Shown: one piece after another, positions 1-64,000 of the stretch | How positions within the stretch are numbered: the stretch's first letter is position 1 | How the letters are laid out: each line of letters starts with the position of its first letter | Source of the DNA: Nocardioides daphniae | Lineage (GTDB): Bacteria > Actinomycetota > Actinomycetes > Propionibacteriales > Nocardioidaceae | Direction: 5' to 3' | NCBI RefSeq assembly: GCF_004777465.1 | Contig: NZ_CP038462.1 | Location: 2,108,001 to 2,172,000, forward strand | DNA length: 64,000 bases | Program-made: the position numbers and the translations under genes | Notes under the pieces: model-generated | The model's database searches: none | Told to the model about the DNA's origin: nothing | What the model saw: only the letters and a program-made list of their open reading frames with translations

Positions 1-1
1 C

Positions 2-664
2 CCCGCCGTGCTGTGGGGCGTGGCCTTCGCCAACATCGTGGCCGGCGTGCCGATCGACGCCGACAAGGAGTTCACCGGCACGCTCTTCACCCTGCTCAAC
101 CCGCTGGGCCTGCTCGGCGGACTCGTCACCGCGAGCCTCTTCGCCACCCACGGTGCCATCTTCGTGGCGCTGAAGACCGATGGCGAGATCCGCTACCGGG
201 CCCGCGAGATGGCGACGAAGCTCGGTGTGGTGGCCGCCGTCCTGGCGGTCGTCTTCATGGGCTGGATCCAGGTGAAGACCGGCGACACCGCGTCGGCCGT
301 CGCCTTCGTCCTGGCCGCCCTGGCCCTGGTCGGCGCACTCGTCGCCAACCTCCAGGGCCGCGAGGGCTGGGCCTTCATCGGCACCTTCGCGACCATCGCC
401 CTGGCGGTCTCGGGGCTCTTCCTGGGCCTCTTCCCCGACGTGATGCCGTCGACGACCGACGCGGCCTTCTCGTTGACCACCACCAACGCCGCGGCCACCG
501 CGTACACGCTCAAGGTGATGACGTGGGTGGCGGTGATCTTCACGCCGATCGTGCTGATCTACCAGGGCTGGACCTACTGGGTCTTCCGCAAGCGCATCAC
601 CGTGGCGCACATCCCGGACCACGTCGAGCACACCCTCCCCACCCACGAGATCGCGGAGAAGTGA
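2..664 (+). CDS. cydB: Cytochrome bd quinol oxidase subunit II, C-terminal part
   Basis: This is the C-terminal 220 residues of CydB, open at the left window edge, so the start lies outside. CydB is the smaller integral-membrane subunit of the cytochrome bd terminal oxidase, which passes electrons from quinol to oxygen. The visible part has five or more hydrophobic helices (for example LGLLGGLVTASLFATHGAIF and the last helix before WVFRKRI) and a basic-to-acidic C-tail ending in HEIAEK. The stop is followed after 6 nt by the ATG of the CydDC transporter, the usual cydA-cydB-cydD-cydC order. Family assignment rests on hydrophobic pattern, the GALVANLQGREGWAF segment and the neighbour. Confidence 0.9.
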   Translation, partial: PAVLWGVAFANIVAGVPIDADKEFTGTLFTLLNPLGLLGGLVTASLFATHGAIFVALKTDGEIRYRAREMATKLGVVAAVLAVVFMGWIQVKTGDTASAVAFVLAALALVGALVANLQGREGWAFIGTFATIALAVSGLFLGLFPDVMPSTTDAAFSLTTTNAAATAYTLKVMTWVAVIFTPIVLIYQGWTYWVFRKRITVAHIPDHVEHTLPTHEIAEK

Positions 665-670
665 CCTGAG

Positions 671-3600
671 ATGAAGCCCTTCGACCCTGCGCTCGTCCCG
701 CACCTCCTGCCCGCACGCCGACCCCTGGTGGTCGGGCTGGTGGCCGGGACGGCGCAGGGTCTGCTGGCCGTCGCCCAGGCGTGGGCGGTCGGTGTGCTGA
801 TCGTCCGGCTGGTCACCGACCCCACCGGCGACGACTGGCACTCCCCCGCCCTCTGGCTCGCCGGCGTCGTCGTGGCGCGGGCCCTGGCGACGTACGTCGT
901 CGACGTGAGCGGGGCGCGAGCCTCGGCCATCGTCTCGACCACCCTGCGGCGCCGGCTCCTGACGGCCGCCTCGCAGCTGGAGGCCGTCGACCTCTCGCGC
1001 CGTCGCACCGGCGAGATGACCGCGCTGGCCACCCGCGGCATGGCCGCGGTCGAGCCCTACCTGACCCGCTACCTGCCCTCCCTCGTGCTGGCCGCCGTGC
1101 TGCCCGCGGCGACGGTCGCGACCATCTTCTGGCTCGACTGGTTCTCGGGCCTGATCGTGGTGCTGACGCTCCCGCTGGTGCCCGTCTTCGCGATCCTCAT
1201 CGGCCTCAACACCCGCGACCGCGCCGACCGGCAGTGGCGCGAGATGGCGACGCTGTCGGGGCACTTCCTCGACGTCGTACGCGGCCTGCCCACCCTCGTC
1301 GCCCACCGTCGGGCCGGGGCCCAGTCGCGCAGCATCCGAGCGGTCACCGACCGCTACCGTCGAGCGACGCTGGAGACCCTCAAGATCGCCTTCGTCTCGT
1401 CGGCTGCGCTGGAGTTCATCGCGACGATCTCGGTCGCCCTGGTCGCCGTCGTGGTCGGCCTGCGGCTGGCCGCCGACGGGCTCGACTTCGAGACCGCTTT
1501 GATCGTGCTCCTGCTGGCGCCGGAGGCCTACTGGCCGTGGCGCCGGGTGGGCGCGGAGTTCCACGCCGCCGCCGAGGGCACCGCCACCTTCGAGGCGGCC
1601 TCCGCGCTGCTCGACGGCGCGGAGCCGACGCTCCGCCCCGGGACCACCCCCGCTCCCCTGCCCCTGGGTCGCGGCCTGGAGGTGCACGGAGTCGGATTCA
1701 CCTACCCCGGGCGCCAGGACCCTGCCCTCGCGCCGCTCACCGCCGACCTCGGCCAGCGCGGGCTCGTCGCCGTGACCGGCCCCTCGGGTGCCGGCAAGTC
1801 GACCCTGCTCGCCCTGCTGCTCGGCGAGCTCACCCCGACCGCTGGCGCGGTCACCGTCGACGGAGACCCGCTCACCACCGACCAGCTCGCCGCCTGGCAC
1901 GCGAGCGTGGCCACCGCTCCCCAGCGGCCCTGGCTGACCGCCGGGTCGATCGCCGACAACCTGCGACTGGGGCGACCCGCCGCGAGCCGCGGAGCTGTGG
2001 GCCGCCCTCGACGCGGTGGACCTGCGTACGGTCGTCGCCGCCCTCCCCGCTGCCCTCGAGACGCCGCTGGGCGAGGACGGCGCCGGACTCTCGGCCGGGC
2101 AGCGTGCCCGTCTGGGTCTGGCCCGCGTCGTCCTGGCCGCCCGGCCGGTCGTGCTGCTCGACGAGCCGAGCGCCCACCTCGACGCCGAGTCGGAGGCCGT
2201 GCTGCTGCGCACGCTGCGCCGCCTGGCTGAGCAGTCGCTGGTCGTCGTCGTCGCCCACCGCGACACCGTGGTGGCCGCCGCCGACCGCGTGGTCGAGGTC
2301 GCTGCTCCCGTCCGTGGCGCCGACGCCGAGCCAGCGGCCGCCATCGACGCCCCGGCGCGCGCGGTGGTCGCCCCGCCCCCGTCGAGCTCGACGACGAGCC
2401 GGCCCGCTACGGGCTGCGCACCGGCATCGTGCTCGGGGCGCTCTCGGTGGCCTCGGGCGTCGCCCTCACCGCCACCGCGGCGTGGCTGATCACCCGCGCC
2501 TCGGAGCACCCGCCAGTGATGTACCTGATCGTCGCCATCGTCGGTGTCCGCACCTTCGGCCTGGCCCGTCCGGTGCTGCGCTACGTGGAGCGGCTGGTCT
2601 CGCACGACGCCGCCTTCCGGCTGCTGGCCGAGCGTCGCGCCCAGGTGTACGACGCCCTGGTCCCGCTGGTGCCGGGCCGCCTCGGCGTCCGCCGGGGTGA
2701 CCTGCTGACCAGCGTGGTCGACGACGTGGACGCCCTGGTCGACGAGCAGCTGCGGGTGCGCCAGCCGCGCTTCACCGCGGCCCTCGTGGTCGCCGTCGCG
2801 CTGCTCTTCACGGTGCTCGTGCACCCCGCGGGTGCCCTGGTGGTCGCCGGCCTCTGCCTCGCCGGCCTCCTCGCCCACGTGGTCCCCCTGGTCGGCGTGC
2901 GCTCGGCCGAGGGCGACTTCGTGGCCGCCCGCGCCGCGGTGTCGACGCAGGTGGAGACCTACCTGCACAGCCTGCGTCAGTGGGTGCTGTGGCAGGCACG
3001 CGACCGCGTCCTCGACGACGTGGACACCGCCTCTGACCGACTCGGTCGAGCCGCCCTCCGCTCGACCCGGGCCAGCGCCCTGGGCCACGCCCTGGTCGTC
3101 CTCGTCTGCGGCCTCGGCCTGGTGCTGATGGCCCGGGTGATGGCCGGGCCGCTGGCCGACGGAGCCCTGTCGCCGGCCATGACCGCCCTGCTGGTGATGC
3201 TGCCACTGGCGCTGGCCGACGTCTTCGTCCCGTTGGTAGACGCGGCCCCGGTGGCCGTGCGTACGCAGGCCGCCCGCGAACGGCTCGACGCCCTGACCGG
3301 CATGGCGCCGGCCGTCGTGGTCACCGCCGCGGCCTCGACCGCGGAGCTGAGCGCGCACCCCGACGGCGGCCTCGAGCGGGTCTCGCTGGCCTGGGGCGAG
3401 ACCCCCGCCGTGGTCGACCTCGACCTCGCCCTGCCGGCCGGTGCCCGCGTCGGCATCGTCGGCCCCAGCGGTTGCGGCAAGTCGACGGTCGCCGCGGGCC
3501 TGCTGCGCTTCCTCGACCCCAGCGCCGGACGCGTGGTCTGGGACGGCACGGATGCCCGCAGCCTCCACCCGGACACGATCCGCGAGCGGGTCGGACTGGT

Positions 3601-4021
3601 CGACGACGACCCGTACGTCTTCGCCTCGACCGTGCTCGAGAACGTACGCCTCGCGCGGCCCGAGGCCGACGACACCGAGGTCCTCGACGCGCTCACCCGG
3701 GCGCACCTCGGCCCGTGGGTGGCCGCGCTGCCGCACGGCGTCGAGACGATGGTCGGCGAGGGGCACGCCCACGTCTCCGGCGGTGAGCGCGCCCGGCTGG
3801 CGATGGCCCGGGCACTGCTGGCCGACCAGCCGGTGCTGGTGCTCGACGAGCCGACCGCCCACCTCGACGCCGAGACCGCCCGAGCGGTGGCCGGCGAGCT
3901 GCTCGACGACGCGGGGCGCACGGTCGTGTGGATCACCCACGGGACCATCGGGCTGGACGCGATGGACCGGGTCCTGGAGCTCGGGAGCGGGGCGCCTGCC
4001 GACCTCACGTCGGCGCGCTGA
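671..4021 (+). CDS. cydDC: Fused CydDC-type ABC exporter (two frameshifts)
   Basis: ABC transporter needed to assemble cytochrome bd; in E. coli CydDC exports cysteine and glutathione. The reading frame covers two complete halves: TM region, then Walker A GPSGAGKST near 1780, signature LSAGQRARLGLAR and Walker B VVLLDEPSAHLD; then a second TM block from about 2400, Walker A GPSGCGKST near 3470, signature VSGGERARLAMAR and VLVLDEPTAHLD. The frame changes twice. One extra G in the GGGG at 1969-1972 breaks NLRLGDPPRAAELW, and one missing G near 2374 breaks VAPAPVELDDEPARYGL. The two indels compensate, and between them no stop or new start separates the halves, so I read one fused protein as in several actinobacteria. 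The indels look like sequence errors. It follows cydB directly. Confidence 0.88.
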
Positions 4022-4046
4022 CCCGCCGCTCTCCCGGCAGGACGCC

Positions 4047-4081
4047 AGCGGCCCCGGACACCTCAGGTGTCCGGGGCCGCT
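4047..4081. terminator. Bidirectional terminator between cydDC and rnj
   Basis: A 17-bp perfect inverted repeat (agcggccccggacacct and its complement) with almost no spacer lies between two convergent genes. It can terminate both transcripts. Confidence 0.85.
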
Positions 4082-4099
4082 CTCCGTACGTCGTGGGGC

Positions 4100-5794
4100 T
4101 CAGGCCTCGATGACGACGGGCACGATCATCGGGCGGCGGCGGTGGGCCTTGTTGACCCAGCGGCCGACCACCCGGCGCACCACCTGCTGGAGCTGGTAGG
4201 TGTCGACGACCCCCTCCGACATCGCCGTCTCGATGGCCTTCACGATCTGCGGCTTGACCGAGTCGAAGGTGGAGTCGTCCTCGGCGAAGCCGCGGGCGTG
4301 CATCTCCGGCCCGGAGGAGACCTTGCCGGTGACCGAGTCGACCACCGTGATGATCGAGATGAAGCCCTCCTCGGCCAGGATGCGGCGGTCCTTGAGCGAG
4401 GTCTCGGTGATGTCGCCACCGATCGTCGTGCCGTCGACGAAGACGTAGCCGCAGTCGACCTTGCCGACGATCCGGGCGCGACCGTCCTCGAGGTCGACGA
4501 CGACGCCGTCCTCGGCGATCACGATGTGCTCGTCGGGGACGCCGGTGTCGCGGGCCAGGTCGGCGTTGGCACGCATGTGCCTGATCTCGCCGTGCACCGG
4601 CATCACGTTGCGCGGCTTGACGATGTTGTAGCAGTAGAGGAGCTCGCCGGCGCTGGCGTGACCGGAGACGTGGACCAGCGCGTTGCCCTTGTGCACGACG
4701 TTGGCGCCGAGCTTGGAGACGCCGTTGATGACGCGGAAGATCGCGTTCTCGTTGCCCGGGATCATCGACGAGGCGAGGATGACGGTGTCGCCCTCCTCGA
4801 GGTGGACGAACGAGTGGTTGCGCTGTGCGATGCGGCTCAGCGCCGAGAGCGGCTCACCCTGCGAGCCGGTCGAGATCAGCACCTGACGCTCGGGCGGCAG
4901 CTTCGCGAGCTCCTTGGCGTCGACCAGGACGTCCGGCGGCACGTTGAGGTAGCCGAGGTCCTTCGCGATCTGCATGTTGCGCACCATCGAGCGACCGACG
5001 TACGCGACCTTGCGGTCGTGCGCCACGGCGGCGTCGAGGGCCTGCTGCACGCGGTGCACGTGGGAGGCGAAGCAGGCGACGATGATGCGCTGCTTGGACT
5101 TGTAGAACGCACGGTCGAGGACCGGGCCGATGTTCTTCTCGTGCGTGGTGAAGCCGGGCACCTCGGCGTTGGTCGAGTCGGTGAGGAAGAGGTCCACACC
5201 CTCCTCGCCGAGGCGGGCGAAGGCGCGCAGGTCGGTGACGCGGCCGTCGAGCGGCAGCTGGTCCATCTTGAAGTCACCGGTGTGCAGGACCATGCCGGCG
5301 CCCGTGCGGATCGCCACCGCGAGCGCGTCGGGGATCGAGTGGTTGACCGCGACGAACTCGAGGTCGAAGGGGCCGAACGCGATGCGGTCGCCCTCACGGA
5401 CGACGTGGTGCACGGTCTCCTTCAGACGGTGCTCGCGCAGCTTGGCGCCGAGCAGCGCCAGGGTGAGCTCCGAGCCGACCAGCGGGATGTCCTCACGCTC
5501 GCGCAGCAGGTAGGGCGTGGCGCCGATGTGGTCCTCGTGCCCGTGGGTGAGGACGAGCGCCTCGACGTCGTCCAGGCGCCCGCGGATGGCGTCGAAGTCC
5601 GGGAGGATCAGGTCGACGCCGGGGTGGTGCTCCTCGGGGAAGAGAACGCCGCAGTCGACGATGAGCAGGCGCCCGTCGTACTCGAAGACGGTCATGTTGC
5701 GGCCGACCTCGCCGAGGCCGCCCAGGGCGATGACACGAAGGGCTCCCTCGGCGAGCGGGGGAGCTTCGTCGAGTTCAGGGTGGGGATGCGACAT
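4100..5794 (-). CDS. rnj: Ribonuclease J
   Basis: 564-residue metallo-beta-lactamase/beta-CASP nuclease with endonuclease and 5'-3' exonuclease activity on RNA. The zinc-binding motif THGHEDH is at residues 83-89, and the later LHTGDFK and HVSGHASAGEL segments supply the remaining metal ligands and the beta-CASP part. The C-terminal third (VVDLEDGRARIVGKVDCGYV onward) is the usual RNase J tail. Length is normal for actinobacterial RNase J. It lies 8 nt downstream of dapA on the same strand, a pairing widespread in actinobacteria, so both are probably co-transcribed. Confidence 0.96.
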   Translation of the reverse strand: MSHPHPELDEAPPLAEGALRVIALGGLGEVGRNMTVFEYDGRLLIVDCGVLFPEEHHPGVDLILPDFDAIRGRLDDVEALVLTHGHEDHIGATPYLLREREDIPLVGSELTLALLGAKLREHRLKETVHHVVREGDRIAFGPFDLEFVAVNHSIPDALAVAIRTGAGMVLHTGDFKMDQLPLDGRVTDLRAFARLGEEGVDLFLTDSTNAEVPGFTTHEKNIGPVLDRAFYKSKQRIIVACFASHVHRVQQALDAAVAHDRKVAYVGRSMVRNMQIAKDLGYLNVPPDVLVDAKELAKLPPERQVLISTGSQGEPLSALSRIAQRNHSFVHLEEGDTVILASSMIPGNENAIFRVINGVSKLGANVVHKGNALVHVSGHASAGELLYCYNIVKPRNVMPVHGEIRHMRANADLARDTGVPDEHIVIAEDGVVVDLEDGRARIVGKVDCGYVFVDGTTIGGDITETSLKDRRILAEEGFISIITVVDSVTGKVSSGPEMHARGFAEDDSTFDSVKPQIVKAIETAMSEGVVDTYQLQQVVRRVVGRWVNKAHRRRPMIVPVVIEA

Positions 5795-5802
5795 GCAGTT
5801 CC

Positions 5803-6699
5803 TCAGATCAGGCCTGCGGCGGTGAGTCCTTCGCGCAGGGCTTCGTACTCGGTGTCGTCCAGCGGCACCAGCGGGCCACGGACGTTGCGGTTGTCGAGGA
5901 CACCTGCGAGCTGCAGGGCCCCCTTCGCGGTGGTGGCGCCATAGTTGGCGACGCCCATGACGGCGTCGAAGGCCGGCGTCAGGCCTCGGAAGATGTCGAG
6001 GGCGGCAGCGTGGTCGCCGCCCAGGAAGGTGTCGATCATGGTCGCGAGCTGGCGGCCCGCGACGTGGCCGACGACGGAGACGAGCCCGCAGCCACCGTGG
6101 GCCAGGAAGCTCAGCGTGGCGACGTCGTCGCCGGAGTAGACCGCGTATCCCATGTCGGCCAGGCGCGTCGTCCGGACCATGTCGCCGTGGGCGTCCTTGA
6201 CGGAGATGACCTTGTCGGACTCGAAGGCCCGCTCGTAGGTCTCCATGGCGACGGTGATGCCGGTGCGGCCGGGCACGTCGTAGAGCATGACCGGCAGGTC
6301 GGTCGCGTCGGTGACGGTGGTGAAGTGGTGGAGCACGCCACGCTGGGACGGCTTGTTGTAGTACGGCGCGACGAGCAGGACGCCGTCGACGCCGATCTTG
6401 GCGGCGTTGCGGGCGAGCTCGACGGAGTGCTGCGTCGCGTTGGTGCCGACGCCGGCGATGACGGTGGCGCGGCCACCGACCGCGTCCTTGACGGCGCGGA
6501 GAATCTCCGCGTCCTCCTCGACCGTGGTGGTGGGTGACTCGCCCGTCGTGCCGGAGACGACGACACCCTCGTTGCCGTTGTCGACCAGGTGGGCGGCGAT
6601 CCGCGCGGTCCCGTCGAGGTCCACCGACCCGTCGTCCTTGAACGCGGTGGCCATGGCGGTCAGCAGACGTCCGAAGGGGGCGATGGGTGCGGTGCTCAT
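5803..6699 (-). CDS. dapA: 4-hydroxy-tetrahydrodipicolinate synthase
   Basis: 298-residue class I aldolase that condenses pyruvate with aspartate semialdehyde, the first committed step of lysine and diaminopimelate synthesis. Visible motifs: GTTGESPTT (pyruvate carboxylate binding), YDVPGRTG (catalytic Tyr), and the Schiff-base Lys in VISVKDAHGD. The start is the ATG of MSTAPIAPFGR at 6699; the open frame continues upstream only as a shadow of the next gene. A TAGCCT hexamer ends 7 nt before this ATG, which suggests a leaderless message. Followed at once by rnj. Confidence 0.95.
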   Translation of the reverse strand: MSTAPIAPFGRLLTAMATAFKDDGSVDLDGTARIAAHLVDNGNEGVVVSGTTGESPTTTVEEDAEILRAVKDAVGGRATVIAGVGTNATQHSVELARNAAKIGVDGVLLVAPYYNKPSQRGVLHHFTTVTDATDLPVMLYDVPGRTGITVAMETYERAFESDKVISVKDAHGDMVRTTRLADMGYAVYSGDDVATLSFLAHGGCGLVSVVGHVAGRQLATMIDTFLGGDHAAALDIFRGLTPAFDAVMGVANYGATTAKGALQLAGVLDNRNVRGPLVPLDDTEYEALREGLTAAGLI

Positions 6700-6706
6700 G
6701 GAGGCA

Positions 6707-6712
6707 AGGCTA
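6707..6712 (-). promoter_or_regulatory. -10 hexamer of leaderless dapA promoter
   Basis: TAGCCT on the minus strand, 7 nt upstream of the dapA ATG. No ribosome binding site fits between it and the start codon, so transcription likely begins at or next to the ATG. Confidence 0.55.
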
Positions 6713-6732
6713 TCCCGGCCCGGTCCGCGGTC

Positions 6733-6766
6733 CGCGACAGGTGAACCGGTGTGGTCACCTGTCGCG
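6733..6766 (-). terminator. Hairpin downstream of the 6779-7705 gene
   Basis: 12-bp perfect inverted repeat (cgcgacaggtga / tcacctgtcgcg) with a 10-nt loop, 12 nt beyond the stop codon of the oxidoreductase gene. It has no clear T tract, which is common in high-GC terminators. Confidence 0.6.
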
Positions 6767-6778
6767 TCCGCGGAGGCG

Positions 6779-7705
6779 TCAGCGCACGTGCGGCATGACC
6801 TGCTCGGCCACCAGCGCCAGGTGGTCGAGGTCGGCCAGGTCGAGCACCTGCAGGTAGAGGCGCTTGCTGCCCAGGGCGGCGAAGCGCTCGATCTTCTCCA
6901 CCACCTCTTCGGGGGTGCCGGCCAGGCCGTTGGCGCGCAGCTCGTCGGCCTCACGGCCGATCGAGGCGGCCCGGCGGGCAACCTCGGTCTCGTCCTGGCC
7001 GACGCAGAGCACCAGCGCGTTGGACCAGGTCATGGTCGCGGGGTCGCGGTCGATCTTCTCGCAGGCGGCAGAGACGCGGTCGAACTGCTCGCGGGTCTCC
7101 TGCTCGTCGACGAAGGGCAGGTTGAACTCGTCGGCGAAGCGGGCCGCGAGCGCCGGCGTACGACGCTTGCCGCGACCGCCGATGAGCACCGGGGGCTTCT
7201 CCTGCGTCGGCTTGGGCAGCGCCGGGGAGTCGGTGAGCGTGTAGTGGTCACCCGCGAAGGAGTACGTCTCCCCCACCGGCGTGCCCCACAGGCCCGTCAC
7301 GATCTCGAGCTGCTCGGCGTAGCGGTCGAAGCGCTCGCGGGTGTCGGGGAACGGGATGCCGTAGGCCGTGTGCTCCTCGGTGAACCAGCCGGCTCCCAGG
7401 CCGAGCTCCACACGGCCACCGCTCATCTGGTCGACCTGCGCCACCTGGATGGCGAGCACGCCGGGGTGGCGGAAGGTCGCCGACGTCATCAGCGTGCCGA
7501 GGCGGATGGTGCTGGTGTCGCGGGCCAGGCCGGCCAGCGTGGTCCAGGCGTCGGTCGGACCGGGCAGGCCGTCGCCACCCATCGTCAGGTAGTGGTCGGA
7601 GCGGAAGAACGCCCCGAAGCCGAGCCGCTCACTCGCTCGGGCGACAGCGAGGAGGTCGTCGTAGGTGGCGCCCTGCTGGGGTTCGGTGAAGATGCGGAGT
7701 TCCAT
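6779..7705 (-). CDS. LLM-class (F420-dependent type) oxidoreductase
   Basis: 308-residue luciferase-like monooxygenase fold protein. The N-terminus MELRIFTEPQQGATYDDLL is the first strand of the TIM barrel; GFGAFFRSDHY, TIRLGTLMTSATFRHP and RVELGLGAGWFTEEH are typical of actinobacterial LLM enzymes that use F420 or FMN. The substrate cannot be told. I chose the ATG at 7705; a longer open frame upstream carries only arginine-rich shadow sequence. Transcribed alone, divergent from selO. Confidence 0.85.
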   Translation of the reverse strand: MELRIFTEPQQGATYDDLLAVARASERLGFGAFFRSDHYLTMGGDGLPGPTDAWTTLAGLARDTSTIRLGTLMTSATFRHPGVLAIQVAQVDQMSGGRVELGLGAGWFTEEHTAYGIPFPDTRERFDRYAEQLEIVTGLWGTPVGETYSFAGDHYTLTDSPALPKPTQEKPPVLIGGRGKRRTPALAARFADEFNLPFVDEQETREQFDRVSAACEKIDRDPATMTWSNALVLCVGQDETEVARRAASIGREADELRANGLAGTPEEVVEKIERFAALGSKRLYLQVLDLADLDHLALVAEQVMPHVR

Positions 7706-7848
7706 GCCTTTACCTTGCCGCACCCGTCCGCGCCTGGCACCCCAGGGGCCACGGCCGCGGGAGCTCGGTGCGCCGATGGTCACATCACGCTGCGGCCAGC
7801 TGACAGGCGAGCTCGCGCCTGCAGCGACCCCGCCGTACCGGCCCCGCC

Positions 7849-7854
7849 TAGGCT
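7849..7854 (+). promoter_or_regulatory. -10 hexamer of leaderless selO promoter
   Basis: TAGGCT ends 6 nt before the GTG start at 7861, too close for a leader with a ribosome binding site. Confidence 0.55.
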
Positions 7855-7860
7855 TGTGGC

Positions 7861-9303
7861 GTGACGGTCTCCCTCAAGCACCACTTCGTCGACGCCCTCC
7901 CCGAGCTCGCAACCCCCACGCAGGCGCACCCGTTCGCCGAGCCGCAGCTGGTCGTGCTCAACGAGCCGCTGGCGGCCGAGCTCGGCCTGGACGCCGAGTG
8001 GCTGCGTACGCCGGACGGCACCCGGTTCCTCGTCGGCCAGGGCCTCCCCGACGACGCGAAGCCGGTGGCGCAGGCCTACTCCGGCCACCAGTTCGGCGGC
8101 TACTCCCCACGCCTGGGCGACGGCCGTGCCCTGCTGCTCGGTGAGGTCGAGACCCCGCAGGGACTCCGCGACATCGCCCTGAAGGGCTCCGGCCCGACGA
8201 CGTACGCCCGGGGCGGCGACGGGTTCGCCGCGCTCGGGCCGATGCTGCGCGAGTTCCTCGTCAGCGAGTCGATGCACGCCCTGGGCATCCCGACCACCCG
8301 TTCGCTGGCCGTGGTCGCCACCGGTGAGCCGGTGCTGCGCGAGGAGGGCGCCCTGCCCGGCGCGGTCCTGGTCCGGGTGGCCGCCAGCCACCTGCGCGTC
8401 GGCACCTTCCAGTACGCCCGTGCGAGCAACCAGATGCGGGTGCTGGTGAAGCTGGCCCGCTACGCCCTGGAGCGCCACCACACCGACGACCTGCAGCCCG
8501 AGAACCCGCCGCTGGCGCTCTTCGAGCACGTGGTCGACGCCCAGGCGCGGCTGGTGGCCCAGTGGCTGACCGTCGGCTTCGTGCACGGCGTGATGAACAC
8601 CGACAACGTCGCGATCTCGGGCGAGACCATCGACTACGGCCCCTGCGCCTTCCTCGACTCCTACAACCCCGGCGCCGTCTTCAGCTCCATCGACACGGGC
8701 GGCCGCTACGCCTACGGCAACCAGCCGACCGTGACCCAGTGGAACCTGGCCCGCTTCGCCGAGGCGCTGCTCCCGATCATCACCGACGCGGAGGCGGAGG
8801 CCGTGGAAGCGGCGACCGCCGTCCTGGACACCTTCCCGGCGCGGTTCAACCAGGCCTGGATGGCGGCGATGGCCGCCAAGCTCGGCCTCGCCCCCGACAC
8901 CGACGGCCTGGTCGACCTCGTCACCGAGCTCCACGGCTACCTCGAGGCGAGCGGGGTCGACTTCACCACCTTCTTCCGTGACCTCGCGACGGCGGCCCGC
9001 GGCGACCGGGAGCCGGGTCGCGGTGCCACGCTCGAGCTGCAGCAGCTCGACGCCTGGCTGGAGAAGTGGCTGGCCCACTCCCCCGACGCCGACGCGATGG
9101 ACCGGGTCAACCCGGTGCACATCCCGCGCAACCACCTCGTCGAGGAGGCACTGGCCGCATCGCTCTCCGGTGACCTGGCTCCGTTCGCGGCGCTGCTCGA
9201 CGCCGTACGCCGCCCCTACGACCCGATCCCGGGTGGCGAGCGCTTCACGCAGCCCGCGCCGGCCGGCTTCGCCGAGACCTTCCGGACCTTCTGCGGGACC
9301 TGA
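7861..9303 (+). CDS. selO: Protein adenylyltransferase SelO (YdiU family)
   Basis: 480-residue pseudokinase-fold enzyme that transfers AMP from ATP to Ser, Thr or Tyr of target proteins; linked to oxidative stress in E. coli. Family hallmarks are present: YSGHQFGGYSPRLGDGRA, KGSGPTTYARGGDG, HLRVGTFQYA, and the HGVMNTDN ... ETIDYGPCAFLD catalytic/metal-binding block. Complete at both ends, matching the family length of about 480-490. The GTG start is supported by the -10 hexamer 6 nt upstream. Convergent with the nudix gene (4-nt gap). Confidence 0.95.
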   Translation: MTVSLKHHFVDALPELATPTQAHPFAEPQLVVLNEPLAAELGLDAEWLRTPDGTRFLVGQGLPDDAKPVAQAYSGHQFGGYSPRLGDGRALLLGEVETPQGLRDIALKGSGPTTYARGGDGFAALGPMLREFLVSESMHALGIPTTRSLAVVATGEPVLREEGALPGAVLVRVAASHLRVGTFQYARASNQMRVLVKLARYALERHHTDDLQPENPPLALFEHVVDAQARLVAQWLTVGFVHGVMNTDNVAISGETIDYGPCAFLDSYNPGAVFSSIDTGGRYAYGNQPTVTQWNLARFAEALLPIITDAEAEAVEAATAVLDTFPARFNQAWMAAMAAKLGLAPDTDGLVDLVTELHGYLEASGVDFTTFFRDLATAARGDREPGRGATLELQQLDAWLEKWLAHSPDADAMDRVNPVHIPRNHLVEEALAASLSGDLAPFAALLDAVRRPYDPIPGGERFTQPAPAGFAETFRTFCGT

Positions 9304-9307
9304 GGCG

Positions 9308-9709
9308 TCAGGCGGTGCGTCGCTGCCGCGCCCGCAGCAGCGGCATGACGTTGAACTCCAGCATCGGGGCCAGGTCGTCGTACGTGCCGTCGAGGTCGGT
9401 CCAGCGCAGCTCGGCGATCTCGCCGGCCAGCACCGGCTCGCCGGGCAGCTCGGCGGCGTAGACCGTCGAGTGCAGCTGGTGGCCGGGCTCGTTGGCGGCC
9501 TCGGAGGTGAACTCGCCGAGCAGCTCGAGGTCGGTGATCGTCAGCGACACCTCCTCGGCGGTCTCCCGCACGGCGCAGTCGAGCGCGCTCTCGCCCGGCT
9601 CGGGCTTCCCACCGACCAGCATGAAGCGGCTGGTGCCCTGCTTGCGGACGGTGAGCACGGCGCCGTCGCGCACGAGCGCGACGGCTGAGACGACGATCTG
9701 GGGAGCCAC
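9308..9709 (-). CDS. NUDIX hydrolase
   Basis: 133-residue NUDIX-fold pyrophosphohydrolase. The box reads GGKPEPGESALDCAVRETAE followed by E, with the key G, E, R-E and E-E residues in register; a Ser replaces the usual last Gly. The fold is otherwise complete. The start is the GTG of VAPQIVVSAVAL at 9709. It lies 25 nt behind the gntR gene in the thyA-dfr-gntR-nudix run, so a role in nucleotide pool cleaning (for example oxidised or unusual nucleotides) is an inference from context. Confidence 0.85.
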   Translation of the reverse strand: MAPQIVVSAVALVRDGAVLTVRKQGTSRFMLVGGKPEPGESALDCAVRETAEEVSLTITDLELLGEFTSEAANEPGHQLHSTVYAAELPGEPVLAGEIAELRWTDLDGTYDDLAPMLEFNVMPLLRARQRRTA

Positions 9710-9734
9710 GCCGCCATTGTGCCGGGTGGCGACG

Positions 9735-10094
9735 TCAGCCCAGCGCGCGACGTACGTGGGCCAGCACCTCGTCGTCGGAGAGACCGAGGTGCCGCGCCTG
9801 CACGACGTACGCCGCCGTTGCCGCCCGCGCTGCCTGCTCGGTGCCGAAGCCGAGGACGACGGTGCCCGCACGGCCGCGGGTGGCGACGAGCCCGGCCGAC
9901 TCGAGCTCCTTGTAGGCGCGGGCGACCGTGTTGGTGGCCAGCCCGAGGTCGGTGGCGAGGGTGCGCACCGGTGGGAGCTTGTCGCCGGGGACGAGCACCC
10001 CCTGGGTGACCGCCTCGCTGACCTGGCGGCGCACCTGCTCGAACGGGGGCTCCTCGCCCCCGTGGTCGACGACCAGCTCGAACGGGAGCGTCAC
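9735..10094 (-). CDS. GntR-family (YtrA-like) transcriptional regulator
   Basis: 119 residues, only a winged helix plus a short tail, as in the YtrA branch of GntR regulators that lack a separate effector domain. Visible: PPFEQVRRQVSEAV, VPGDKLPPVRTLATDLGLAT, NTVARAYKELESAGLVATRG. The GTG start overlaps the dfr stop as GTGA (4 nt), showing translational coupling. Finding it inside the thymidylate/folate operon suggests it controls this operon or a nearby transporter; that is inference. Confidence 0.85.
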   Translation of the reverse strand: MTLPFELVVDHGGEEPPFEQVRRQVSEAVTQGVLVPGDKLPPVRTLATDLGLATNTVARAYKELESAGLVATRGRAGTVVLGFGTEQAARAATAAYVVQARHLGLSDDEVLAHVRRALG

Positions 10095-10582
10095 GTGCGG
10101 TCCCACCAGACCCACGAGAGCGGCGGGTCGAGGTCGGGGCGGGAGATTCGGCGGACCTCCACCCACTCGTCCGCGTCGAACTCGGGGTAGTGCGCGTCGC
10201 CGGGGACGTCGACGTCGACCTCGGTGAGGATCTGCCGGTCGGCCAGCGGCAGCGCGGCGGCGTAGATCTGGGCGCCACCGGCCACGAAGACCTCGTCGTC
10301 ACCGGCCATCGCGATCGCCTGCTCGATGGAGTGGGCGACGTCGACGCCCTGGTCGCGCCAGGCGGGGTCGCGGGTGACCACGATGGTGCGACGGCCCGGC
10401 AGGGGGCGCCCGATCGACTCGTGGGTGACCCGGCCCATCACCAGGGTGTGGCCCAGCGTGGTGGCCTTGAAGTGGCCGAAGTCCTCGCTGCTGTGCCAGG
10501 GGATGTCGGGCCCGTCGCCGATCACCCGGCCCCGCGAGTGCGCCGCGATGAGGGTGACCCGGGGCTGTGCGGCGGCGCTCAT
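10091..10582 (-). CDS. folA: Dihydrofolate reductase
   Basis: 163-residue DHFR that regenerates tetrahydrofolate after thymidylate synthesis. Motifs: [20 protein letters not shown] (substrate loop), [20 protein letters not shown] (NADPH binding), [14 protein letters not shown]. The strongly conserved acidic residue of the substrate pocket is present as SSEDFGHF. It overlaps thyA by 4 nt upstream and gntR by 4 nt downstream, so the three are one coupled operon. Confidence 0.95.
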
Positions 10583-11391
10583 ACCGCGATCGGCGCCTTG
10601 ATCACGGGGTGCGGGTCGTAGCCCTCGACCTCGATGTCCTCCAGGTCGAAGGCGTCGAGCTCGGTGACGGCCGGGTTCAGCCGGAGCGTCGGCAGCGGTC
10701 GGGGCTCGCGGGTGAGCTGGAGCCTGGCCTGGTCGAGGTGGTTGGAGTAGAGGTGCGCGTCACCGAACGTGTGCACGAAGTCGCCGACCCTCAGCCCGGT
10801 CACCTGGGCGACCATGTGGGTGAGCAGCGCGTAGGAGGCGATGTTGAAGGGCACGCCCAGGAAGACGTCGGCGGAGCGCTGGTAGAGCTGGCACGACAGC
10901 TTGGCGGGCCCACCGTCGTCGACGGGCTGCACGTAGAACTGGAAGAGCGTGTGGCACGGCGGCAGGGCCATGTCGTCGACGTCGGCCACGTTCCACGCGG
11001 AGACGATGTGCCGCCGCGAGTCGGGGTTGGTGCGGATCCCCTCGACCAGCTTGGCGACCTGGTCGACGTGGCGGCCGTCCGGCGTGGGCCAGGAGCGCCA
11101 CTGGTAGCCGTAGACCGGACCGAGGTCGCCGTTCTCGTCGGCCCACTCGTCCCAGATCGAGATCCCCCGGTCCTGGAGCCACTTCACGTTGGTGTCGCCC
11201 CGCAGGAACCACAGCAGCTCACCGAAGACCGACCGGGTGTGCACCTTCTTGGTGGTCACCAGCGGGAAGCCCTCGGAGAGGTCGAACCGCATCTGGTGGC
11301 CGAAGATCGAGCGCGTGCCGGTGCCGGTGCGGTCCGACTTGTCCGTGCCCTCGTCGAGGATGCGTTGCAGCAGGTCCAGGTAGGCGCGCAT
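10579..11391 (-). CDS. thyA: Thymidylate synthase (ThyA type)
   Basis: 270-residue enzyme making dTMP from dUMP with methylene-tetrahydrofolate. Visible: [20 protein letters not shown] at the start, [19 protein letters not shown] (phosphate-binding Arg), catalytic Cys in [31 protein letters not shown], and the C-terminal KAPIAV. I took the ATG at 11391 (MRAYLDLL) because it matches the family N-terminus; a GTG three codons upstream is possible. First gene of the thyA-folA-gntR-nudix operon. Confidence 0.96.
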
Positions 11392-11502
11392 GCGCGTCAC
11401 CCTATCGCCGGCAGCGCCGGCCCGTCCGGCCGCTGGGCACTTCTCGGTGGCTGGGCCGTGTCCTGCGCGTCAGGGCGGCCCACGCCGTCGCCCGGAAGCA
11501 AG

Positions 11503-12648
11503 TCACTCAGGAGCGCGGCGTGCCGGCGGGACGAGCTTCGCCTCGGCGGGGACGCTGACCTTCCTGGTGCGGATCGGCGGGTCCAGGACGGAGAGCGGCC
11601 GCCCCACGGTGCGCTCGAAGAACTGCCGCCACCACGGCAGCTCCTCCCACTTGTGGACCAGGGCGGCGAGCCCGAGCGCAGCTGCCACGGTCAGCGGGTA
11701 GACGATCCACTTGTTGGCGTCGGTGATGAGGAACGACATGGCGACGTACCCCATGCGCGCGTGCACCAGGTAGAGGGGATAGGTGAGCGCCCCGGCCAGA
11801 CGAGCCTTCGGCAGCCGCAGGGCCGCCACGCGTGGGATGAGCATGGAGGCGACCAGGGCCACCCACAGCAGCACGACCCCGAGCAGGATGGCCTCGTTGA
11901 AGGTGGTGTCGTCGAGCTCACCCTCGGCGCGCCCGCGGACCACGGCCCAGCGCAGCACCACCCCGAGGCCGACCAGGAACCCCGTCGCCTGCAGCGCGTT
12001 CCAGCGCCCGGTGTGGCGCACCTCGGCCAGGATCGCGCCGATCGCGAAGTAGCCGTAGAAGTTGCCCAGGAAGGGCCCCGCCTGGAGCTGGGGCGCGACG
12101 AGCAGGACGACCCCCATGCCGATCGCCCAGAGCGGGATCAGCGTCGGGATGCGAGGGCCGAGGCGCAGCACCATCAGCACGAAGACGCCCGCGTAGAAGA
12201 GCAGCTCGTGCACCAGCGTCCAGTAGACGCCGTCCACGGCCGGTTGCCCCAGCAGCGTCGGCACCATGGTCAGGTTCACCAGCACCTGTCGGGGCGTGAC
12301 GCTGAGGTCGACGCGGTCGCCGAAGAGGGCGATGACCGCCGCGGTGACCAGCATCGCCACCCAGAAGGCCGGGAGCAGCCGCCGGGCCCGCGAGACCGCG
12401 AAGCGGCTGGGCGCCTTGCCGCGGGCTGAGTTCATGATGACGAAGCCGCTGATCAGGAAGAAGAGGTCGACACCCAGGTAGCCGTACTTCACGACCTCGG
12501 CGAGCGGGGTCAGCGTGACGTCGATGCGGTCGAACTGGATGCCCCAGAAGAGGTAGTGGAAGAGCACGACCATCATGGCCGCGGCGAACCGCAGGTAGTC
12601 CAGCAGGTCGAGGCGGCCCGACCCTGCCGCATCCTGAGCAGGTCCCAT
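11503..12648 (-). CDS. Acyltransferase 3 family membrane protein
   Basis: 381-residue integral-membrane O-acyltransferase (OafA/YrhL-type, acyltransferase 3 fold) with about ten hydrophobic helices. The N-terminus RLDLLDYLRFAAAMMVVLFH supplies the conserved R/H region (LRF..AA..VV.FH), followed by KYGYLGVDLFFLISGFVI and SRARRLLPAFW. Members acylate surface sugars or lipids; the substrate is unknown here. Single gene, 111 nt upstream of the thyA operon on the same strand. The last 25 residues are a basic cytoplasmic tail. Confidence 0.85.
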   Translation of the reverse strand: MGPAQDAAGSGRLDLLDYLRFAAAMMVVLFHYLFWGIQFDRIDVTLTPLAEVVKYGYLGVDLFFLISGFVIMNSARGKAPSRFAVSRARRLLPAFWVAMLVTAAVIALFGDRVDLSVTPRQVLVNLTMVPTLLGQPAVDGVYWTLVHELLFYAGVFVLMVLRLGPRIPTLIPLWAIGMGVVLLVAPQLQAGPFLGNFYGYFAIGAILAEVRHTGRWNALQATGFLVGLGVVLRWAVVRGRAEGELDDTTFNEAILLGVVLLWVALVASMLIPRVAALRLPKARLAGALTYPLYLVHARMGYVAMSFLITDANKWIVYPLTVAAALGLAALVHKWEELPWWRQFFERTVGRPLSVLDPPIRTRKVSVPAEAKLVPPARRAPE

Positions 12649-12750
12649 GGCTGTCCCCCGTCCTCGGCCCGCGCGGCGTTCAGACTAGCCCGTCGGCCGG
12701 GTCCCCGACCAGTGACTCCTCAGGCGTCAGCTGTCCGGATGACCGCCCGG

Positions 12751-13598
12751 TCAGGCGCCGAACGAGACGGTGCCGCGCACCGACGTGCGGGTGGTGCCAC
12801 CGATCCAGAGATCACCGTCGCGGCGCTGCACGTGGACCCGTCCCGAGCGGCCGATCGCGGTGCCCTGACGGGCGACGTAGGAGTCGGGCAGCACGCCCGC
12901 CCCCACCAACCACTGCGCCAGGCCTGCGTTGAGGGAGCCGGTGACCGGGTCCTCGGTGGTGCCGAAGAGGGCGCGCACCTCCACGGCGTACTCCCCTCCG
13001 GCGGGGTGGAGCCCGGCCAGTCCCACTGCGAGGCCGGAGAGTGCGGCCACGTCGGGGCGCACGGCCAGCACGGCGTCGGCGTCGCGCAGCAGCACCCCGA
13101 TCCAGCCTGGCCCGTTGTCGACCCACTGCATGGCCTCGACGTCGTCGGTCTCCAGCCGGAGCGCCGCTCGCACCCCTCCTGGGTGGAGGCGTCGACGTCA
13201 CCGCTGCGCAGCAACGGCGGCGCGGCGAACGAGAGCACCTCGCGGCGGCGTACGGTCACCAGCCCGACGCCGCACTCCTGCACGACGTCGTCGCCGGCGG
13301 GCGCTCCCCCGGCCTCGAGCCAGGCGTGCGCCGAACCGAGCGTGGGATGACCGGCGAACGGCAGCTCGCCGTCGACCGTGAAGATCCGCAGCCGGTAGTC
13401 GGCGCCCGGGTCACGGGGGGTGAGCAGGAAGGTCGTCTCGCTCAGGTTGGTCCAGCGGGCGAAGGCAGCCATCTCGGCGTCGTCGAGGTCGTCCGCGCCG
13501 TGCACGACGGCGACCGGGTTGCCGCCCCACAGGTCGGGCGAGAAGACATCAACCTGGGAGAAGTCGTGCTCCCCGGACCCAGCGCCCACCTCAGGCAC
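12751..13598 (-). CDS. PhzF-family isomerase-like protein (one frameshift)
   Basis: About 282 residues of the PhzF/trans-2,3-dihydro-3-hydroxyanthranilate isomerase-like fold. N-half: FSQVDVFSPDLWGGNPVAVV, the conserved catalytic-type E in TNLSETTFLL, and FTVDGELPFAGHPTLGSAHA. C-half, in another frame: VEVRALFGTTEDPVTGSLNA. The break is one missing G in the run at 13173-13176 (STQEG-VRAALRLE). Both halves are fully conserved, so this looks like a sequence error. The GTG start overlaps the end of the GNAT gene by 8 nt. The natural substrate of most such proteins is unknown. Confidence 0.85.
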
Positions 13599-14072
13599 CG
13601 AGGGCCTTCAGCGCCTCGGTGTCGAGGCGGTAGGTCGTCCACTCGTCCTGCGCCACTGCGCCCAGCGACGCGTAGAAGGCGATCGACGGGGCGTTCCAGT
13701 CCAGGACCCACCACTCCAGACGGGTGTAGCCCCGCTCGAGGCAGACCTGGGCGAGCTGGCGTAGCAGGGCCTTGCCGAGGCCGGTGCCGCGGTGCTCGGG
13801 AAGCACGAAAGGTCCTCGAGCCAGATGCCGTTCTTCCCGGTCCACGTGGAGAAGCTCAGGAACCACACGGCGAGACCGACGACCTGCCCGTCGACCTCCG
13901 CCACGTGGCAGAAGGTCGTGGGTGAAGCGTCCTCGAAGAGCACCCGGCGGAAGTCGGCCTCGGTCGCCTCGACCGCGTCGGGCTCCTTCTCGTACTCGGC
14001 CAGGGCGTGCACCAACGCCAGGATCGCCGGGACGTCGCCCTCGACGGCCGGACGGATGCGGGGGTCGCTCAT
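13591..14072 (-). CDS. GNAT acetyltransferase, spermidine/thialysine type (one frameshift)
   Basis: About 160 residues of a GCN5-related N-acetyltransferase. The N-terminal part IRPAVEGDVPAILALVHALA, then EYEK and VEATEADFRRVLF resembles the SSAT/thialysine acetyltransferase branch. The acetyl-CoA loop is EHRGTGLGKALLRQLA, followed by WVLDWNAPSIAFYASLGA. The frame changes near 13808, where EDLFVLPEHRG needs one more base in the AAA/TTT run. The start ATG overlaps the stop of the 71-codon gene upstream (ATGA), and the 3' end overlaps the phzF-like gene. Confidence 0.82.
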
Positions 14073-14284
14073 GCGTGCAGCGACATCGGGCCGTAGACCT
14101 CGCGCCCGCCCTCGAAGAGGGTGACGGAGTCGACGCCCTCGGCAGCGAGGTCGGCGAAGAACTCCCCCACCCACGCCTCGGCCTCGGCCTGGTCGGCGAA
14201 GGTCCGGTCGGCGAAGTCGGCCGAGACCTGGACCGGCGCACCGGAGGCGTCGTTGAGCGTCCAGTACCACGCGTTGCCTGCCAT
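14069..14284 (-). CDS. Small conserved-type hypothetical protein (71 aa)
   Basis: 71 residues, acidic: MAGNAWYWTLNDASGAPVQV at the start, FADQAEAEAWVGEFFADLA in the middle, EGGREVYGPMSLHA at the end. I do not recognise a domain. It begins 2 nt after gcvT, ends in a 4-nt ATGA overlap with the GNAT gene, and has the codon use of its neighbours, so it is a real member of the operon. Such small WYW-starting proteins are seen beside gcvT in actinobacteria as far as I recall; treat that as weak. Confidence 0.7.
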   Translation of the reverse strand: MAGNAWYWTLNDASGAPVQVSADFADRTFADQAEAEAWVGEFFADLAAEGVDSVTLFEGGREVYGPMSLHA

Positions 14285-14286
14285 GA

Positions 14287-15419
14287 TCAGCCCTCCCGGA
14301 CGGACGTGTCGACGAACGGCGGCTTGACCACCGTGAAGATCTCGCGGCGCCCACGGACGTCGACGCCGACCTCGGCGCCGACCTCGATCGAGGTGGGCAG
14401 CAGGGCCAGGCCGATCCCCTTCTTCAGCGTCGGGCTGAAGGTGCCGGAGGTGACGTCCCCGAGCGGCACGTGCTCGGTCAGGGTCACCGACATGCCGGGG
14501 CGCGGGATGGCGCGGCCGGTGGAGAGCAGGCCACGCAGCACGCGCGGCGCGCCCTCCTCCTTCTGGGCGGCGAGCACGTTCTTGCCCCAGAAGCGCTCCT
14601 TCGACCAGCCGACCGCCCACCGGACACCGCCCTCCAGGGGCGTGGTCTCGAGCGAGATGTCCTGGCCGTGCAGCGGGTAGCCCATCTCGGTGCGCAGGGT
14701 GTCGCGGGCACCCAGGCCGCAGGGCACGATGCCGTGGTCGGCACCCGCCTCGAGCAACGCGTCCCAAACGGCCAGCGCCTGGTCGTTGCGCACGATCAGC
14801 TCGTAGCCACGCTCGCCGGTGTAGCCGGTGCGGCAGACCACGACCAGGGAGTCCGGCGACGCGACCTCGCCTCCCCCCACGCGGCCTCGACGAACGACAT
14901 GTAGCCGTGGCCGGCGGGCAGGCCAACGGCCGTCAGCACCTCGTCGGACTTCGGCCCCTGGACGGCCAGGACCGCGTAGTCCTCGTGGTGGTCGGTGAGC
15001 TTCACCCCGTCGGGCAGCTCGGCGGTGAGACGGCGTACGACCTCGGCGCTGTTGGCGGCGTTGGGCACGAGCAGCACGTGCTCGTCGTCGCTGAGGTAGG
15101 CGATCAGGTCGTCGACGATGCCGCCGGTCACGTCGTCGCAGCAGAGCGTGTACTGCGCCTGGCCGGGCTCGATGCGGCCGAGGTCGTTGCTCAACGTGGA
15201 GTTCACGAAGTCGGCCGCGCCCGGGCCGCTGACCAGCACCTTGCCGAGGTGCGAGACGTCGAAGACGCCGACCGCGTCGCGCACGGCGGTGTGCTCCTTG
15301 ACGATCCCGGTCGAGTACTCCAGCGGCATCGACCAGCCGCCGAACTCGGAGAACTTCGCACCCAGCGCCGCGTGGCGCTCGTGCAGCGGCGACTGCTTCA
15401 GACCCTCGTCGGTGGACAT
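14287..15419 (-). CDS. gcvT: Glycine cleavage system aminomethyltransferase GcvT (one frameshift)
   Basis: T-protein of the glycine cleavage system; it moves the methylene group from the aminomethyl-lipoyl H-protein to tetrahydrofolate. About 376 residues. N-part: [41 protein letters not shown]-part in another frame: [55 protein letters not shown]. The break is a missing G in the six-G run around 14875 ([11 protein letters not shown]). Head of a four-gene operon (gcvT, 71-aa protein, GNAT, phzF-like). No gcvH or gcvP lies nearby. Confidence 0.92.
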
Positions 15420-15470
15420 GGGGCGACCTTAACGCAGCGCAGCCGCCCACCCGCGTGCCGCACGCATCGC

Positions 15471-15476
15471 TATCCT
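15471..15476 (+). promoter_or_regulatory. -10 hexamer of leaderless pepA promoter
   Basis: TATCCT ends 6 nt before the pepA GTG at 15483. Same geometry as at selO, lipB and others. Confidence 0.55.
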
Positions 15477-15482
15477 TCCGGG

Positions 15483-16983
15483 GTGACGACGACGTACACC
15501 CTGCGCACCGCCAGCCCTGCCAAGACCCGCACCGACGCCGTGGTCGTGGGGGTCCTCCTCGACCGACCAGGGGCGACGCTCGCTCCCGGGGCAGAGGACG
15601 TGGCCACGGCGTACGGGCGCAAGCTCCGTCCGATGCTGGAGACGATGGGGTGACCGGCAAGACCGGTGAGGTGGTCAAGGTGCCGACGACCGGCACGATC
15701 ACCGCGCCGCTGCTCGTCCTGGTCGGCCTCGGCACCGAGGTCACCCCGGTCTCCGTACGCCGTGCTGCCGGTGTCGCCGCGCGCAACATCCCCAACGCAA
15801 GCTCGGTGGCGCTCGCCCTGCCCGCCACCGACGAGGCCCTGGTCAGCGCGACGCTCACCGGGTTCGTGCTCGGCGGCTACACGTTCACGACGTACAAGAA
15901 GCCCGGCAAGGACACCCGACCCAGCGAGGTCGGCGTGCTCTCCCCCGTCGCGCGGAGCGAGGCCGCGAAGGCCGCCTTCGAGAGCGCCCGGGTCGTCGCC
16001 GACGCCGTGCTCTCAGCCCGCGACTGGGTCAACGAGCCGCCCGGCGACTTCACCCCCGAGCGTTTCGCCGAGGCCGCCACGGCCGCCCACGCCGAGGCCA
16101 CGAAGGGCCGCGGCGCACCAGAGGTGACGCTCGAGGTCTTCGACGAGAAGCAGCTGGCCGAGATGGAGTGCGGCGGGATCCTGGGCGTGGCGCCGCCTCG
16201 GCCGCTCCCCCGCGCCTGGTCAAGCTCACCTACGCTCCCCAAGGGGCCTCCACGCACCTCGCGCTGGTGGGCAAGGGCATCACCTTCGACTCCGGCGGCC
16301 TGACCATCAAGCCGGCCGGCTCGATGGGCACGATGAAGTCCGACATGGCCGGGGCCGCGGCCGTCGTGCAGTCGATCCTCGCCATCGCCCGCCTGGGCCT
16401 GCAGGTCAAGGTCACCGCCTGGGCACCGCTCGCCGAGAACATGGTCTCGGGCAACGCCACCCGGCCCGGCGACGTCCTGACGATCCGCGGCGGCACGACC
16501 GTCGAGGTGCTCAACACCGATGCCGAGGGCAGGCTGGTGCTGGCCGACGCGCTCGTCCTGGCCGTGGAGGAGGAGCCGGACGTGGTCCTCGACGTGGCCA
16601 CCCTCACCGGCCACATGGTCCTGGCGCTGGGCGACAAGGTCACCGGCGTGCTCGGTGACGACGAGACCGTCGCAGCCGTCGTCGCAGCCGGCGAGCGGGC
16701 TGGTGAGGCCCACTGGCCGATGCCGATCCCCGAGGAGATGGACGAGCGCATCCGCAGCAGCAAGATCGCCGACCTCGCCCAGCACGACTGGGTCCGCTGG
16801 GGCGGAGGGCTGTACGCAGCCGCGTTCCTGCGCGAGTTCGTCGGCGACGTGCCGTGGGCCCACCTCGACATCGCGGGCCCGTCGTTCAACTCGGGCGGAC
16901 CGTTCGGCGACTGGACCTCCGGCGGCACCGGCGTGTCGGTGCAGACGCTGGTGGAGTACGCCCGCACCCTCGCCGAGGGCTGA
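15483..16983 (+). CDS. pepA: Leucyl aminopeptidase (two frameshifts)
   Basis: M17 family leucine aminopeptidase, about 500 residues, a cytosolic dizinc/dimanganese exopeptidase. Hallmarks in the C-half: LVGKGITFDSGGLTIKPAGS, MKSDMAGAAAV, NTDAEGRLVLADAL, giving the catalytic K, D, E, D and R. The N-terminal macro-like domain starts at the GTG at 15483. Breaks: one missing G in the GGGG at 15649-15652 (LETMGVTGKTGE would restore it), and about one missing base near 16190-16200 (GGILGV...SAAPPRLVKL). Both look like sequence errors. The GTG start is supported by the -10 hexamer. Confidence 0.9.
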
Positions 16984-17013
16984 CCCAGAGCCTCAGCTGG
17001 TCCGGAGCCCGGG

Positions 17014-17379
17014 TCAGACCTCGCCGGCCTTGCGGCGACGGTTCCACTCGCGCATCCGCTGCGGCACGCCGACGACGGCGGCGTCGTACGACGGGATGCC
17101 GTGGTGGTTGCAGAAGTCGTGCGCCCACTTGACCGACGGGACCCGGCGTCGGGTCCACTCGCCGTCGTGGGCGACGAGCAGCAGGGTCACGTCGTTGACC
17201 GCCGTGCGCGGCTCGACGAACCCCTCCACGCCGCGGCGCTGGACCACCCACTCGTTGAGGTGCCTGGCGTCGGAGGAGGAGGCAGCACGCACCGTCGTGG
17301 AACCCGTGCGCGACGCGTCGCCGGCAGGTCGACGCATGCGCGCGGAGCCGCCGCTGCGGAACCGATCGAACAAACCCAT
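17014..17379 (-). CDS. Hypothetical protein of actinobacterial type (121 aa)
   Basis: 121-residue basic soluble protein, MGLFDRFRSGG at the start, then HLNEWVVQRRGVEGFVEPRT, DVTLLLVAHDGEWTRRRVPS and a C-terminus rich in Arg. No domain recognised with certainty. It is convergent with pepA (30-nt gap), has chromosomal codon use and an ATG start preceded by a spacer of about 350 nt shared divergently with sucB. Confidence 0.7.
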   Translation of the reverse strand: MGLFDRFRSGGSARMRRPAGDASRTGSTTVRAASSSDARHLNEWVVQRRGVEGFVEPRTAVNDVTLLLVAHDGEWTRRRVPSVKWAHDFCNHHGIPSYDAAVVGVPQRMREWNRRRKAGEV

Positions 17380-17725
17380 GGACACAGTGTGACGGGTGGG
17401 TGGCGACCGGGTGCTGCGCAGTCCGGGTCGAAGTGAGAAGATGACAGGAGAAATCACGATCTCGACCTAGCGAGGGATTGACCACAGTGGCGGTCGCCGA
17501 ACACGACGCACCGGTCCTCCGGACCAGCTTCGACGGTGGTTCCTGTCAGGGAGCCGTCGGAGGCCGTGGCCGCCCGGTCCCGCGTCGACGTGGCCCCTCG
17601 CCCGTGGTGCATGCTCATCCCACCGGCACCACGTCGCTCGACCAGGCACCCCTGGTCATCCCGGGCGACCCCCAGCACCCCCTCTCCTGACCCCGACCCA
17701 CACCTCACGAGACGACAGGACACCC
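17380..17725. other. Intergenic region upstream of sucB
   Basis: 346 nt between a minus-strand gene and sucB. It must carry both divergent promoters. I find no convincing gene: the one open frame (17478-17690) has proline/arginine-rich shadow composition. In some relatives the dihydrolipoyl dehydrogenase gene sits next to sucB; none is present here. Confidence 0.5.
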
Positions 17726-19552
17726 ATGGCCTCCGAAGTCACCCTCCCCGCACTCGGCGAATCCGTCACCGAAGGAACCGTCACCCGCTGGCTGAAGCAG
17801 GTCGGTGACACCGTCGCCGTCGACGAGCCGTTGCTCGAGGTCTCCACCGACAAGGTCGACACCGAGATCCCCTCGCCCATGGCCGGCGTGCTGCTCGAGA
17901 TCCGTGCCAACGAGGACGACACCGTCGAGGTCGGCGCCGTGCTGGCCGTCATCGGCGAGGAGGGCGAGGGTGGCGCGTCCGCCGAGGCCCCCGCCGAGGA
18001 GGCCCCGGCCCAGGAGGCGCCCGCCGAGGAGGCCCCGGCCCAGGAGGCGCCCGCCGAGGAGGCTCCGGCTGCCGAGGCTCCGGCCGCCCAGGAGGCTCCG
18101 GCCGCCGAGGCTCCCACCGCTGACACGTCCAACGCCACGTCGGTCACGCTCCCCGCGCTGGGCGAGTCGGTGACCGAGGGCACCGTGACCCGGTGGCTGA
18201 AGCAGGTCGGTGACGAGGTCGCCGTCGACGAGCCGCTGCTCGAGGTCTCCACCGACAAGGTCGACACCGAGATCCCGTCGCCCGTCGCCGGCACCCTGCT
18301 GGAGATCAAGGTCTCCGAGGACGAGACCGTCGAGGTCGGCGCCGAGCTCGCGCTGGTCGGCTCGGGCTCGCCCGCCGCTGCCCCCGCAGCCGAGGAGAAG
18401 CCCTCCGCTCCCGCCGCTCCCGCAGCCGAGGAGAAGCCGGCCGCTCCCGCGGCACCTGTCGCCGAGGAGAAGCCCGCAGCGCCTGCTGCCGAGGAGAAGC
18501 CCGCAGCTGCTGCCGAGGAGAAGCCGGCCGCACCCGCCGCTCCCGCCGCTCCCGCCGCCGAGGAGAAGCCCACCGCTCCGGCCCAGCCGGCTGCCCCCGC
18601 CGAGTCGAAGCCGACCCGCGACGAGGACCAGAGCGCCTACGTGACCCCGCTGGTGCGCAAGCTCGCCGCCGACAACGGCGTCGACCTCTCCACCCTCACC
18701 GGCACCGGTGTCGGTGGGCGCATCCGCAAGCAGGACGTCCTCGACGCCGCTGCTGCCGCCAAGGCCCCGGCTGCCCCGGCCGCCGAGTCCGCCCCGGCCG
18801 CTGCAGCGCCGAGCGCCCCCGCCGCCGCGGCCCCGTCGCCGCTGCGTGGCCGCACCGAGAAGCTCAGCCGCCTGCGCAAGGTCATCGCCTCGCGCATGGT
18901 CGAGTCGCTCCAGACCGCCGCCCAGCTCACCACGGTGGTCGAGGTCGACGTCACCGACATCGCCCGCCAGCGCGACGCGATCAAGGCCGACTTCGCCGCT
19001 CGCGAGGGCGTGAAGCTCTCCTTCATGCCGTTCTTCGCCAAGGCCGCGATCGACGCCCTCAAGGTGCACCCGGTCCTCAACGCGCAGATCGACCTCGAGA
19101 ACGGCGAGGTGACCTACTTCGACAAGGAGAACCTGGCGATCGCCGTGGACTCCGAGAAGGGCCTCCTCACCCCGGTCATCAAGGACGCCGGCGACCTGTC
19201 GGTGGCTGGTCTCGCCCGCAAGATCGCCGACGTGGCCGACCGCACCCGCAACAACAAGATCGGTCCCGACGAGCTCTCCGGCGGCACCTTCACGCTGACC
19301 AACACCGGCAGCCGTGGCGCGCTCTTCGACACCCCGATCCTCAACCAGCCGCAGGTCGCCATCCTCGGCACCGGTGCGGTCGTGAAGCGCCCGGTCGTCA
19401 TCGACGACCCCAAGCTCGGCGAGACCATCGCGGTGCGCCAGATGGTCTACCTCGCGCTGACCTACGACCACCGCCTGGTCGACGGCGCCGACGCGGCTCG
19501 CTTCCTGAGAGACGTCAAGCAGCGCCTCGAGGCGGGTCAGTTCGACATCTGA
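17726..19552 (+). CDS. sucB: 2-oxoglutarate dehydrogenase E2, dihydrolipoyl succinyltransferase
   Basis: 608-residue E2 component of a 2-oxo acid dehydrogenase complex. Two near-identical lipoyl domains ([20 protein letters not shown] twice; lipoyl Lys in STDKVDTE near residues 43 and 179), joined by long Ala-Pro-Glu linkers made of tandem [14 protein letters not shown] and [13 protein letters not shown] units. Then the subunit-binding domain ([37 protein letters not shown]) and the trimer-forming catalytic domain ending in [15 protein letters not shown] with the active-site His and Asp. Intact. Two lipoyl domains and linkers of this kind are usual in actinobacteria. A purine-rich ribosome site (gacagga) precedes the ATG. 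Confidence 0.94.
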
Positions 19553-19576
19553 TCCACCTGTTCCACCACGACGCAC

Positions 19577-19612
19577 GGGGCCAGCCGACCAGTCACCTGA
19601 CAGGCTGGCCCC
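19577..19612 (+). terminator. Hairpin between sucB and the next start codon
   Basis: 10-bp inverted repeat ggggccagcc / ggctggcccc with a 16-nt loop. Its last base abuts the ATG at 19613. It can terminate sucB, but the position also buries the next gene's ribosome-binding region, so it could limit that gene's translation. Confidence 0.55.
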
Positions 19613-20502
19613 ATGCGCGTCGTGATCGCCGGTTCGTCCGGCTTCCTGGGCACTCACCTCCTCCGACTGCTGCGCAGCCACGGGCACCAGGTGAGTGCCC
19701 TCGTGCGTCGTCCGCCCGGCCCTGACGAGATCCAGTGGGACCCGTACGCCGGCCCGCTCGACCCGGCCGCGCTCCAAGGGGCGCACGTCGTCGTCAACCT
19801 CGCCGGCGCGCCCACGATGGGCAACCCGCACTCCGAGAAGTGGGCCCGGGCGCTGCGCGAGAGCCGGGTCACCACCACGGCCGTGCTGGCCGAGGCGATC
19901 GCCGCGTGCGAGCGCCCGCCGGCCTTCCTCGCCGGCAACGGCATCTCGTGGTACGGCGACCACGGCGACGACCCGGTCACCGAGCAGTCCGACAGCCGTG
20001 GAGACGCGCTCCTGACCCGCGTGACACGGGAGTGGGAGGCCGCGACGGCACCCCCCTCGAGGCTGGCGCGCGGGTCTGCCTGCTGCGGACGGCACCGGTG
20101 CTCGACCGCCGCTCCGCTCCGCTCAACGTGCTGGCGCCGCTCTTCCGGACCGGCCTGGGAGCCGGCCTCGGCTCGGGCCAGCAGTACTTCCCGATCATCT
20201 CGCTGCGCGACTGGACCGCTGCGGCCGCCTTCCTGGCCGAGTCGCGCGACCTCTCCGGGCCCTTCAACCTCTCCTCCCCCGTGACTCCGACGAATGCCGA
20301 GTTCACCGACGCGCTGGCCGCGGCCGTCGGACGGCGCGCCTTCCTCCGTGTGCCCGCCTTCGCCCTCAAGCCCGCGGCCGGCGCGATGGCTCCCGAGGTC
20401 CTCGGCTCGATCCGCGCCGTCCCGGCCGCGCTCGAGTCGGCCGGCTTCGACTTCTCCGACCACACGGTCGCCGACGTCCTGGCAGCCGGTCTGGCGAAGT
20501 GA
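19613..20502 (+). CDS. TIGR01777-type NAD-dependent epimerase-like protein (one frameshift)
   Basis: About 296 residues of an atypical short-chain dehydrogenase (YfcH/SulA type). N-part: MRVVIAGSSGFLGTHLLRLL (nucleotide-binding GxxGxxG), VVNLAGAPTMGNPHSEKWAR, FLAGNGISWYGDHGDDPVTE; C-part in another frame: LLRTAPVLDRRSAPLNVLAP, FPIISLRDWTAAAAFL, PFNLSSPVTPTNAEFTDALA. The break is one missing C in the C-run at 20051-20056 (ATAPPLEAGARVCLL). Function of the family is not established. It is separated from sucB only by a hairpin. Confidence 0.85.
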
Positions 20503-20527
20503 CGCGGGTCCCGCCCCCCGGCTCCGG

Positions 20528-21043
20528 TCAGGTCTCCCCGCGGGCGGTGCGGTGGACCACCTTGGCGACGCGCCACGTCCCGTCGCTGCGTCGCAGGGTG
20601 ACCCTTCGCCGCGAGGGCGCGTCGCGGGGCAGTGCACGTCGTACGTCCGGGCCGACGACGGTGCCGGCGTACAGGCGGTCGGTCACGTCGAGCACGACGA
20701 GGTCGGCCTCGACCCTGAGCTCCTCGACCTCGAGCAGCTGCGTGGTCATCCCCTCGACGACGAGCCCGCGCTCGACGTACGCCCGGAGCATCGCCGCGTC
20801 GGTGCGCCCGACCCGCGCACCGTCGACGTAGAGGCGGCGCAGGGCGTCGACGTCCCCCTCGCGCCACGCCTGCGAACGGGCCTCGTCCCAGGCGTGGAGC
20901 AGCTCGACGGGCGTACGCGGCTGCTGCTGCGCGGGTGCCGCAGGCGAGACGTCTCGCTCCCCCGCCAACCAGATGACGAAGGTCCCGACCACGCACAGGA
21001 CCGCCGCCACGAGACCTGCTGCTGCCACACGAGTGAGTGCCAT
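20528..21043 (-). CDS. Membrane-anchored NTF2-like hypothetical protein
   Basis: 171 residues: an N-terminal transmembrane anchor (residues 6-27, [20 protein letters not shown]), then an extracytoplasmic domain with [40 protein letters not shown], and a basic C-terminus. The pattern resembles NTF2/SnoaL-like domains; function unknown. Divergent from lipB and convergent with the epimerase gene. Confidence 0.7.
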
Positions 21044-21095
21044 GGATCCACCCTGCCCGCATCGGGGCCCGGACGTCGGCCGTCATCCACAGGGT

Positions 21096-21101
21096 TACAT
21101 T
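21096..21101 (+). promoter_or_regulatory. -10 hexamer of leaderless lipB promoter
   Basis: TACATT ends 6 nt before the lipB ATG at 21108. Confidence 0.55.
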
Positions 21102-21107
21102 GGCCAC

Positions 21108-21836
21108 ATGACGCTGGAGTTCGTGGAGGCAGGATTCGGCGAGGCCGCAGTGCCCTACCTCGAGGCCTGGGAGCTGCAGCGCGACGTGCACGCCGGCGTC
21201 GTCGACGGCTCGCGGCCGCCGACGGTGCTGCTGCTCGAGCACCCTCCGGTCTTCACGGCCGGCAAGCGCACCGACCCGCACGAGCGCCCCGCCGACCCCG
21301 GTGGCGCCGACGTGATCGACGTCGACCGCGGCGGCAAGATCACCTTCCACGGACCGGGCCAGCTCGTGGGCTACCCGATCGTGGGGCTGCCCGACCACGT
21401 CAAGGTCGTCGACTACGTACGACGCGTCGAGGAGGCCCTGATCCACGTCTGTGCCGACCTCGGTGTCGCCACCGCCCGAGTTCCGGGGCGCAGCGGGGTC
21501 TGGCTGCAGGCCGACGCCCGCGGCCCGGAGCGCAAGATCGCCGCGATCGGCATCCGGGTCAGCCGCGGCGTGACCATGCACGGCTTCTCGCTCAACTGCG
21601 ACGTCGACATGTCCTGGTACGGCCGGTTCGTGCCCTGCGGCATCGCCGACGCCGGCGTCACGTCGCTCAGCCAGGAGCTGGGCCGCGACGTCACCGTCAC
21701 CGACGTCCTGCCGCTCGTACGCCGCCACGTCACCGACTACCTCGCGTGGGCGCCGTACGACGCCACCCCCGACTACGAGCCGCGGCCGGAGCCCGGGCGT
21801 ACGCCGCGCATCGAGCTCGTCACGCCCGGCGCGTGA
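21108..21836 (+). CDS. lipB: Octanoyl-[ACP]:protein N-octanoyltransferase
   Basis: 242-residue LipB that moves octanoate from acyl carrier protein to lipoyl domains such as those of SucB here. Motifs: [20 protein letters not shown], the conserved [23 protein letters not shown]..., [20 protein letters not shown], and the catalytic Cys in [14 protein letters not shown]. The start at 21108 is set by [11 protein letters not shown] and the -10 hexamer. lipA follows 78 nt downstream. Confidence 0.95.
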
Positions 21837-21901
21837 ACCCCGGGGCCAGCGCGGTGTGACCGTCGCGACGTCCCACGATTGGGCCGGACCCACCCGCGGC
21901 G

Positions 21902-21907
21902 TAAAGT
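21902..21907 (+). promoter_or_regulatory. -10 hexamer of leaderless lipA promoter
   Basis: TAAAGT ends 7 nt before the lipA GTG at 21915, so lipA can be made independently of lipB. Confidence 0.55.
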
Positions 21908-21914
21908 TGCCCCC

Positions 21915-22853
21915 GTGACGTCACCTCTTCCTGATGGCCGCAAGCTCCTCCGCCTCGAGGTCCGCAACGCGGAGACCCCGATCGAGCGCAAGCCCGAGTG
22001 GATCAAGACGCGCGCCAAGATGGGTCCGGAGTACACGGCGCTCCAGAGCCTGGTGAAGTCCGAGGGCCTGCACACGGTGTGCCAGGAGGCCGGGTGCCCC
22101 AACATCTTCGAGTGCTGGGAGGACCGCGAGGCCACCTTCCTCATCGGCGGTGACCAGTGCACCCGTCGCTGCGACTTCTGCCAGATCGACACCGGCAAGC
22201 CCATCGACCTCGACCGCGACGAGCCCCGCCGCGTCGCCGAGTCGGTGCAGAAGATGGGCCTGCGCTACGCCACCATCACCGGTGTGGCCCGCGACGACCT
22301 GCCCGACGGCGGCGCCTGGCTCTACGCCGAGACCGTCCGCGTCATCCACGAGCTCAACCCCGACACCGGCGTCGAGAACCTGATCCCCGACTTCAACGGC
22401 AAGCCCGACCTGCTCCAGGAAGTCTTCGAGTCGCGTCCCGAGGTCCTCGCCCACAACGTCGAGACCGTCCCGCGCATCTTCAAGCGGATCCGTCCCGCGT
22501 TCCGCTACGAGCGCTCGCTCGACGTGATCACCCAGGCTCGAGACTTCGGCCTGGTGACCAAGTCCAACCTGATCCTCGGCATGGGCGAGACCCGCGAGGA
22601 GGTCACCCAGGCGCTGGAGGACCTGCACGGCGCCGGGTGCGAGCTGGTCACCATCACCCAGTACCTGCGCCCGTCGGTGCGCCACCACCCCGTCGAGCGC
22701 TGGGTCAAGCCCGAGGAGTTCGTCGAGCTCCAGGCCGAGGCCGAGGAGATCGGCTTCTCGGGCGTGCTGTCCGGCCCGCTCGTACGTTCGTCCTACCGCG
22801 CAGGACGCCTGTACCGTCAGGCCATGGACGCCCGGGCGTCCGCGACCGCCTGA
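21915..22853 (+). CDS. lipA: Lipoyl synthase
   Basis: 312-residue radical SAM enzyme that inserts two sulfurs into protein-bound octanoate. Auxiliary cluster cysteines: [11 protein letters not shown] near residues 53-65; radical SAM cluster [10 protein letters not shown]-terminal [15 protein letters not shown] with the conserved RSSY serine. Works on the octanoylated product of LipB. The GTG at 21915 is preferred over an upstream ATG because of the -10 position and the family N-terminus [16 protein letters not shown]. Confidence 0.96.
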
Positions 22854-22912
22854 GCGGTCCCCCGTCACGTTCCACCACCCGGCCCCGGCCGTCGAGTCAG
22901 CAGAGGCACCAC

Positions 22913-23620
22913 ATGTCTACCCCCGTCACCACCGACCTCTCCCGTCGCCAGCAGCTGGTGCGCTCGTACCAGATGGCGAAGAAGTCCGACCCCCGCCTGG
23001 GCCTGTTGACCCTCGGCGCCGGACTCTTCGGTGCCCTCATCGGCTTCTTCGGCGTCGCGGCCCTGCCCGGCGGCGGCCCGCTGTCGTGGATCATCGCCGT
23101 GGTGACCGGCATCCTGCTGGGCCTCCTCCTCGCCATGATCGTCTTCGGCCGTCGCGTGCAGCGCGCTGCCTACGACCAGATGGACGGCCAGGTGGGCGCC
23201 GCCGCAGCAGCCCTGGGCATGCTCCGCGGCAAGTGGAAGGTCGACCCCGCCGTCGGCTTCACCAAGCAGCAGGACGTCGTGCACCGCGTGGTCGGCCCTC
23301 CCGGCATCGTCCTCGTGGGTGAGGGCTCCAGCCCCGCTCGCCTGAAGGCCCTGATGAGCACCGAGCGCCGCAAGCACGAGCGGGTGCTGGCCGACACCCC
23401 GATCCACGAGGTCGTCTGCGGCAAGGGCGAGGGCCAGGTGCCGCTGGACAAGATCCTGCGCCACGTCCAGAAGCTCGGCCGTCAGGTCAAGCCGGCCGAG
23501 ATGACCGACATCCTCAACCGCCTGCGGGCGCTGGACGCCAACCGCTCCAACATCCCGCTGCCGAAGGGCCCCGTGCCGACCAGCATGAAGGGCATGCGCG
23601 GCCAGATGCGCGGTCGCTGA
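22913..23620 (+). CDS. DUF4191-type membrane protein
   Basis: 235 residues with two central helices (about residues 36-56 LGLLTLGAGLFGALIGFFGV and 61-80 LSWIIAVVTGILLGLLLAMI) and a long cytoplasmic part containing WKVDPAVGFTKQQDVVHRVV and GIVLVGEG. This arrangement is the actinobacterial DUF4191 family, commonly found right after lipA; function unknown. A hairpin terminator follows. Confidence 0.85.
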   Translation: MSTPVTTDLSRRQQLVRSYQMAKKSDPRLGLLTLGAGLFGALIGFFGVAALPGGGPLSWIIAVVTGILLGLLLAMIVFGRRVQRAAYDQMDGQVGAAAAALGMLRGKWKVDPAVGFTKQQDVVHRVVGPPGIVLVGEGSSPARLKALMSTERRKHERVLADTPIHEVVCGKGEGQVPLDKILRHVQKLGRQVKPAEMTDILNRLRALDANRSNIPLPKGPVPTSMKGMRGQMRGR

Positions 23621-23643
23621 GCGGCAACCCACGACGTACGACG

Positions 23644-23675
23644 AGAGCCCGGGCACCTGCCCGGGCTCTTGTCAT
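23644..23675 (+). terminator. Terminator after the lipA operon
   Basis: 12-bp perfect stem agagcccgggca / tgcccgggctct with a 2-nt nominal loop, followed by ttgtcatt. Confidence 0.8.
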
Positions 23676-23705
23676 TGTGGGGTGCGGCGTCACCGCCGAC
23701 GGGGG

Positions 23706-24605
23706 TCAGCCCTGTGGCGAGTCCGGCATGTCGGGGCGCTCGATGACGTCGCTGGCCGGCGGGGCGGTGATCTTCACCGGAGCGCCCCAGGCGTCGTAGG
23801 TGACGGTGGTGCCGCCGAGCTTGCCGATCTTCATGGCGATCTGCGGACCAGCCTCTCGTCGTCGAAACCAGATGTCGTAGTCGATGGTCTTGGGGTACTG
23901 CGCCAGGACCGACTTGTCGATCTTCATGCGGGCCGGGTCCAGCTTCATGGAGTAGCGGTGGAACGCGTCACCGTCGACGTCCTCCTGGCCCGCGTACTCG
24001 ATGCTCTTCGCGGCCTTGGTGAAGACGTCCACGGTCGAGGAGGGGTCCAGCGCGCTCAGGTCGAGACCCATGCCGGCGGTCTGCTCGGCGGGGATCTTGA
24101 CGAACTTGCCGCCGCTCATCCCGGTGTTCATGTAGAGCGCACCGTCGACCAGGCGTACGTCGCCCTCGGTGCCGTCGGGCAGCGCGCCGCCCGACATCGT
24201 GATGGCGAGCTCGGGCTCGTCCTGGGTGAAGTCGATGTCGCCCGAGAAGCTGGTGGAGAACTGGTCGGACTCGGTCGTCATCGCCACCTTGGCGGTGGTG
24301 GCCTTGTCGAAGGCGGCCGCGAGCAGCGCGCCGAACTCCTTGGCGCTGATGCTGGCGCCGGGCTCGGAGGCACCGACCGCGGGCCCCTGCGACGGCGAGG
24401 AGGTGCTGGTGTCGTCGCCGTCGCTGCTGGCGGTGGGCGCGGGGGCCTCGCTGGCGTCGGCGTCCGGGGACTCCGTCTGCTGGGAGGCCGACGCGCTCTC
24501 GGCGTCCGACTTCGAGTCGTCGTCGCCCCCGCAGGCGGCCAGGCTCAGCGCCAACGGCAGGGCGAGGGCTGCGCCGGTGCGGCGCAGGGTCATGGTTCGA
24601 CGCAC
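23706..24605 (-). CDS. LppX/LprAFG-type lipoprotein
   Basis: About 299 residues. Signal peptide with lipobox LSLAAC (Cys near residue 25), then a Ser/Asp-rich linker to about residue 80, then a half-barrel domain with SAKEFGALLAAAFDKATTAK, VRLVDGALYMNTG and IDYDIWFRRREAGPQIAMKI. This matches the mycobacterial-style LppX/LprG lipid-binding lipoproteins, which shuttle lipids at the cell envelope. Alternative ATG four codons in (24593). Monocistronic or first of a pair with nothing downstream on the strand. Confidence 0.82.
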   Translation of the reverse strand: MRRTMTLRRTGAALALPLALSLAACGGDDDSKSDAESASASQQTESPDADASEAPAPTASSDGDDTSTSSPSQGPAVGASEPGASISAKEFGALLAAAFDKATTAKVAMTTESDQFSTSFSGDIDFTQDEPELAITMSGGALPDGTEGDVRLVDGALYMNTGMSGGKFVKIPAEQTAGMGLDLSALDPSSTVDVFTKAAKSIEYAGQEDVDGDAFHRYSMKLDPARMKIDKSVLAQYPKTIDYDIWFRRREAGPQIAMKIGKLGGTTVTYDAWGAPVKITAPPASDVIERPDMPDSPQG

Positions 24606-24645
24606 GGGAGGGCCTTTCGAGCGTGGGCGGCGGTCGCCCCCGACA

Positions 24646-25035
24646 CTACTGGGCGGGGGAAGTCAGGTCCTCGAGTCGTACGACCGCTGACCCGACCGCC
24701 AGGTCGTGCAGTCCGCGACCGTCCGGTCGGAAGACCAGCGGCGGGATGACCAGGGCGACCAGCACCTGGCGCAGCAGTGCGGGCAGCAACGTGATGGGGC
24801 GCGGGGTGCCGTCGAAGCGCACCACCCGCAGGCGGGTGACGAGCTGGCCGAAGGAGCCGCCGGCGAGCGCGACCAGGAAGCCGGACTGCAGGACGAAGAC
24901 GCCGAGGGTGTAGAGGCCGGAGGACGGGTTGTCGAGCCATCCCTGCCAGCCCAGGAGGAGCATGACCACGCCGATGCTCGCGAACCAGTCGACGAGGAGG
25001 GCGAGGATGCGGCGGGTCCACGAGGCGGTCTGCAC
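24646..25035 (-). CDS. RDD-family membrane protein
   Basis: 129 residues with RRILALLVDWFASIGVVMLL at the N-terminus (the R...D of the RDD motif), a second helix LGVFVLQSGFLVALAGGSFG, QLVTRLRVVRFDG, and a C-terminal LHDLAVGSAVV with the second conserved Asp. RDD proteins are small multi-pass proteins of mostly unknown function, some linked to Na+/H+ transport. It lies divergent from glnA, a position seen in other actinobacteria. Confidence 0.85.
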   Translation of the reverse strand: MQTASWTRRILALLVDWFASIGVVMLLLGWQGWLDNPSSGLYTLGVFVLQSGFLVALAGGSFGQLVTRLRVVRFDGTPRPITLLPALLRQVLVALVIPPLVFRPDGRGLHDLAVGSAVVRLEDLTSPAQ

Positions 25036-25082
25036 CGGGCAAGGCTACCGAGGGCGTGCGTACGCTCCTGAGTGCGGGCGGT

Positions 25083-25120
25083 GTTACGTCGTTGAAACAA
25101 TGGGGATACGGTCAAGAAAC
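25083..25120 (+). promoter_or_regulatory. Double GlnR operator upstream of glnA
   Basis: Two GlnR-type sites in tandem: gTTAC-n6-GAAAC at 25083-25098 and gATAC-n6-GAAAC at 25105-25120. The half-site spacing (6 nt) and the 22-bp repeat period match the known actinobacterial GlnR box gTnAc-n6-GaAAc, which usually comes as such a pair in glnA promoters. This predicts nitrogen-dependent control of glnA, about 100 nt upstream of its start. Confidence 0.75.
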
Positions 25121-25221
25121 TGCCCCCGCATAGGTTGCGGGGCACCTCGGTGCACCGTCGCACCGACTGCCACTCCCCGGATCTGGCGGCCACCACCCGA
25201 GTGGATGGCCTAGGAGGATGA

Positions 25222-26640
25222 ATGTTCGCGAATAGCGATGAGCTGCTCAAGTACATCAAGGACGAGGGCGTCGAGATGGTCGACGTCAGGTTCTGTGACC
25301 TTCCCGGCATCATGCAGCACTTCACCGTGCCGGCTTCCTCGTTCGACGAGTCCGTCTTCAAGGACGGGCTGGGCTTCGACGGGTCGTCGATCCGTGGGTT
25401 CCAGGCGATCAACGAGTCGGACATGAACCTGTTCCCGGACCCGTCCACGGCTTACCTGGACCCGTTCCGCGCAGCCAAGACGCTGGTCGTGAACATGTTC
25501 ATCCACGACCCGATCACCGGCGAGCAGTACAGCCGCGACCCGCGCAACATCGCGAAGAAGGCTCTGGCCTATCTCGCCTCCACCGGCATCGCCGACACCG
25601 CGTACTTCGCCCCCGAGGCCGAGTTCTACATCTTCGACCAGGTCCGCTACTCGACCGGCGTCAACGAGTCGTACTACCACATCGACTCCGTCGAGGGCTG
25701 GTGGAACTCCGGCAAGGAGGGCGACAACCTCGGCTACAAGACCCGGCTCAAGGGTGGCTACTTCCCCGTCGCGCCGTACGACCACTACACCGACCTGCGC
25801 GACACGATGGTCAAGAACCTCGAGGCGTCCGGCCTGCAGGTCGAGCGTGCGCACCACGAGGTCGGCACCGCCGGCCAGGCGGAGATCAACTACCGCTTCG
25901 ACACGCTGCTCAAGGCCGCGGACGACGTGATGAAGTTCAAGTACATCATCAAGAACACCGCATGGGAGGCCGGCAAGTCGGTCACCTTCATGCCGAAGCC
26001 GATCTTCGGCGACAACGGCTCGGGCATGCACGTGCACTCCTCGCTGTGGAACGGCGGCCAGCCGCTCTTCTACGACGAGACCGGCTACGGCGGCCTCTCG
26101 GAGATGGCCCGCCACTACATCGGCGGCATCCTGAAGCACGCCCCCTCGCTGCTGGCGCTGACCAACCCGACGGTCAACTCCTACCACCGCCTGGTGAAGG
26201 GCTTCGAGGCCCCGATCTCGCTGGTCTACTCCTCGCGCAACCGCTCGGCGTCGATCCGCATCCCGCTGACCGGCACCAACCCGAAGGCCAAGCGTGTCGA
26301 GGCCCGCTTCCCCGACCCGTCGGCCAACCCCTACCTCGCCTTCTCGGCGCTGCTGCTGGCCGGCATCGACGGCATCAAGAACAAGATCGAGCCGCCGGAC
26401 CCGATCGACAAGGACATCTACGAGCTGCCGCCGGACGAGATGGCCGAGATCGAGCAGGTGCCCACCTCGCTCGGTGCCGTCCTCGACGCGCTCGAGGACG
26501 ACCACGACTACCTGACGGTCGGCAACGTCTTCACGCCCGACCTGATCGAGACGTGGGTCGACTACAAGCGCACCCAGGAGATCGAGCCGGTGCAGGCGCG
26601 TCCGCACCCGCACGAGTTCGAGCTCTACTACGACATCTGA
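25222..26640 (+). CDS. glnA: Glutamine synthetase type I
   Basis: 472-residue GS-I beta-type enzyme (ATP-dependent ammonia to glutamate ligation, dodecamer). Motifs: [55 protein letters not shown], and the adenylylation-type Tyr in [11 protein letters not shown]. Strong ribosome site aggagg at 25212-25217, 4 nt before the ATG. Its last codons (..ELYYDI stop) are the attachment site for the downstream islands, and the coding end is preserved. No frame errors. Confidence 0.97.
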
Positions 26641-26641
26641 T
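26625..26641 (+). repeat. Attachment site att1 (glnA 3' end)
   Basis: ctactacgacatctgat, the last codons and stop of glnA plus 1 nt. The same 17 bp recur exactly at 33118, as an 18-bp upstream-shifted match at 34918, and 15/16 at 49806. This is the left attachment site of the island stack. Confidence 0.85.
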
Positions 26642-26652
26642 TCGCACAGTTG

Positions 26653-26690
26653 GCTGACCAGTGGTTTTGCGGCTACTGGTCAGCTGACCA
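26653..26690. repeat. Inverted/direct repeat cluster at the left end of element 1
   Basis: gctgaccagt (26653-26662) is inverted at 26675-26684 (actggtcagc), and gctgacca recurs directly at 26683-26690. Candidate excisionase or integrase accessory sites; the hairpin may also serve as terminator for glnA now that its own has been displaced. Confidence 0.55.
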
Positions 26691-26716
26691 GCGGAAACGT
26701 CGTTCGACGCTTTCCA

Positions 26717-27948
26717 TCAGTTTCCATCCGTGAGCGCCGTCTCGTGCGCCCAGGGTGCGCCAGTGCTAGACGCGGCCGCGTCGGGCCTCCGGCCCTGTCC
26801 GAGGGCCGTGTCTAGCGCTTGCCGCGCCTTGTCACCAGAGCTCGGCATCACATGGGTGTAGACCCTGAGCGTGAAGCCTGGATCGGCGTGGCCCAGGTAC
26901 TCAGACACCGCCTTGATGCTGACGCCGTGCTCCAACCACAACGATGCACAGGTATGCCGTAGCGCATGCATCCCGTTGTCTCGCTCGGCAACGAGTCCGA
27001 CGGCCTGTTGAGCAGGACGCCACACGGTTTGGTTGAAGTAGTTCCGGTTGAGCGGCTTGCCCTCACGACTGTAGAAGACCAAGCCCCGAGGGAGGGCGTG
27101 GTCCTGCGCTCCCCCGAGAGAGGCTGCAGCGACCCGAGATGCCGTTCGAGGTGTTCCAGGACCCAACCACCGACTGGAACCGAGCGCACACGTTGGTACT
27201 TCGGCAGAGCTGGAACCGGCTTGCCCGCCTCCAAGCGAATCTGTTGCCTCACATGGAGCGTTTCTGCAGCAGAATCAATGTCATGGACCCGGATACCGAA
27301 CGCCTCCCCCTGGCGGAGTCCGCAACCTGCTGCGACAGCTACGAGGGCGCGAAAGCGCTCCGGAACCGCGTCCACCATCCCGAGAACCTGCTCTGGGGTC
27401 CACGGCCGGACCGCCCGCGTGGGACGCGAAGGCAAGCGCACAGACGCGGATCGAGCAGGGTTCCGAGGAATCAAGCCGTCATCACACGCGCCTTGAAGAA
27501 TTGCGCCGAAGTTTGTCAGGAGAAGCTGCACGTACCGAGGTGCCAGCTCGTCGCTCAATCGCCTCAACCACCCCTGGATATCTGCTGGCCGGATCTGACG
27601 CAGCTCCCAGGCGCTCCACTGAGGCAGCAGGTGGACCCTGAGCCGCACGTCCATCGCCTCGCGGGTGGTGGGCGCAACGATCTGACGCTCCATCCATGTC
27701 ACGGCATAGTCCGAGAAACGAGAGCGACCCGCGTTCACGTCGATGTACTCACCGCGGTTGAGTTGCCGCTGGAGCTCTACAGCGAAGCGGTCGGCGTCCA
27801 CCTTGCGCTCGAACGACCGATTCCGCGATGCGCCTTCAAGATCCCGGTACCGCACTTGCCACCGCTGCCCCCGGCCGTAGCGCGGAGTCTTCGTTCGCTC
27901 CCCCGTCGCTTTGTCAACCGCCCACCAGCGGTCAGCCACCGACGCCAC
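26717..27948 (-). CDS. int: Tyrosine integrase of element 1 (one frameshift)
   Basis: About 410 residues of a phage-type site-specific recombinase. N-terminal arm-binding part (QRWQVRYRDLEGASRNRSFE), a core-binding SAM-like domain (FSDYAVTWMERQIVAPTTRE), catalytic Arg in AAGCGLRQGEAFGIR, HxxR in MHALRHTCASLWLEHG, and the late catalytic block YLGHADPGFTLRVYTHV with the nucleophile Tyr. One missing G in the five-base run near 27111-27115 splits it. The stop lies 76 nt from att1, as expected for an integrase acting on the adjacent site. It presumably targets the glnA 3' end. Confidence 0.9.
26744..26763. repeat. Arm-type repeat pair, left end of element 1
   Basis: GTGCGCC-cagg-GTGCGCC, two 7-mers at 11-bp period. 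The same layout recurs at 33039-33056 near the right end. Likely integrase arm-binding sites. Confidence 0.6.
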
Positions 27949-27951
27949 GAG

Positions 27952-28149
27952 TCAGCCCACCGCGCGGCACGCGGGGCTTTGGAGCCACGCAAGCACCGCT
28001 CGCGGGTCGTAGCGGCAATGACGGCCAACGCGAAAGAACGGCGGTCCCGTGCGCTTGTGATTCAGCTTGTAGAGAGTCGCCACCGGGATAGCCAGGAACT
28101 CAGCCGTCTCTTCCAAGGTCCACAGCCTCTCCGGAAGACCGCGGGTCAT
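27952..28149 (-). CDS. AlpA/excisionase-type helix-turn-helix protein
   Basis: 65 residues with a MerR-like winged helix: RLWTLEETAEFLAIPVATLY then KLNHKRTGPPFFRVGRHCRY and DPRAVLAWL. This is the usual small DNA-binding protein encoded just upstream of actinobacterial integrases and often acts as excisionase. Its ATG overlaps the rep stop as ATGA, and int begins 3 nt after its stop, so rep-xis-int form an operon. Confidence 0.85.
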   Translation of the reverse strand: MTRGLPERLWTLEETAEFLAIPVATLYKLNHKRTGPPFFRVGRHCRYDPRAVLAWLQSPACRAVG

Positions 28150-29164
28150 GCCATCACCCCGAGGCGCTTCTCTTGGAGCAAGGCAGCGAAGGCGCGCCCC
28201 GTCTCTTCTTCGTCCAACGCCAACTGTCGACCAACTCGCCTCATCGTCTGTTCGAGGTCCTCCGCTCCCAGCAGGGCGCCGCCCTGGCCACGTAGCCACG
28301 GAGTGCAGGCATGATGCGTCGCAGATCGCCTGCCACTGCGCCAGCGCGGACACGGTCAAGGCCGACAGCGCCTCCGCGCAGGGAGGCCTGTTGCACCTGT
28401 TGCCATTCCGCCGCAACGGGCCATCGGCTACGCGTCTCGTCTTCAGTCGGGATGCGGCAGGAGAGCCACTTCTCCGTGAGGTAGCCCCACAGCTCAGGCG
28501 CGTGCTCCAACGCCTGCTCGGGTTTGTCGATGCCGCATTCCTTGAGTACCTGGCGCCCAACCTGAAACTCAACCCGAAGTACCCGAGTCCCAGGGCGATA
28601 GGCGTCCCCCCACACGGACGGCCACCAGTCGGTGCCCTTCTTGGCAATCTCCGCCGTCTTGTCGTAGATCCGTGCCTTCACGGGCGACTTAGCCGACCCG
28701 AACATCAGCGTCTGCATCTCCGCGTCGTTCTCGTACATGACCGTCTGAGCGGATCTGGCAACGAAAGCGGCTCGATCCTCGGAGCTCAACAGCCACCCCT
28801 GAGAGTCCATGTAGACATCCAGCCGGGAGACCTTCCACTCCACGGCGCCAAGCAGCAGCTCCACAAGGTCGCGCCACCAGGACAGGGCCGCCTCCACGCC
28901 GACGGCGTGCAAGAACGCCGCTCGCGGCTGAACCTGAACCGTCGGAAGCGCGGCGCTCGTCGTGAGCCCCAGGAGTCCGTGCTGGTGCTCCAACCTAAAC
29001 GGATAGCGGTTCAGGGACGTGCCGGACACCTGCAACAACACTCCCCCGGCGTCCAGCAGCTCAGGCCTGCGAGTCTCGCGGGCCACTGCCTTGCTCTGTT
29101 CGAGGTCAGCGAGCAAGCAAGGCCGCAGAGATGACCCCGCGGCCAGAGAAGTACAACGAGTCAA
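28146..29164 (-). CDS. Rep-type replication initiator-like protein (one frameshift)
   Basis: About 340 residues. Features of the Rep_trans/replication initiation factor family: VEWKVSRLDVYMDSQGW (conserved R.D...D), KARIYDKTAEIAKKG, TRVLRVEFQVGRQVL. The frame ends early at 28241, but a one-base shift near 28285 (GYVGQGGALLGAEDLEQ) opens a C-terminus MRRVGRQLALDEEETGRAFA ending in LGVMA, whose stop overlaps the excisionase start as ATGA. That overlap is good evidence that the second frame is real. The TTG start at 29164 is uncertain. It could allow rolling-circle replication of the excised element. Confidence 0.7.
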
Positions 29165-29268
29165 TCCCGGAGGCCAGCTCCGTCACTGTAGTCACATCAT
29201 CCCGAAGTCCCATATCTGAGACTTTAGACGCGCCCCATTCTGTTGTCCAAGATTTGCGACTAGCCGGT

Positions 29269-29613
29269 CTAGTCCTCTTCCTGGCTCTGGGTCAAATACT
29301 CCGCAACGTCGATAGAAACCCCTGGCAGCGTGAACTCGTCAGGATGCTGTTTGAAGACCTTCCGGAAGGCAGCGACCTTGCGGAAGATCGATGAGCGGCT
29401 CATGCCTAGGCTCAGCAGACCCTCGAAGCCTCCGTGAAGCTGCCAGACCAGCCAGAAGCCAAGAAGGTCCGCGACGCTGTTCGCTGAGATGCTTCGAAGC
29501 CCGTCACCCACCGGCGTCCGCTCGATCAGCGGCTTCGTGATCACAGTGTTGACGGCCTTTGCGTACGCGTCCCAGGCGGCACGTGCCATCCCTTGACCTT
29601 CAGCGGACGGCAT
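29269..29613 (-). CDS. Hypothetical protein of the element (114 aa)
   Basis: 114 residues from MPSAEGQGMARAAW. Helical, with a helix-turn-helix-like stretch LGMSRSSIFRKVAAFRKVFK that suggests DNA binding, and a C-terminus EYLTQSQEED. It is transcribed toward rep and divergently from the type IV restriction gene (90-nt spacer). A regulator of the element or of its cargo would fit; not recognised as a named family. Confidence 0.6.
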   Translation of the reverse strand: MPSAEGQGMARAAWDAYAKAVNTVITKPLIERTPVGDGLRSISANSVADLLGFWLVWQLHGGFEGLLSLGMSRSSIFRKVAAFRKVFKQHPDEFTLPGVSIDVAEYLTQSQEED

Positions 29614-29690
29614 GCGCTCGGATCGGAAATCGTTCACCGGGACACGGTATCGACTTCCACCGACACTGACCGCATGACGGTCCAGACCGC

Positions 29691-29696
29691 TAGCGT
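29691..29696 (+). promoter_or_regulatory. -10 hexamer of leaderless promoter for the type IV gene
   Basis: TAGCGT ends 7 nt before the ATG at 29704. It supports that start over two upstream in-frame ATGs. Confidence 0.5.
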
Positions 29697-29703
29697 TCGG
29701 CCC

Positions 29704-31008
29704 ATGAGCCTGAAGGACATTACCCAGCCAAGAGCCGTCACGCAGGCGCTCAACGAGGCGCAGAAGCTTGGCCGCGCAGGGTTCCTCTCGAAGTACGGCT
29801 TCGGGAAGGCTCACAGGTACTTCGTCCTGTGGCAGGGCAGACACTTCGACTCGAAGGCGATCCTCGGAGCAGCCCACGGCTACCAGCACGGGACGCCACT
29901 CAAGCCGGCCGATTTCAGCGGCGGAGAGGACACCGTAGCCTCGCGTTTGCGAGCTCTCGGTTTCACTGTAGCTACCGACTCAGACTGGGTATACGACGAG
30001 GGTGACGTGACTCTTGGCAGCAACATTGCTCAGCGCTACGGGGGCAGCGACCAAGGCGGGATCCGTCCGTCCACCTCCACCCCGAACATCTTTCTCTTCA
30101 CCGACCCTGAAGAGGGCGTGAAGAGCGGCTACAACTTTGACCGCTGGGACGACGCGAATCCTGATCTGTTTCACTACACCGGCGGCGGCCAATACGGCGA
30201 TCAGAGCCTGAGCCATCGAAACGGATCCATCCTCAACCACGCGGAGGCCGGCCGTACCCTTCGCCTGTTCCACACCCTCGACTCGAAGAAGCGGCGGGGC
30301 GGCAAGCGCCAGGAGTACCTAGGTGCCTTCTACGTCGATCCATCGAACCCCTACCGCGGGGAGGACGCCGTCGGACGGGACGGCCTCATGCGCAAGGTGG
30401 TTGTCTTCCACCTGTTGAAGGACTCGGCCGCTCCAACGCCCGGCAAGAACACCGCTGGCCCCGAGCTCGCCAGCACGGCACCAACGGATCAATCCCTAGA
30501 GTCCGCGCCTGACAACACGCCAACGGGAATCCTCCCACCGGGAACCACTGTGGAGCCAGGACCGAACGCGACCAGGGGCGCGGACATCACCGTAATCGAC
30601 TCCGAGAACCACAAGGAGATGGAGTTTCTGGTCCCCGCTCAGGAAGCGACCATCGCCAAGAAGGTTGAGGCTGAGCTGGTGGAGGACTTCCAGTCTTGGC
30701 TTCAGGACCAGGGACACGCGACGCGTCGCGTGAGGATCAAGGTGGCTGGCGAGAAGTACACGCTCGTCACCGACACCTATGACGTGACTGCCAACCACCT
30801 CTTCGAGGCCAAGGCAAACGCGGACCGCAACTCTGTGCGCCTGGCCATCGGCCAGTTGATGGACTACATGCGCTTCATGCCCGAACCAGAACCCGAGGGC
30901 TACATCCTCCTGCCGGAAGCTCCCATCATCGATCTGGAGAAGCTGATCTTCGTGGCCGGCTTCGGATACGTGTACCCAGAGGGTGACGAGTGGATCTACG
31001 AAATCTGA
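29704..31008 (+). CDS. ScoMcrA-like modification-dependent restriction protein with PD-(D/E)XK-like C-terminus
   Basis: 434 residues. N-terminal head like that of ScoMcrA (KLGRAGFLSKYGFGKAHRYF, FDSKAILGAAHGYQ). Middle SRA-like domain: YGGSDQGGIRPSTSTPNIFL, FHYTGGGQYGDQSLSHRNGS, GRTLRLFHTL, YLGAFYVDP. After a Pro-rich linker (about residues 265-290) comes a nuclease-like domain with TLVTDTYDVTANHLFEAKAN (D...EAK) and RLAIGQLMDYMRF, the pattern of PD-(D/E)XK nucleases. ScoMcrA itself, which cuts phosphorothioate- or 5mC-modified DNA, carries an HNH domain at the C-terminus instead. The likely role is cleavage of modified foreign DNA; the modification sensed is unknown. Confidence 0.75.
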   Translation: MSLKDITQPRAVTQALNEAQKLGRAGFLSKYGFGKAHRYFVLWQGRHFDSKAILGAAHGYQHGTPLKPADFSGGEDTVASRLRALGFTVATDSDWVYDEGDVTLGSNIAQRYGGSDQGGIRPSTSTPNIFLFTDPEEGVKSGYNFDRWDDANPDLFHYTGGGQYGDQSLSHRNGSILNHAEAGRTLRLFHTLDSKKRRGGKRQEYLGAFYVDPSNPYRGEDAVGRDGLMRKVVVFHLLKDSAAPTPGKNTAGPELASTAPTDQSLESAPDNTPTGILPPGTTVEPGPNATRGADITVIDSENHKEMEFLVPAQEATIAKKVEAELVEDFQSWLQDQGHATRRVRIKVAGEKYTLVTDTYDVTANHLFEAKANADRNSVRLAIGQLMDYMRFMPEPEPEGYILLPEAPIIDLEKLIFVAGFGYVYPEGDEWIYEI

Positions 31009-31065
31009 CCAATGCAGTTTGAGGGTGCTGTGTTACAGCGAACGCACCCCACACGGAGGTAACTG

Positions 31066-32325
31066 ATGTACGAGCACAACCCGCCACCCACACCTCAACG
31101 CTTGCACGCTCTTTCCCTCACGCAATGGCGCCAGTTTGAAGACTTGGAGCTCGACCTAAGTCATCGCGTGACCATCTTGACGGGCGAGAACGGGACGGGG
31201 AAGACAACTCTGCTTAAATTGATAGGGAAACACTTCCAAGCCCCGTCAAGCTTTATAGCTTCCCCCAGACGGGAAGCCGATGGGACCATGAGTTGGCTCG
31301 CGGACCCGGACTCCAGATCAAACGAGCGCTCCGTGGGAACCTTCACCTATGGAACGGAGTCAGGACAACTAATTTCCGCGCCCGCTTTCATTCATTCAGC
31401 TGGAGTAAACCACAACGCCAACGTTCCCGCATTGCTTCCCGGAATCTTTATCGCGTCACACAGTCGCGTTGGAGCACACCACGGATACGGGGCAATTCCC
31501 CTAACTTTTCCCTCCACATCGGAGATCTTAGAACGCGGCAGAGGAGCTGCCGCCGTCCTCTTAGCAGGCGATTCGTACGGCGGCCCTACGATTCAATCGA
31601 CCATCAAGGAAACGCTCATTTCAGCCGCGATTCTCGGCTACGGGAATCAGGCGATGCAGCCAGATCCGAGGGCACTCGATATTTGGGTGAACTTCCAGGA
31701 GGTCCTCCGCTCTCTCCTGCCTTCGACGCTCGGATTTAAGCAACTTGCAATTGCACTTCCGGAGCTCATGATTGAGCGCGACGAAGGAGAGGCATTCCTA
31801 CTCGAAGCCAGCTCCGGTGGAATAACGAAACTGATAGAGATCGGATGGCTACTTTATCTCCAAAGTCTGGAAACCCCTGAGTTCACCGTGTGCATTGACG
31901 AACCAGAGAATCACCTCCACCCGAGCCTTCAACGCACCCTGCTGCCAGGACTACTCCGGGCCTTTCCAGGGGCACGCTTTATCGTCGCGACACATAGCCC
32001 GTTTGTAGTAACCGCCTCACCCGACGGGCATGTATACGCCCTCGAGTACGAGGAGGGGTCGGTGCAAGCAAGATCCCTTGACTTCCGCGGCAAAGCTGCC
32101 AGTGCCGACGCCACATTGCGCAGAGTCCTTGGCGTGCAAAGCACCATGCCAGTCTGGGTAGAGCAGCGTCTGTCCGAGGCCCTTAACAGGGCGGCCACAC
32201 AAGGCTCGACACAATCGCTCCTATCCCTTCATCGCCAAATGAATGAGCTGGGCCTCAACGACGAATTCCCCGCTACCCTAGAATCTCTCAAAGAAATCGC
32301 TGAGGCTCGCGATGAGGAAGATTGA
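31066..32325 (+). CDS. ptuA: Septu-type defence ATPase (PtuA-like)
   Basis: 419-residue ABC/RecF-type ATPase: Walker A TGENGTGKTTLLK near residues 38-50, Walker B FTVCIDEPENHLHP near 270-283, and the H-loop IVATHSPFVV. It overlaps by 14 nt the HNH gene that follows, the gene pair that defines Septu (PtuA ATPase with PtuB HNH nuclease). Codon use and A/T content differ clearly from the chromosome, consistent with transfer. An OLD-like stand-alone ATPase is the alternative, but the HNH partner favours Septu. Confidence 0.75.
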   Translation: MYEHNPPPTPQRLHALSLTQWRQFEDLELDLSHRVTILTGENGTGKTTLLKLIGKHFQAPSSFIASPRREADGTMSWLADPDSRSNERSVGTFTYGTESGQLISAPAFIHSAGVNHNANVPALLPGIFIASHSRVGAHHGYGAIPLTFPSTSEILERGRGAAAVLLAGDSYGGPTIQSTIKETLISAAILGYGNQAMQPDPRALDIWVNFQEVLRSLLPSTLGFKQLAIALPELMIERDEGEAFLLEASSGGITKLIEIGWLLYLQSLETPEFTVCIDEPENHLHPSLQRTLLPGLLRAFPGARFIVATHSPFVVTASPDGHVYALEYEEGSVQARSLDFRGKAASADATLRRVLGVQSTMPVWVEQRLSEALNRAATQGSTQSLLSLHRQMNELGLNDEFPATLESLKEIAEARDEED

Positions 32326-32950
32326 GCGGTCATCCAAGCCGGCCACGTTGGTCAAAAACTCAGACCTTTGGACTGAGAATTATCTTAACGCCGTCAAAGG
32401 TGCGAAGAAAGATCTTCCCACCCCATGGAAGCATCCGGAAATAAGGTCGGCCCTAGAGGGCGACACGTTCAAAAAGTGCGCTTACTGCGAAGTGCTTATC
32501 AGCGACTGCGCGTACGCCCACATAGAGCATATCGAGCCCAAGTCCAAAGTCCCATCCAAAGTGGTCGAGTGGGAGAATCTCACACTGGCGTGCCCGCGGT
32601 GCAACCAAAACAAGTCAGACTATTATGAGCCTCAGGAACCACTACTCAACCCCTATGCTGATGAACCCAACGAGCACTTGGAGTTCTTAGCCGGCGGCGT
32701 GTACGCGCGCCCAGGGAGCTTGCCCGGTCGAAGAACCGTACTTCATCTGGATCTCCAACGTGCCGATCTTCTGTGGTCACGCATGACTGTCTTTGAGTCC
32801 TTCAAGCGACTTCTTCGCCTTTGGGAGGAGGCCGACGGCGAAGACAGGCAACTGGCGGCACTAGAAGTTGGCCGAATGCTTCACCCAACAAATGAGTTCA
32901 GCGCCTTCCTAGTAGCCGAAGCCCGACGGGTCAACTTCCCCGTTACTTAG
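32312..32950 (+). CDS. ptuB: Septu-type HNH nuclease (PtuB-like)
   Basis: 212 residues with a zinc-stabilised HNH motif: KKCAYCEVLIS, HIEHIEPKS (catalytic His), WENLTLACPRCNQNKSD. Translation is probably coupled to ptuA by the 14-nt overlap. Its predicted job is nucleic-acid cleavage once the ATPase senses infection. It is the last gene of element 1, 167 nt from att2. Confidence 0.8.
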   Translation: MRKIERSSKPATLVKNSDLWTENYLNAVKGAKKDLPTPWKHPEIRSALEGDTFKKCAYCEVLISDCAYAHIEHIEPKSKVPSKVVEWENLTLACPRCNQNKSDYYEPQEPLLNPYADEPNEHLEFLAGGVYARPGSLPGRRTVLHLDLQRADLLWSRMTVFESFKRLLRLWEEADGEDRQLAALEVGRMLHPTNEFSAFLVAEARRVNFPVT

Positions 32951-33038
32951 CCACGGGGTGGGCGGGAAGCGCCCCTCCACACTTCGCTCCGCTCAGCGCG
33001 GAGCCTCTGCGCACCCGAGAATCCCACCCACCCCTCCC

Positions 33039-33058
33039 GTGCGCCCACCGTGCGCCGG
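33039..33058. repeat. Arm-type repeat pair, right end of element 1
   Basis: GTGCGCC-cacc-GTGCGCC, same sequence and 11-bp period as the left-end pair at 26744, about 60 nt before att2. Confidence 0.6.
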
Positions 33059-33117
33059 CGAGTAGGGACACCAGCCATCGACGCAGCTCAGGACGGCAAT
33101 CAACTCAGTCTCTCCCC

Positions 33118-33134
33118 CTACTACGACATCTGAT
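33118..33134 (+). repeat. Attachment site att2
   Basis: 17 bp identical to the glnA end at 26625-26641. It separates elements 1 and 2 and is followed by tgatccacg, which also follows att4. Confidence 0.85.
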
Positions 33135-33148
33135 CCACGCCTGAACCA

Positions 33149-33195
33149 CGAAAGGGCCTCTGACCTGCAGGTATGCATGATCAGGGGCCCTTTCG
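33149..33195 (+). terminator. Terminator behind att2
   Basis: 10-bp stem cgaaagggcc / ggccctttcg extended by a partly paired region, ending in ttt. It would serve as the glnA terminator when element 1 is absent. Confidence 0.65.
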
Positions 33196-33213
33196 CTTGG
33201 GCTCTGGAGGCCC

Positions 33214-33235
33214 AAATACCGCAGGAATACCGCAG
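33214..33235. repeat. Left end repeat of element 2
   Basis: ATACCGCA-gga-ATACCGCA inside a 22-nt sequence that recurs at 34896-34917 with two differences. The 7-8-mers repeat at 11-bp period, as in element 1. Confidence 0.65.
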
Positions 33236-33300
33236 AAGATCCGCGGGAGCGATCTTCGACGGCTCCTGACGGTTCTGCGCGCACCCGCCGTGGACATGAA

Positions 33301-33306
33301 TAGGCT
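33301..33306 (+). promoter_or_regulatory. -10 hexamer of leaderless promoter in element 2
   Basis: TAGGCT ends 6 nt before the GTG at 33313; identical in sequence and spacing to the selO promoter. Confidence 0.5.
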
Positions 33307-33312
33307 CGCGCC

Positions 33313-33660
33313 GTGGTCGATATCGAGGCGAACCTCAACAGGTTCCTGGGTACGCGCGAGCCGACGCTGCGCTATGCATCGTTCGACTACTGCTTCAACT
33401 ACTTCCAGTCCCACAGTCAGGACCCGGGCCGGCTGGTCACCTCCGGAGGCTTGGAGACAAGTTGCCTCCAACTTGGCTTCTACCTCGCAAGTTGGGGCAT
33501 GCTGCGTGGATCCTCGGCCCTGCTCTGGCGTAGTTCGAAGCACCTCGTGCCGCTCGTCGATCTGATCGCCAACGACCTCGACTACCTCTGGGGGTTGGAT
33601 GTCGATGGATACGACGCAGAAACGATCGCCAAGCTGTCGGTTGCTGGCGAAGGTAAGTGA
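33313..33660 (+). CDS. Unknown protein, first gene of the element 2 module (115 aa)
   Basis: 115 residues. The core RYASFDYCFNYFQ followed by LETSCLQLGFYLASWGMLRG then SSALLWRSSKHLVPLVDLIA is distinctive and probably a conserved alpha-helical domain; I recall similar hypothetical proteins of about 200 residues, in which case this copy is short at the C-terminus. No catalytic motif seen. The GTG start is fixed by the -10 hexamer. The PIN-like gene starts 6 nt after its stop, so the two are co-transcribed and probably act together. Confidence 0.6.
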   Translation: MVDIEANLNRFLGTREPTLRYASFDYCFNYFQSHSQDPGRLVTSGGLETSCLQLGFYLASWGMLRGSSALLWRSSKHLVPLVDLIANDLDYLWGLDVDGYDAETIAKLSVAGEGK

Positions 33661-33666
33661 GCGACC

Positions 33667-34875
33667 GTGCGCGTGACGCTGCCCTCTTCACATCCGATCT
33701 CGCACATCAAGCTCATCGCGATTGACTACGATTCCGGGCACTGCTCGATCGTCGCGGTGGACGGACGCATCCTCACCGAGCAGATCCCGGTCCCGAGCAA
33801 GCGCGGCCTGGTGTCACGATGCACCTTCATCCCGGTCGACTCCCTCCTGGAGATCGTGGCCGGTGGAGAGACGATCACCATGAACATCGGGACGGTTCTA
33901 GAGACCATCTCAGTGCCGGTGATCTATCTCGACCAGAACCACTGGATTGATTTCGCGAGATGGCGAAAGAATCCGGAGGCGCTTGAGGCAACCAAGAGAC
34001 CGTTCTTCGACTTGCTCGCTCAGGCCGCCACCGCCGAGCGTGTGATCATCCCGCTCTCGAGCGCCCACCTGTCGGAATCGTCGAAGCGCGGGGGCCCGAG
34101 TCGGCTCGAACTCGCCGCAACGATGCTCCAGTACTCGCGCGGATGGCAGCTTCGGTCCGTCCTCGGCCTTCGCCGGGCAGAACTGAGGGCCCTGTTCGGC
34201 GGGACGCCCTTAGTCAAGCAGGACGCAATAACGCTCGCGCCTGAGGCGATCCTAGACAAGATGCCCGACAGAACCATCGGCCAAAAGTTGGGGCCCGAAG
34301 TCGCCGGACTCATACGACGCCAGGTCTGGGCCACCGTCTTGGTAAGCCTCCTGCTAGACCCCGAGGCCCGTGAAGATGCTGGTAGCGAACTAGCGACCCG
34401 TTGGGCGATGTCCTTCGCCCCTCTGGCCAACCACATGAGAACCAACCCCAAGGCGAAGGCCTGGTCTCGCGACCTGACCCGCACGAGGTTCTTTTCGGAC
34501 CTGGGCACCGACCTCCCCGCTGCGGCCAACGAATCTGGAATGAGCCCGGAGCGATTCGGCGAGTGGCTTCTGCACGACGCTGAGGCCGCGATCTCGACAA
34601 CTCCTGGGTTGGGTCGCCTTCGTGAGGTACTGCACCTGCGCCTGTCGAACGCCGATGACAAGTGGGAGCCCAACGACCTCAATGACTGGCTGCACCTGTC
34701 CTACGCTGCCGGCTACAGCGACCTGGTTCTTGGAGAGAAGAAGACCATCAACTACCTACGGCGGTCGGCGCACCGGGTCCCGCCGGGGGCCTTGCTGCAC
34801 CGCCGCGCAAGCGAAGCCATCGGCGACCTCGCGGCACTGCTCGACGGCGCGCCCGCCGAAAAACCGGTGGCGTAG
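33667..34875 (+). CDS. Unknown protein with PIN-like nuclease domain (402 aa)
   Basis: 402 residues in two parts. Residues 1-83 are a beta-rich leader of unknown type (HIKLIAIDYDSGHCSIVAVD). From residue 84 the pattern fits a PIN-like fold: VPVIYLDQNHWIDFA (D89), IIPLSSAHLSES (E137), and far downstream NDLNDWLHLSYAAGYSDLVL (D340, D352) followed by GEKKTINYLRR. Four well-placed acidic residues suggest a metal-dependent RNase. It contains a long helical insertion between E137 and D340. Possible toxin or abortive-infection effector; not matched to a named system. Confidence 0.6.
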   Translation: MRVTLPSSHPISHIKLIAIDYDSGHCSIVAVDGRILTEQIPVPSKRGLVSRCTFIPVDSLLEIVAGGETITMNIGTVLETISVPVIYLDQNHWIDFARWRKNPEALEATKRPFFDLLAQAATAERVIIPLSSAHLSESSKRGGPSRLELAATMLQYSRGWQLRSVLGLRRAELRALFGGTPLVKQDAITLAPEAILDKMPDRTIGQKLGPEVAGLIRRQVWATVLVSLLLDPEAREDAGSELATRWAMSFAPLANHMRTNPKAKAWSRDLTRTRFFSDLGTDLPAAANESGMSPERFGEWLLHDAEAAISTTPGLGRLREVLHLRLSNADDKWEPNDLNDWLHLSYAAGYSDLVLGEKKTINYLRRSAHRVPPGALLHRRASEAIGDLAALLDGAPAEKPVA

Positions 34876-34895
34876 GCCAGTCTGCTGCCCCCACC

Positions 34896-34917
34896 AAATA
34901 CCGCAGGGATACCGCAA
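34896..34917. repeat. Right end repeat of element 2
   Basis: Near copy (20 of 22) of 33214-33235, ATACCGCA-ggg-ATACCGCA preceded by aa, directly abutting att3. Confidence 0.65.
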
Positions 34918-34935
34918 CGAGCTCTACTACGACAT
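34918..34935 (+). repeat. Attachment site att3
   Basis: cgagctctactacgacat, identical to 26619-26636 of glnA. Read in frame with the next bases it encodes ELYYDI and a TAG stop, the GlnA C-terminus with synonymous changes. It is therefore a replacement glnA tail, not a random match. Confidence 0.8.
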
Positions 34936-34979
34936 TTAGTCACTTGTGCACGTAGAGCTCGAGCTCAACTGATTCGAGT

Positions 34980-35010
34980 ACGAGGGCTCCGGCGTCGCCG
35001 GAGCCCTCGT
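34980..35010 (+). terminator. Terminator behind att3
   Basis: 14-bp perfect stem acgagggctccggc / gccggagccctcgt with a gtc loop, 40 nt after the TAG of the att3 glnA tail. Confidence 0.75.
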
Positions 35011-35218
35011 CGCATCCCGGGCACGGCGAGAGGTACAGGCGCCGGCACTCCCCCGCGGCCGCTTCCCTTGTGCACGCTCATGACGATGAGCGGGCGGGGT
35101 GTGCACTGGGTGAACAGGGAAGGTCTTGTTGATCCATACCTCAACCTACGCTTGCCCTTGCCAGTCGGCTGCCGCGCACAGAAGGACCCGTGGATGCTAC
35201 GTCGAATGGATCGGGAGC
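35011..35218. other. Non-coding left end of element 3
   Basis: About 200 nt with no supported gene. The motif ttgtgcacg occurs at 34944 and again at 35069; nothing else stands out. Confidence 0.4.
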
Positions 35219-36349
35219 CTATTGCTGTGGCTCACCCAGGCGCGCCCCCTGCTCGAGCTCGGCGGCGAGACCTTCACCCGTCGCGGCTCGGGCGAGAGCG
35301 CGCCCCAGCGCAGGTGCCTGCTTGAACAGATTGTGACCGGCCACGAACAGGACAGAGCCTGCCTCCCACACGGCCACGCCGTCCTCGCTCCATGGGAGGT
35401 CGGTCACCCAGCAATGAAGGAAGTCGCGCGGCTCTGGGTGGAGACCGGGCAGCGCCCGTGTCACGTATTCGCGCGCGCGTTCGTCCAGCGATCGAATCGC
35501 CGCAGGGTCGATGAACGTTCCGTCGTCGCGGACGCCGACGGTCTCGCTGAGTCCGACCGAATAACTGCTGTTGCCCGGTAGCGGCGTCGCGTACACGCCG
35601 ACTTCGCCGAAGACGCCGCTGCTGTCCTGCAGGCACGCGACTCGTGCCGGGGCGGCGGCTTTCACGTCGAAGGTCAGCCGGACGTGCGCGGCAAGGCGAA
35701 CCGGCAGCGACAGGCCGACGCTGCGGGCCAGGCGGGCGGTTTCGCGGCCGGCGCACACGACCACTTTGGAGTAGACAGCCCGCTCGGTGACGCTGCGCAC
35801 CTCGACCGTCCCATCGGCGCGGGGATCGATGGAAATGACCTCTGCGGTGGTGACGGCATCTGCGAGGGCACCCGCGAGTGCCGTGATCGCGGTGCGGGTG
35901 CGGATCGCGCCGCCCGACTCGTCGAGCACCGCTGGCCCCGAGTACCCAGCGAGCAGCGGCATCCGCTGGGCGAGCTCGGCTGCATCGATCTCGTACGCTT
36001 TCACGCCGCCGACCTGGTCGAGCACCCGCAGCCGCGCCAGGGCGCTGTCGCCGATCGCCACGACACCGTCTGAGGAGACCAGCTCGACGTCGAAGTGTTC
36101 GGCCCACTCATCCCATACGCCGCGGCTTTCGCGCGCGAAAGCGACGAGTCGCGGGTCGTCGTGGGCATGCCGGAAGATCCGCGACTCGCCTGCGGACTGA
36201 CCCATTCCGGGCAGACCAGCCTCGTACAAGCGCACCGGCACGCCCTGCTCCCGCAGCGCGTACGCCGTCGACAGACCGACGATCCCGCCCCCGATCACTG
36301 CTACCTCGGGTGAACGTGTCGTGGCAACGCCGTCGTCAGTTCCTGTCAT
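35219..36349 (-). CDS. FAD-dependent amine oxidase (sarcosine/N-methyl-amino acid oxidase type)
   Basis: 376-residue DAO-family flavoprotein. N-terminal dinucleotide fold EVAVIGGGIVGLSTAYALRE, then SAGESRIFRHAHDDPRLVAF typical of monomeric sarcosine oxidase and N-methyltryptophan oxidase, and C-terminal VLFVAGHNLFKQAPALGRAL, where the family usually has a flavin-linking or lining segment. Such enzymes yield formaldehyde, H2O2 and the demethylated amine. The same strand carries a formaldehyde dehydrogenase upstream, which fits. The start is the ATG at 36349; it lies 141 nt behind the small monooxygenase-like gene. Last gene of the operon, next to the island's left end. Confidence 0.8.
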   Translation of the reverse strand: MTGTDDGVATTRSPEVAVIGGGIVGLSTAYALREQGVPVRLYEAGLPGMGQSAGESRIFRHAHDDPRLVAFARESRGVWDEWAEHFDVELVSSDGVVAIGDSALARLRVLDQVGGVKAYEIDAAELAQRMPLLAGYSGPAVLDESGGAIRTRTAITALAGALADAVTTAEVISIDPRADGTVEVRSVTERAVYSKVVVCAGRETARLARSVGLSLPVRLAAHVRLTFDVKAAAPARVACLQDSSGVFGEVGVYATPLPGNSSYSVGLSETVGVRDDGTFIDPAAIRSLDERAREYVTRALPGLHPEPRDFLHCWVTDLPWSEDGVAVWEAGSVLFVAGHNLFKQAPALGRALARAATGEGLAAELEQGARLGEPQQ

Positions 36350-36490
36350 CGCGGTTCCTCGATCTGCTGGTGATTTGCGATAGGCCGCAAGAGAAGGGGC
36401 CGCTGCCACGACGTCAGCGGGCTGTGTCAGCCCGAAGTCACCGCGTGCAGCGACCCCTCCTGTCTGGCCCAGTACTCCCGGTCTGTGGTG

Positions 36491-36793
36491 TCAGGCGGGG
36501 AGTTTGGAGCCCAACACGTCGAGCTTCTCGATCGTCGGTTCGGAGAACAACGTACCGGTCTGCTCGCCGAGTGCTACCGCAACAGGGCCGGACAGGTGGG
36601 CGTCACGTCCGGCGTCATCGGGGAACACGTCGAAGATCCCGAACGAGGTCGGCCCGAGGCGGATCGCGAACCACGCGGTGGTCGCCTGCTCGTCCTCGAC
36701 AAGCGCACGGCCGCTGTCAAGGAACTCCTTCACGTCGTCCTCCTTGCCGGGCAACGCGTCAAACCTGACCAGCAATCCCTTGGTCACACTCAT
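36491..36793 (-). CDS. ABM-type small protein (ferredoxin-like fold monooxygenase family)
   Basis: 100 residues: KGLLVRFDALPGKEDDVKEF, TAWFAIRLGPTSFGIFDVFP, and a C-terminus KLDVLGSKLPA. The pattern is that of antibiotic biosynthesis monooxygenase-like (dimeric alpha-beta barrel) proteins. Start overlaps the DJ-1 stop as ATGA, so they are coupled. A paralogue lies at 45301-45612. Catalytic role not proven. Confidence 0.75.
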   Translation of the reverse strand: MSVTKGLLVRFDALPGKEDDVKEFLDSGRALVEDEQATTAWFAIRLGPTSFGIFDVFPDDAGRDAHLSGPVAVALGEQTGTLFSEPTIEKLDVLGSKLPA

Positions 36794-37359
36794 GACTTCT
36801 CCTCTTCCTTTGTCGTGGTGCCCGCGAGTTGGGACACGATCGCCTCGGAGAACGCCGGCAGGTCCTCCGGCGAGCGGCTGGTGATGAGATTCGTGTCGAC
36901 CACGACCTCCTGGTCAACGACGTTCGCGCCGGCATTGCGCAGATCCGTGCGGATGCTCGGGAAGGACGTCAGGGTGCGACCGGTGGCCACGCCGGCCTCG
37001 ATCAACGTCCACGGCCCGTGACAGATCGCAGCCACTGGCTTGCCGCTCTCGACGAAGTCGCGGACGAAGGAAACGGCGCCCTCGTCGACCCGGAGCTGGT
37101 CGGGGTTCACCGTGCCGCCGGGAAGCAGCAGCGCGTCGTAGTCATCCACCGAGGCGTCGGCGACCAGCCCGTCGACGGTGAACGTGCCCGCTTCATCCAG
37201 GTCGTTCTTACGGGCCTTGATCTCGCCGTCGTGGATCGAGAGGACCTCGGTCTGAGCGCCCGCGCGGTCCAGTACTTCGCGGGGTTGCTCGAGCTCAACG
37301 CGCTCGACCCCGTCCGCGGCGAGGATCGCGACCCTCTTGCCCTGAAGATCTGCTGCCAT
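36790..37359 (-). CDS. DJ-1/PfpI-family protein (class I amidotransferase-like)
   Basis: 189 residues: KRVAILAADGVERVELEQPR, DALLLPGGTVNPDQLR, and the nucleophile elbow PVAAICHGPWTLIEAG with Cys and His adjacent. Members are reported as deglycases, glyoxalases or general stress proteins (YhbO/PfpI type). Starts 1 nt beyond the stop of the formaldehyde dehydrogenase and overlaps the small monooxygenase, so its partner enzymes handle reactive aldehydes. Confidence 0.88.
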   Translation of the reverse strand: MAADLQGKRVAILAADGVERVELEQPREVLDRAGAQTEVLSIHDGEIKARKNDLDEAGTFTVDGLVADASVDDYDALLLPGGTVNPDQLRVDEGAVSFVRDFVESGKPVAAICHGPWTLIEAGVATGRTLTSFPSIRTDLRNAGANVVDQEVVVDTNLITSRSPEDLPAFSEAIVSQLAGTTTKEEEKS

Positions 37360-37360
37360 A

Positions 37361-38527
37361 TCAGTTTGCCTTCTTTCCGTCGGACATACCCGGCTTGATG
37401 ACGACCTTGGTCCAGCCCTCGGACCTGGAGTCGAAGTTCCTGTAGGCGTCCGCGGCCTGGTCCAGCGAGATCTCGTGGGAGACGATCCAGGACGGCTTCG
37501 CCTTGTCAGCCGCGATGAGGTCTCGCAGTCGGCGGTTGTACTTCTTGACCGGGCACTGACCGTTGCCCATGGTCTGTCCCTTGAACCAGTGGGTGCCGAA
37601 GTCGATGGCCGCCTTGCCCTGTTTGGCCAATTCGCCCTTGGCCCCCGGGTCCTCGGGGACGAACACACCGACGGTGCCGATCCCGCCGGTGAAACGCACC
37701 GAGTTGATGAGCATGTTCAAGGTGGCAGCCGGGTCTTCGTTCCCCTGCGGGTCGTGGGCCTGGTAGCCGACACACTCGCAGCCACGGTCGGCCCCGAGCC
37801 CCATGGTCTCGTCCAGCACAGCCTGCACGGGGTCGACCTTGGAGTCGTCGATGGCGATCGCTCCGATCTGCTCGGCCAGCGCGAGCCGGTCGGGGTGGCG
37901 ATCGACCACCATCACCTTCGAGGCGCCCTTGATCGTCGCGGACAGGGCGGCCATCAGTCCCACGGGGCCGGCCCCGGCGATCACGACGCTGTCGCCCGGG
38001 ATCACGCCGGCCATCTCGGTGGCGTGGTAGCCGGTGGGGAAGATGTCGGAGAGCATGACGTAGTCGTTCTCCTTGTCCTGCGCGTCTTCACCCAGGCGCA
38101 ACGCGTTGTGGTCGCCGAAGGGCACCCGGAGCAGTTCTGCCTGCCCGCCGCCGTACGGGCCCATTTCGGCGAAGCCATAGGCCGCACCGGCGGCCGACGG
38201 GTCAGGTTGCGTCGTCAGGCAGTAGTTCGTGAGGCCGCGCTCGCAGTTCTTGCAGAACCCGCACGAGATGTTGAAGGGCAGCACGACCCGGTCGCCCACC
38301 TTGATCTTCTCTACTCCCTTGCCGATCTCCACCACCTCTCCCATGTTCTCGTGGCCGAACGTCCGGCCCTTCTCGAAGGAGGTCCGCCCCTCGTACATGT
38401 GCAGGTCCGAGCCGCAGATGTTGGTCGTTGTGATCTTGACCAGCACATCGGTGGGCCGTTCGATCTCGGCGTCCGGAACGTCCGTGACCGCGACATCTTT
38501 GGGTCCCTGATAGACGACAGCCTTCAT
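37361..38527 (-). CDS. Zinc-dependent formaldehyde dehydrogenase, glutathione-independent type
   Basis: 388-residue MDR-family dehydrogenase. Catalytic zinc ligands NICGSDLHMYEG and GHENMGEVVEIG; structural zinc cysteines CGFCKNCERGLTNYC; Rossmann motif IAGAGPVGLMAALSA; the insertion CECVGYQAHDPQ typical of the FdhA/glutathione-independent branch. It converts formaldehyde (or other aldehydes/alcohols) with bound NAD. First gene of a minus-strand operon with DJ-1, ABM and the amine oxidase. Divergent from the PucR-type regulator. Confidence 0.88.
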   Translation of the reverse strand: MKAVVYQGPKDVAVTDVPDAEIERPTDVLVKITTTNICGSDLHMYEGRTSFEKGRTFGHENMGEVVEIGKGVEKIKVGDRVVLPFNISCGFCKNCERGLTNYCLTTQPDPSAAGAAYGFAEMGPYGGGQAELLRVPFGDHNALRLGEDAQDKENDYVMLSDIFPTGYHATEMAGVIPGDSVVIAGAGPVGLMAALSATIKGASKVMVVDRHPDRLALAEQIGAIAIDDSKVDPVQAVLDETMGLGADRGCECVGYQAHDPQGNEDPAATLNMLINSVRFTGGIGTVGVFVPEDPGAKGELAKQGKAAIDFGTHWFKGQTMGNGQCPVKKYNRRLRDLIAADKAKPSWIVSHEISLDQAADAYRNFDSRSEGWTKVVIKPGMSDGKKAN

Positions 38528-38851
38528 GGCGAATCTCCAATCGTTGTGTGACTCCGACCAGTCCACACTCGTCGCCGACCACCAAGAAGTCATGGGCGCA
38601 CCAGGCCAAGTCCCGGGGCATGATTTGGTCCGAGTGCACAACTCCCCGCGGGTGGTTGCGCTGGGCAAGGGGTACGGTGAACGCGACGCTGCCCCCGAGA
38701 GTTGATGAGGACCGATGAGCTCTCACGGACTCGGACTGGATCCCGGGATACATCCGTGCTGCATGTACCGAGGTGTCGCCGCTCAGGGCGACGACCTGTG
38801 GGGTTCCTACGGCACAGGGGGATCCCGGGCGGGCCGGCCAGGGATCAAGAG
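38528..38851. other. Divergent regulatory region of fdhA-like and pucR-like genes
   Basis: 324 nt between two divergent genes. It must hold both promoters. I note gaccagtccacactcgtc near 38558 and gatttggtccgagtgcac near 38618 as a loose inverted pair (tggtc/gacca around gtg-cac), which may be the regulator's site; this is weak. The regulator frame could be extended upstream to 38702. Confidence 0.4.
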
Positions 38852-40499
38852 ATGACCGTCTGCGAGCCCGCCACAACCGGAACCGATGTGCCAACCGGCG
38901 AGCTGGATCTGCGGCGTGCCCTCACCGGCCTCGATGGGCTGCTGGCGATGTCCACGGCGATGATGCAACGTCACGACGTGGACGAGGTCATCAACGTCCT
39001 GAAGCGTGAGGTCGAGTCGGTGACCGGCTGCCAGTTGGTTCACGTCACCTTCCAGCGGGACCGGGAGTGGATCACCCTGCCACCCGGGGAGCCAACGAAG
39101 CCGGCGGAACCGAGCCCCTCAATCGGTGAACGGGTATTCGTGCAGGACCACGGCGACTCCTGGACGTCGACGACGGCTGTGGCGGTCTTGAACGGCGCCC
39201 CGGGCCAACTGGTCCTTCGCAGCTTCGCCCGGCCCGACCCCGAACAACTGTTCGTCATCGAACGGTTGGGCGATCTCCTCGGGACGGCGCTCGCGGACGC
39301 GCAGGTGCACGAGCGCCACCGCCGACGCGCCCACGAACTCGATGCAGCCAATAACGAGATGGCGCGCACCGTCGCGGCGCTGCAGCACCGTGAGGGGTGC
39401 TTGAGGAGTTCGCCCGACTATCCACGACCGGGACTGAGCTCGACGTGGCTACTTCACTCAGCCGGCTCACTGGCTCCGCTGTCGTGCTGCGGGACAGATT
39501 CGGGCACGAGACGACCCGGATCACGGTTGCCGGCCGGTACCAACCGGTCCTCGAGCGAACCTCGCTCGAGGAGGTCATCGGCGGACGCCCCGAACTCGGC
39601 ACGATCGAAGTGGAGGTGCCACCGGACAAAGACCGAGACGACGCATCATTCGCTCTGCGGTACGCGGGCGTCGCACTGGGGCTGCTGAGGGCTAAGGCCG
39701 CAGCGATGAATGAACTGGAGAACCGACTGAGTCGAGACCTCCTCGACGACCTTCTTGGAGGGCTCCCGGCTGACGTTGCCGTGGACCGGGCATCCGCTCA
39801 GAGCCACGACCTTGGCGTTCCGCACGACCTGATCGTGTCCGCGTGGTCCTCCGAGCGGGGTCACCGCGGGCACGACCGCGACGTCGATCACCTCCGGATG
39901 GCCATGGCTCGTCAGCGGCTGCCCTGCTTGGTAGGCCGGAACCAGGGGCTGGTGGTCGCTCTCACCCATCGAGGTGTCGACATCGGCCGCTTGTTCGACG
40001 ACTTGTCCCACGGTTACGGCGACACCAAGGGTGTGATCGCCAAGGGGGAGCCGGCCAACTCGCCGGAACAGATCCCACGTGCGTATGAGCAAGCCCAACG
40101 AGCACTCAGGGCTCGTCAGCAGTCCCACATCCGTATGGCTTCATCGCCTACGCCGACTTGGGAGTAGACCGGCTGCTCGCCCTCGACGGCAACGCTGAGG
40201 AGGTCGAGCGCCTCATCAGGGACTGGCTCGGCGACCTATTGAGCTACGACCGCCGCCACGGCACCGAGCTCGTCCCCACGCTAGCGGCCTACCTTGACCA
40301 CGGGGGCAAGTACGCCGACACGTCAACGACGCTCGCCATCCACCGCAACACGCTGCGCTACCGAATCAGCCGCATCACCGAGATCTCGGGCCACGACCTC
40401 AACGACGTCGAGGCGCAACTCAACCTCCACCTGGCGACACGCGCGTGGCGACTGCGCCAAGCCCCCGTCGGCGAGCCCCTGCGAAACGCCGTCCGATGA
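38852..40499 (+). CDS. PucR/CdaR-type transcriptional activator with GAF-like N-terminus (two frameshifts)
   Basis: About 550 residues. N-terminal GAF-like region (LLAMSTAMMQRHDVDEVINV, VTGCQLVHVTFQRDREWI), a coiled coil, a second sensing part (LEEFARLSTTGTELDVATSL), and the C-terminal PucR helix-turn-helix TLAAYLDHGGKYADTSTTLA then IHRNTLRYRISRI. Breaks: one missing G in the GGGG at 39395-39398 (HREGVLEEFARL) and one base near 40130 (PYGFIAYADLGVDRLL). PucR proteins respond to small metabolites; its divergent position suggests it controls the formaldehyde dehydrogenase operon. Confidence 0.82.
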
Positions 40500-40551
40500 G
40501 GTACCCCCAAGCCGTAGGTGCGAGAGTCTGCGCGGCGATGGCACTGGACGA

Positions 40552-41718
40552 TCAGGAGTCGTCGACCGGGCCGATCGCCGGGTGGTGCCAGAGTTCCCAG
40601 CTGGTGTGCAGCAAGCAGACGAGGGTTAGCCCGGCGAGCGCCGCCGAAGCAGGCGCCACCACCGCGACCGGGATCAGCGAAGCAGCCCCCACTGCGGCCA
40701 CCAGGCGACCGGTGGCGAGCTGGTGGTGGTCGCGCCATCGGTAGGCGACGTCGCCGACGTAGAACATCGCGACGCCACCGGCCAGGGCGACGGCCGGCAA
40801 CAAGTGGAGTGGTTCCCCCGGTGCCGCGACTGCTTCGTGCACCCCGAGAGCGAAGAACACCACCCCGGCCACGAGCGGCAGATGAAGGTAGCTGTAGGAG
40901 TCGCGCGCAAGCCTTGACCGCTCCCGATCAGTGGTGCCGCGCAGCCGTCGTTCGGCACCGCCGCGCAGATAACCGAAGTAGGACCACCACAGACCGGCCG
41001 CGATCAGCACGGCGAGGAGGACGGCCGTCACCACACTCGGGCGCGGAAGATCGGCTTCGGCGCCAGCGCCTACCCCGACGATCGCCTCACCCAGCGCGAT
41101 GATGATGATCAGCCCGTGCCGCTCCACGAAGTAGGCAGGTGTCACGCTCCAACCGGTGGTCCCGACCAGGACCGGCCCCGACAGATCCATCACCGCGGCG
41201 ACGATCCACAGCAACTCTCGTTCTGGTGTGTCGAAGAACGCCGCGGCCACCAGCACTGCCGGGCCGGCGAGCAGGGTGGGGACTAGTCGCAGCGCGGCCG
41301 AACCCACGTCCGCCTCGCCCCGCACGTCAAGAGCCAGCAGCACGACGTGGATCAGTCGGACCGCCAGGAATGCAAGCGCAAAGACCAGCGCCCGCGCGCC
41401 GAACGCCTGCGGCAGCGCGACCGCGGCCATCAGCATGGCCGCCATCGCGAGAAAGAGCAGCAGGCGAGGCCCGGGTCCGTCGTGGTCGGAGGTGTTCGTC
41501 AGCCAGGCGTAGCAGGCCCACGCCCACCACACAGCAGCGAGCGCCAGAATCCCGCGGCCGAACCCCGCCCAGGAGATGTCCGCGAGCATCAGGACAGTGA
41601 CCTGCGACATCGCGTAGACGAAGACCAGGTCGAAGAACAACTCCAGCGTTCCGACCGACCGATCTGCTGTGTCTTCGGCTGCTTGCTCATCCGCATTGCC
41701 GAGACCATCGTCACGCAT
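40552..41718 (-). CDS. LtrA-family (low temperature requirement A) membrane protein
   Basis: 388 residues with about 11 helices. Family signatures: ELFFDLVFVYAMSQVT at the N-terminus, WWAWACYAWLTNTSD, and YFVERHGLIIIIALGEAIVG in the middle (conserved ERHGL...ALGE). Function unknown; first linked to growth at low temperature in Listeria. The ATG at 41718 is preferred; an in-frame start six codons upstream is possible. Convergent with the pucR-like gene. Confidence 0.9.
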   Translation of the reverse strand: MRDDGLGNADEQAAEDTADRSVGTLELFFDLVFVYAMSQVTVLMLADISWAGFGRGILALAAVWWAWACYAWLTNTSDHDGPGPRLLLFLAMAAMLMAAVALPQAFGARALVFALAFLAVRLIHVVLLALDVRGEADVGSAALRLVPTLLAGPAVLVAAAFFDTPERELLWIVAAVMDLSGPVLVGTTGWSVTPAYFVERHGLIIIIALGEAIVGVGAGAEADLPRPSVVTAVLLAVLIAAGLWWSYFGYLRGGAERRLRGTTDRERSRLARDSYSYLHLPLVAGVVFFALGVHEAVAAPGEPLHLLPAVALAGGVAMFYVGDVAYRWRDHHQLATGRLVAAVGAASLIPVAVVAPASAALAGLTLVCLLHTSWELWHHPAIGPVDDS

Positions 41719-41879
41719 ACGGTGCTCCTCACCCACTCGCCGACCTTGATGCTTGCGTACACCAACTCACAGTGGGCTTCGGAGGGCGGGCCCGTTTCGC
41801 CGTGGGAGTCTCAAGCACTCTTCGGGGAACGCGATACTTTGTTGTAGAGCAAACCGGGAGCGACCGACAGGGGCAGCAC

Positions 41880-44246
41880 GTGACCACCGATGCGACCGAT
41901 GGCTTTGTGCGTGTCCGCGGTGCCAATGAGAACAACCTGCGCAACATTGACGTGGACATTCCTCGCAACGTGATGGTGGCGTTCACCGGGATCTCTGGGT
42001 CGGGGAAGTCGTCGCTGGCCTTCGGAACGCTGTACGCCGAGGCGCAGCGCCGCTACTTCGAGTCGGTCGCGCCCTACGCGCGCCGGCTGCTGCAGCAGGT
42101 CGGCGCCCCGCACGTCCAGGAGATCACCGACCTGCCGCCTGCGGTCGCGCTTCAGCAGCGCCGGGGCGCGGCCACCTCGCGCTCGTCGGTCGGCACCATC
42201 ACCACGCTGTCCAACCTGCTGCGGATCCTCTACTCGCGGGCCGGCGACTACCCGGCCGGCGCCCAACACCTCGCGGCCGAGGCCTTCTCGCCCAACACCG
42301 TCGCTGGCGCGTGCCTGCGCTGCCACGGCCTGGGCGTCGTCCACGACGTCACCGAGGAGCTGCTCGTCCCGGACCCGTCACTGAGCATTCGTGAAGGGGC
42401 GATCGCCGCCTGGCCGGGCGCGTGGCAGGGCGCCAACCTGCGCAGCATCGTGATGGGGCTCGGCATCGACGTCGACAAGCCGTGGCACAGTCTCAGGAAG
42501 CGGGACCGCGACTGGCTGCTGTTCACCGACGAGCAGCCCTCGGTGCTCATCGAGCCGGAACCAGGTCGCGTCGACCACGGCTACTACGGGAAGTTCTGGA
42601 GCGCGCGCAAGCACGTCATGCACGTGCTGGCCGACTCCACGAGCGAGCGGATGCGCGAGCGAGCCGGGCGGTTCGTGGAGGAAGCGCCCTGCCCGGACTG
42701 CCAGGGCAGTGGACTGCGGCCCGAGGCCCTCGCGGTGACCTTCCGCGGGTGTTCGATCGCCGAGGTCAACGACCTACCCTTCACAGCGCTGGTGGCTCTG
42801 CTGCGTCCGGTCGCTGAGCGGCCCGCGGGTGCCGACGAGGTCGCGGCGCGGATCTGCACTGACCTGGTCGCCCGCGTCGAGGTGCTACTCGATCTGGGCC
42901 TGGGTTACCTCAGCCTGGGACGGAACTCGACGACGCTGTCGCCCGGAGAGGCGCAGCGCCTGCGGATCGCCACCCAGCTGCGTTCGGGTCTGTTCGGAGT
43001 CGTCTACGTCCTCGATGAGCCTTCCGCCGGCCTGCACCCGGCCGACGCGGAGCCGCTGCTGGATGTCCTGGACCGCCTCAAGGCGTCCGGCAACACACTG
43101 TTCGTCGTGGAGCACGACCTCGACGTCGTACGACGAGCAGACTGGGTCGTCGACATCGGCCCCGGTGCGGGCGAGGCCGGAGGCCGAGTGCTCTACAGCG
43201 GCCCTGTCGCGGGCCTCGAGGATGTCACGGAGTCGGCCACCAGCGCCTACCTGTTCGGTCGCGCCGAGCGGCTCGTGCACGACGCGCGCCCCCCGCAGGG
43301 CTGGCTGCGGCTGGACGGAGCAAACAAGAACAACCTGCGCGACCTGTCCGTCGACATCCCGCTCTGCGTCCTGACCGCCGTCACCGGGGTGTCCGGCTCC
43401 GGCAAGTCGACCCTGGTCACCCAGGTCCTGGCCGAGGACCCGACTGCCCTTGAGTCGTTCGACCGACTGGTACTAGTCGACCAGCGCCCGATCGGCCGGA
43501 CGCCGCGGTCCAACCTCGCGACGTACACGGGGATGTTCGACGCCGTGCGGAAGCTGTACGCCGCCACGGACGCGGCCCGGGCCCGCGGCTACGGCGCCGG
43601 CCGCTTCTCCTTCAACGTCCCCGCGGGCCGGTGCGAGACCTGTCAGGGCGAGGGTTTCGTCTCCGTCGAACTGCTCTTCCTGCCTGGCACCTACGCACCA
43701 TGCCCGACGTGCCACGGCGATCGCTACAACTCCGAGACGCTCGAGATCACCTACCGCGACAAGAACATCGCGGAGGTCCTCGCACTGACCGTCGACGATG
43801 CCGCGACGTTCCTCGCCGACGTGCCGGCCGCCGTACGCAGCCTTCGGTCGCTGCGCGAGGTGGGCTTGGGCTATCTGCGACTGGGACAGCCTGCGACCGA
43901 GCTGAGCGGCGGTGAGGCACAACGCATCAAGCTCGCTACCGAGCTCCAGCGCGCGCACCGAGGCCATACGCTCTACCTGCTCGACGAACCCACCTCAGGA
44001 CTGCACCCCGCCGACACCGCGCTCCTGCTGCGTCAGCTGCACCGGCTAGTCGACGCCGGCAACACGGTGGTTCTCGTCGAGCACAACCTCGACGCGATCG
44101 CCACAGCCGACTGGGTCATCGACCTCGGCCCGGGCGGAGGAGACGCCGGCGGTCGGGTCGTCGCGACCGGCACGCCGGCCGACATCGCGAGGGCCGAGGG
44201 CAGCGCGACCGCGCCCTACCTCTCGCGGCGGCTCGAGCGGACATGA
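41880..44246 (+). CDS. UvrA-like ABC ATPase (UvrA2 class)
   Basis: 788 residues, shorter than the usual 950 or so of UvrA, in line with UvrA2/DrrC-type proteins lacking parts of the UvrB-binding region. Two ABC modules: [20 protein letters not shown] and [15 protein letters not shown]; signatures [15 protein letters not shown] and [15 protein letters not shown]; Walker [15 protein letters not shown] and [13 protein letters not shown]. Zinc-finger cysteines in [16 protein letters not shown] and CETCQGEGF...CPTCHGD. UvrA2 proteins are linked to tolerance of DNA-damaging drugs. The GTG start at 41880 follows the family N-terminus ([19 protein letters not shown]). Confidence 0.9.
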
Positions 44247-44341
44247 GCTGGGTGCGGGCGGCCGGTGTGCCGTCAGGCTGCCGCGCGGGTTCGGAGGCAT
44301 CACGCCAAGAAGAATCCGTAGATGTCATGAAAGATGAAGGC

Positions 44342-44634
44342 ATGACTGTGTATCTCGCTTGGACCTCGGAGAACCTGCCTGACCTGGAGGGGCGTGGCAC
44401 GAGGCTCGGCTTGTGGCGCCCGGGCTGGTCGCCGTGGACAGCACCGAATCGCTGTCAGCGGTCTATCACGCCATCAAGTGGTCCCTGGAGGGTGAGGCTT
44501 CGCTGATCGTGGTCCCCGTGCACCAGACGCCCAAGTCGCGGGGCATGGCTGCTGGCACCACTAGGTGGTTGCGTCAGCGGACTGCAAGGCAACCGCCCGG
44601 TGCGAACATCCGGGGCGTCACGTCATCCGATTGA
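44342..44634 (+). CDS. Small hypothetical protein (about 97 aa, one frameshift)
   Basis: Reads MTVYLAWTSENLPDLEGRGT in one frame and LVAPGLVAVDSTESLSAVYH then AIKWSLEGEASLIVVPV in the next, joined by one missing base near 44403-44408. Together they make a compact alpha/beta protein with a plausible uninterrupted fold, so I take it as one small gene. No family name known to me. It lies 95 nt after uvrA2. Confidence 0.5.
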
Positions 44635-45110
44635 GCTGTCCAGGCTCCCAGACCACGAGGGCTGCCAGGTTGGCTCTCCCATCTCAGGGAACGAGGATTC
44701 ACATAGGTGGGTGATGGACACGGGAAGATTGAGACCGGGGAGCGGCGCCCGCAACCGGGAAGACCCCGCGCGGACGCCCCTGCCCCGGGGACGCCGCCCG
44801 ATCAGCGAACCTCAGTTGGCGTAACCCGACCTCGAGTTCGCGCCGAGCGTGCTGCGTGTCGCAAGACCAGTCCAGACGACGCGTCCGCCTGGGAACGGAG
44901 CGACAATGGGCACGTAGTTCACGCTCAAGGCAACGTCGTCGCAGCGGCGCGACCGCACATCGGCAGGACCGCGCATTCAGCGGCATGAGCGGCCACGCTG
45001 TGCCGTACTAACAGCGGCTACTTGTTTCCTTGACCGCGGGAACGGTGCTGGCGAGTGTCGGTCCTGGTGCCTGGCTCGTCGCTCTCGCTGCCCACGCTGC
45101 CCACGCTGCC
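44635..45110. other. Intergenic stretch before a tandem repeat
   Basis: About 470 nt with no supported gene in either strand; open frames here have arginine-rich random composition. Ends in short repeats (cccacgctg twice at 45091-45108) leading into the 33-bp tandem repeat. Confidence 0.4.
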
Positions 45111-45242
45111 CGGTGACGGGCCCGTGTGGCAACGCAGCGGGCCCGGTGACGGGCCCGTGTGGCAACGCAGCGGGCCCGGTGACGGGCCCGTGTGGCAACG
45201 CAGCGGGCCCGGTGACGGGCCCGTGTGGCAACGCAGCGTGGC
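45111..45242. repeat. 33-bp tandem repeat, four copies
   Basis: Unit begins cggtgacgggcccgtgtggc and continues aacgcagcgggcc; copies start at 45111, 45144, 45177 and 45210 and are identical except the end of the last copy (from 45239). Each unit contains the palindrome gggccc, and gcccggtgacgggc can fold. Not inside a supported gene; it lies behind the stop of the 45301 gene, so multiple hairpins could act as terminator. Confidence 0.85.
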
Positions 45243-45300
45243 GTTGCGTCGCGACCTGGCGACGGCTCGGCGGGGCGCGATCGTCTCGTGCGTTGGCGGA

Positions 45301-45612
45301 CTACGGGAGCTTGGACGCGAGGACGTCGGCCGGCAGGATCTCGGGTGCTGCGCTGAGGAGGTGCTGGTTGGCCATCAGGGCTGCGACGATGGCGCCGTTG
45401 GCGTGGGCGTCGCGAGCGGCCTCGTCGGGGAATGCATCGAAGATCCAGAAGGTGTCGGCGTGGGTCCTGACCGCGAACCAGACAATCGTTCCTACTTCTT
45501 CGTTGGCGAGCGCGACAGCGCCGGCGAGCAGATCGGCGAGCGCGTCGTGCTGTCCATCGGCCGCGACGATCTTGGCGACGAAGGCATACGGAAGTGATGC
45601 GGGTGCAGACAT
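45301..45612 (-). CDS. ABM-type small protein, paralogue of 36491-36793
   Basis: 103 residues: YAFVAKIVAADGQHDALADL, TIVWFAVRTHADTFWIFDAF, RDAHANGAIVAAL, C-terminus LPADVLASKLP. Same fold and same closing SKLP motif as the earlier copy. Divergent from the GlxA-type regulator (108 nt), which probably controls it. It may detoxify or modify a small redox-active compound. Confidence 0.78.
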   Translation of the reverse strand: MSAPASLPYAFVAKIVAADGQHDALADLLAGAVALANEEVGTIVWFAVRTHADTFWIFDAFPDEAARDAHANGAIVAALMANQHLLSAAPEILPADVLASKLP

Positions 45613-45707
45613 GAGGGGTTCTCCTGGGTGTCGAGGTTTCTTGGTGAAGCGAGTTGAGCCTATGACGAGCAAGGGCATGTGAGAAGTGGCGTATACGGCA
45701 GTATTGC

Positions 45708-45713
45708 TATTGT
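45708..45713 (+). promoter_or_regulatory. -10 hexamer of leaderless glxA-like promoter
   Basis: TATTGT ends 7 nt before the ATG at 45721. Confidence 0.5.
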
Positions 45714-45720
45714 TCGCGCC

Positions 45721-46662
45721 ATGCGTATCGGACTGATCGCGATCGACGGCTGCTTCGGTTCGGCTGTCGCGTCGCTCATCGACATCGTGCGGGTGGCCGA
45801 CGGAGCCCGCGGCGATGTCGACCCGCGGATCGAGCCGATCGAACTCGCCATCCTCGGACCGAAACGGAGAGTGACCACGACGGCATCGATGACCCTGTCG
45901 GTGGACCACCCGCTGTCGGAGTCCGCAGAGTTCGACGTGGTCGTCGTCCCTGCGCTTGGAACCCTCACGGCCGCCGCTACCCACGACGCCCTCCAGAGCC
46001 GAGATGTTCGTTCGGTCATCGCCTCGCTCGGGCGCCTCGACGAGGCGACCACCCGGATCGCCGCGGCGTGCACCGGCGTGTTCGCTGTCGCCGAGACCGG
46101 ACGGATGCATCATCGGCGGGCGACGACCAGCTGGTTCCTGGGGCCGGAGTTCCTGAAGCGCTATCCGACCGTCGCCCTCGATCTCGACACCATGGTCGTG
46201 GTCGACGGGAACCTCGTCACCGCCGGCGCCGCGTTCGCCCACATTGACCTCGCGCTCTCACTCGTGCGATCGATCAGCCCCGACCTGGCCCAACATGTCG
46301 CCAAGCTCCTCATCATTGACGAGCGTCCGTCGCAGGCGGCCTTCGTCGCCTACGAACATCTCCGGCACGAGGACCCGATCGTCGTCGAGTTCGAACGCTT
46401 CGTGCGCGCCCGCCTGGACGAACCGTTCAACGTCGCCTTCGTCGCGCAGTCGCTCGGCACCAGCCGGCGCACCCTCGAACGACGAGTCCGTGCGGCGCTC
46501 AACCTCACTCCGCTCGGCTTCGTCCAACGGCTTCGCATCGAACGAGCTCGGCACCTCTCAGCAACCACGGACCTCACCTCCGCCGAGATCGCGCTACGGG
46601 TCGGCTACGCGAACGCCGAGACTCTGCGCTCCCTCCTGCGCAGGGAGCGACGCCGTTCCTGA
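45721..46662 (+). CDS. GlxA-type regulator: DJ-1/PfpI domain plus AraC helix-turn-helix
   Basis: 313 residues. N-terminal amidotransferase-like domain (MRIGLIAIDGCFGSAVASLI, FDVVVVPALGTL, IAAACTGVFAVAETG with the elbow Cys) and C-terminal AraC domain (FNVAFVAQSLGTSRRTLERR, LTPLGFVQRLRIERARHL, SAEIALRVGYANAETLRSLL). Such proteins sense small molecules and activate adjacent genes; the divergent ABM-type gene is the obvious target. The start is supported by the -10 hexamer. Confidence 0.87.
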   Translation: MRIGLIAIDGCFGSAVASLIDIVRVADGARGDVDPRIEPIELAILGPKRRVTTTASMTLSVDHPLSESAEFDVVVVPALGTLTAAATHDALQSRDVRSVIASLGRLDEATTRIAAACTGVFAVAETGRMHHRRATTSWFLGPEFLKRYPTVALDLDTMVVVDGNLVTAGAAFAHIDLALSLVRSISPDLAQHVAKLLIIDERPSQAAFVAYEHLRHEDPIVVEFERFVRARLDEPFNVAFVAQSLGTSRRTLERRVRAALNLTPLGFVQRLRIERARHLSATTDLTSAEIALRVGYANAETLRSLLRRERRRS

Positions 46663-47201
46663 CCTATCGCCATGCCTGTAGCCGGTGTCCTAGTGCTCGA
46701 CTGGAACCACCTCTCAGCACGTCGAGTCGACGCTTCTGCATCGCTCCTGGACGACCCACTCGACACGCCCGCAGCACAGGCCATGTGACGTGTCCCGGCT
46801 TCCCGGACGGTCGGGGTTGGGTGGCTGTGATGTCGCTGCGTTCTCGTCGAGGGGGTCAGCAGACTCGATCAGGGTCGATTGGGATGAGACGCGAAGGCGA
46901 CCGGGGCGGCCGAAGCCGGCCGGCGGGGTAGCGTCGGTCACGTCGAGGTCTTTTGGATGGATGGCGTAGGAACCTCCATCGTCGGGAGACCTCGGCGTCT
47001 ACCTGCGGACCGACGCGCCCGGCCGACCTACACCCTCATCTGGGAAGAGCCGAGTAGTTGCTTCGCACTGTCCGGTGGGTGCCCTGCGCCGCGGCGAGGC
47101 TTTCGCGAGTGACCATGCACCGACCGTCGTGGACGCGTTCGTCTGAATCGAGCGTCCCGTCCTCCACCAGGCGCTCCACGACGGCAACCGTCGTGCCGAG
47201 T
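46663..47201. other. Intergenic stretch left of the IS3 scar
   Basis: About 540 nt. No convincing gene on either strand. Likely insertion-sequence debris or old intergenic DNA. Confidence 0.4.
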
Positions 47202-47392
47202 GAACCGCCCCGGCAAGTCCGGAGACCCCGTTCCTTGGGAAGGATGGAGTCATGTCAGGGAGTACGTCGAAGAGGTACCCGGCCGAGCTGCGTGAGCGGG
47301 CGGTCCGGATGGTCGTTGAGATCCGCGCCGACCACGAGTCGGAGTGGGCAGCGATGGCCAAGATCGCCGAGTTGCTCGGACTGACGGACTGA
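47202..47392 (+). mobile_element. IS3-family remnant: left terminal repeat and truncated orfA
   Basis: The sequence tgaaccgccccggcaagtcc at 47202, continuing cggagacc, matches the terminal repeat style of IS3-family elements. It is followed by an ATG at 47252 and 46 codons reading MSGSTSKRYPAELRERAVRM then AMAKIAELLGLTD, the helix-turn-helix start of the IS3 OrfA transposase, after which the frame ends at 47392. OrfB and the right end are missing. Not functional. Confidence 0.75.
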
Positions 47393-47495
47393 CCGCACCG
47401 CTCTGGTGTCGATTCCATGACCCGCTTCTTCTCCATTCCGCCTTGCGCGCTGCACGGTCGACAAGTCTCGTCGCCGGCGCTGCCCTTGGGTCCCG

Positions 47496-47501
47496 ATATG
47501 C
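47496..47501 (+). promoter_or_regulatory. -10 hexamer of leaderless nhaA promoter
   Basis: TATGCT ends 7 nt before the nhaA ATG at 47509. Confidence 0.5.
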
Positions 47502-47508
47502 TTCGCGC

Positions 47509-49353
47509 ATGACGAGTGGGCAGATGGAACGGCGCACTAGTTGGCGAACGATTCGCACGGAGTCGGGTGCGGCTGTGCTCTTGGTCGTCGTCGCAGTGGT
47601 CGCCTTGCTCTGGGCGAACTCGCCACTCTCCGAGTCCTATTTCGGGCTGTGGGATGTCGAGATCGGGTTCAGTGTCAGCGGGTTCGGCCTGCACATGAAC
47701 CTGCACCACTGGATCAACGACGGCCTCATGGTGGTCTTCTTCTTCGTCGTTGGCCTCGAGGTGCGACAGGAGTTCGCGCATGGGTCGCTCCGAGACGCCA
47801 GCCGCGCGCGTCTCGCGTTGATCGCTGGCGTCGCTGGCGTGGCACTGCCCGCAGTTTTCTACATCTTGATCGTGGCCGCCGCGGGCGGCGACGGGCTCGG
47901 TGGATGGGGCGCGGTGGTCGGTACCGACACCGCGTTCCTGTTGGGTGCCCTCGCACTCTTCGGCCCGAAACTCTCCGGCCAGTTGCGGGTGTTCCTACTC
48001 ACCCTCACCGTTGTCGATGACTTCCTCGCCGTCTCCATCATCGGCATTGTCTACAGCGACGAGATCCGGCTCATTCCGCTGCTGATCGCAGTTGCTTGCC
48101 TCGCCGGGTTGTGGCTTCTGGGTCGTTCGCGGCAATGGAGCGCCACACCGTACGTGCTGCTTGTCATTGTGCTCTGGTTCGCGACCGTTGATTCCGGAGT
48201 CCACGCCTCCCTCGCGGGCATGGTCGCAGGACTCCTTATCCCCGCCTACCCGACACGTCGGCACAAGGTGGTCGCGGCTCGTCAGCTGTTCCGCGACTTC
48301 TGGCAGTCGCCGAGCGCGGCATCGGCCCGCGCAGTCGATCGAGGCTTGGCGCGAGGTATTTCGGTAAATGAACGCATGCACGAGGTCTTGCGCATGCCGA
48401 CCGCGCTCGTCATCGTCCCGATCTTCGCGCTCGCGAACGCTGGCGTCGACCTGCGCGGCGGCGTGCTCGTCGATTCCTTCCAGTCCTCCGTGACGTGGGG
48501 AGTCATCGTGGGTCTCGTGCTCGGCAAACTTCTCGGCATCGGTCTCGCCACCTTCGTCGCTGTGAAGCTTGGAGCCGGTCGGCTACCCGAGGGTGTCGGG
48601 ATGGGCAGCGTGTTTGGCGGCGCGGCACTGTCGGGGATCGGGTTCACCGTGTCGCTCCTGGTGATCGGCCTCGCGTTCGGCTCGACGTCCGACCTGGGTC
48701 GGCAAGCGACCGTCGGCGTGTTGGTCGCGATGGTGCTCGCTACCGCGCTTGGTTGGCTTATTTTCCGGGTTGCTGCGAAACGCTTGGGAGAGGAGACGGC
48801 AGATCTGCCGATGGTGCTCACACCACCCGTTGATCCTGAAGTCGACCACATCCGCGGACCAGAGGACGCCCAGCTCACGCTCGTCGAGTACATCGACTTC
48901 GAATGCCACTATTGCGCGCACGCAACGGGTTCCTGGGAGGACCTTCGCAGCCGGTTCGGGGATGATCTCCGGTATGTCGTTCGCCAGCTGCCACATCACC
49001 CTCACGGCCCCATAGCCGCACGAGCGTCGGAGGCGGCATCGAATCAGGGGATGTTCTGGCCGTGGCTGGACTTCGTCTTCACGCGGCAAGATGCGCTCGA
49101 GCGCGAAGATCTGATCCGCTACGCCGAAGAGCTGGGCCTGGATGTCGCCCAGTTCACGGCTGACCTCGACAGTGCCGCCGTACGTGCCCGGGTGGAGCGG
49201 GATCTCGAAAGCGCCGATGCAAGCGGGGCGCACGCCACCCCGACGTTCTTCGTAGACGGCCGACGGCTGCTGGGTAGCTACGACGCTCGAACGCTCACCT
49301 CAGCCCTCGAAGCCAGCCGCCGAGGCACACGAACCCAGGAAGTGCGCTCCTGA
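47509..49353 (+). CDS. nhaA: NhaA Na+/H+ antiporter fused to a DsbA-like thioredoxin domain
   Basis: 614 residues. Residues 1 to about 420 are a complete NhaA: LLVVVAVVALLWANSPLSES, FFFVVGLEVRQEFAHGSL, GTDTAFLLGALALFG and the ion-site pair TVVDDFLAVSIIGIVY. From about residue 440 a soluble thioredoxin-fold domain follows, with VEYIDFECHYCAHATGSWED (CxxC as CHYC) and the cis-Pro loop SGAHATPTFFVDGRRLLGSY. This NhaA-DsbA fusion is known in actinobacteria. It suggests redox sensing or thiol chemistry coupled to sodium/proton exchange. Intact, single gene. Confidence 0.92.
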   Translation: MTSGQMERRTSWRTIRTESGAAVLLVVVAVVALLWANSPLSESYFGLWDVEIGFSVSGFGLHMNLHHWINDGLMVVFFFVVGLEVRQEFAHGSLRDASRARLALIAGVAGVALPAVFYILIVAAAGGDGLGGWGAVVGTDTAFLLGALALFGPKLSGQLRVFLLTLTVVDDFLAVSIIGIVYSDEIRLIPLLIAVACLAGLWLLGRSRQWSATPYVLLVIVLWFATVDSGVHASLAGMVAGLLIPAYPTRRHKVVAARQLFRDFWQSPSAASARAVDRGLARGISVNERMHEVLRMPTALVIVPIFALANAGVDLRGGVLVDSFQSSVTWGVIVGLVLGKLLGIGLATFVAVKLGAGRLPEGVGMGSVFGGAALSGIGFTVSLLVIGLAFGSTSDLGRQATVGVLVAMVLATALGWLIFRVAAKRLGEETADLPMVLTPPVDPEVDHIRGPEDAQLTLVEYIDFECHYCAHATGSWEDLRSRFGDDLRYVVRQLPHHPHGPIAARASEAASNQGMFWPWLDFVFTRQDALEREDLIRYAEELGLDVAQFTADLDSAAVRARVERDLESADASGAHATPTFFVDGRRLLGSYDARTLTSALEASRRGTRTQEVRS

Positions 49354-49805
49354 GTCGTCAGGCGTCGCGGGGCGCGTCGGTACACCTGTCCGAGCGAACA
49401 AGAACACCCGATGGCAGGGCGCTCGTCGCCCTCGACAGCGCTGGCGCGGGAATGTACCTCCCCGTTGCGGCTCTTTTCCTCATCCCAGTTCGCGGATTCT
49501 CGGTTGCGGACGCGGGCCTCGCATTGGACATCGGGGCAGGCGTCGGGACTGCTGTTCCCCGTGCTCGCCGGGACGCTGGTCGACCGAGTTGGCCCTCGCA
49601 GGGTGATCGGCACCGGACAGTTGCTCCGAGCCATCGCGATGCTCGTCTACCTACTCGTACCCGGGTGGCCCGGGGCGATTGCCGGGAGCGCGATCTGCGC
49701 CGCCGGAATGCAGCTGCACTACGGATCGCTATACGCCTTCCTGACAGCATTGCGTCCCAGCGACGGGTCTCACGATGCGCAGGTCAGCATGGGTCAGTCA
49801 GTCAG
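49354..49805 (+). pseudogene. MFS transporter N-terminal fragment cut by att4
   Basis: Reads GMYLPVAALFLIPVRGFSVA in one frame and LLFPVLAGTLVDRVGPRRVI then GTGQLLRAIAMLVYLLVPGW in another (one extra base near 49535), the first three or four helices of a major facilitator transporter with the RVGPRR loop after helix 2. The gene stops abruptly at att4, so the rest was left elsewhere when the element moved or recombined. Confidence 0.7.
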
Positions 49806-49821
49806 TACCACGACATCTGAT
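49806..49821 (+). repeat. Attachment site att4, right border of the stack
   Basis: taccacgacatctgat, 15 of 16 to the glnA end. Downstream ccacg is shared with att2. It marks the return to chromosomal DNA; the hairpin behind it is the best candidate for the original glnA terminator. Confidence 0.75.
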
Positions 49822-49836
49822 CCACGTCGTACGCCT

Positions 49837-49876
49837 GAAGGGCCCCTCACCTGTCATCGCAGGCGAGGGGCCCTTC
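49837..49876 (+). terminator. Probable original glnA terminator
   Basis: 17-bp stem gaagggcccctcacctg / caggcgaggggcccttc (one mismatch) with loop tcatcg, 15 nt after att4. Confidence 0.75.
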
Positions 49877-49976
49877 TGCATGCGCTGGCACCACGGTGGC
49901 CCACCTGTGTGGGCACGAATCGGGCGCACACGCCGCTCGTACGACGGTTTCGCGCACACAGAAGACGGTGCGGAGG

Positions 49977-50132
49977 TCAGACGTCGCCGTCCAGCGCCAC
50001 GTCGTACGCCCAACGGGCCTCCTCGATGGCCGACATGTGGGTGCGGGCCCAGTCGAGCAGCTCGCGGTGGGGCGCGGCGATGCGCAGCTCGTCGTGCGTC
50101 TCGACGGACTGGCCGGGCGGCGAGGTATCCAT
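49977..50132 (-). CDS. Possible small protein (51 aa)
   Basis: ATG at 50132, 51 codons: MDTSPPGQSVETHDELRIAA, PHRELLDWARTHMSAIEEAR, WAYDVALDGDV. Codon usage is chromosomal and the composition is sensible (amphipathic helix), unlike shadow frames. No family recognised; could be a fragment of a longer gene lost at the island border. Confidence 0.45.
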   Translation of the reverse strand: MDTSPPGQSVETHDELRIAAPHRELLDWARTHMSAIEEARWAYDVALDGDV

Positions 50133-50211
50133 GGCGAAACCTGGTCTCGTTGAAGTGTCCTGCGACTGACAGGTATCAAAGGTGTCAGGGCATCGGCGGT
50201 CGATCTAGAGG

Positions 50212-50352
50212 TACAGCGCTGCTGCCCGCTTCGACGACCTGTGGGCCGAGGTCGCGATCATCACCGTGATCACGCTGGTGCTCTACAACCTCGTGCAGGT
50301 CGTGGAGAACGTGGTGCTCGCACGCATGGGGATGAGCCAGCAGCAGGTCTGA
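50212..50352 (+). pseudogene. C-terminal stub of an ABC transporter permease
   Basis: In-frame YSAAARFDDLWAEVAIITVI then TLVLYNLVQVVENVVLARMG up to the stop at 50350-50352. This is the last helix and tail typical of NitT/TauT-type permeases. No start and no upstream body exist: the rest is gone, so a deletion removed it at about 50205. Confidence 0.65.
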
Positions 50353-50360
50353 GCGCCGCG

Positions 50361-51872
50361 TCAGCTCGCCCTCGCCCTCTTCACCATCGCCAGCTCGACG
50401 GCCTCGTCGAACTCACGCTCCACCTCGTCGTCGGGCTGGTGGGTGAGCTTGCTGACGACCACGGAGACCAACAGGTTGACGGCGAAACCGGGGATGATCT
50501 CGTAGAGGGTCACGCCGTAGACCTGCGGACCGAACCAGCTCCACACGAAGACGGTGACCGCGCCGGCGACCATGCCTGCGAGCGCACCCCAGTTGGTGAG
50601 GCCTCGCCAGAAGAGGCAGAGCAGCACTGCCGGGCCGAAGGAGGCGCCGAAGCCGGCCCAGGCGAAGGCGACCAGCTCGAGGATGGTGCCCGAGGGCCTG
50701 ACGGCGAGCAGGCCGGCGACGAGCGCGATGACGAGCACGCAGGTTCGGCCCAGCACCAGCAGCGTGCGTTGCGAGGTCTCGGGCCGGAAGACCTTGAAGA
50801 GGTCCTCCACGAACGCGGACGAGCAGACGATCAGCTGGCTGGAGACGGTGCTCATGATCGCGGCGAGCACGGCTGCGAAGACGAGCCCGACAACCAGTGG
50901 GTGCAGCAGCTCCTGGGCCATCGTCAGCACCACGAGCTCGGGGTTGTCGAGGGAGTCACCGGCGCCGGTGAAGAAGGCGACGCCGATCAGGCCGCAGGCG
51001 ACCGCCCCGACCAGGGTGAGCGCCATCCAGCTGATCCCGATGCGCCGGGCGCTGGTCGCCGACGCCGCGTCACGCATCGCCATGAACCGGACGATGATGT
51101 GCGGCTGGCCGAAGTAGCCGAGCCCCCAGGCCGCCGCCGAGACGATGCCGACGAAGGTGGCTGCGTCGAGGGTGCTCCCGGCGAGGAAGGAGAGCCGGTC
51201 CGGGTCGACCGCCCGGATCTCCGCGGTCGTGTCGCCGGGACCACCCAGGGTGGAGACGGCGATCACCGGGATGACCAGGAGGGCGATCAGCATCATCGTG
51301 CCCTGCACGACGTCGGTCAGCGACGCCCCGAGGAAGCCACCGAAGAGGGTGTAGGCGAGGGTCACCCCGACCACGATCACCATCCCGGCGACGTAGGGGG
51401 TCCCGAAGGCGAGGCGGAAGAACTCGCCACCGGCCACCATCATCGACGAGACGTAGAAGGTGAAGAAGACGAGCACGATGCCGCCTGAGGCGATCCGCAG
51501 GGCACGCGTCCGGTCGTGCAGCCTGTTCTCGAAGAAGCTCGGGATCGTGATCGAGTTCCGGGCGACCTCGGTGTAGGCCCTCAGGCGCGGAGCCACGAAC
51601 TTCCAGTTGAGCCAGGCGCCGGCGGTGAGGCCGATCGCGATCCAGGCCTCGATGAGGCCGGCGACGAAGATGGCCCCCGGGAGCCCCATCATCAGCCATC
51701 CGGACATGTCGGAGGCGCCGGCGCTGAGCGCCGCGGTCCACGGCGGCAGCTGCCGCCCGGCCAGCATGTAGCCCTCGTGGTCGGAGGTCTGGGTGTAGGC
51801 GTAGTAGCCGATGCCGATCATCGCCGCGAAGTAGATGACGAGGGCGGTGATCTCGAACGCCTGGTCACTCAT
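50361..51872 (-). CDS. putP: Sodium/proline symporter
   Basis: 503-residue SSS-family transporter with about 13 helices. Hallmarks: GYMLAGRQLPPWTAALSAGA then SDMSGWLMMGLPG, IPSFFENRLHDRTRALRIAS, and the sodium-site helix WGLGYFGQPHIIVRFMAM. It brings proline into the cell for the adjacent PutA. Start ATG at 51872, 53 nt after the putA stop on the same strand, so one operon. Confidence 0.93.
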   Translation of the reverse strand: MSDQAFEITALVIYFAAMIGIGYYAYTQTSDHEGYMLAGRQLPPWTAALSAGASDMSGWLMMGLPGAIFVAGLIEAWIAIGLTAGAWLNWKFVAPRLRAYTEVARNSITIPSFFENRLHDRTRALRIASGGIVLVFFTFYVSSMMVAGGEFFRLAFGTPYVAGMVIVVGVTLAYTLFGGFLGASLTDVVQGTMMLIALLVIPVIAVSTLGGPGDTTAEIRAVDPDRLSFLAGSTLDAATFVGIVSAAAWGLGYFGQPHIIVRFMAMRDAASATSARRIGISWMALTLVGAVACGLIGVAFFTGAGDSLDNPELVVLTMAQELLHPLVVGLVFAAVLAAIMSTVSSQLIVCSSAFVEDLFKVFRPETSQRTLLVLGRTCVLVIALVAGLLAVRPSGTILELVAFAWAGFGASFGPAVLLCLFWRGLTNWGALAGMVAGAVTVFVWSWFGPQVYGVTLYEIIPGFAVNLLVSVVVSKLTHQPDDEVEREFDEAVELAMVKRARAS

Positions 51873-51925
51873 GGGGGCCTCGGTTGGCTGCATGGGGCAC
51901 GTCGGGGGAAGGGACCCGGCCGCTG

Positions 51926-54900
51926 TCATGCCGGGTCCGGGACTGCGGGTGGGATCGGGTGGGTGCGAGGTGTGCCGAAGCGGTGGGCGGTGACGGAGAC
52001 GGCCTGCTCCCGCAGGAAGGTGAGCAGCTCGACCCGACCCGCGCTGACCACGTCGCCGGCGTGCACGGCCAAGGCGGGCGAGCCGTCGGTGGCCTCGGCG
52101 AGAGCCTGGGCCGAGCCGCCGACGAGGCGGACGCGCGCTCCGTCGCGGGCCAGTTCCCGGGCGTGGCGGTGCCATGCCTCGGTGTCTTCGTGGCGCAGCT
52201 CGGCACCGTAGGAGGCCGCGAGCTGCTGGACGGGCTCCGGCAGCACGGTCGCAGTGCTCAGCGTCATCGCCGAGCCTGCGCGCGCCCCGGCCGCCAGCAG
52301 GCGTACGAGCTCGACCACCCGCTCGCCCTCGTGACGCAGCGTCACCGGGACGGGGTGGTAGCGCAGCGCGTTGTGCTCGGCGGTGAGTCCGGAGCGGTCC
52401 CGGACGACGCCGAACTCCTCGGCCCACGCGAGGGCGTCGTTGTGCAGGGCACCGCTGAGCCACTGCAGGTCGGCGTCGCCGACCCCGGCCGTACGCGCGG
52501 CGTCCAGCGCGGGGCGTCCGACCCGGTCGGTGGGTTCGGGTCCGGTGACCGGCCGGTCGGTCCACGAGCCGAGGCCGAGCAGGTAGTTCGGCCCCCCGGC
52601 CTTGGCGCCCGTGCCGACCGAGGAACGCTTCCAGCCTCCGAAGGGCTGGCGCTGCACGATCGCCCCGGTGGTGCCGCGGTTGACGTAGAGGTTGCCGGCC
52701 TCGACCCGCCGCAGCCAGGTCGAGATCTCGTCGTCGTCCAGCGAGTGGAGCCCGGAGGTGAGCCCGAAGTCCACGGCGTTGACCAGGTCGATCGCCTCGT
52801 CCAGCGTCTCGGCGGTCATGATCCCGAGGACGGGTCCGAAGTACTCGACCCGGTGGAACTCCGAGCCGGGCCGGACGCCCTCGCGCACCCCCGGCCGCCA
52901 CAGTCGCCCGCGTCGTCGAGCTGCTCGGGCTCAATGACCCACCGCTCCCCCGGCCCGAGCGTGGTGAGGGCGCGCAGCAGCTTGCCCTCCGCAGGGCCGA
53001 TGAGCGGGCCGACCTGGGCCGTCTCGTCCCACGGGCGCCCGACGCGGTACGAGGTGACCGCGTCGACGAGCTGGCTGCGGAAGCGCTTCGACGTGGCCAC
53101 CGAGCCGACGAGGATCACCAGCGACGCCGCCGAGCACTTCTGGCCGGCGTGGCCGAAGGCCGAGTAGGCGACGTCCTTGGCGGCCAGGTCGAGGTCAGCG
53201 CTGGGCGTCACGATGACGGCGTTCTTGCCACTGGTCTCGGCGAGCAGGGGCAGGTCGGGCCGCATCGAGCGGAAGAGCTCAGCGGTCTCGTACGCCCCGG
53301 TCAGGATCACTCGTTCGACCGACGGGTGGGAGATGAGCTGCGACCCCAGGTCGCGCTCGCTGACCTGGACGTAGCGGAGCACGTCGCGGGTGACCCCGGC
53401 GTCGTCCAGCGCGGCCCACAGCGCCTCGACCATGACGGCGCCGCTCCGCCTCGCCGACGCGGCGGGCTTGATCACCACGGGTGAGCCGGAGGCCAGCGCG
53501 GCCAGCGTCGACCCGGCGGGGATCGCGACCGGGAAGTTCCACGGCGGGGTGACGACGGTCAGGCGTGCGGGCTCGTACGCGGCCCCCTCCACCGTCTCGA
53601 GGTGGCGGCCCTGCTCGGCGTAGTAGTGGGCGAAGTCGACGGCCTCGCTGACCTCGGGGTCGCCCTGCTCGAGCACCTTGCCGCACTCCGAGCCCATGAC
53701 CTCGAGGAGCTCGGCCCGACGCGCCTGGAGGGCGTCACCGGCGGCGTGCAGGATCTCGGCCCGCCGATCGGCGCCCAGGTCGCGCCAGACCTGACCCGCT
53801 TCGACGGCACGCGCGAGGACCTCGTCCAGCTCGGCGGCGTCGTGGACGACGCCCTCCTCGGCGGTCCGGTTGCCCAGCTCGGAGGTCGGCATCCGGTCGC
53901 GGATCCGCGCGCCCCACTCGCGGTTGGCGGCGACCGAGGTGTCGGTGTCGGGCGTGTTCTCGAAGTGGTCGCGCGGAGCCGGCGACGGCGGCTGCGTACG
54001 GTCCTGGACCCGGTGCGGTGCGGGAGGGGACGACGGGACGATCGCCAGGGAGGCGAGGAATCGGTCCCGCTCGCGGGCGAAGAGCTCCTCGGACTGGTCG
54101 AGGTCGAAGACGGCCGACATGAAGTTCTGCTGCGACGCGCCCTCCTCCAGGCGCCGGACCAGGTAGGCGATGGCGACGTCGAACTCCCGTGGGTGGACGA
54201 CCGGCGTGTAGAGCAGCAGGGAGCCGACGTCCTTGCGGACCGCGGCGGCCTGGGCGGTGGCCATGCCCAGCAGCATCTCGATGTCGATGTCGTCGGAGCA
54301 GCCCCGTCGCTGCGCCAGCAACCAGGCCAGGGCGACGTCGAAGAGGTTGTGGCCGGCGACGCCGACCCGTACCGCTCGGGTGTGCTCGGGCCGCAGGGCG
54401 TAGTCGAGGACCGCCTTGTAGGAGGCGTCGGTCTCCTCCTTGCTGCCCCACGTGGCGAGCGGCCAGCCGTGGAGCTCGGCGTCGACCTGCTCCATCGGCA
54501 GGTTCGGCCCTTGACCACCCGCACCTTGATGGGCGCTCCGCCGGCGGGGACCCGGGCGGCGGCCCAGCGCTGCAGCTCGGTCATGGCACCGAGCGCGTCC
54601 GGCAGGTAGGCCTGCAGCACGATGCCCGCCTCGAGGTCGCGGAGCTCGGGGCGGTCGAGCAGGTTCGTGAAGACGGCCAGGGTGAGGTCGAGGTCCTTGT
54701 ACTCCTCCATGTCGAGGTTGATGAACTTCGCGCCCTGGGGTGCGGCCTTCGCCTCCCGGTAGAGCGGCAGCAGCGCCTCCACCGCGTCGGCCACCGCCCG
54801 GTCGAAGGACCACGGGCTGTGCGGGGCGACGGTCGAGGAGACCTTGATCGAGACGTAGTCGACGTCGTCTCGGGCCAGCAGACGGCGGGTGCCCTCCATC

Positions 54901-55397
54901 CGGCGTGCTGCCTCCTCCTGCCCGAGGATCGCCTCGCCCAGGAGGTTGACATTGAGGCGGACGCCTTCCTGCTCCTCGCGGATCCGCGCGATGGCCGGCC
55001 CGAGTCGACGGTCGCTGGCGTCGATGACGAGGTGGCGGACCATGCGGCGCAGCGCGAGGCGGGCGGCAGGCACGACGAGCCAGGGCGCGACGCGGCCGAC
55101 GACAGCTCCGGTGAGCACGGCCGTACGCAGCGGCAGCGGCAGGAACTGCGGCACCAGGGGCGTCAGCGTCGCCAGGTGGCGGGCCGCGGCCTCCGGGTCC
55201 TCCGGTCGGATCACGCCGTCGACGAAGCCGACGGTGAAGGCGAGCCCGTGGGGGTCCTTCAGAACTCCGGCGAGGCGTTGTGCAGCGGCGTCGACCGGCT
55301 CGTCGCGGCTGGCCTCCAACCAGCGGCGGACCAAAGCGATCGCCTCGTCGGCCAGCTGCTGGTCGATCCCGGCGCCGGCAGGGTGGTGCGCTTCCAC
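51926..55397 (-). CDS. putA: Bifunctional proline dehydrogenase / glutamate-semialdehyde dehydrogenase (two frameshifts)
   Basis: About 1157 residues. Proline dehydrogenase barrel first (YVSIKVSSTVAPHSPWSFDR, FINLDMEEYKDLDLTLAVF, AYLPDALGAM, KVRVVKGPNLPMEQ, VAGHNLFDVALAWLLA), then the aldehyde dehydrogenase (VTPPWNFPVAIPAGSTLAAL, ETSGKNAVIVTPSADLDLA, catalytic Cys in GHAGQKCSAASL, FGPVLGIM, NLYVNRGTTGAIVQRQPFGG), ending in a further alpha/beta tail. Breaks: one missing G near 54512 and one missing C near 52900. It oxidises proline to glutamate. GTG start at 55397. No PutA DNA-binding domain, so expression must be controlled elsewhere. Confidence 0.92.
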
Positions 55398-55529
55398 GGT
55401 GATCGAGTCCTCTTCAGGTGAGCGGGTGGACCACCTTCACCCTTCCCTCGAGTGTTGCGCGTCACACATGACGAACGGGTGACGGCGCAGTACTCACCGC
55501 TCGTGCCTCTCGCCCTGTCGGTCGCCAGG

Positions 55530-55739
55530 TCAGCTGCGGCACAGAGCGACGAAAGCTCCCAGCTCCGCCACCCCCGTCGCGGTGCTCGGCATGCACGAGG
55601 TCAACGCGCCGGACCGGAGCACGATCGCCTTCCACTGCGCCCTCGACACCGCGACGTTCACTCGGTTGCGGTTGAGCGGGAAGCCCATGCCGCCAAGGAG
55701 AACCGCCCGGCTTCGCGAACTACGACCAGGTCGCGCCAC
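55530..55739 (-). pseudogene. C-terminal remnant of a superfamily 1 helicase
   Basis: The frame carries FPLNRNRVNVAVSRAQWKAI then LTSCMPSTATGVAELGAFVA. NRxNVAVSRAxW is helicase motif VI of SF1 (UvrD/Dna2-like) enzymes and GVAELGAF is a frequent C-tail. The upstream part runs into other sequence, so only about 60 residues remain. It lies directly behind the DUF2075 gene in the same direction, possibly the leftover of a larger defence locus. Confidence 0.55.
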
Positions 55740-55772
55740 TCCGCATTTCTGCTGGCGGCCGCTCGCGCGCCG

Positions 55773-57500
55773 CTAGTCGGCACTTATCGCGGAGAACCAC
55801 GGACGCAAGTGCTCGCGGAGGGCCGGGTCGCATACGTAGACGTAGGTACCGCGCATACCGCGCGTCAGGAGAACGGCATAGATGTTGCGGACAAACCTGA
55901 GAATGTCGTCGTCGGAGTAGGTAATGCCAAGCATCCGGTTGTTCGTGGCACCCCGCGGATCGTGGTAGTGGCGTCGATCAAAGATGATCCGTCCCGAGGA
56001 GGGGTCGAAGCGGAGATCTCTGCCGATGATGACGCCCGCGTAGTTGAGGTCGTAGCCCTGGATGGTGTGGATGGAGCCCACCTCGTGGATCGATGTCGGC
56101 GAGTTGACCCAATCCACGTCGGTGGTGTTCCACTGCAACGCCAGACCGTCGACGGTCACGTCCCGGGCATCGGGGTCATGCTTGCCCGTCCAGCGCCAAG
56201 CGAATCCGGCCAGCAGGCGAGCGAGACCATGCTCCGCCTCACGGTCAAGGATCGTCTGCTGCATCTGCGCCACATCGTCGAAGAACCGCAGGTCATAGCC
56301 CTCAAACGGACGCGGGACGTCAGCGGTACCAGCGAGCACGTCGCGGACGTATCCTACATAGTCATCACCCGCTTTGACTCGCATCTGTGAGCTGAGCGGG
56401 TAGAGGCGGCCTCGAGAACGTACGTCCGACACGAGTGCCACCGCAGTCGTCTCAGAAAGGTCCGCGGGTCGCACCGCTTGGTCCTTGTCGAGCAGGTAGA
56501 TCTGATGGTCGCTGACCGCTCGATCCAGTCCAATTGCGTCAATGTGACGTCGTCCTGTCCGAAGAGCCGTGCATTGATCTCAGTGAACTTCCGGTTCAGC
56601 GGGCCAGCTGCCTGGGCCGCTCGCTGGTTGAGTCGGTGGGCCTCATCCACGATGAGAAGACTGAACCGTTCCTTGGAATTGCCCACCTCGAAGGGGCCCA
56701 GCACCTGCTTGGGGGAAAGCCCCGGGGTCTTTCTGAACACGTTCTTGATGGATTTGCGCAGCGAAATCTGCGGCACCACCAGCGCGGCGTGGAAGTTCTC
56801 GAGGAGTTCGGGGTATCCCGCCACAAAGAACTCTGACAGCAAGGAGTCACTGTCCGGTGGAGCAGTGACGTCAGCAGACTTGATGTCCATCAGCAACTTC
56901 ATCAAGAAGATGCCGACCACCGTCTTGCCCGTGCCCGGAGCACCTTGAATGACGATCCTGCTCTGCTGTCGGGCTTCAAGGTCCTCGAAGAGTCCGCTGA
57001 GAATATCGTCGACCGCGATCGCCTGGTCCTGGGTCAACGCCTTGAACGGAGAGAGCTTGAAGAGGTCGGTGTTCTCAATTTCCTTGATGGGCCGAGTAAA
57101 GGCACCCCGGCGGCGCAACTCTTCGAAGATCTCTTCAAAGGTGCGCCGATACTCGAGCCGACCGTAGTAGTCAGCGTCGGTGATCCCGTGGTTGCCGTTG
57201 AGCACGTGGAACTTCCCGTCCCGGCAAACAGGCGGATTAGATAAGACTCGAGATCCAGGCAGACTGACTTGTTGAAGGTCTCGTCCACGACGACTCTGGC
57301 GCTCCTCAGGGTGCGCTTGTCGGCAGAGTCAAGATGCTGACGGAACCTTCCGGCAACGTTGAGAGACTCGCCGACATAGATCTTCCCGTCGCCATCCAAG
57401 GTGTAGACCACCGGCCAGTTCCTGAACTGAGGCTGGAGAGGCGCCCACACGGAGAGTTGGTCCGCGGTGAACCGTACTCCTCAATCCGAAAGCCGGTCAT
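55773..57500 (-). CDS. GIY-YIG domain fused to a DUF2075-type ATPase/helicase (three frameshifts)
   Basis: About 575 residues. N-terminal GIY-YIG-like region (NWPVVYTLDGDGKIYVGESL, NVAGRFRQHL), then an ATPase: QGAPGTGKTVVGIFLMKLL (Walker A), FSLLIVDEAHRLNQRAAQAA (Walker B, DEAH), NRMLGITYSDDDILRFVRNI and MRGTYVYVCDPALREHL. This is the DUF2075 (COG3410) architecture found in defence-rich regions. Breaks near 57470, 57220 and 56510 each need one base (for example FAGDGKFHVLNGNHG). Start ATG at 57500 overlaps the MazG-like gene by 20 nt, so both are co-translated. Confidence 0.8.
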
Positions 57501-57807
57501 ACTTCTCACTCCGCCCCCGTGCTAGGCCCACCGGATACTTCGCACGCGTCACCTCAAGCTTGTCAAGCACAATCTGATCGGGGTCGAGCCCGAAATGCAT
57601 CGCCAGTAGGTGGCAGTAGGTCAGGACGTCTGCCAGCTCGCCGGTCACATCCTCTTGATCGCCTTCAGCGGACCACTGAAAGCACTCAAGGAGCTCGGCA
57701 GCTTCTATGACTATGCTCTTGGCCAAGTTTTCAGGAGTGTGGAACTGCCGCCACTCCCGCTCCGCCATGAATTCGCGAAGGGCCGTCGGGACGGAATGTG
57801 CAGACAT
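57481..57807 (-). CDS. MazG-like nucleotide pyrophosphohydrolase
   Basis: 108 residues: FMAEREWRQFHTPENLAKSI, the metal-binding EAAELLECFQWSAEG (ExxE) and ELADVLTYCHLLAMH (ExxD), ending in KYPVGLARGRSEKYDRLSD. All-alpha NTP pyrophosphatase fold. It is the first gene of a two-gene operon with the GIY-YIG/DUF2075 protein. MazG-type enzymes deplete or clean dNTPs or alarmones, and several occur in phage-defence contexts; that link is inference here. Confidence 0.85.
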   Translation of the reverse strand: MSAHSVPTALREFMAEREWRQFHTPENLAKSIVIEAAELLECFQWSAEGDQEDVTGELADVLTYCHLLAMHFGLDPDQIVLDKLEVTRAKYPVGLARGRSEKYDRLSD

Positions 57808-57879
57808 GAACGTCACTGTACTGATACCGAGCGCCTGAGCTGACGCTCTTGGGTCTCCGAGGCACAGCCGACAAGACCT

Positions 57880-58284
57880 TCAACCCGCCAGGAACGAGAA
57901 CCGCACCTCTCGCTCCGCGTTGTCGACGTTGAGGTCGACCAGGCAGATGCTCTGCCACGTGCCGAGCGCGAGCCGACCGCCGAGCACCGGCACACTGGCG
58001 TACGGCGGAATCAGCGCCGGCATGACGTGGGAGCGGCCGTGCCCACGGGAGCCGTGGCGGTGGAGCCACCGGTCGTCGACGGGCAGCAGGTCGCGCAGGG
58101 CAGCCAGCAGGTCGTCGTCGGAGCCGGCGCCGGTCTCGAGGATCGCAATCCCCGCGGTGGCGTGCGGGACGAAGACGTGCAGCAGTCCGTCACCGCGACC
58201 GGCGACCCAGCTCGCGACGTCGGAGGTCAGGTCCAGGACGCGCTCGACGTCGCCGGTGCGGTAGTGCTTCACGTGCGAGTCCAT
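57880..58284 (-). CDS. YjbQ family protein
   Basis: 134 residues of the UPF0047/YjbQ fold: VLDLTSDVASWVAGRGDGLL, HVFVPHATAGIAILETGAGS, HRHGSRGHGRSHVMPALIPP, LALGTWQSICLVDLNVDNAE. Some family members show thiamine phosphate synthase activity. The trio of His residues and the Asp/Glu are in place. Transcribed separately; the downstream 72 nt separate it from the MazG-like gene. Confidence 0.9.
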   Translation of the reverse strand: MDSHVKHYRTGDVERVLDLTSDVASWVAGRGDGLLHVFVPHATAGIAILETGAGSDDDLLAALRDLLPVDDRWLHRHGSRGHGRSHVMPALIPPYASVPVLGGRLALGTWQSICLVDLNVDNAEREVRFSFLAG

Positions 58285-58328
58285 CCCACCATCGTGACAG
58301 GTGGCCCGAACGACGGACGGCGCTGACG

Positions 58329-60204
58329 TCAGTGCGCCAGTGCGGCGGTCGTGACCTCGGTCCGCCGGAGGCGCCGGTGCAGGCTCAGCGCCCGCAGCGC
58401 CGACAGGATCGCGAGCAGGTCGACGACCTCCTGCAGCAGCGCCCCGGCCACGGCCGGCAGGTGGCCGAACGCAGCCACCATCATCAGCCCGATCGAGATG
58501 ACGATGCCCATCCAGATCGACTGCAGGGCGATCTTCACCGTGCCGCGCGAGACCTCGACGACGTCGGCGACCCGGAGAGGTCGTCGGAGGTGACCACCGC
58601 GGAGGCCGACTCACTGGCCGCGGTCGCTCCACGCCCGGCCATCGCGATGCCGACGTCGGCGGCGGCCAGCACCGGGGCGTCGTTGATGCCGTCGCCCACC
58701 ATCATCACCGGACGCGGCTGCAGGGAGGCGACGACGTCGACCTTGCCCTGCGGCGTGGTCTCGGCGTGCACCGTGGTGATGCCGATGCCGTCAGCCACCG
58801 ACCTGGCGGTCGGGGCGACGTCACCGGTGACGAGCACGAACTCGCTCGCGCCGAACGAACGCAGCCGCTCGATGGTGTGGCGGGCGTGCTCACGCACCGG
58901 GTCGGAGAGCACGATGACTCCGGCGAGCTCGTCGTCGACGGCGACGTAGACGGCCGTCTCCCCCGCCTCCAGCGTGGGCCGCGCCAGGGCGCCGACGACC
59001 TCCTCGACGAAGGCCGGCTTGCCGACCCGCACCTGCTCGCCGTTGCCCAGGACGGCCAGGACGCCGTTGGTCGCCATCTCCTCGGCCTCCAGCACCGTGG
59101 GCAGGTCCAGCTGCCGGCCGTGCGCCGCCTCGACGACGGGCGCCGCGAAGACGTGCACCGAGTACTGCTCGGCGGCGCCGCCGCAAGCCTCAGGACGTCT
59201 TCCGCGGAGCGGGCACCCGGCTCGATCCGGCTCACCGTCGGTCGCCCCTGGGTCAACGTGCCGGTCTTGTCGAACGCCACCGACCGGACCCCGGCCAACG
59301 TCTCGAGGGCGCCGCCCTCCTTGATGATCACGTTGAGCTTCGCCGCCGAGCTCATGCCGCCCATGAAGGCCACCGGCGCCGCGATCAGCAACGGGCACGG
59401 GGTGGCGACCACGAGCACCTCGGCGAAGCGCACCGGGTCACCGCTCAGCCACCACGCGATGCCGGCGATCAGGAGCGAGACGGCCGTGAAGGGCACGGCG
59501 TACCGGTCGGCCAGACGCACCATCGGCGCGCGCGACGAGACCGCGGCCTCGACCAGCTGCACGATCGTGGCGTACTGCGACTCCCCCGCCGTCCTCGTGG
59601 CCCGCATCGTGAAGGTGGCGGTGCCGTTCATCGTGCCCGACAGCAGCGCCGCCCCGGCGTCGTACGTCACCGGCACGGGCTCGCCGGTCACCGACGACTC
59701 GTCGATGACGGCGCGCTCGGAGAGCAGCACCCCGTCGACGGGCAGGATCTCCGAGGAACGGACCAGCAGCGCGTCGCCGACCTCGACCTCGCCTCGACCG
59801 GGATCTGCACGACCTCGCCGCTGCCCGGCGTGATGCGCATGGCGTACGCCGGTGCCCGGTTGAGCAGGGTGTCGAGCTCGCGCGAGGCCTGCCGCGCCGC
59901 CCACGCCTCCACCGCCTCACCGCGGTGAGCATCACCGCGATGATCAGCCCGGCGACGTACTCCCCACGGCCAACGTCGCGCCCATGGCGATCATCGCCAG
60001 GATGTCGAGGCCCCAGTGGCCCTCCATCAGGTCGCGCACCATCTCGACCGCGGTGACCGCGATGACGATCCCGAGCACCACGAAGGCGGTCAGCGCCAGT
60101 GCCGCAGGCTGGTCGAGGGCCCAGAGCACGACTCCCACGACGAGGCCGGCGACCGCGAGCAGGGTCAGCGCCCGCTGGATCCGGAAGGCGAAAGTCTCAG
60201 GCAC
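58329..60204 (-). CDS. P1B-type metal-transporting ATPase (five frameshifts)
   Basis: About 630 residues without an N-terminal HMA domain. Motifs: DESSVTGEPVPV (actuator region), VVATPCPLLIAAPVAFMGG (TPCP instead of the usual CPC or SPC, so the metal is uncertain), SVAFDKTGTLTQGRP (phosphorylated Asp), MMVGDGINDAPVLAAADVGI. Ends in two short helices. The frame breaks at about 59967, 59917, 59796, 59186 and 58573; each is repaired by one base in a short G/C run (for example VAVGEYVAGLIIAVMLT and DDLSRVADVVEVSRGTVKIA). GTG start at 60204. Five errors in 1.9 kb make this the worst gene of the window. Confidence 0.83.
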
Positions 60205-60291
60205 GCAGGTTTCCTTCGGTGCGGCGCCAGCACGGGCAGGCCCATGATGGCACCCGTCTCCGACGTCAGCGCACGGTCCTCAGCGCACGGT

Positions 60292-61269
60292 TCAGAGGAA
60301 CGCCTTCGCGAAGAGCTCGACCGAGCGCAGCCGCTCCTCCAACTGCGGGCCCTGGTGGGTGACGATGAGCTCGTCGACGCCGGTGCGGTCGACGAACTCG
60401 GTGACCTTCGAGGCAACCGCCTCGGGCGTCCCGGCCGCCGTGTAGGTCATCATCTGGTGCAGGTGCTGCGCCTGCGGGGTCGCGAGCAGCTGGTCGGCCT
60501 GCTCGTCGGTGTAGGAGACCCCCGGACGGACGAGCAGAGCCACGCGCTGGCGCATGATCTGCTGCAGCTGCCGGTCCGCGTCCTCCTGGCTGTCGGTGAC
60601 GACGACGTTGTAGCCGGCGATCACGTAGGGCTTCTCGAGCTGCTCCGACGGCGTGAACTCACGCCGGTAGAGCGCAATCGCCTCGTGCAGCGCGGCAGGG
60701 GCGAAGTGGGAGGCGAAGGCGTACGGGAGCCCCAGCGCCGCGGCCAGCCCGGCGCCGAAGAGCGACGACCCGAGGATGTAGAGCGGCACGTCGGTGCCCT
60801 TGCCCGGGTAGGCGTCCACGCCGGGGATGTGCGACTGCCCGCGCAGGAAGCCCTGGAGCTCGAGCACGTCCTGGGGGAAGGAGTCGGCGGAGGCGTTGGT
60901 ACGCCGCAGCGCACGCAGCGTGTTCTGGTCGCTGCCGGGCGCACGACCCAGCCCCAGGTCGATCCGTCCCGGGTGCAGGGACTCGAGGGTGCCGAACTGC
61001 TCCGCGATCGTCAGTGGGGAGTGGTTGGGCAGCATGACCCCGCCCGCACCGAGACGGATGCTCTCCGTGTGCGCCGCCACGTGGGCGATCAGCACCGAGG
61101 TCGCGGAGGAGGCGATGCCAGCCATGTTGTGGTGCTCGGCGTACCAGACCCTCCGGTAGCCGCTCCGCTCCGCCTGCTGCGCCAGGGCCACGGTGCCACC
61201 GAGGGCGTCGGCGACGCTCTGGTCACGCGCCACGGTCGCGAGGTCGAGGATCGAGACGGGGAGGGACAT
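60292..61269 (-). CDS. LLM-class flavin-dependent oxidoreductase (YhbW-like)
   Basis: 325 residues of the luciferase-like family, MsnO8/YhbW branch: [76 protein letters not shown] and the C-terminal [20 protein letters not shown]. Distinct from the 6779-7705 enzyme. Substrate unknown. A TTG one codon upstream is possible, but the ATG is favoured. Confidence 0.9.
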
Positions 61270-61449
61270 CAAGGGCCTTTCGTCGACACGACGACGCGGG
61301 AACGCGCCGTCACGGGGTCAACGCCTGCACGCCGCGAATCCATCCCGGTGCGCCGATTTTGCGGTGGCTCTGCTGAACTCGGCGACGGCTGTCGGTGGGT
61401 CCGGCTAATGTGAGCGCCGTCCAGACCACAGGCGAGACGGGGAGCACCC

Positions 61450-62661
61450 ATGGGACTCATTCAGGCAGCGATCGGGGCCATCGGCGGAAGCCTCGCCGAC
61501 CAGTGGAAGGACTTCTACACGGTTCCGGACGGCCTGGCGCCCACCGCAGCTCTCTTCGCTGCTGCCCCGCGCGGCACCAACGCCGGCCGGGGGTCGAACA
61601 CCAAGGCCTCCGACGGCGTCATCACCAACGGCAGCAAGATCGTCGTCCCCGAGGGCTACGGCCTGGTCCTGATGCAGGACGGCGCGATCACCGGCTTCGC
61701 AGCCGAGGCCGGCGCGTACGAGTGGAACTCGGACGCCCAGGACTCCACCTCGATCTTCGCCGGTCACGGCATCGTCAGCCCGCTCATCACCACCTCGTGG
61801 GAGCGCTTCAAGTTCGGCGGCCGCCCCAGTGCGCAGCAGCGTGCCTACTTCGTGGCGCTCAAGGAGATCCCGAACAACCGCTTCGGCACCCAGTCGGAGA
61901 TCTACTGGGACGACGCCTACATGAACGCCCAGGTCGGGGCGGTCACCCGCGGCACCTACACGCTCCGGATCACCGACCCGATCCTCTTCGTCAAGGCCTG
62001 GGTGCCGGCCTCCTACCTCGAGCCCGGACGCGTCTTCGACTTCACCGACATCGACAACGACGCCGCCTCGCAGCTGTTCAACGAGGTCGTCGGCTCGCTC
62101 GCGCCCGCCTTCTCGATGTACACGAACGACCCCTCCAAGGGAAACCGGATCACCAAGATCCAGCAGGACTCGGTCGGCTTCGCGCAGAGTCTCTCCGCCG
62201 CCGTGGAGAGCAACTACCAGTGGAGCACCGGGCGTGGCCTGGAGATCGTCTCGGTGGCGATCGTGTCGATCGAGTACGACGAAAACACCCGTGAGCTGCT
62301 GCGCAACGTCCAGCGTGCCGACGCGCTCTCCGGCGCCCGCGGCAACTCCAACCTCCAGGCCTCGGTCGCCGCAGGCTTCGAGTCGGCCGGCGAGAACGCC
62401 GGCCCCGGCGGCCTCATCGGGATGGGCATGGCCGCTGGCTCGGCCGGCATCGGCGGGCTCCAGCAGCCCGTGCCCGGCGTCGGTGGCCAGTCGACTCCGG
62501 CAGCCCCCGCTGCTCCCCCGGCCCCTGCCGCGCCGGCCGCGGCCGCGCCGGCAGCCGAGGACCCGGTCGCCGTGCTGACCCGCGCGAAGCAGATGCTCGA
62601 CGCCGGGTTGATCACCCAGGAGGACTACGACGCGGCAAAGGCCAAGGCCCTGGGCCTCTGA
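61450..62661 (+). CDS. SPFH-domain protein with C-terminal SHOCT motif
   Basis: 403 residues. N-terminal amphipathic IQAAIGAIGGSLADQWKDFY, then an SPFH-like (virion-core/YdjI) domain: GSKIVVPEGYGLVLMQDGAI, ERFKFGGRPSAQQRAYFVAL, GTYTLRITDPILFVKAW. A Pro/Ala linker leads to a SHOCT helix at the end (RAKQMLDAGLITQEDYDAAK). Likely a membrane-associated scaffold. Followed 19 nt later by a zinc-ribbon protein and then a third gene (GTGA overlap), forming a conserved-looking operon. Confidence 0.85.
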   Translation: MGLIQAAIGAIGGSLADQWKDFYTVPDGLAPTAALFAAAPRGTNAGRGSNTKASDGVITNGSKIVVPEGYGLVLMQDGAITGFAAEAGAYEWNSDAQDSTSIFAGHGIVSPLITTSWERFKFGGRPSAQQRAYFVALKEIPNNRFGTQSEIYWDDAYMNAQVGAVTRGTYTLRITDPILFVKAWVPASYLEPGRVFDFTDIDNDAASQLFNEVVGSLAPAFSMYTNDPSKGNRITKIQQDSVGFAQSLSAAVESNYQWSTGRGLEIVSVAIVSIEYDENTRELLRNVQRADALSGARGNSNLQASVAAGFESAGENAGPGGLIGMGMAAGSAGIGGLQQPVPGVGGQSTPAAPAAPPAPAAPAAAAPAAEDPVAVLTRAKQMLDAGLITQEDYDAAKAKALGL

Positions 62662-62680
62662 CCGACCGACGACGACCACC

Positions 62681-63919
62681 ATGACCGAGAGCGCCGGCGT
62701 GCCCGACGACGCGTCCGTCGTCCCCGACCCGGGGGCGGCGGCCGCGGCAGCGTCGGCACCACCGGTCATCGACACCGCCAACCAGCGGCTCGACGACGGC
62801 GTCAACCGGTGCCCGAAGTGCGGGGCCACCGAGATCCAGCTGCGGGTCTCCACCGGCCTTCTCATCTGCCTCTTCTGCCGGCACGAGTGGGCCGAGGCAC
62901 ACCTCGAGCCGATCGTCGCGGGCGAGGGTTCGCTGCGCGACCTGGTCGGCACGGTCATCACCTCCGGCGCCGCCGACATCGTCGCCGACGCCGGGATGCT
63001 CACGATGAAGTGCTCCGGCTGCGGCGCCGAGGTCGTGGTCAACACGTCCGAGGCCACCTCCTCGCGGTGCCACTGGTGTCGTCACGTCCTCACCGTCAAC
63101 GAGCAGGTCCCCAACGGGGCCGTGCCCGACGCCGTGCTGCCCTTCAGCGTGACCCGCGACCAGGCGGTCGAGCACATCCGGGCGTTCGCGAGCAGCCGTC
63201 GTACGTTCGCCCACCGCCAGTTCGTGAAGGAGTTCACCCCGGAGAACGTGGTCGGCGTCTACCTCCCCTACATGGTCGTGGACAGCAACGCGAGGGGCGA
63301 CGTCTACGGCATCGGCGAGATCAAGACGCGCCAGTACACGCGCGGCAGCGGCGACAACAAGACCACCGTGTACGACGCCGACGTGTACCGCATCGAGCGT
63401 CACGTCGACTTCACCGTCGACGACCTGACGCTGGAGTCGTCGACCGAGCGCGCCAACATGAACGCGTTCGTCAACACCAACAACGTCATCAACACGATCC
63501 TCCCCTTCGACACGAAGAACGCGGTGCAGTGGAACGCGAGCTACCTCGTGGGCTACACCTCCGAGCGACGTGACTCCGACGTCGCGGCGCTGGTTCCCGA
63601 GCTCGAGGACCAGCTGCTCTCGATCGCCCGCTCGGAGGCCCGCTCCTCGGTGCGGGCGTTCGACCGCGGTGTGCGCTGGGAGTTCGAACGGCTGACGGTC
63701 CACGGCACCCGCTGGGTCTCGATGTACCTCCCGGTGTGGCTCTACTCCTACTACCACGAGGAGCACGGCAAGGCGATGGTCCACTACATCGCCGTCAACG
63801 GTCGTACGGGCGAGACCATGGGCAGCATCCCCGTCTCGCAGTGGCGGCTCATCACGGCGGCGCTGGTCACCGGCACGTTCCTCGAAGGCATCGCCATCGG
63901 ATTGCTGGGGCTGTGGTGA
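62681..63919 (+). CDS. Zinc-ribbon membrane protein of the SPFH operon
   Basis: 412 residues. After an Ala-rich leader come two zinc ribbons (CPKCGATEIQ...CLFCRHEWAE and CSGCGAEVVV...CHWCRHVLTV), a long soluble part (AFASSRRTFAHRQFVKEFTP, GVYLPYMVVDSNARGDVYGI), and one C-terminal membrane helix (ITAALVTGTFLEGIAIGLLG). This architecture is usually annotated TFIIB-type zinc-ribbon-containing protein. Function unknown; it is the regular companion of YdjI-like SPFH proteins. Confidence 0.82.
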   Translation: MTESAGVPDDASVVPDPGAAAAAASAPPVIDTANQRLDDGVNRCPKCGATEIQLRVSTGLLICLFCRHEWAEAHLEPIVAGEGSLRDLVGTVITSGAADIVADAGMLTMKCSGCGAEVVVNTSEATSSRCHWCRHVLTVNEQVPNGAVPDAVLPFSVTRDQAVEHIRAFASSRRTFAHRQFVKEFTPENVVGVYLPYMVVDSNARGDVYGIGEIKTRQYTRGSGDNKTTVYDADVYRIERHVDFTVDDLTLESSTERANMNAFVNTNNVINTILPFDTKNAVQWNASYLVGYTSERRDSDVAALVPELEDQLLSIARSEARSSVRAFDRGVRWEFERLTVHGTRWVSMYLPVWLYSYYHEEHGKAMVHYIAVNGRTGETMGSIPVSQWRLITAALVTGTFLEGIAIGLLGLW

Positions 63920-64000
63920 CCGCCGCGCTCCTGTCGCTTGCTGCGTACGCCGTCGAGGTGCAAGCCGAGTCGGGGACGCCGTGGATCCTGCTCGCAGCCG
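63916..64000 (+). CDS. Start of a third operon protein, cut by the window end
   Basis: GTG at 63916 overlaps the previous stop as GTGA. The 28 visible codons read VTAALLSLAAYAVEVQAESG then TPWILLAA, a hydrophobic start, so probably a membrane protein. Translational coupling makes it part of the SPFH operon. Confidence 0.6.
   Translation, partial: MTAALLSLAAYAVEVQAESGTPWILLAA

Follow-up and report, generated by a model that had tools for sequence, protein, structure and literature searches.

Why do the last codons of glnA recur downstream of the gene, and what do the copies delimit? In the window (the 64,000-nucleotide stretch of the Nocardioides daphniae genome analysed here, to which all positions refer), glnA (25222..26640, + strand; 472 aa) is the presumed target gene, its last codons forming the attachment core. 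The 17-mer CTACTACGACATCTGAT was found exactly at 26625 and 33118, with three mismatches at 34924, and with two at 49805; five matches were present in the window against 0.03 expected by chance, a number reached in none of 100 shuffles. The copies discussed below, all on the + strand, are att1 (26625..26641), which is glnA's own tail and the left end of element 1; att2 (33118..33134), the boundary between elements 1 and 2; att3 (34919..34939; GAGCTCTACTACGACATTTAG), the boundary between elements 2 and 3; and att4 (49805..49821; TACCACGACATCTGAT), the outermost copy. The initial annotation, which had described three downstream tail copies, an ELYYDI-stop encoded by att3, and segments of 6.5, 1.8, and 14.9 kb, was confirmed on these points, with core-to-core spans of 6.49, 1.81, and 14.88 kb for elements 1, 2, and 3. 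Copies at unrelated places in the genome, named there as evidence against integration, were not found for the near-exact core TAYTACGACATHTRR: its three copies in the 3.56-Mb genome all lie within the window (reversed control, none), a count that leaves out att4, which reads TACCAC. The fifth 17-mer match (23867, − strand, two mismatches) is upstream of glnA, inside a different reading frame.

Hairpins had been noted behind every downstream copy, and we detected them 3' of all four copies, att1 included (z of −3.9, −5.2, −4.6, and −6.9). Those behind att1 (26649..26688), att2 (33149..33196), and att4 (49837..49876), all on the + strand, and the one behind att3 appear terminator-like from their sequences; Rfam at gathering thresholds gave no matches in 25000–51000. 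TGATCCAC of the att4 hairpin was also found 3' of glnA in four of the 20 outgroup genomes read (G042, G044, G049, and G055), and this hairpin is perhaps an older glnA terminator. The description of the whole 23 kb as foreign-looking held for elements 1 and 2, with a GC content of 55–65% (25 kb upstream of glnA, 68–77%); element 3, with a GC content of 64–71%, is not clearly foreign by composition.

Element 1 carries a tyrosine integrase gene split over two overlapping frames on the − strand. The C-terminal part (26717..27166; PF00589) matched a glnA-linked integrase of genome G008 at 77% over 122 aa, and the N-terminal and central part, in another frame (26848..27948), matched it at 61% over 288 aa; the change lies near 27085, as worked out from the coordinates. 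The integrase model gave no further match at 1e-40 elsewhere in the genome. The claim that only the proximal element has an integrase was correct as to location, but the gene is interrupted, and the 17 complete members of element 3's family are without a glnA-type one. Further on are an HTH_17 protein (27952..28149, −; Pfam), possibly excisionase-like, a Rep_trans-like protein (28241..29164, −; below the Pfam cut-off), and a small protein of no family (29269..29889, −), resembled, on visual inspection, by part of the G008 element. The cargo comprises a type IV restriction enzyme-like protein (29593..31008, +), which differs from that type in that the PADLOC mREase_IV model (3.8e-16) matched residues 42–128 only, and a PtuA-like ATPase (31066..32325, +; PADLOC, 6.3e-115) adjoining a PtuB-like HNH protein (32312..32950, +; PADLOC, 5.4e-59), the arrangement of a putative Septu system. 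Arm-like tandem repeats starting with CGTGCGCCCA sit within both ends (26743..26763 and 33038..33058, +) and may be integrase arm sites. A separate tail copy, at 5.5 kb, also belongs to the relative of element 1 in G008.

Element 2 likewise has arm-like tandem repeats within both ends, here starting with CCAAATACCGCAGG (33212..33235 and 34894..34916, +). Its cargo, on the + strand, encodes a 115-aa protein with no Pfam or PADLOC match (33313..33660) and a 402-aa protein of a family without a Pfam match (33667..34875). The latter had 90 homologs among 8000 scored candidates, with YLDQ and other residues invariant in a 24-row alignment; its structure model was confident (mean pLDDT, 89.9), and a sequence search against solved structures gave one match (E 0.08). 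Neither the two element 2 proteins nor ten element 3 proteins had a Pfam match to integration or transfer genes, and the integrase model matched none of them.

Element 3 begins with a left-end module consisting of TCACTTGTGCACGTAGAGCTCG and a hairpin (34940..35010, +; hairpin, 34980–35010) and terminates in the right end GCGCAGGTCAGCATGGGTCAGTCAGTCAG (49777..49805, +), where the outer arm-like repeats are missing. The cargo between them (35011..49776), in which no integrase was found, encodes an FAD oxidoreductase, DJ-1/PfpI, a Zn-dehydrogenase, a GGDEF-like regulator, LtrA, UvrA-like and AraC-type proteins, and an NhaA-thioredoxin protein. Among 215 genomes, 11 contain the left end (15 sites) and 22 the right end (22 sites; own genome included in both; reversed controls, 0). 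The two ends recur as pairs behind glnA in other Nocardioides and bound single units directly 3' of glnA in G005, G028, and G151. In G059, 35 kb behind glnA, a 6.3-kb unit complete with both ends corresponds (97%) to the initial 6.2 kb of element 3. Element 3 itself is composite, and its outer arm-like repeats have been lost. Its first 9.9 kb were also found far from glnA in G022 and G064 and, in G123, on a different contig from the tail copies. Since none of 17 complete units of this kind has a glnA-type integrase, the lack of an integrase is a family trait. An arm-like tandem, GTTACAA-N4-GGTACAAA (0–3 mismatches), precedes the right core by ~70 bases in 16 of the 17 small units, as well as in the ICE described below, and arm-like repeats were seen at the near (left) end of none of the 17. 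The cargo of one unit recurs in three species with 91–96% identity, and a 35-kb unit in G127 carries CobN, CobQ, and ThiC.

The initial annotation had proposed looking for the core next to glnA in other actinobacteria, and the tail pattern was indeed repeated, with at least two matches, in 76 of 215 Nocardioides genomes (reversed control, seven single matches). Of the 30 top-scoring integrase model matches, three of which are sequences used to make the model, 24 lie within 1.5 kb of a tail copy (glnA itself in 16 cases), and six have none nearby. Phage integrases showed ~30% identity to the G008 integrase among the matches listed, and no glnA-tail core was found in a circular Streptomyces record with a 46% identical integrase. 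A unit of ~100 kb in G127 encodes an integrase, a TrwC relaxase, a TraG-type coupling protein, and an SSB, and thus has the integrase, relaxase, and coupling protein of an ICE; two of its proteins taken for VirB4-like had no Pfam match. Its 33-base right end is identical to that of the small units behind it. In G079, a small unit adjoins glnA, and the contig breaks off behind it at an ICE-type left end; the stacking order in G127 and G031 is the opposite, so both orders occur. Two early candidates were dropped: CTGACCTGC behind glnA is not counted as an integrase arm because it also lies 3' of glnA in outgroups such as G044, G048, and G056, and glnE, first guessed from G008 to be the immediate glnA neighbor, lies near glnA2.

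An empty site in relatives had been suggested as a check. We compared the glnA 3' sequences of 30 genomes and the gene content of five, reading further out in G002, G035, G018, and G009; in none of the stretches read does the right flank of the window adjoin glnA directly, and G002 has one gene in common, at a similar distance. Because putP, which adjoins att4, was found in seven of 59 genomes (own included; E 1e-120), this flank could itself be foreign. Homologs of glnA were found in 36 of 36 same-genus relatives (78–93% identity), and 35 of these were scanned for a second tail, mostly over ~16 kb and three over 1.6–8.6 kb (G030 gave no tail); seven of those scanned had second copies. G035 and G018, the relatives closest in glnA, had one tail match each, and the 40 kb around their glnA genes gave no blastn match of at least 150 bases to 26641–64000 of the window; at lower stringency, 222 bases matched in G018. 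Islandless relatives that keep the segments as syntenic chromosome would argue against integration. Two genomes showed no such synteny but were not cases of clean absence either: within 15 kb of glnA, parts of the element 3 cargo have relatives in G147 (86% over 2.1 kb and 81% over 1.5 kb) and in G088 (98% over a 1.8-kb stretch), and neither the 36 kb read in G147 nor the 20 kb read in G088 showed a second tail copy. Being scattered and in another order, these pieces do not represent synteny.

Together, these results support the serial integration at glnA that had been proposed, with matched repeats of their own in elements 1 and 2 and family end pairs for element 3; since each segment shows its own ends, we regard the segments as separate integrations. 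The 3' end of glnA is very probably a tyrosine-integrase site in Nocardioides at which serial insertion stacked three elements, the integrase-less units most likely by way of an ICE integrase. The core of each incoming element would equal the last glnA codons, so the protein would stay intact while glnA takes its stop codon, 3' UTR, and hairpin from the insert, possibly affecting its termination, and the displaced glnA ending would remain at the far side of the insert. Repeated insertion at the core next to glnA would then build the stack: element 1 as a mini-element with defence cargo, element 2 as a 1.8-kb element lacking an integrase, and element 3 as a 14.9-kb unit, likewise integrase-less, from a family with the same right end as a glnA-linked ICE-like element, the most recent arrival presumably lying nearest glnA. 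For the units without an integrase, the most likely route is movement in trans or accretion, with the integrase supplied by that ICE. No product of excision was observed.

How mobile are the units of element 3's kind? That they are decayed ICEs, i.e., classic, immobile CIMEs, is plausible, if somewhat short of an even chance, and is compatible with serial insertion. They share the right end of the ICE, the window copy is without outer repeats, and the CIME definition fits as given in PMC5704250; yet their left ends are a conserved module (TAG-TCACTTGTG) unlike the ICE left end and repeat-free in 17 of 17, the glnA-type integrase is missing from all 17, and the recurrence of one unit in three species at 91–96% identity also speaks against decay. 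A more far-reaching possibility, which we put forward as a rather unlikely one, is a Nocardioides cassette platform behind glnA, in which a glnA-specific ICE integrase, acting in trans, would insert integrase-less units of 2.8–38 kb. The left of a unit would be a glnA 3'-UTR/terminator module and its right the ICE-type integrase arms; a one-armed circular unit would thus yield an attR-like site able to recombine with the attL of a resident ICE, and stacking would be built in.

Entry of the whole stack in one step, as a composite whose three modules and internal tail copies arrived jointly, is improbable. Whole accreted tandems can transfer, according to PMC5704250, and the block in G022, G064, and G123 still contains a right-end/core/left-end junction. 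Conversely, repeats or family ends differ between the segments, element 3-type ends bound lone units in G005, G028, and G151, and the separate tail copy of element 1's relative in G008 points the same way. Duplication of the glnA tail by homologous or slippage events can hardly account for the copies: the core is short, the sole integrase of the window is broken, and the related cargo in G147 and G088 lacks a visible second copy, but those copies that were examined stop at a single core and have only ~13–21 bases in common with glnA, repeats lie at fixed distances from the core, and most of the best integrase matches (24 of 30) are near a tail copy.

In element 1, the HTH and Rep-like neighbors of the integrase are presumably AICE-like. 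AICEs carry an FtsK-like Tra protein and mostly use tRNA targets, whereas the eight element 1 proteins tested gave no Pfam match to an FtsK/SpoIIIE-like Tra protein. AICEs are also actinobacterial and have tyrosine integrases, and tandem arrays at shared sites are discussed in PMC3218068, whose text contains neither glnA nor Nocardioides. The cargo of element 1 resembles Septu in matching the PADLOC PtuA and PtuB models.

Primary work on ICE/CIME accretion was reportedly carried out in Streptococcus. The closest known counterparts of the glnA stack are CIMEs and the Dehalococcoides ssrA islands. In PMC5704250, accretion similarly stacks integrase-less, att-ended units with an ICE at a gene 3' end, and CIMEs retain attL and attR, whereas the glnA units have arm-like repeats on one side only. 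Within the window, elements 2 and 3 have cores at both ends; element 2 has repeats on both sides, and element 3 has none at its left and a shortened right end. According to McMurdie 2011 (PMC3146451), 31 Dehalococcoides islands lie in tandem behind one gene and are likewise bounded by copies of its end; 16 of them contain an integration module, and the 15 that lack it are suggested to be cis-mobilizable. As described there, they involve a tmRNA gene and serine recombinases, whereas the glnA locus involves a protein-coding gene and tyrosine integrases and differs further in its ICE-like resident and in the conserved left end, without arm-like repeats, of its integrase-less units. As an integration target, glnA was not found in the open-licence literature searched, mostly at listing level; in one of the papers, glutamine synthetase served only as a PCR control.

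Many genomes of one genus thus use a central nitrogen-assimilation gene as a landing site, and each insertion would replace the 3' end and terminator of that gene. Both trans integration of one-armed, integrase-less units and the effect of the 3' UTR swap on glnA expression can now be tested. Two short end sequences provide a handle for listing Nocardioides accessory islands, including the defence island and the 35-kb unit of G127. If the cassette platform is real, it would represent gene capture comparable to the integron, but taking in entire operons, even a cobalamin pathway.

The 17-base stretch at the end of glnA (25222-26640), referred to as the core, recurs at 33118 (exact), 34924 (three mismatches), and 49805 (two mismatches), delimiting elements 1, 2, and 3; the positions and segment sizes claimed in the initial annotation were correct on re-measurement. 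At up to three mismatches, the window contains five glnA-tail matches versus 0.03 expected, the fifth lying on the opposite strand within another reading frame (23867). A hairpin follows each of the four tail copies (z-scores -3.9 to -6.9), as had been proposed for the downstream ones. In the whole genome, the near-exact core occurs three times, every time in the window. The claim that the proximal element alone has an integrase held insofar as none was found in elements 2 and 3, but the tyrosine integrase of element 1, which adjoins glnA, is split over two overlapping frames.

Element 1 also encodes an HTH_17 protein and a below-cut-off Rep_trans match, and its cargo, from matches, consists of a PtuA–PtuB pair and a protein resembling type IV restriction enzymes. 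The nearest relative found was a 5.5-kb element with an intact integrase behind glnA in the relative genome G008. The two integrases were 61% (N-terminal part) and 77% (C-terminal part) identical and the DNA 67% identical across 3 kb from the left end, the remaining genes being dissimilar by eye. Both ends of element 1 have a tandem repeat of one kind on the inner side, and element 2 (1.8 kb, two genes) has a different one inside both ends. The element 2 left end resembles a sequence behind a tail copy in the relative G207, with 80% identity across 124 bases; a sequence in G170 is less similar. Of 8000 candidates scored, 90 were homologs of its 402-aa protein (33667-34875; mean pLDDT of the predicted structure, 89.9), for which no named family was found. 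YLDQ and acidic residues were invariant in this family, which looked PIN-like by eye.

Element 3, carrying metabolic and transport genes, begins after att3 (the copy at 34924) with TAG-TCACTTGTGCACGTAGAGCTCG and ends before att4 (49805) with GTCAGTCAGTAC. The left end was found at 15 sites in 11 of the 215 genus genomes and the right end at 22 sites, one in each of 22 genomes, both counts including the genome studied here; reversed-pattern controls gave 0 matches. Among contigs carrying this right end, 14 were named, comprising 11 Nocardioides, one Pimelobacter MAG, one Propionibacteriales MAG, and one Janibacter terrae, which belongs to another order. We delimited 16 complete units of this kind (2.8 to 37.6 kb), 12 out of the 15 exact left-end sites and four via a relaxed scan; left-end sites in G071, G138, and G143 had neither a right end nor an integrase within the 20-28 kb read. 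None of the 16 units encoded a glnA-type integrase, and two shared one and the same distant 303-aa tyrosine recombinase. Four of the 120 unit pairs had at least 300 bases in common, namely the three pairs among G005, G128, and G161, which have one unit in common (91-96%), and G031/G127 (83% over 1.3 kb). A 17th unit (6.3 kb, both ends), 35 kb behind glnA in G059, contains a 97%-identical copy of the initial 6.2 kb of element 3.

A tandem GTTACAA-N4-GGTACAAA (0-3 mismatches), the repeats being putative integrase arm sites, was present about 70 bases before the right-end core in 15 of the 16 units, the exception being element 3 itself, and at the right ends of the G059 unit and of an element in G127 resembling an integrative conjugative element (ICE). 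On the left side, it was found in both ICE-type ends tested (+142) and in 0 of 17 units; there, the best scores (5-7 mismatches) were the same as background (4-8).

In G127, the 100 kb between glnA and the nearest right end behind it encodes an integrase, an HTH protein, a TrwC relaxase, a TraG-type coupling protein, a T2SSE ATPase, an SSB, and a ParB-like protein; in Janibacter terrae, the genes preceding the right end resembled those of this element by eye. Three tyrosine recombinases lie side by side within it (locus L110, contig C2, about 309387-312568), resembling a recombinase-in-trio element. The DNA beyond this ICE-like element contains further junctions (339039, 341879, and 347106), another that is decayed (384708), and a final right end (419479). 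The last unit (C2:384708-419479, L114-L116), lacking an integrase, encodes CobN, CobQ, and ThiC (NCBIfam, above cut-off), a cobalamin/thiamine block within an accretion array. The G031 array is similar, with two more altered junctions.

Across the genus, the tail pattern TAYTACGACATHTRR was present in 204 of 215 genomes (298 occurrences in the per-genome table), with two or more matches in 76; the reversed control gave seven single matches. Matches on both strands occurred in 15 of these 76, many of them drafts, and the single-contig cases (G095, G132, G013, and G183) may be chance matches. The integrase model matched 102 of 215 genomes at 1e-40. Among the 30 best matches, three of which were sequences used to build the model, 24 had a tail copy within 1.5 kb (glnA itself in 16) and six had none. 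In G151, a glnA-tail-like core lies about 80 bases from a same-clade integrase on a contig other than that of glnA (C1:229860). In G000 and genus relatives, the glnA–glnE interval was as short as about 15 kb (G023) and as long as about 250-270 kb (G031, G003); it was about 4-20 kb in several outgroups and 40-100 kb in others.

Several results ran counter to a simple reading. An empty site, which the initial annotation had proposed to seek in relatives, was not seen in the glnA 3' stretches read, and the putP gene that adjoins att4 in the window was found in 7 of 59 genomes. Less than 15 kb from glnA, G147 (86% over 2.1 kb and 81% over 1.5 kb) and G088 (1.8 kb at 98%) have stretches related to element 3, in an order differing from that in the window; the 36 and 20 kb read, respectively, contained no second copy of the tail. 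DNA 96-97% identical to the initial 9.9 kb of element 3 is located far away from glnA in G022 and G064 and, in G123, on a different contig; a right-end-like sequence and an altered core come before it, and a resolvase-like gene is near the G064 copy. The segment 45227-47051, encoding an AraC/GlxA-type regulator, was 96-98% identical in at least 16 other genomes among the matches listed. In G021 this segment is close to a glnA-type right end, and in both G059 and G088 it lies 2-3 kb behind glnA; it seems to spread independently. Thus, element 3 is a composite whose DNA moves by additional routes.

Islands stacked in tandem behind a single gene, roughly half of them lacking an integration module, are known from Dehalococcoides at ssrA (PMC3146451), and the concept of CIMEs, integrase-less elements with att ends, includes such units (PMC5704250). 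In the literature searched and in the text of a survey of actinomycete ICEs (PMC3218068), we found no mention of glnA as an integration target, of genus-wide use of this site, or of a family of units whose left end lacks arms.

Together, these results leave us highly confident of serial integration of separate elements at the glnA 3' end, a confidence slightly lowered by G147 and G088 and partly restored by G059. Integration of each element most likely took place at the glnA core and shifted earlier ones outward; relatives show both stacking orders. The integrase-less units were probably integrated in trans by an ICE integrase or moved via accretion, the weakest step in this reading, and all three elements of this genome are probably now immobile. 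Each insertion would have left the GlnA protein unchanged while bringing glnA a new stop codon, 3' UTR, and hairpin.
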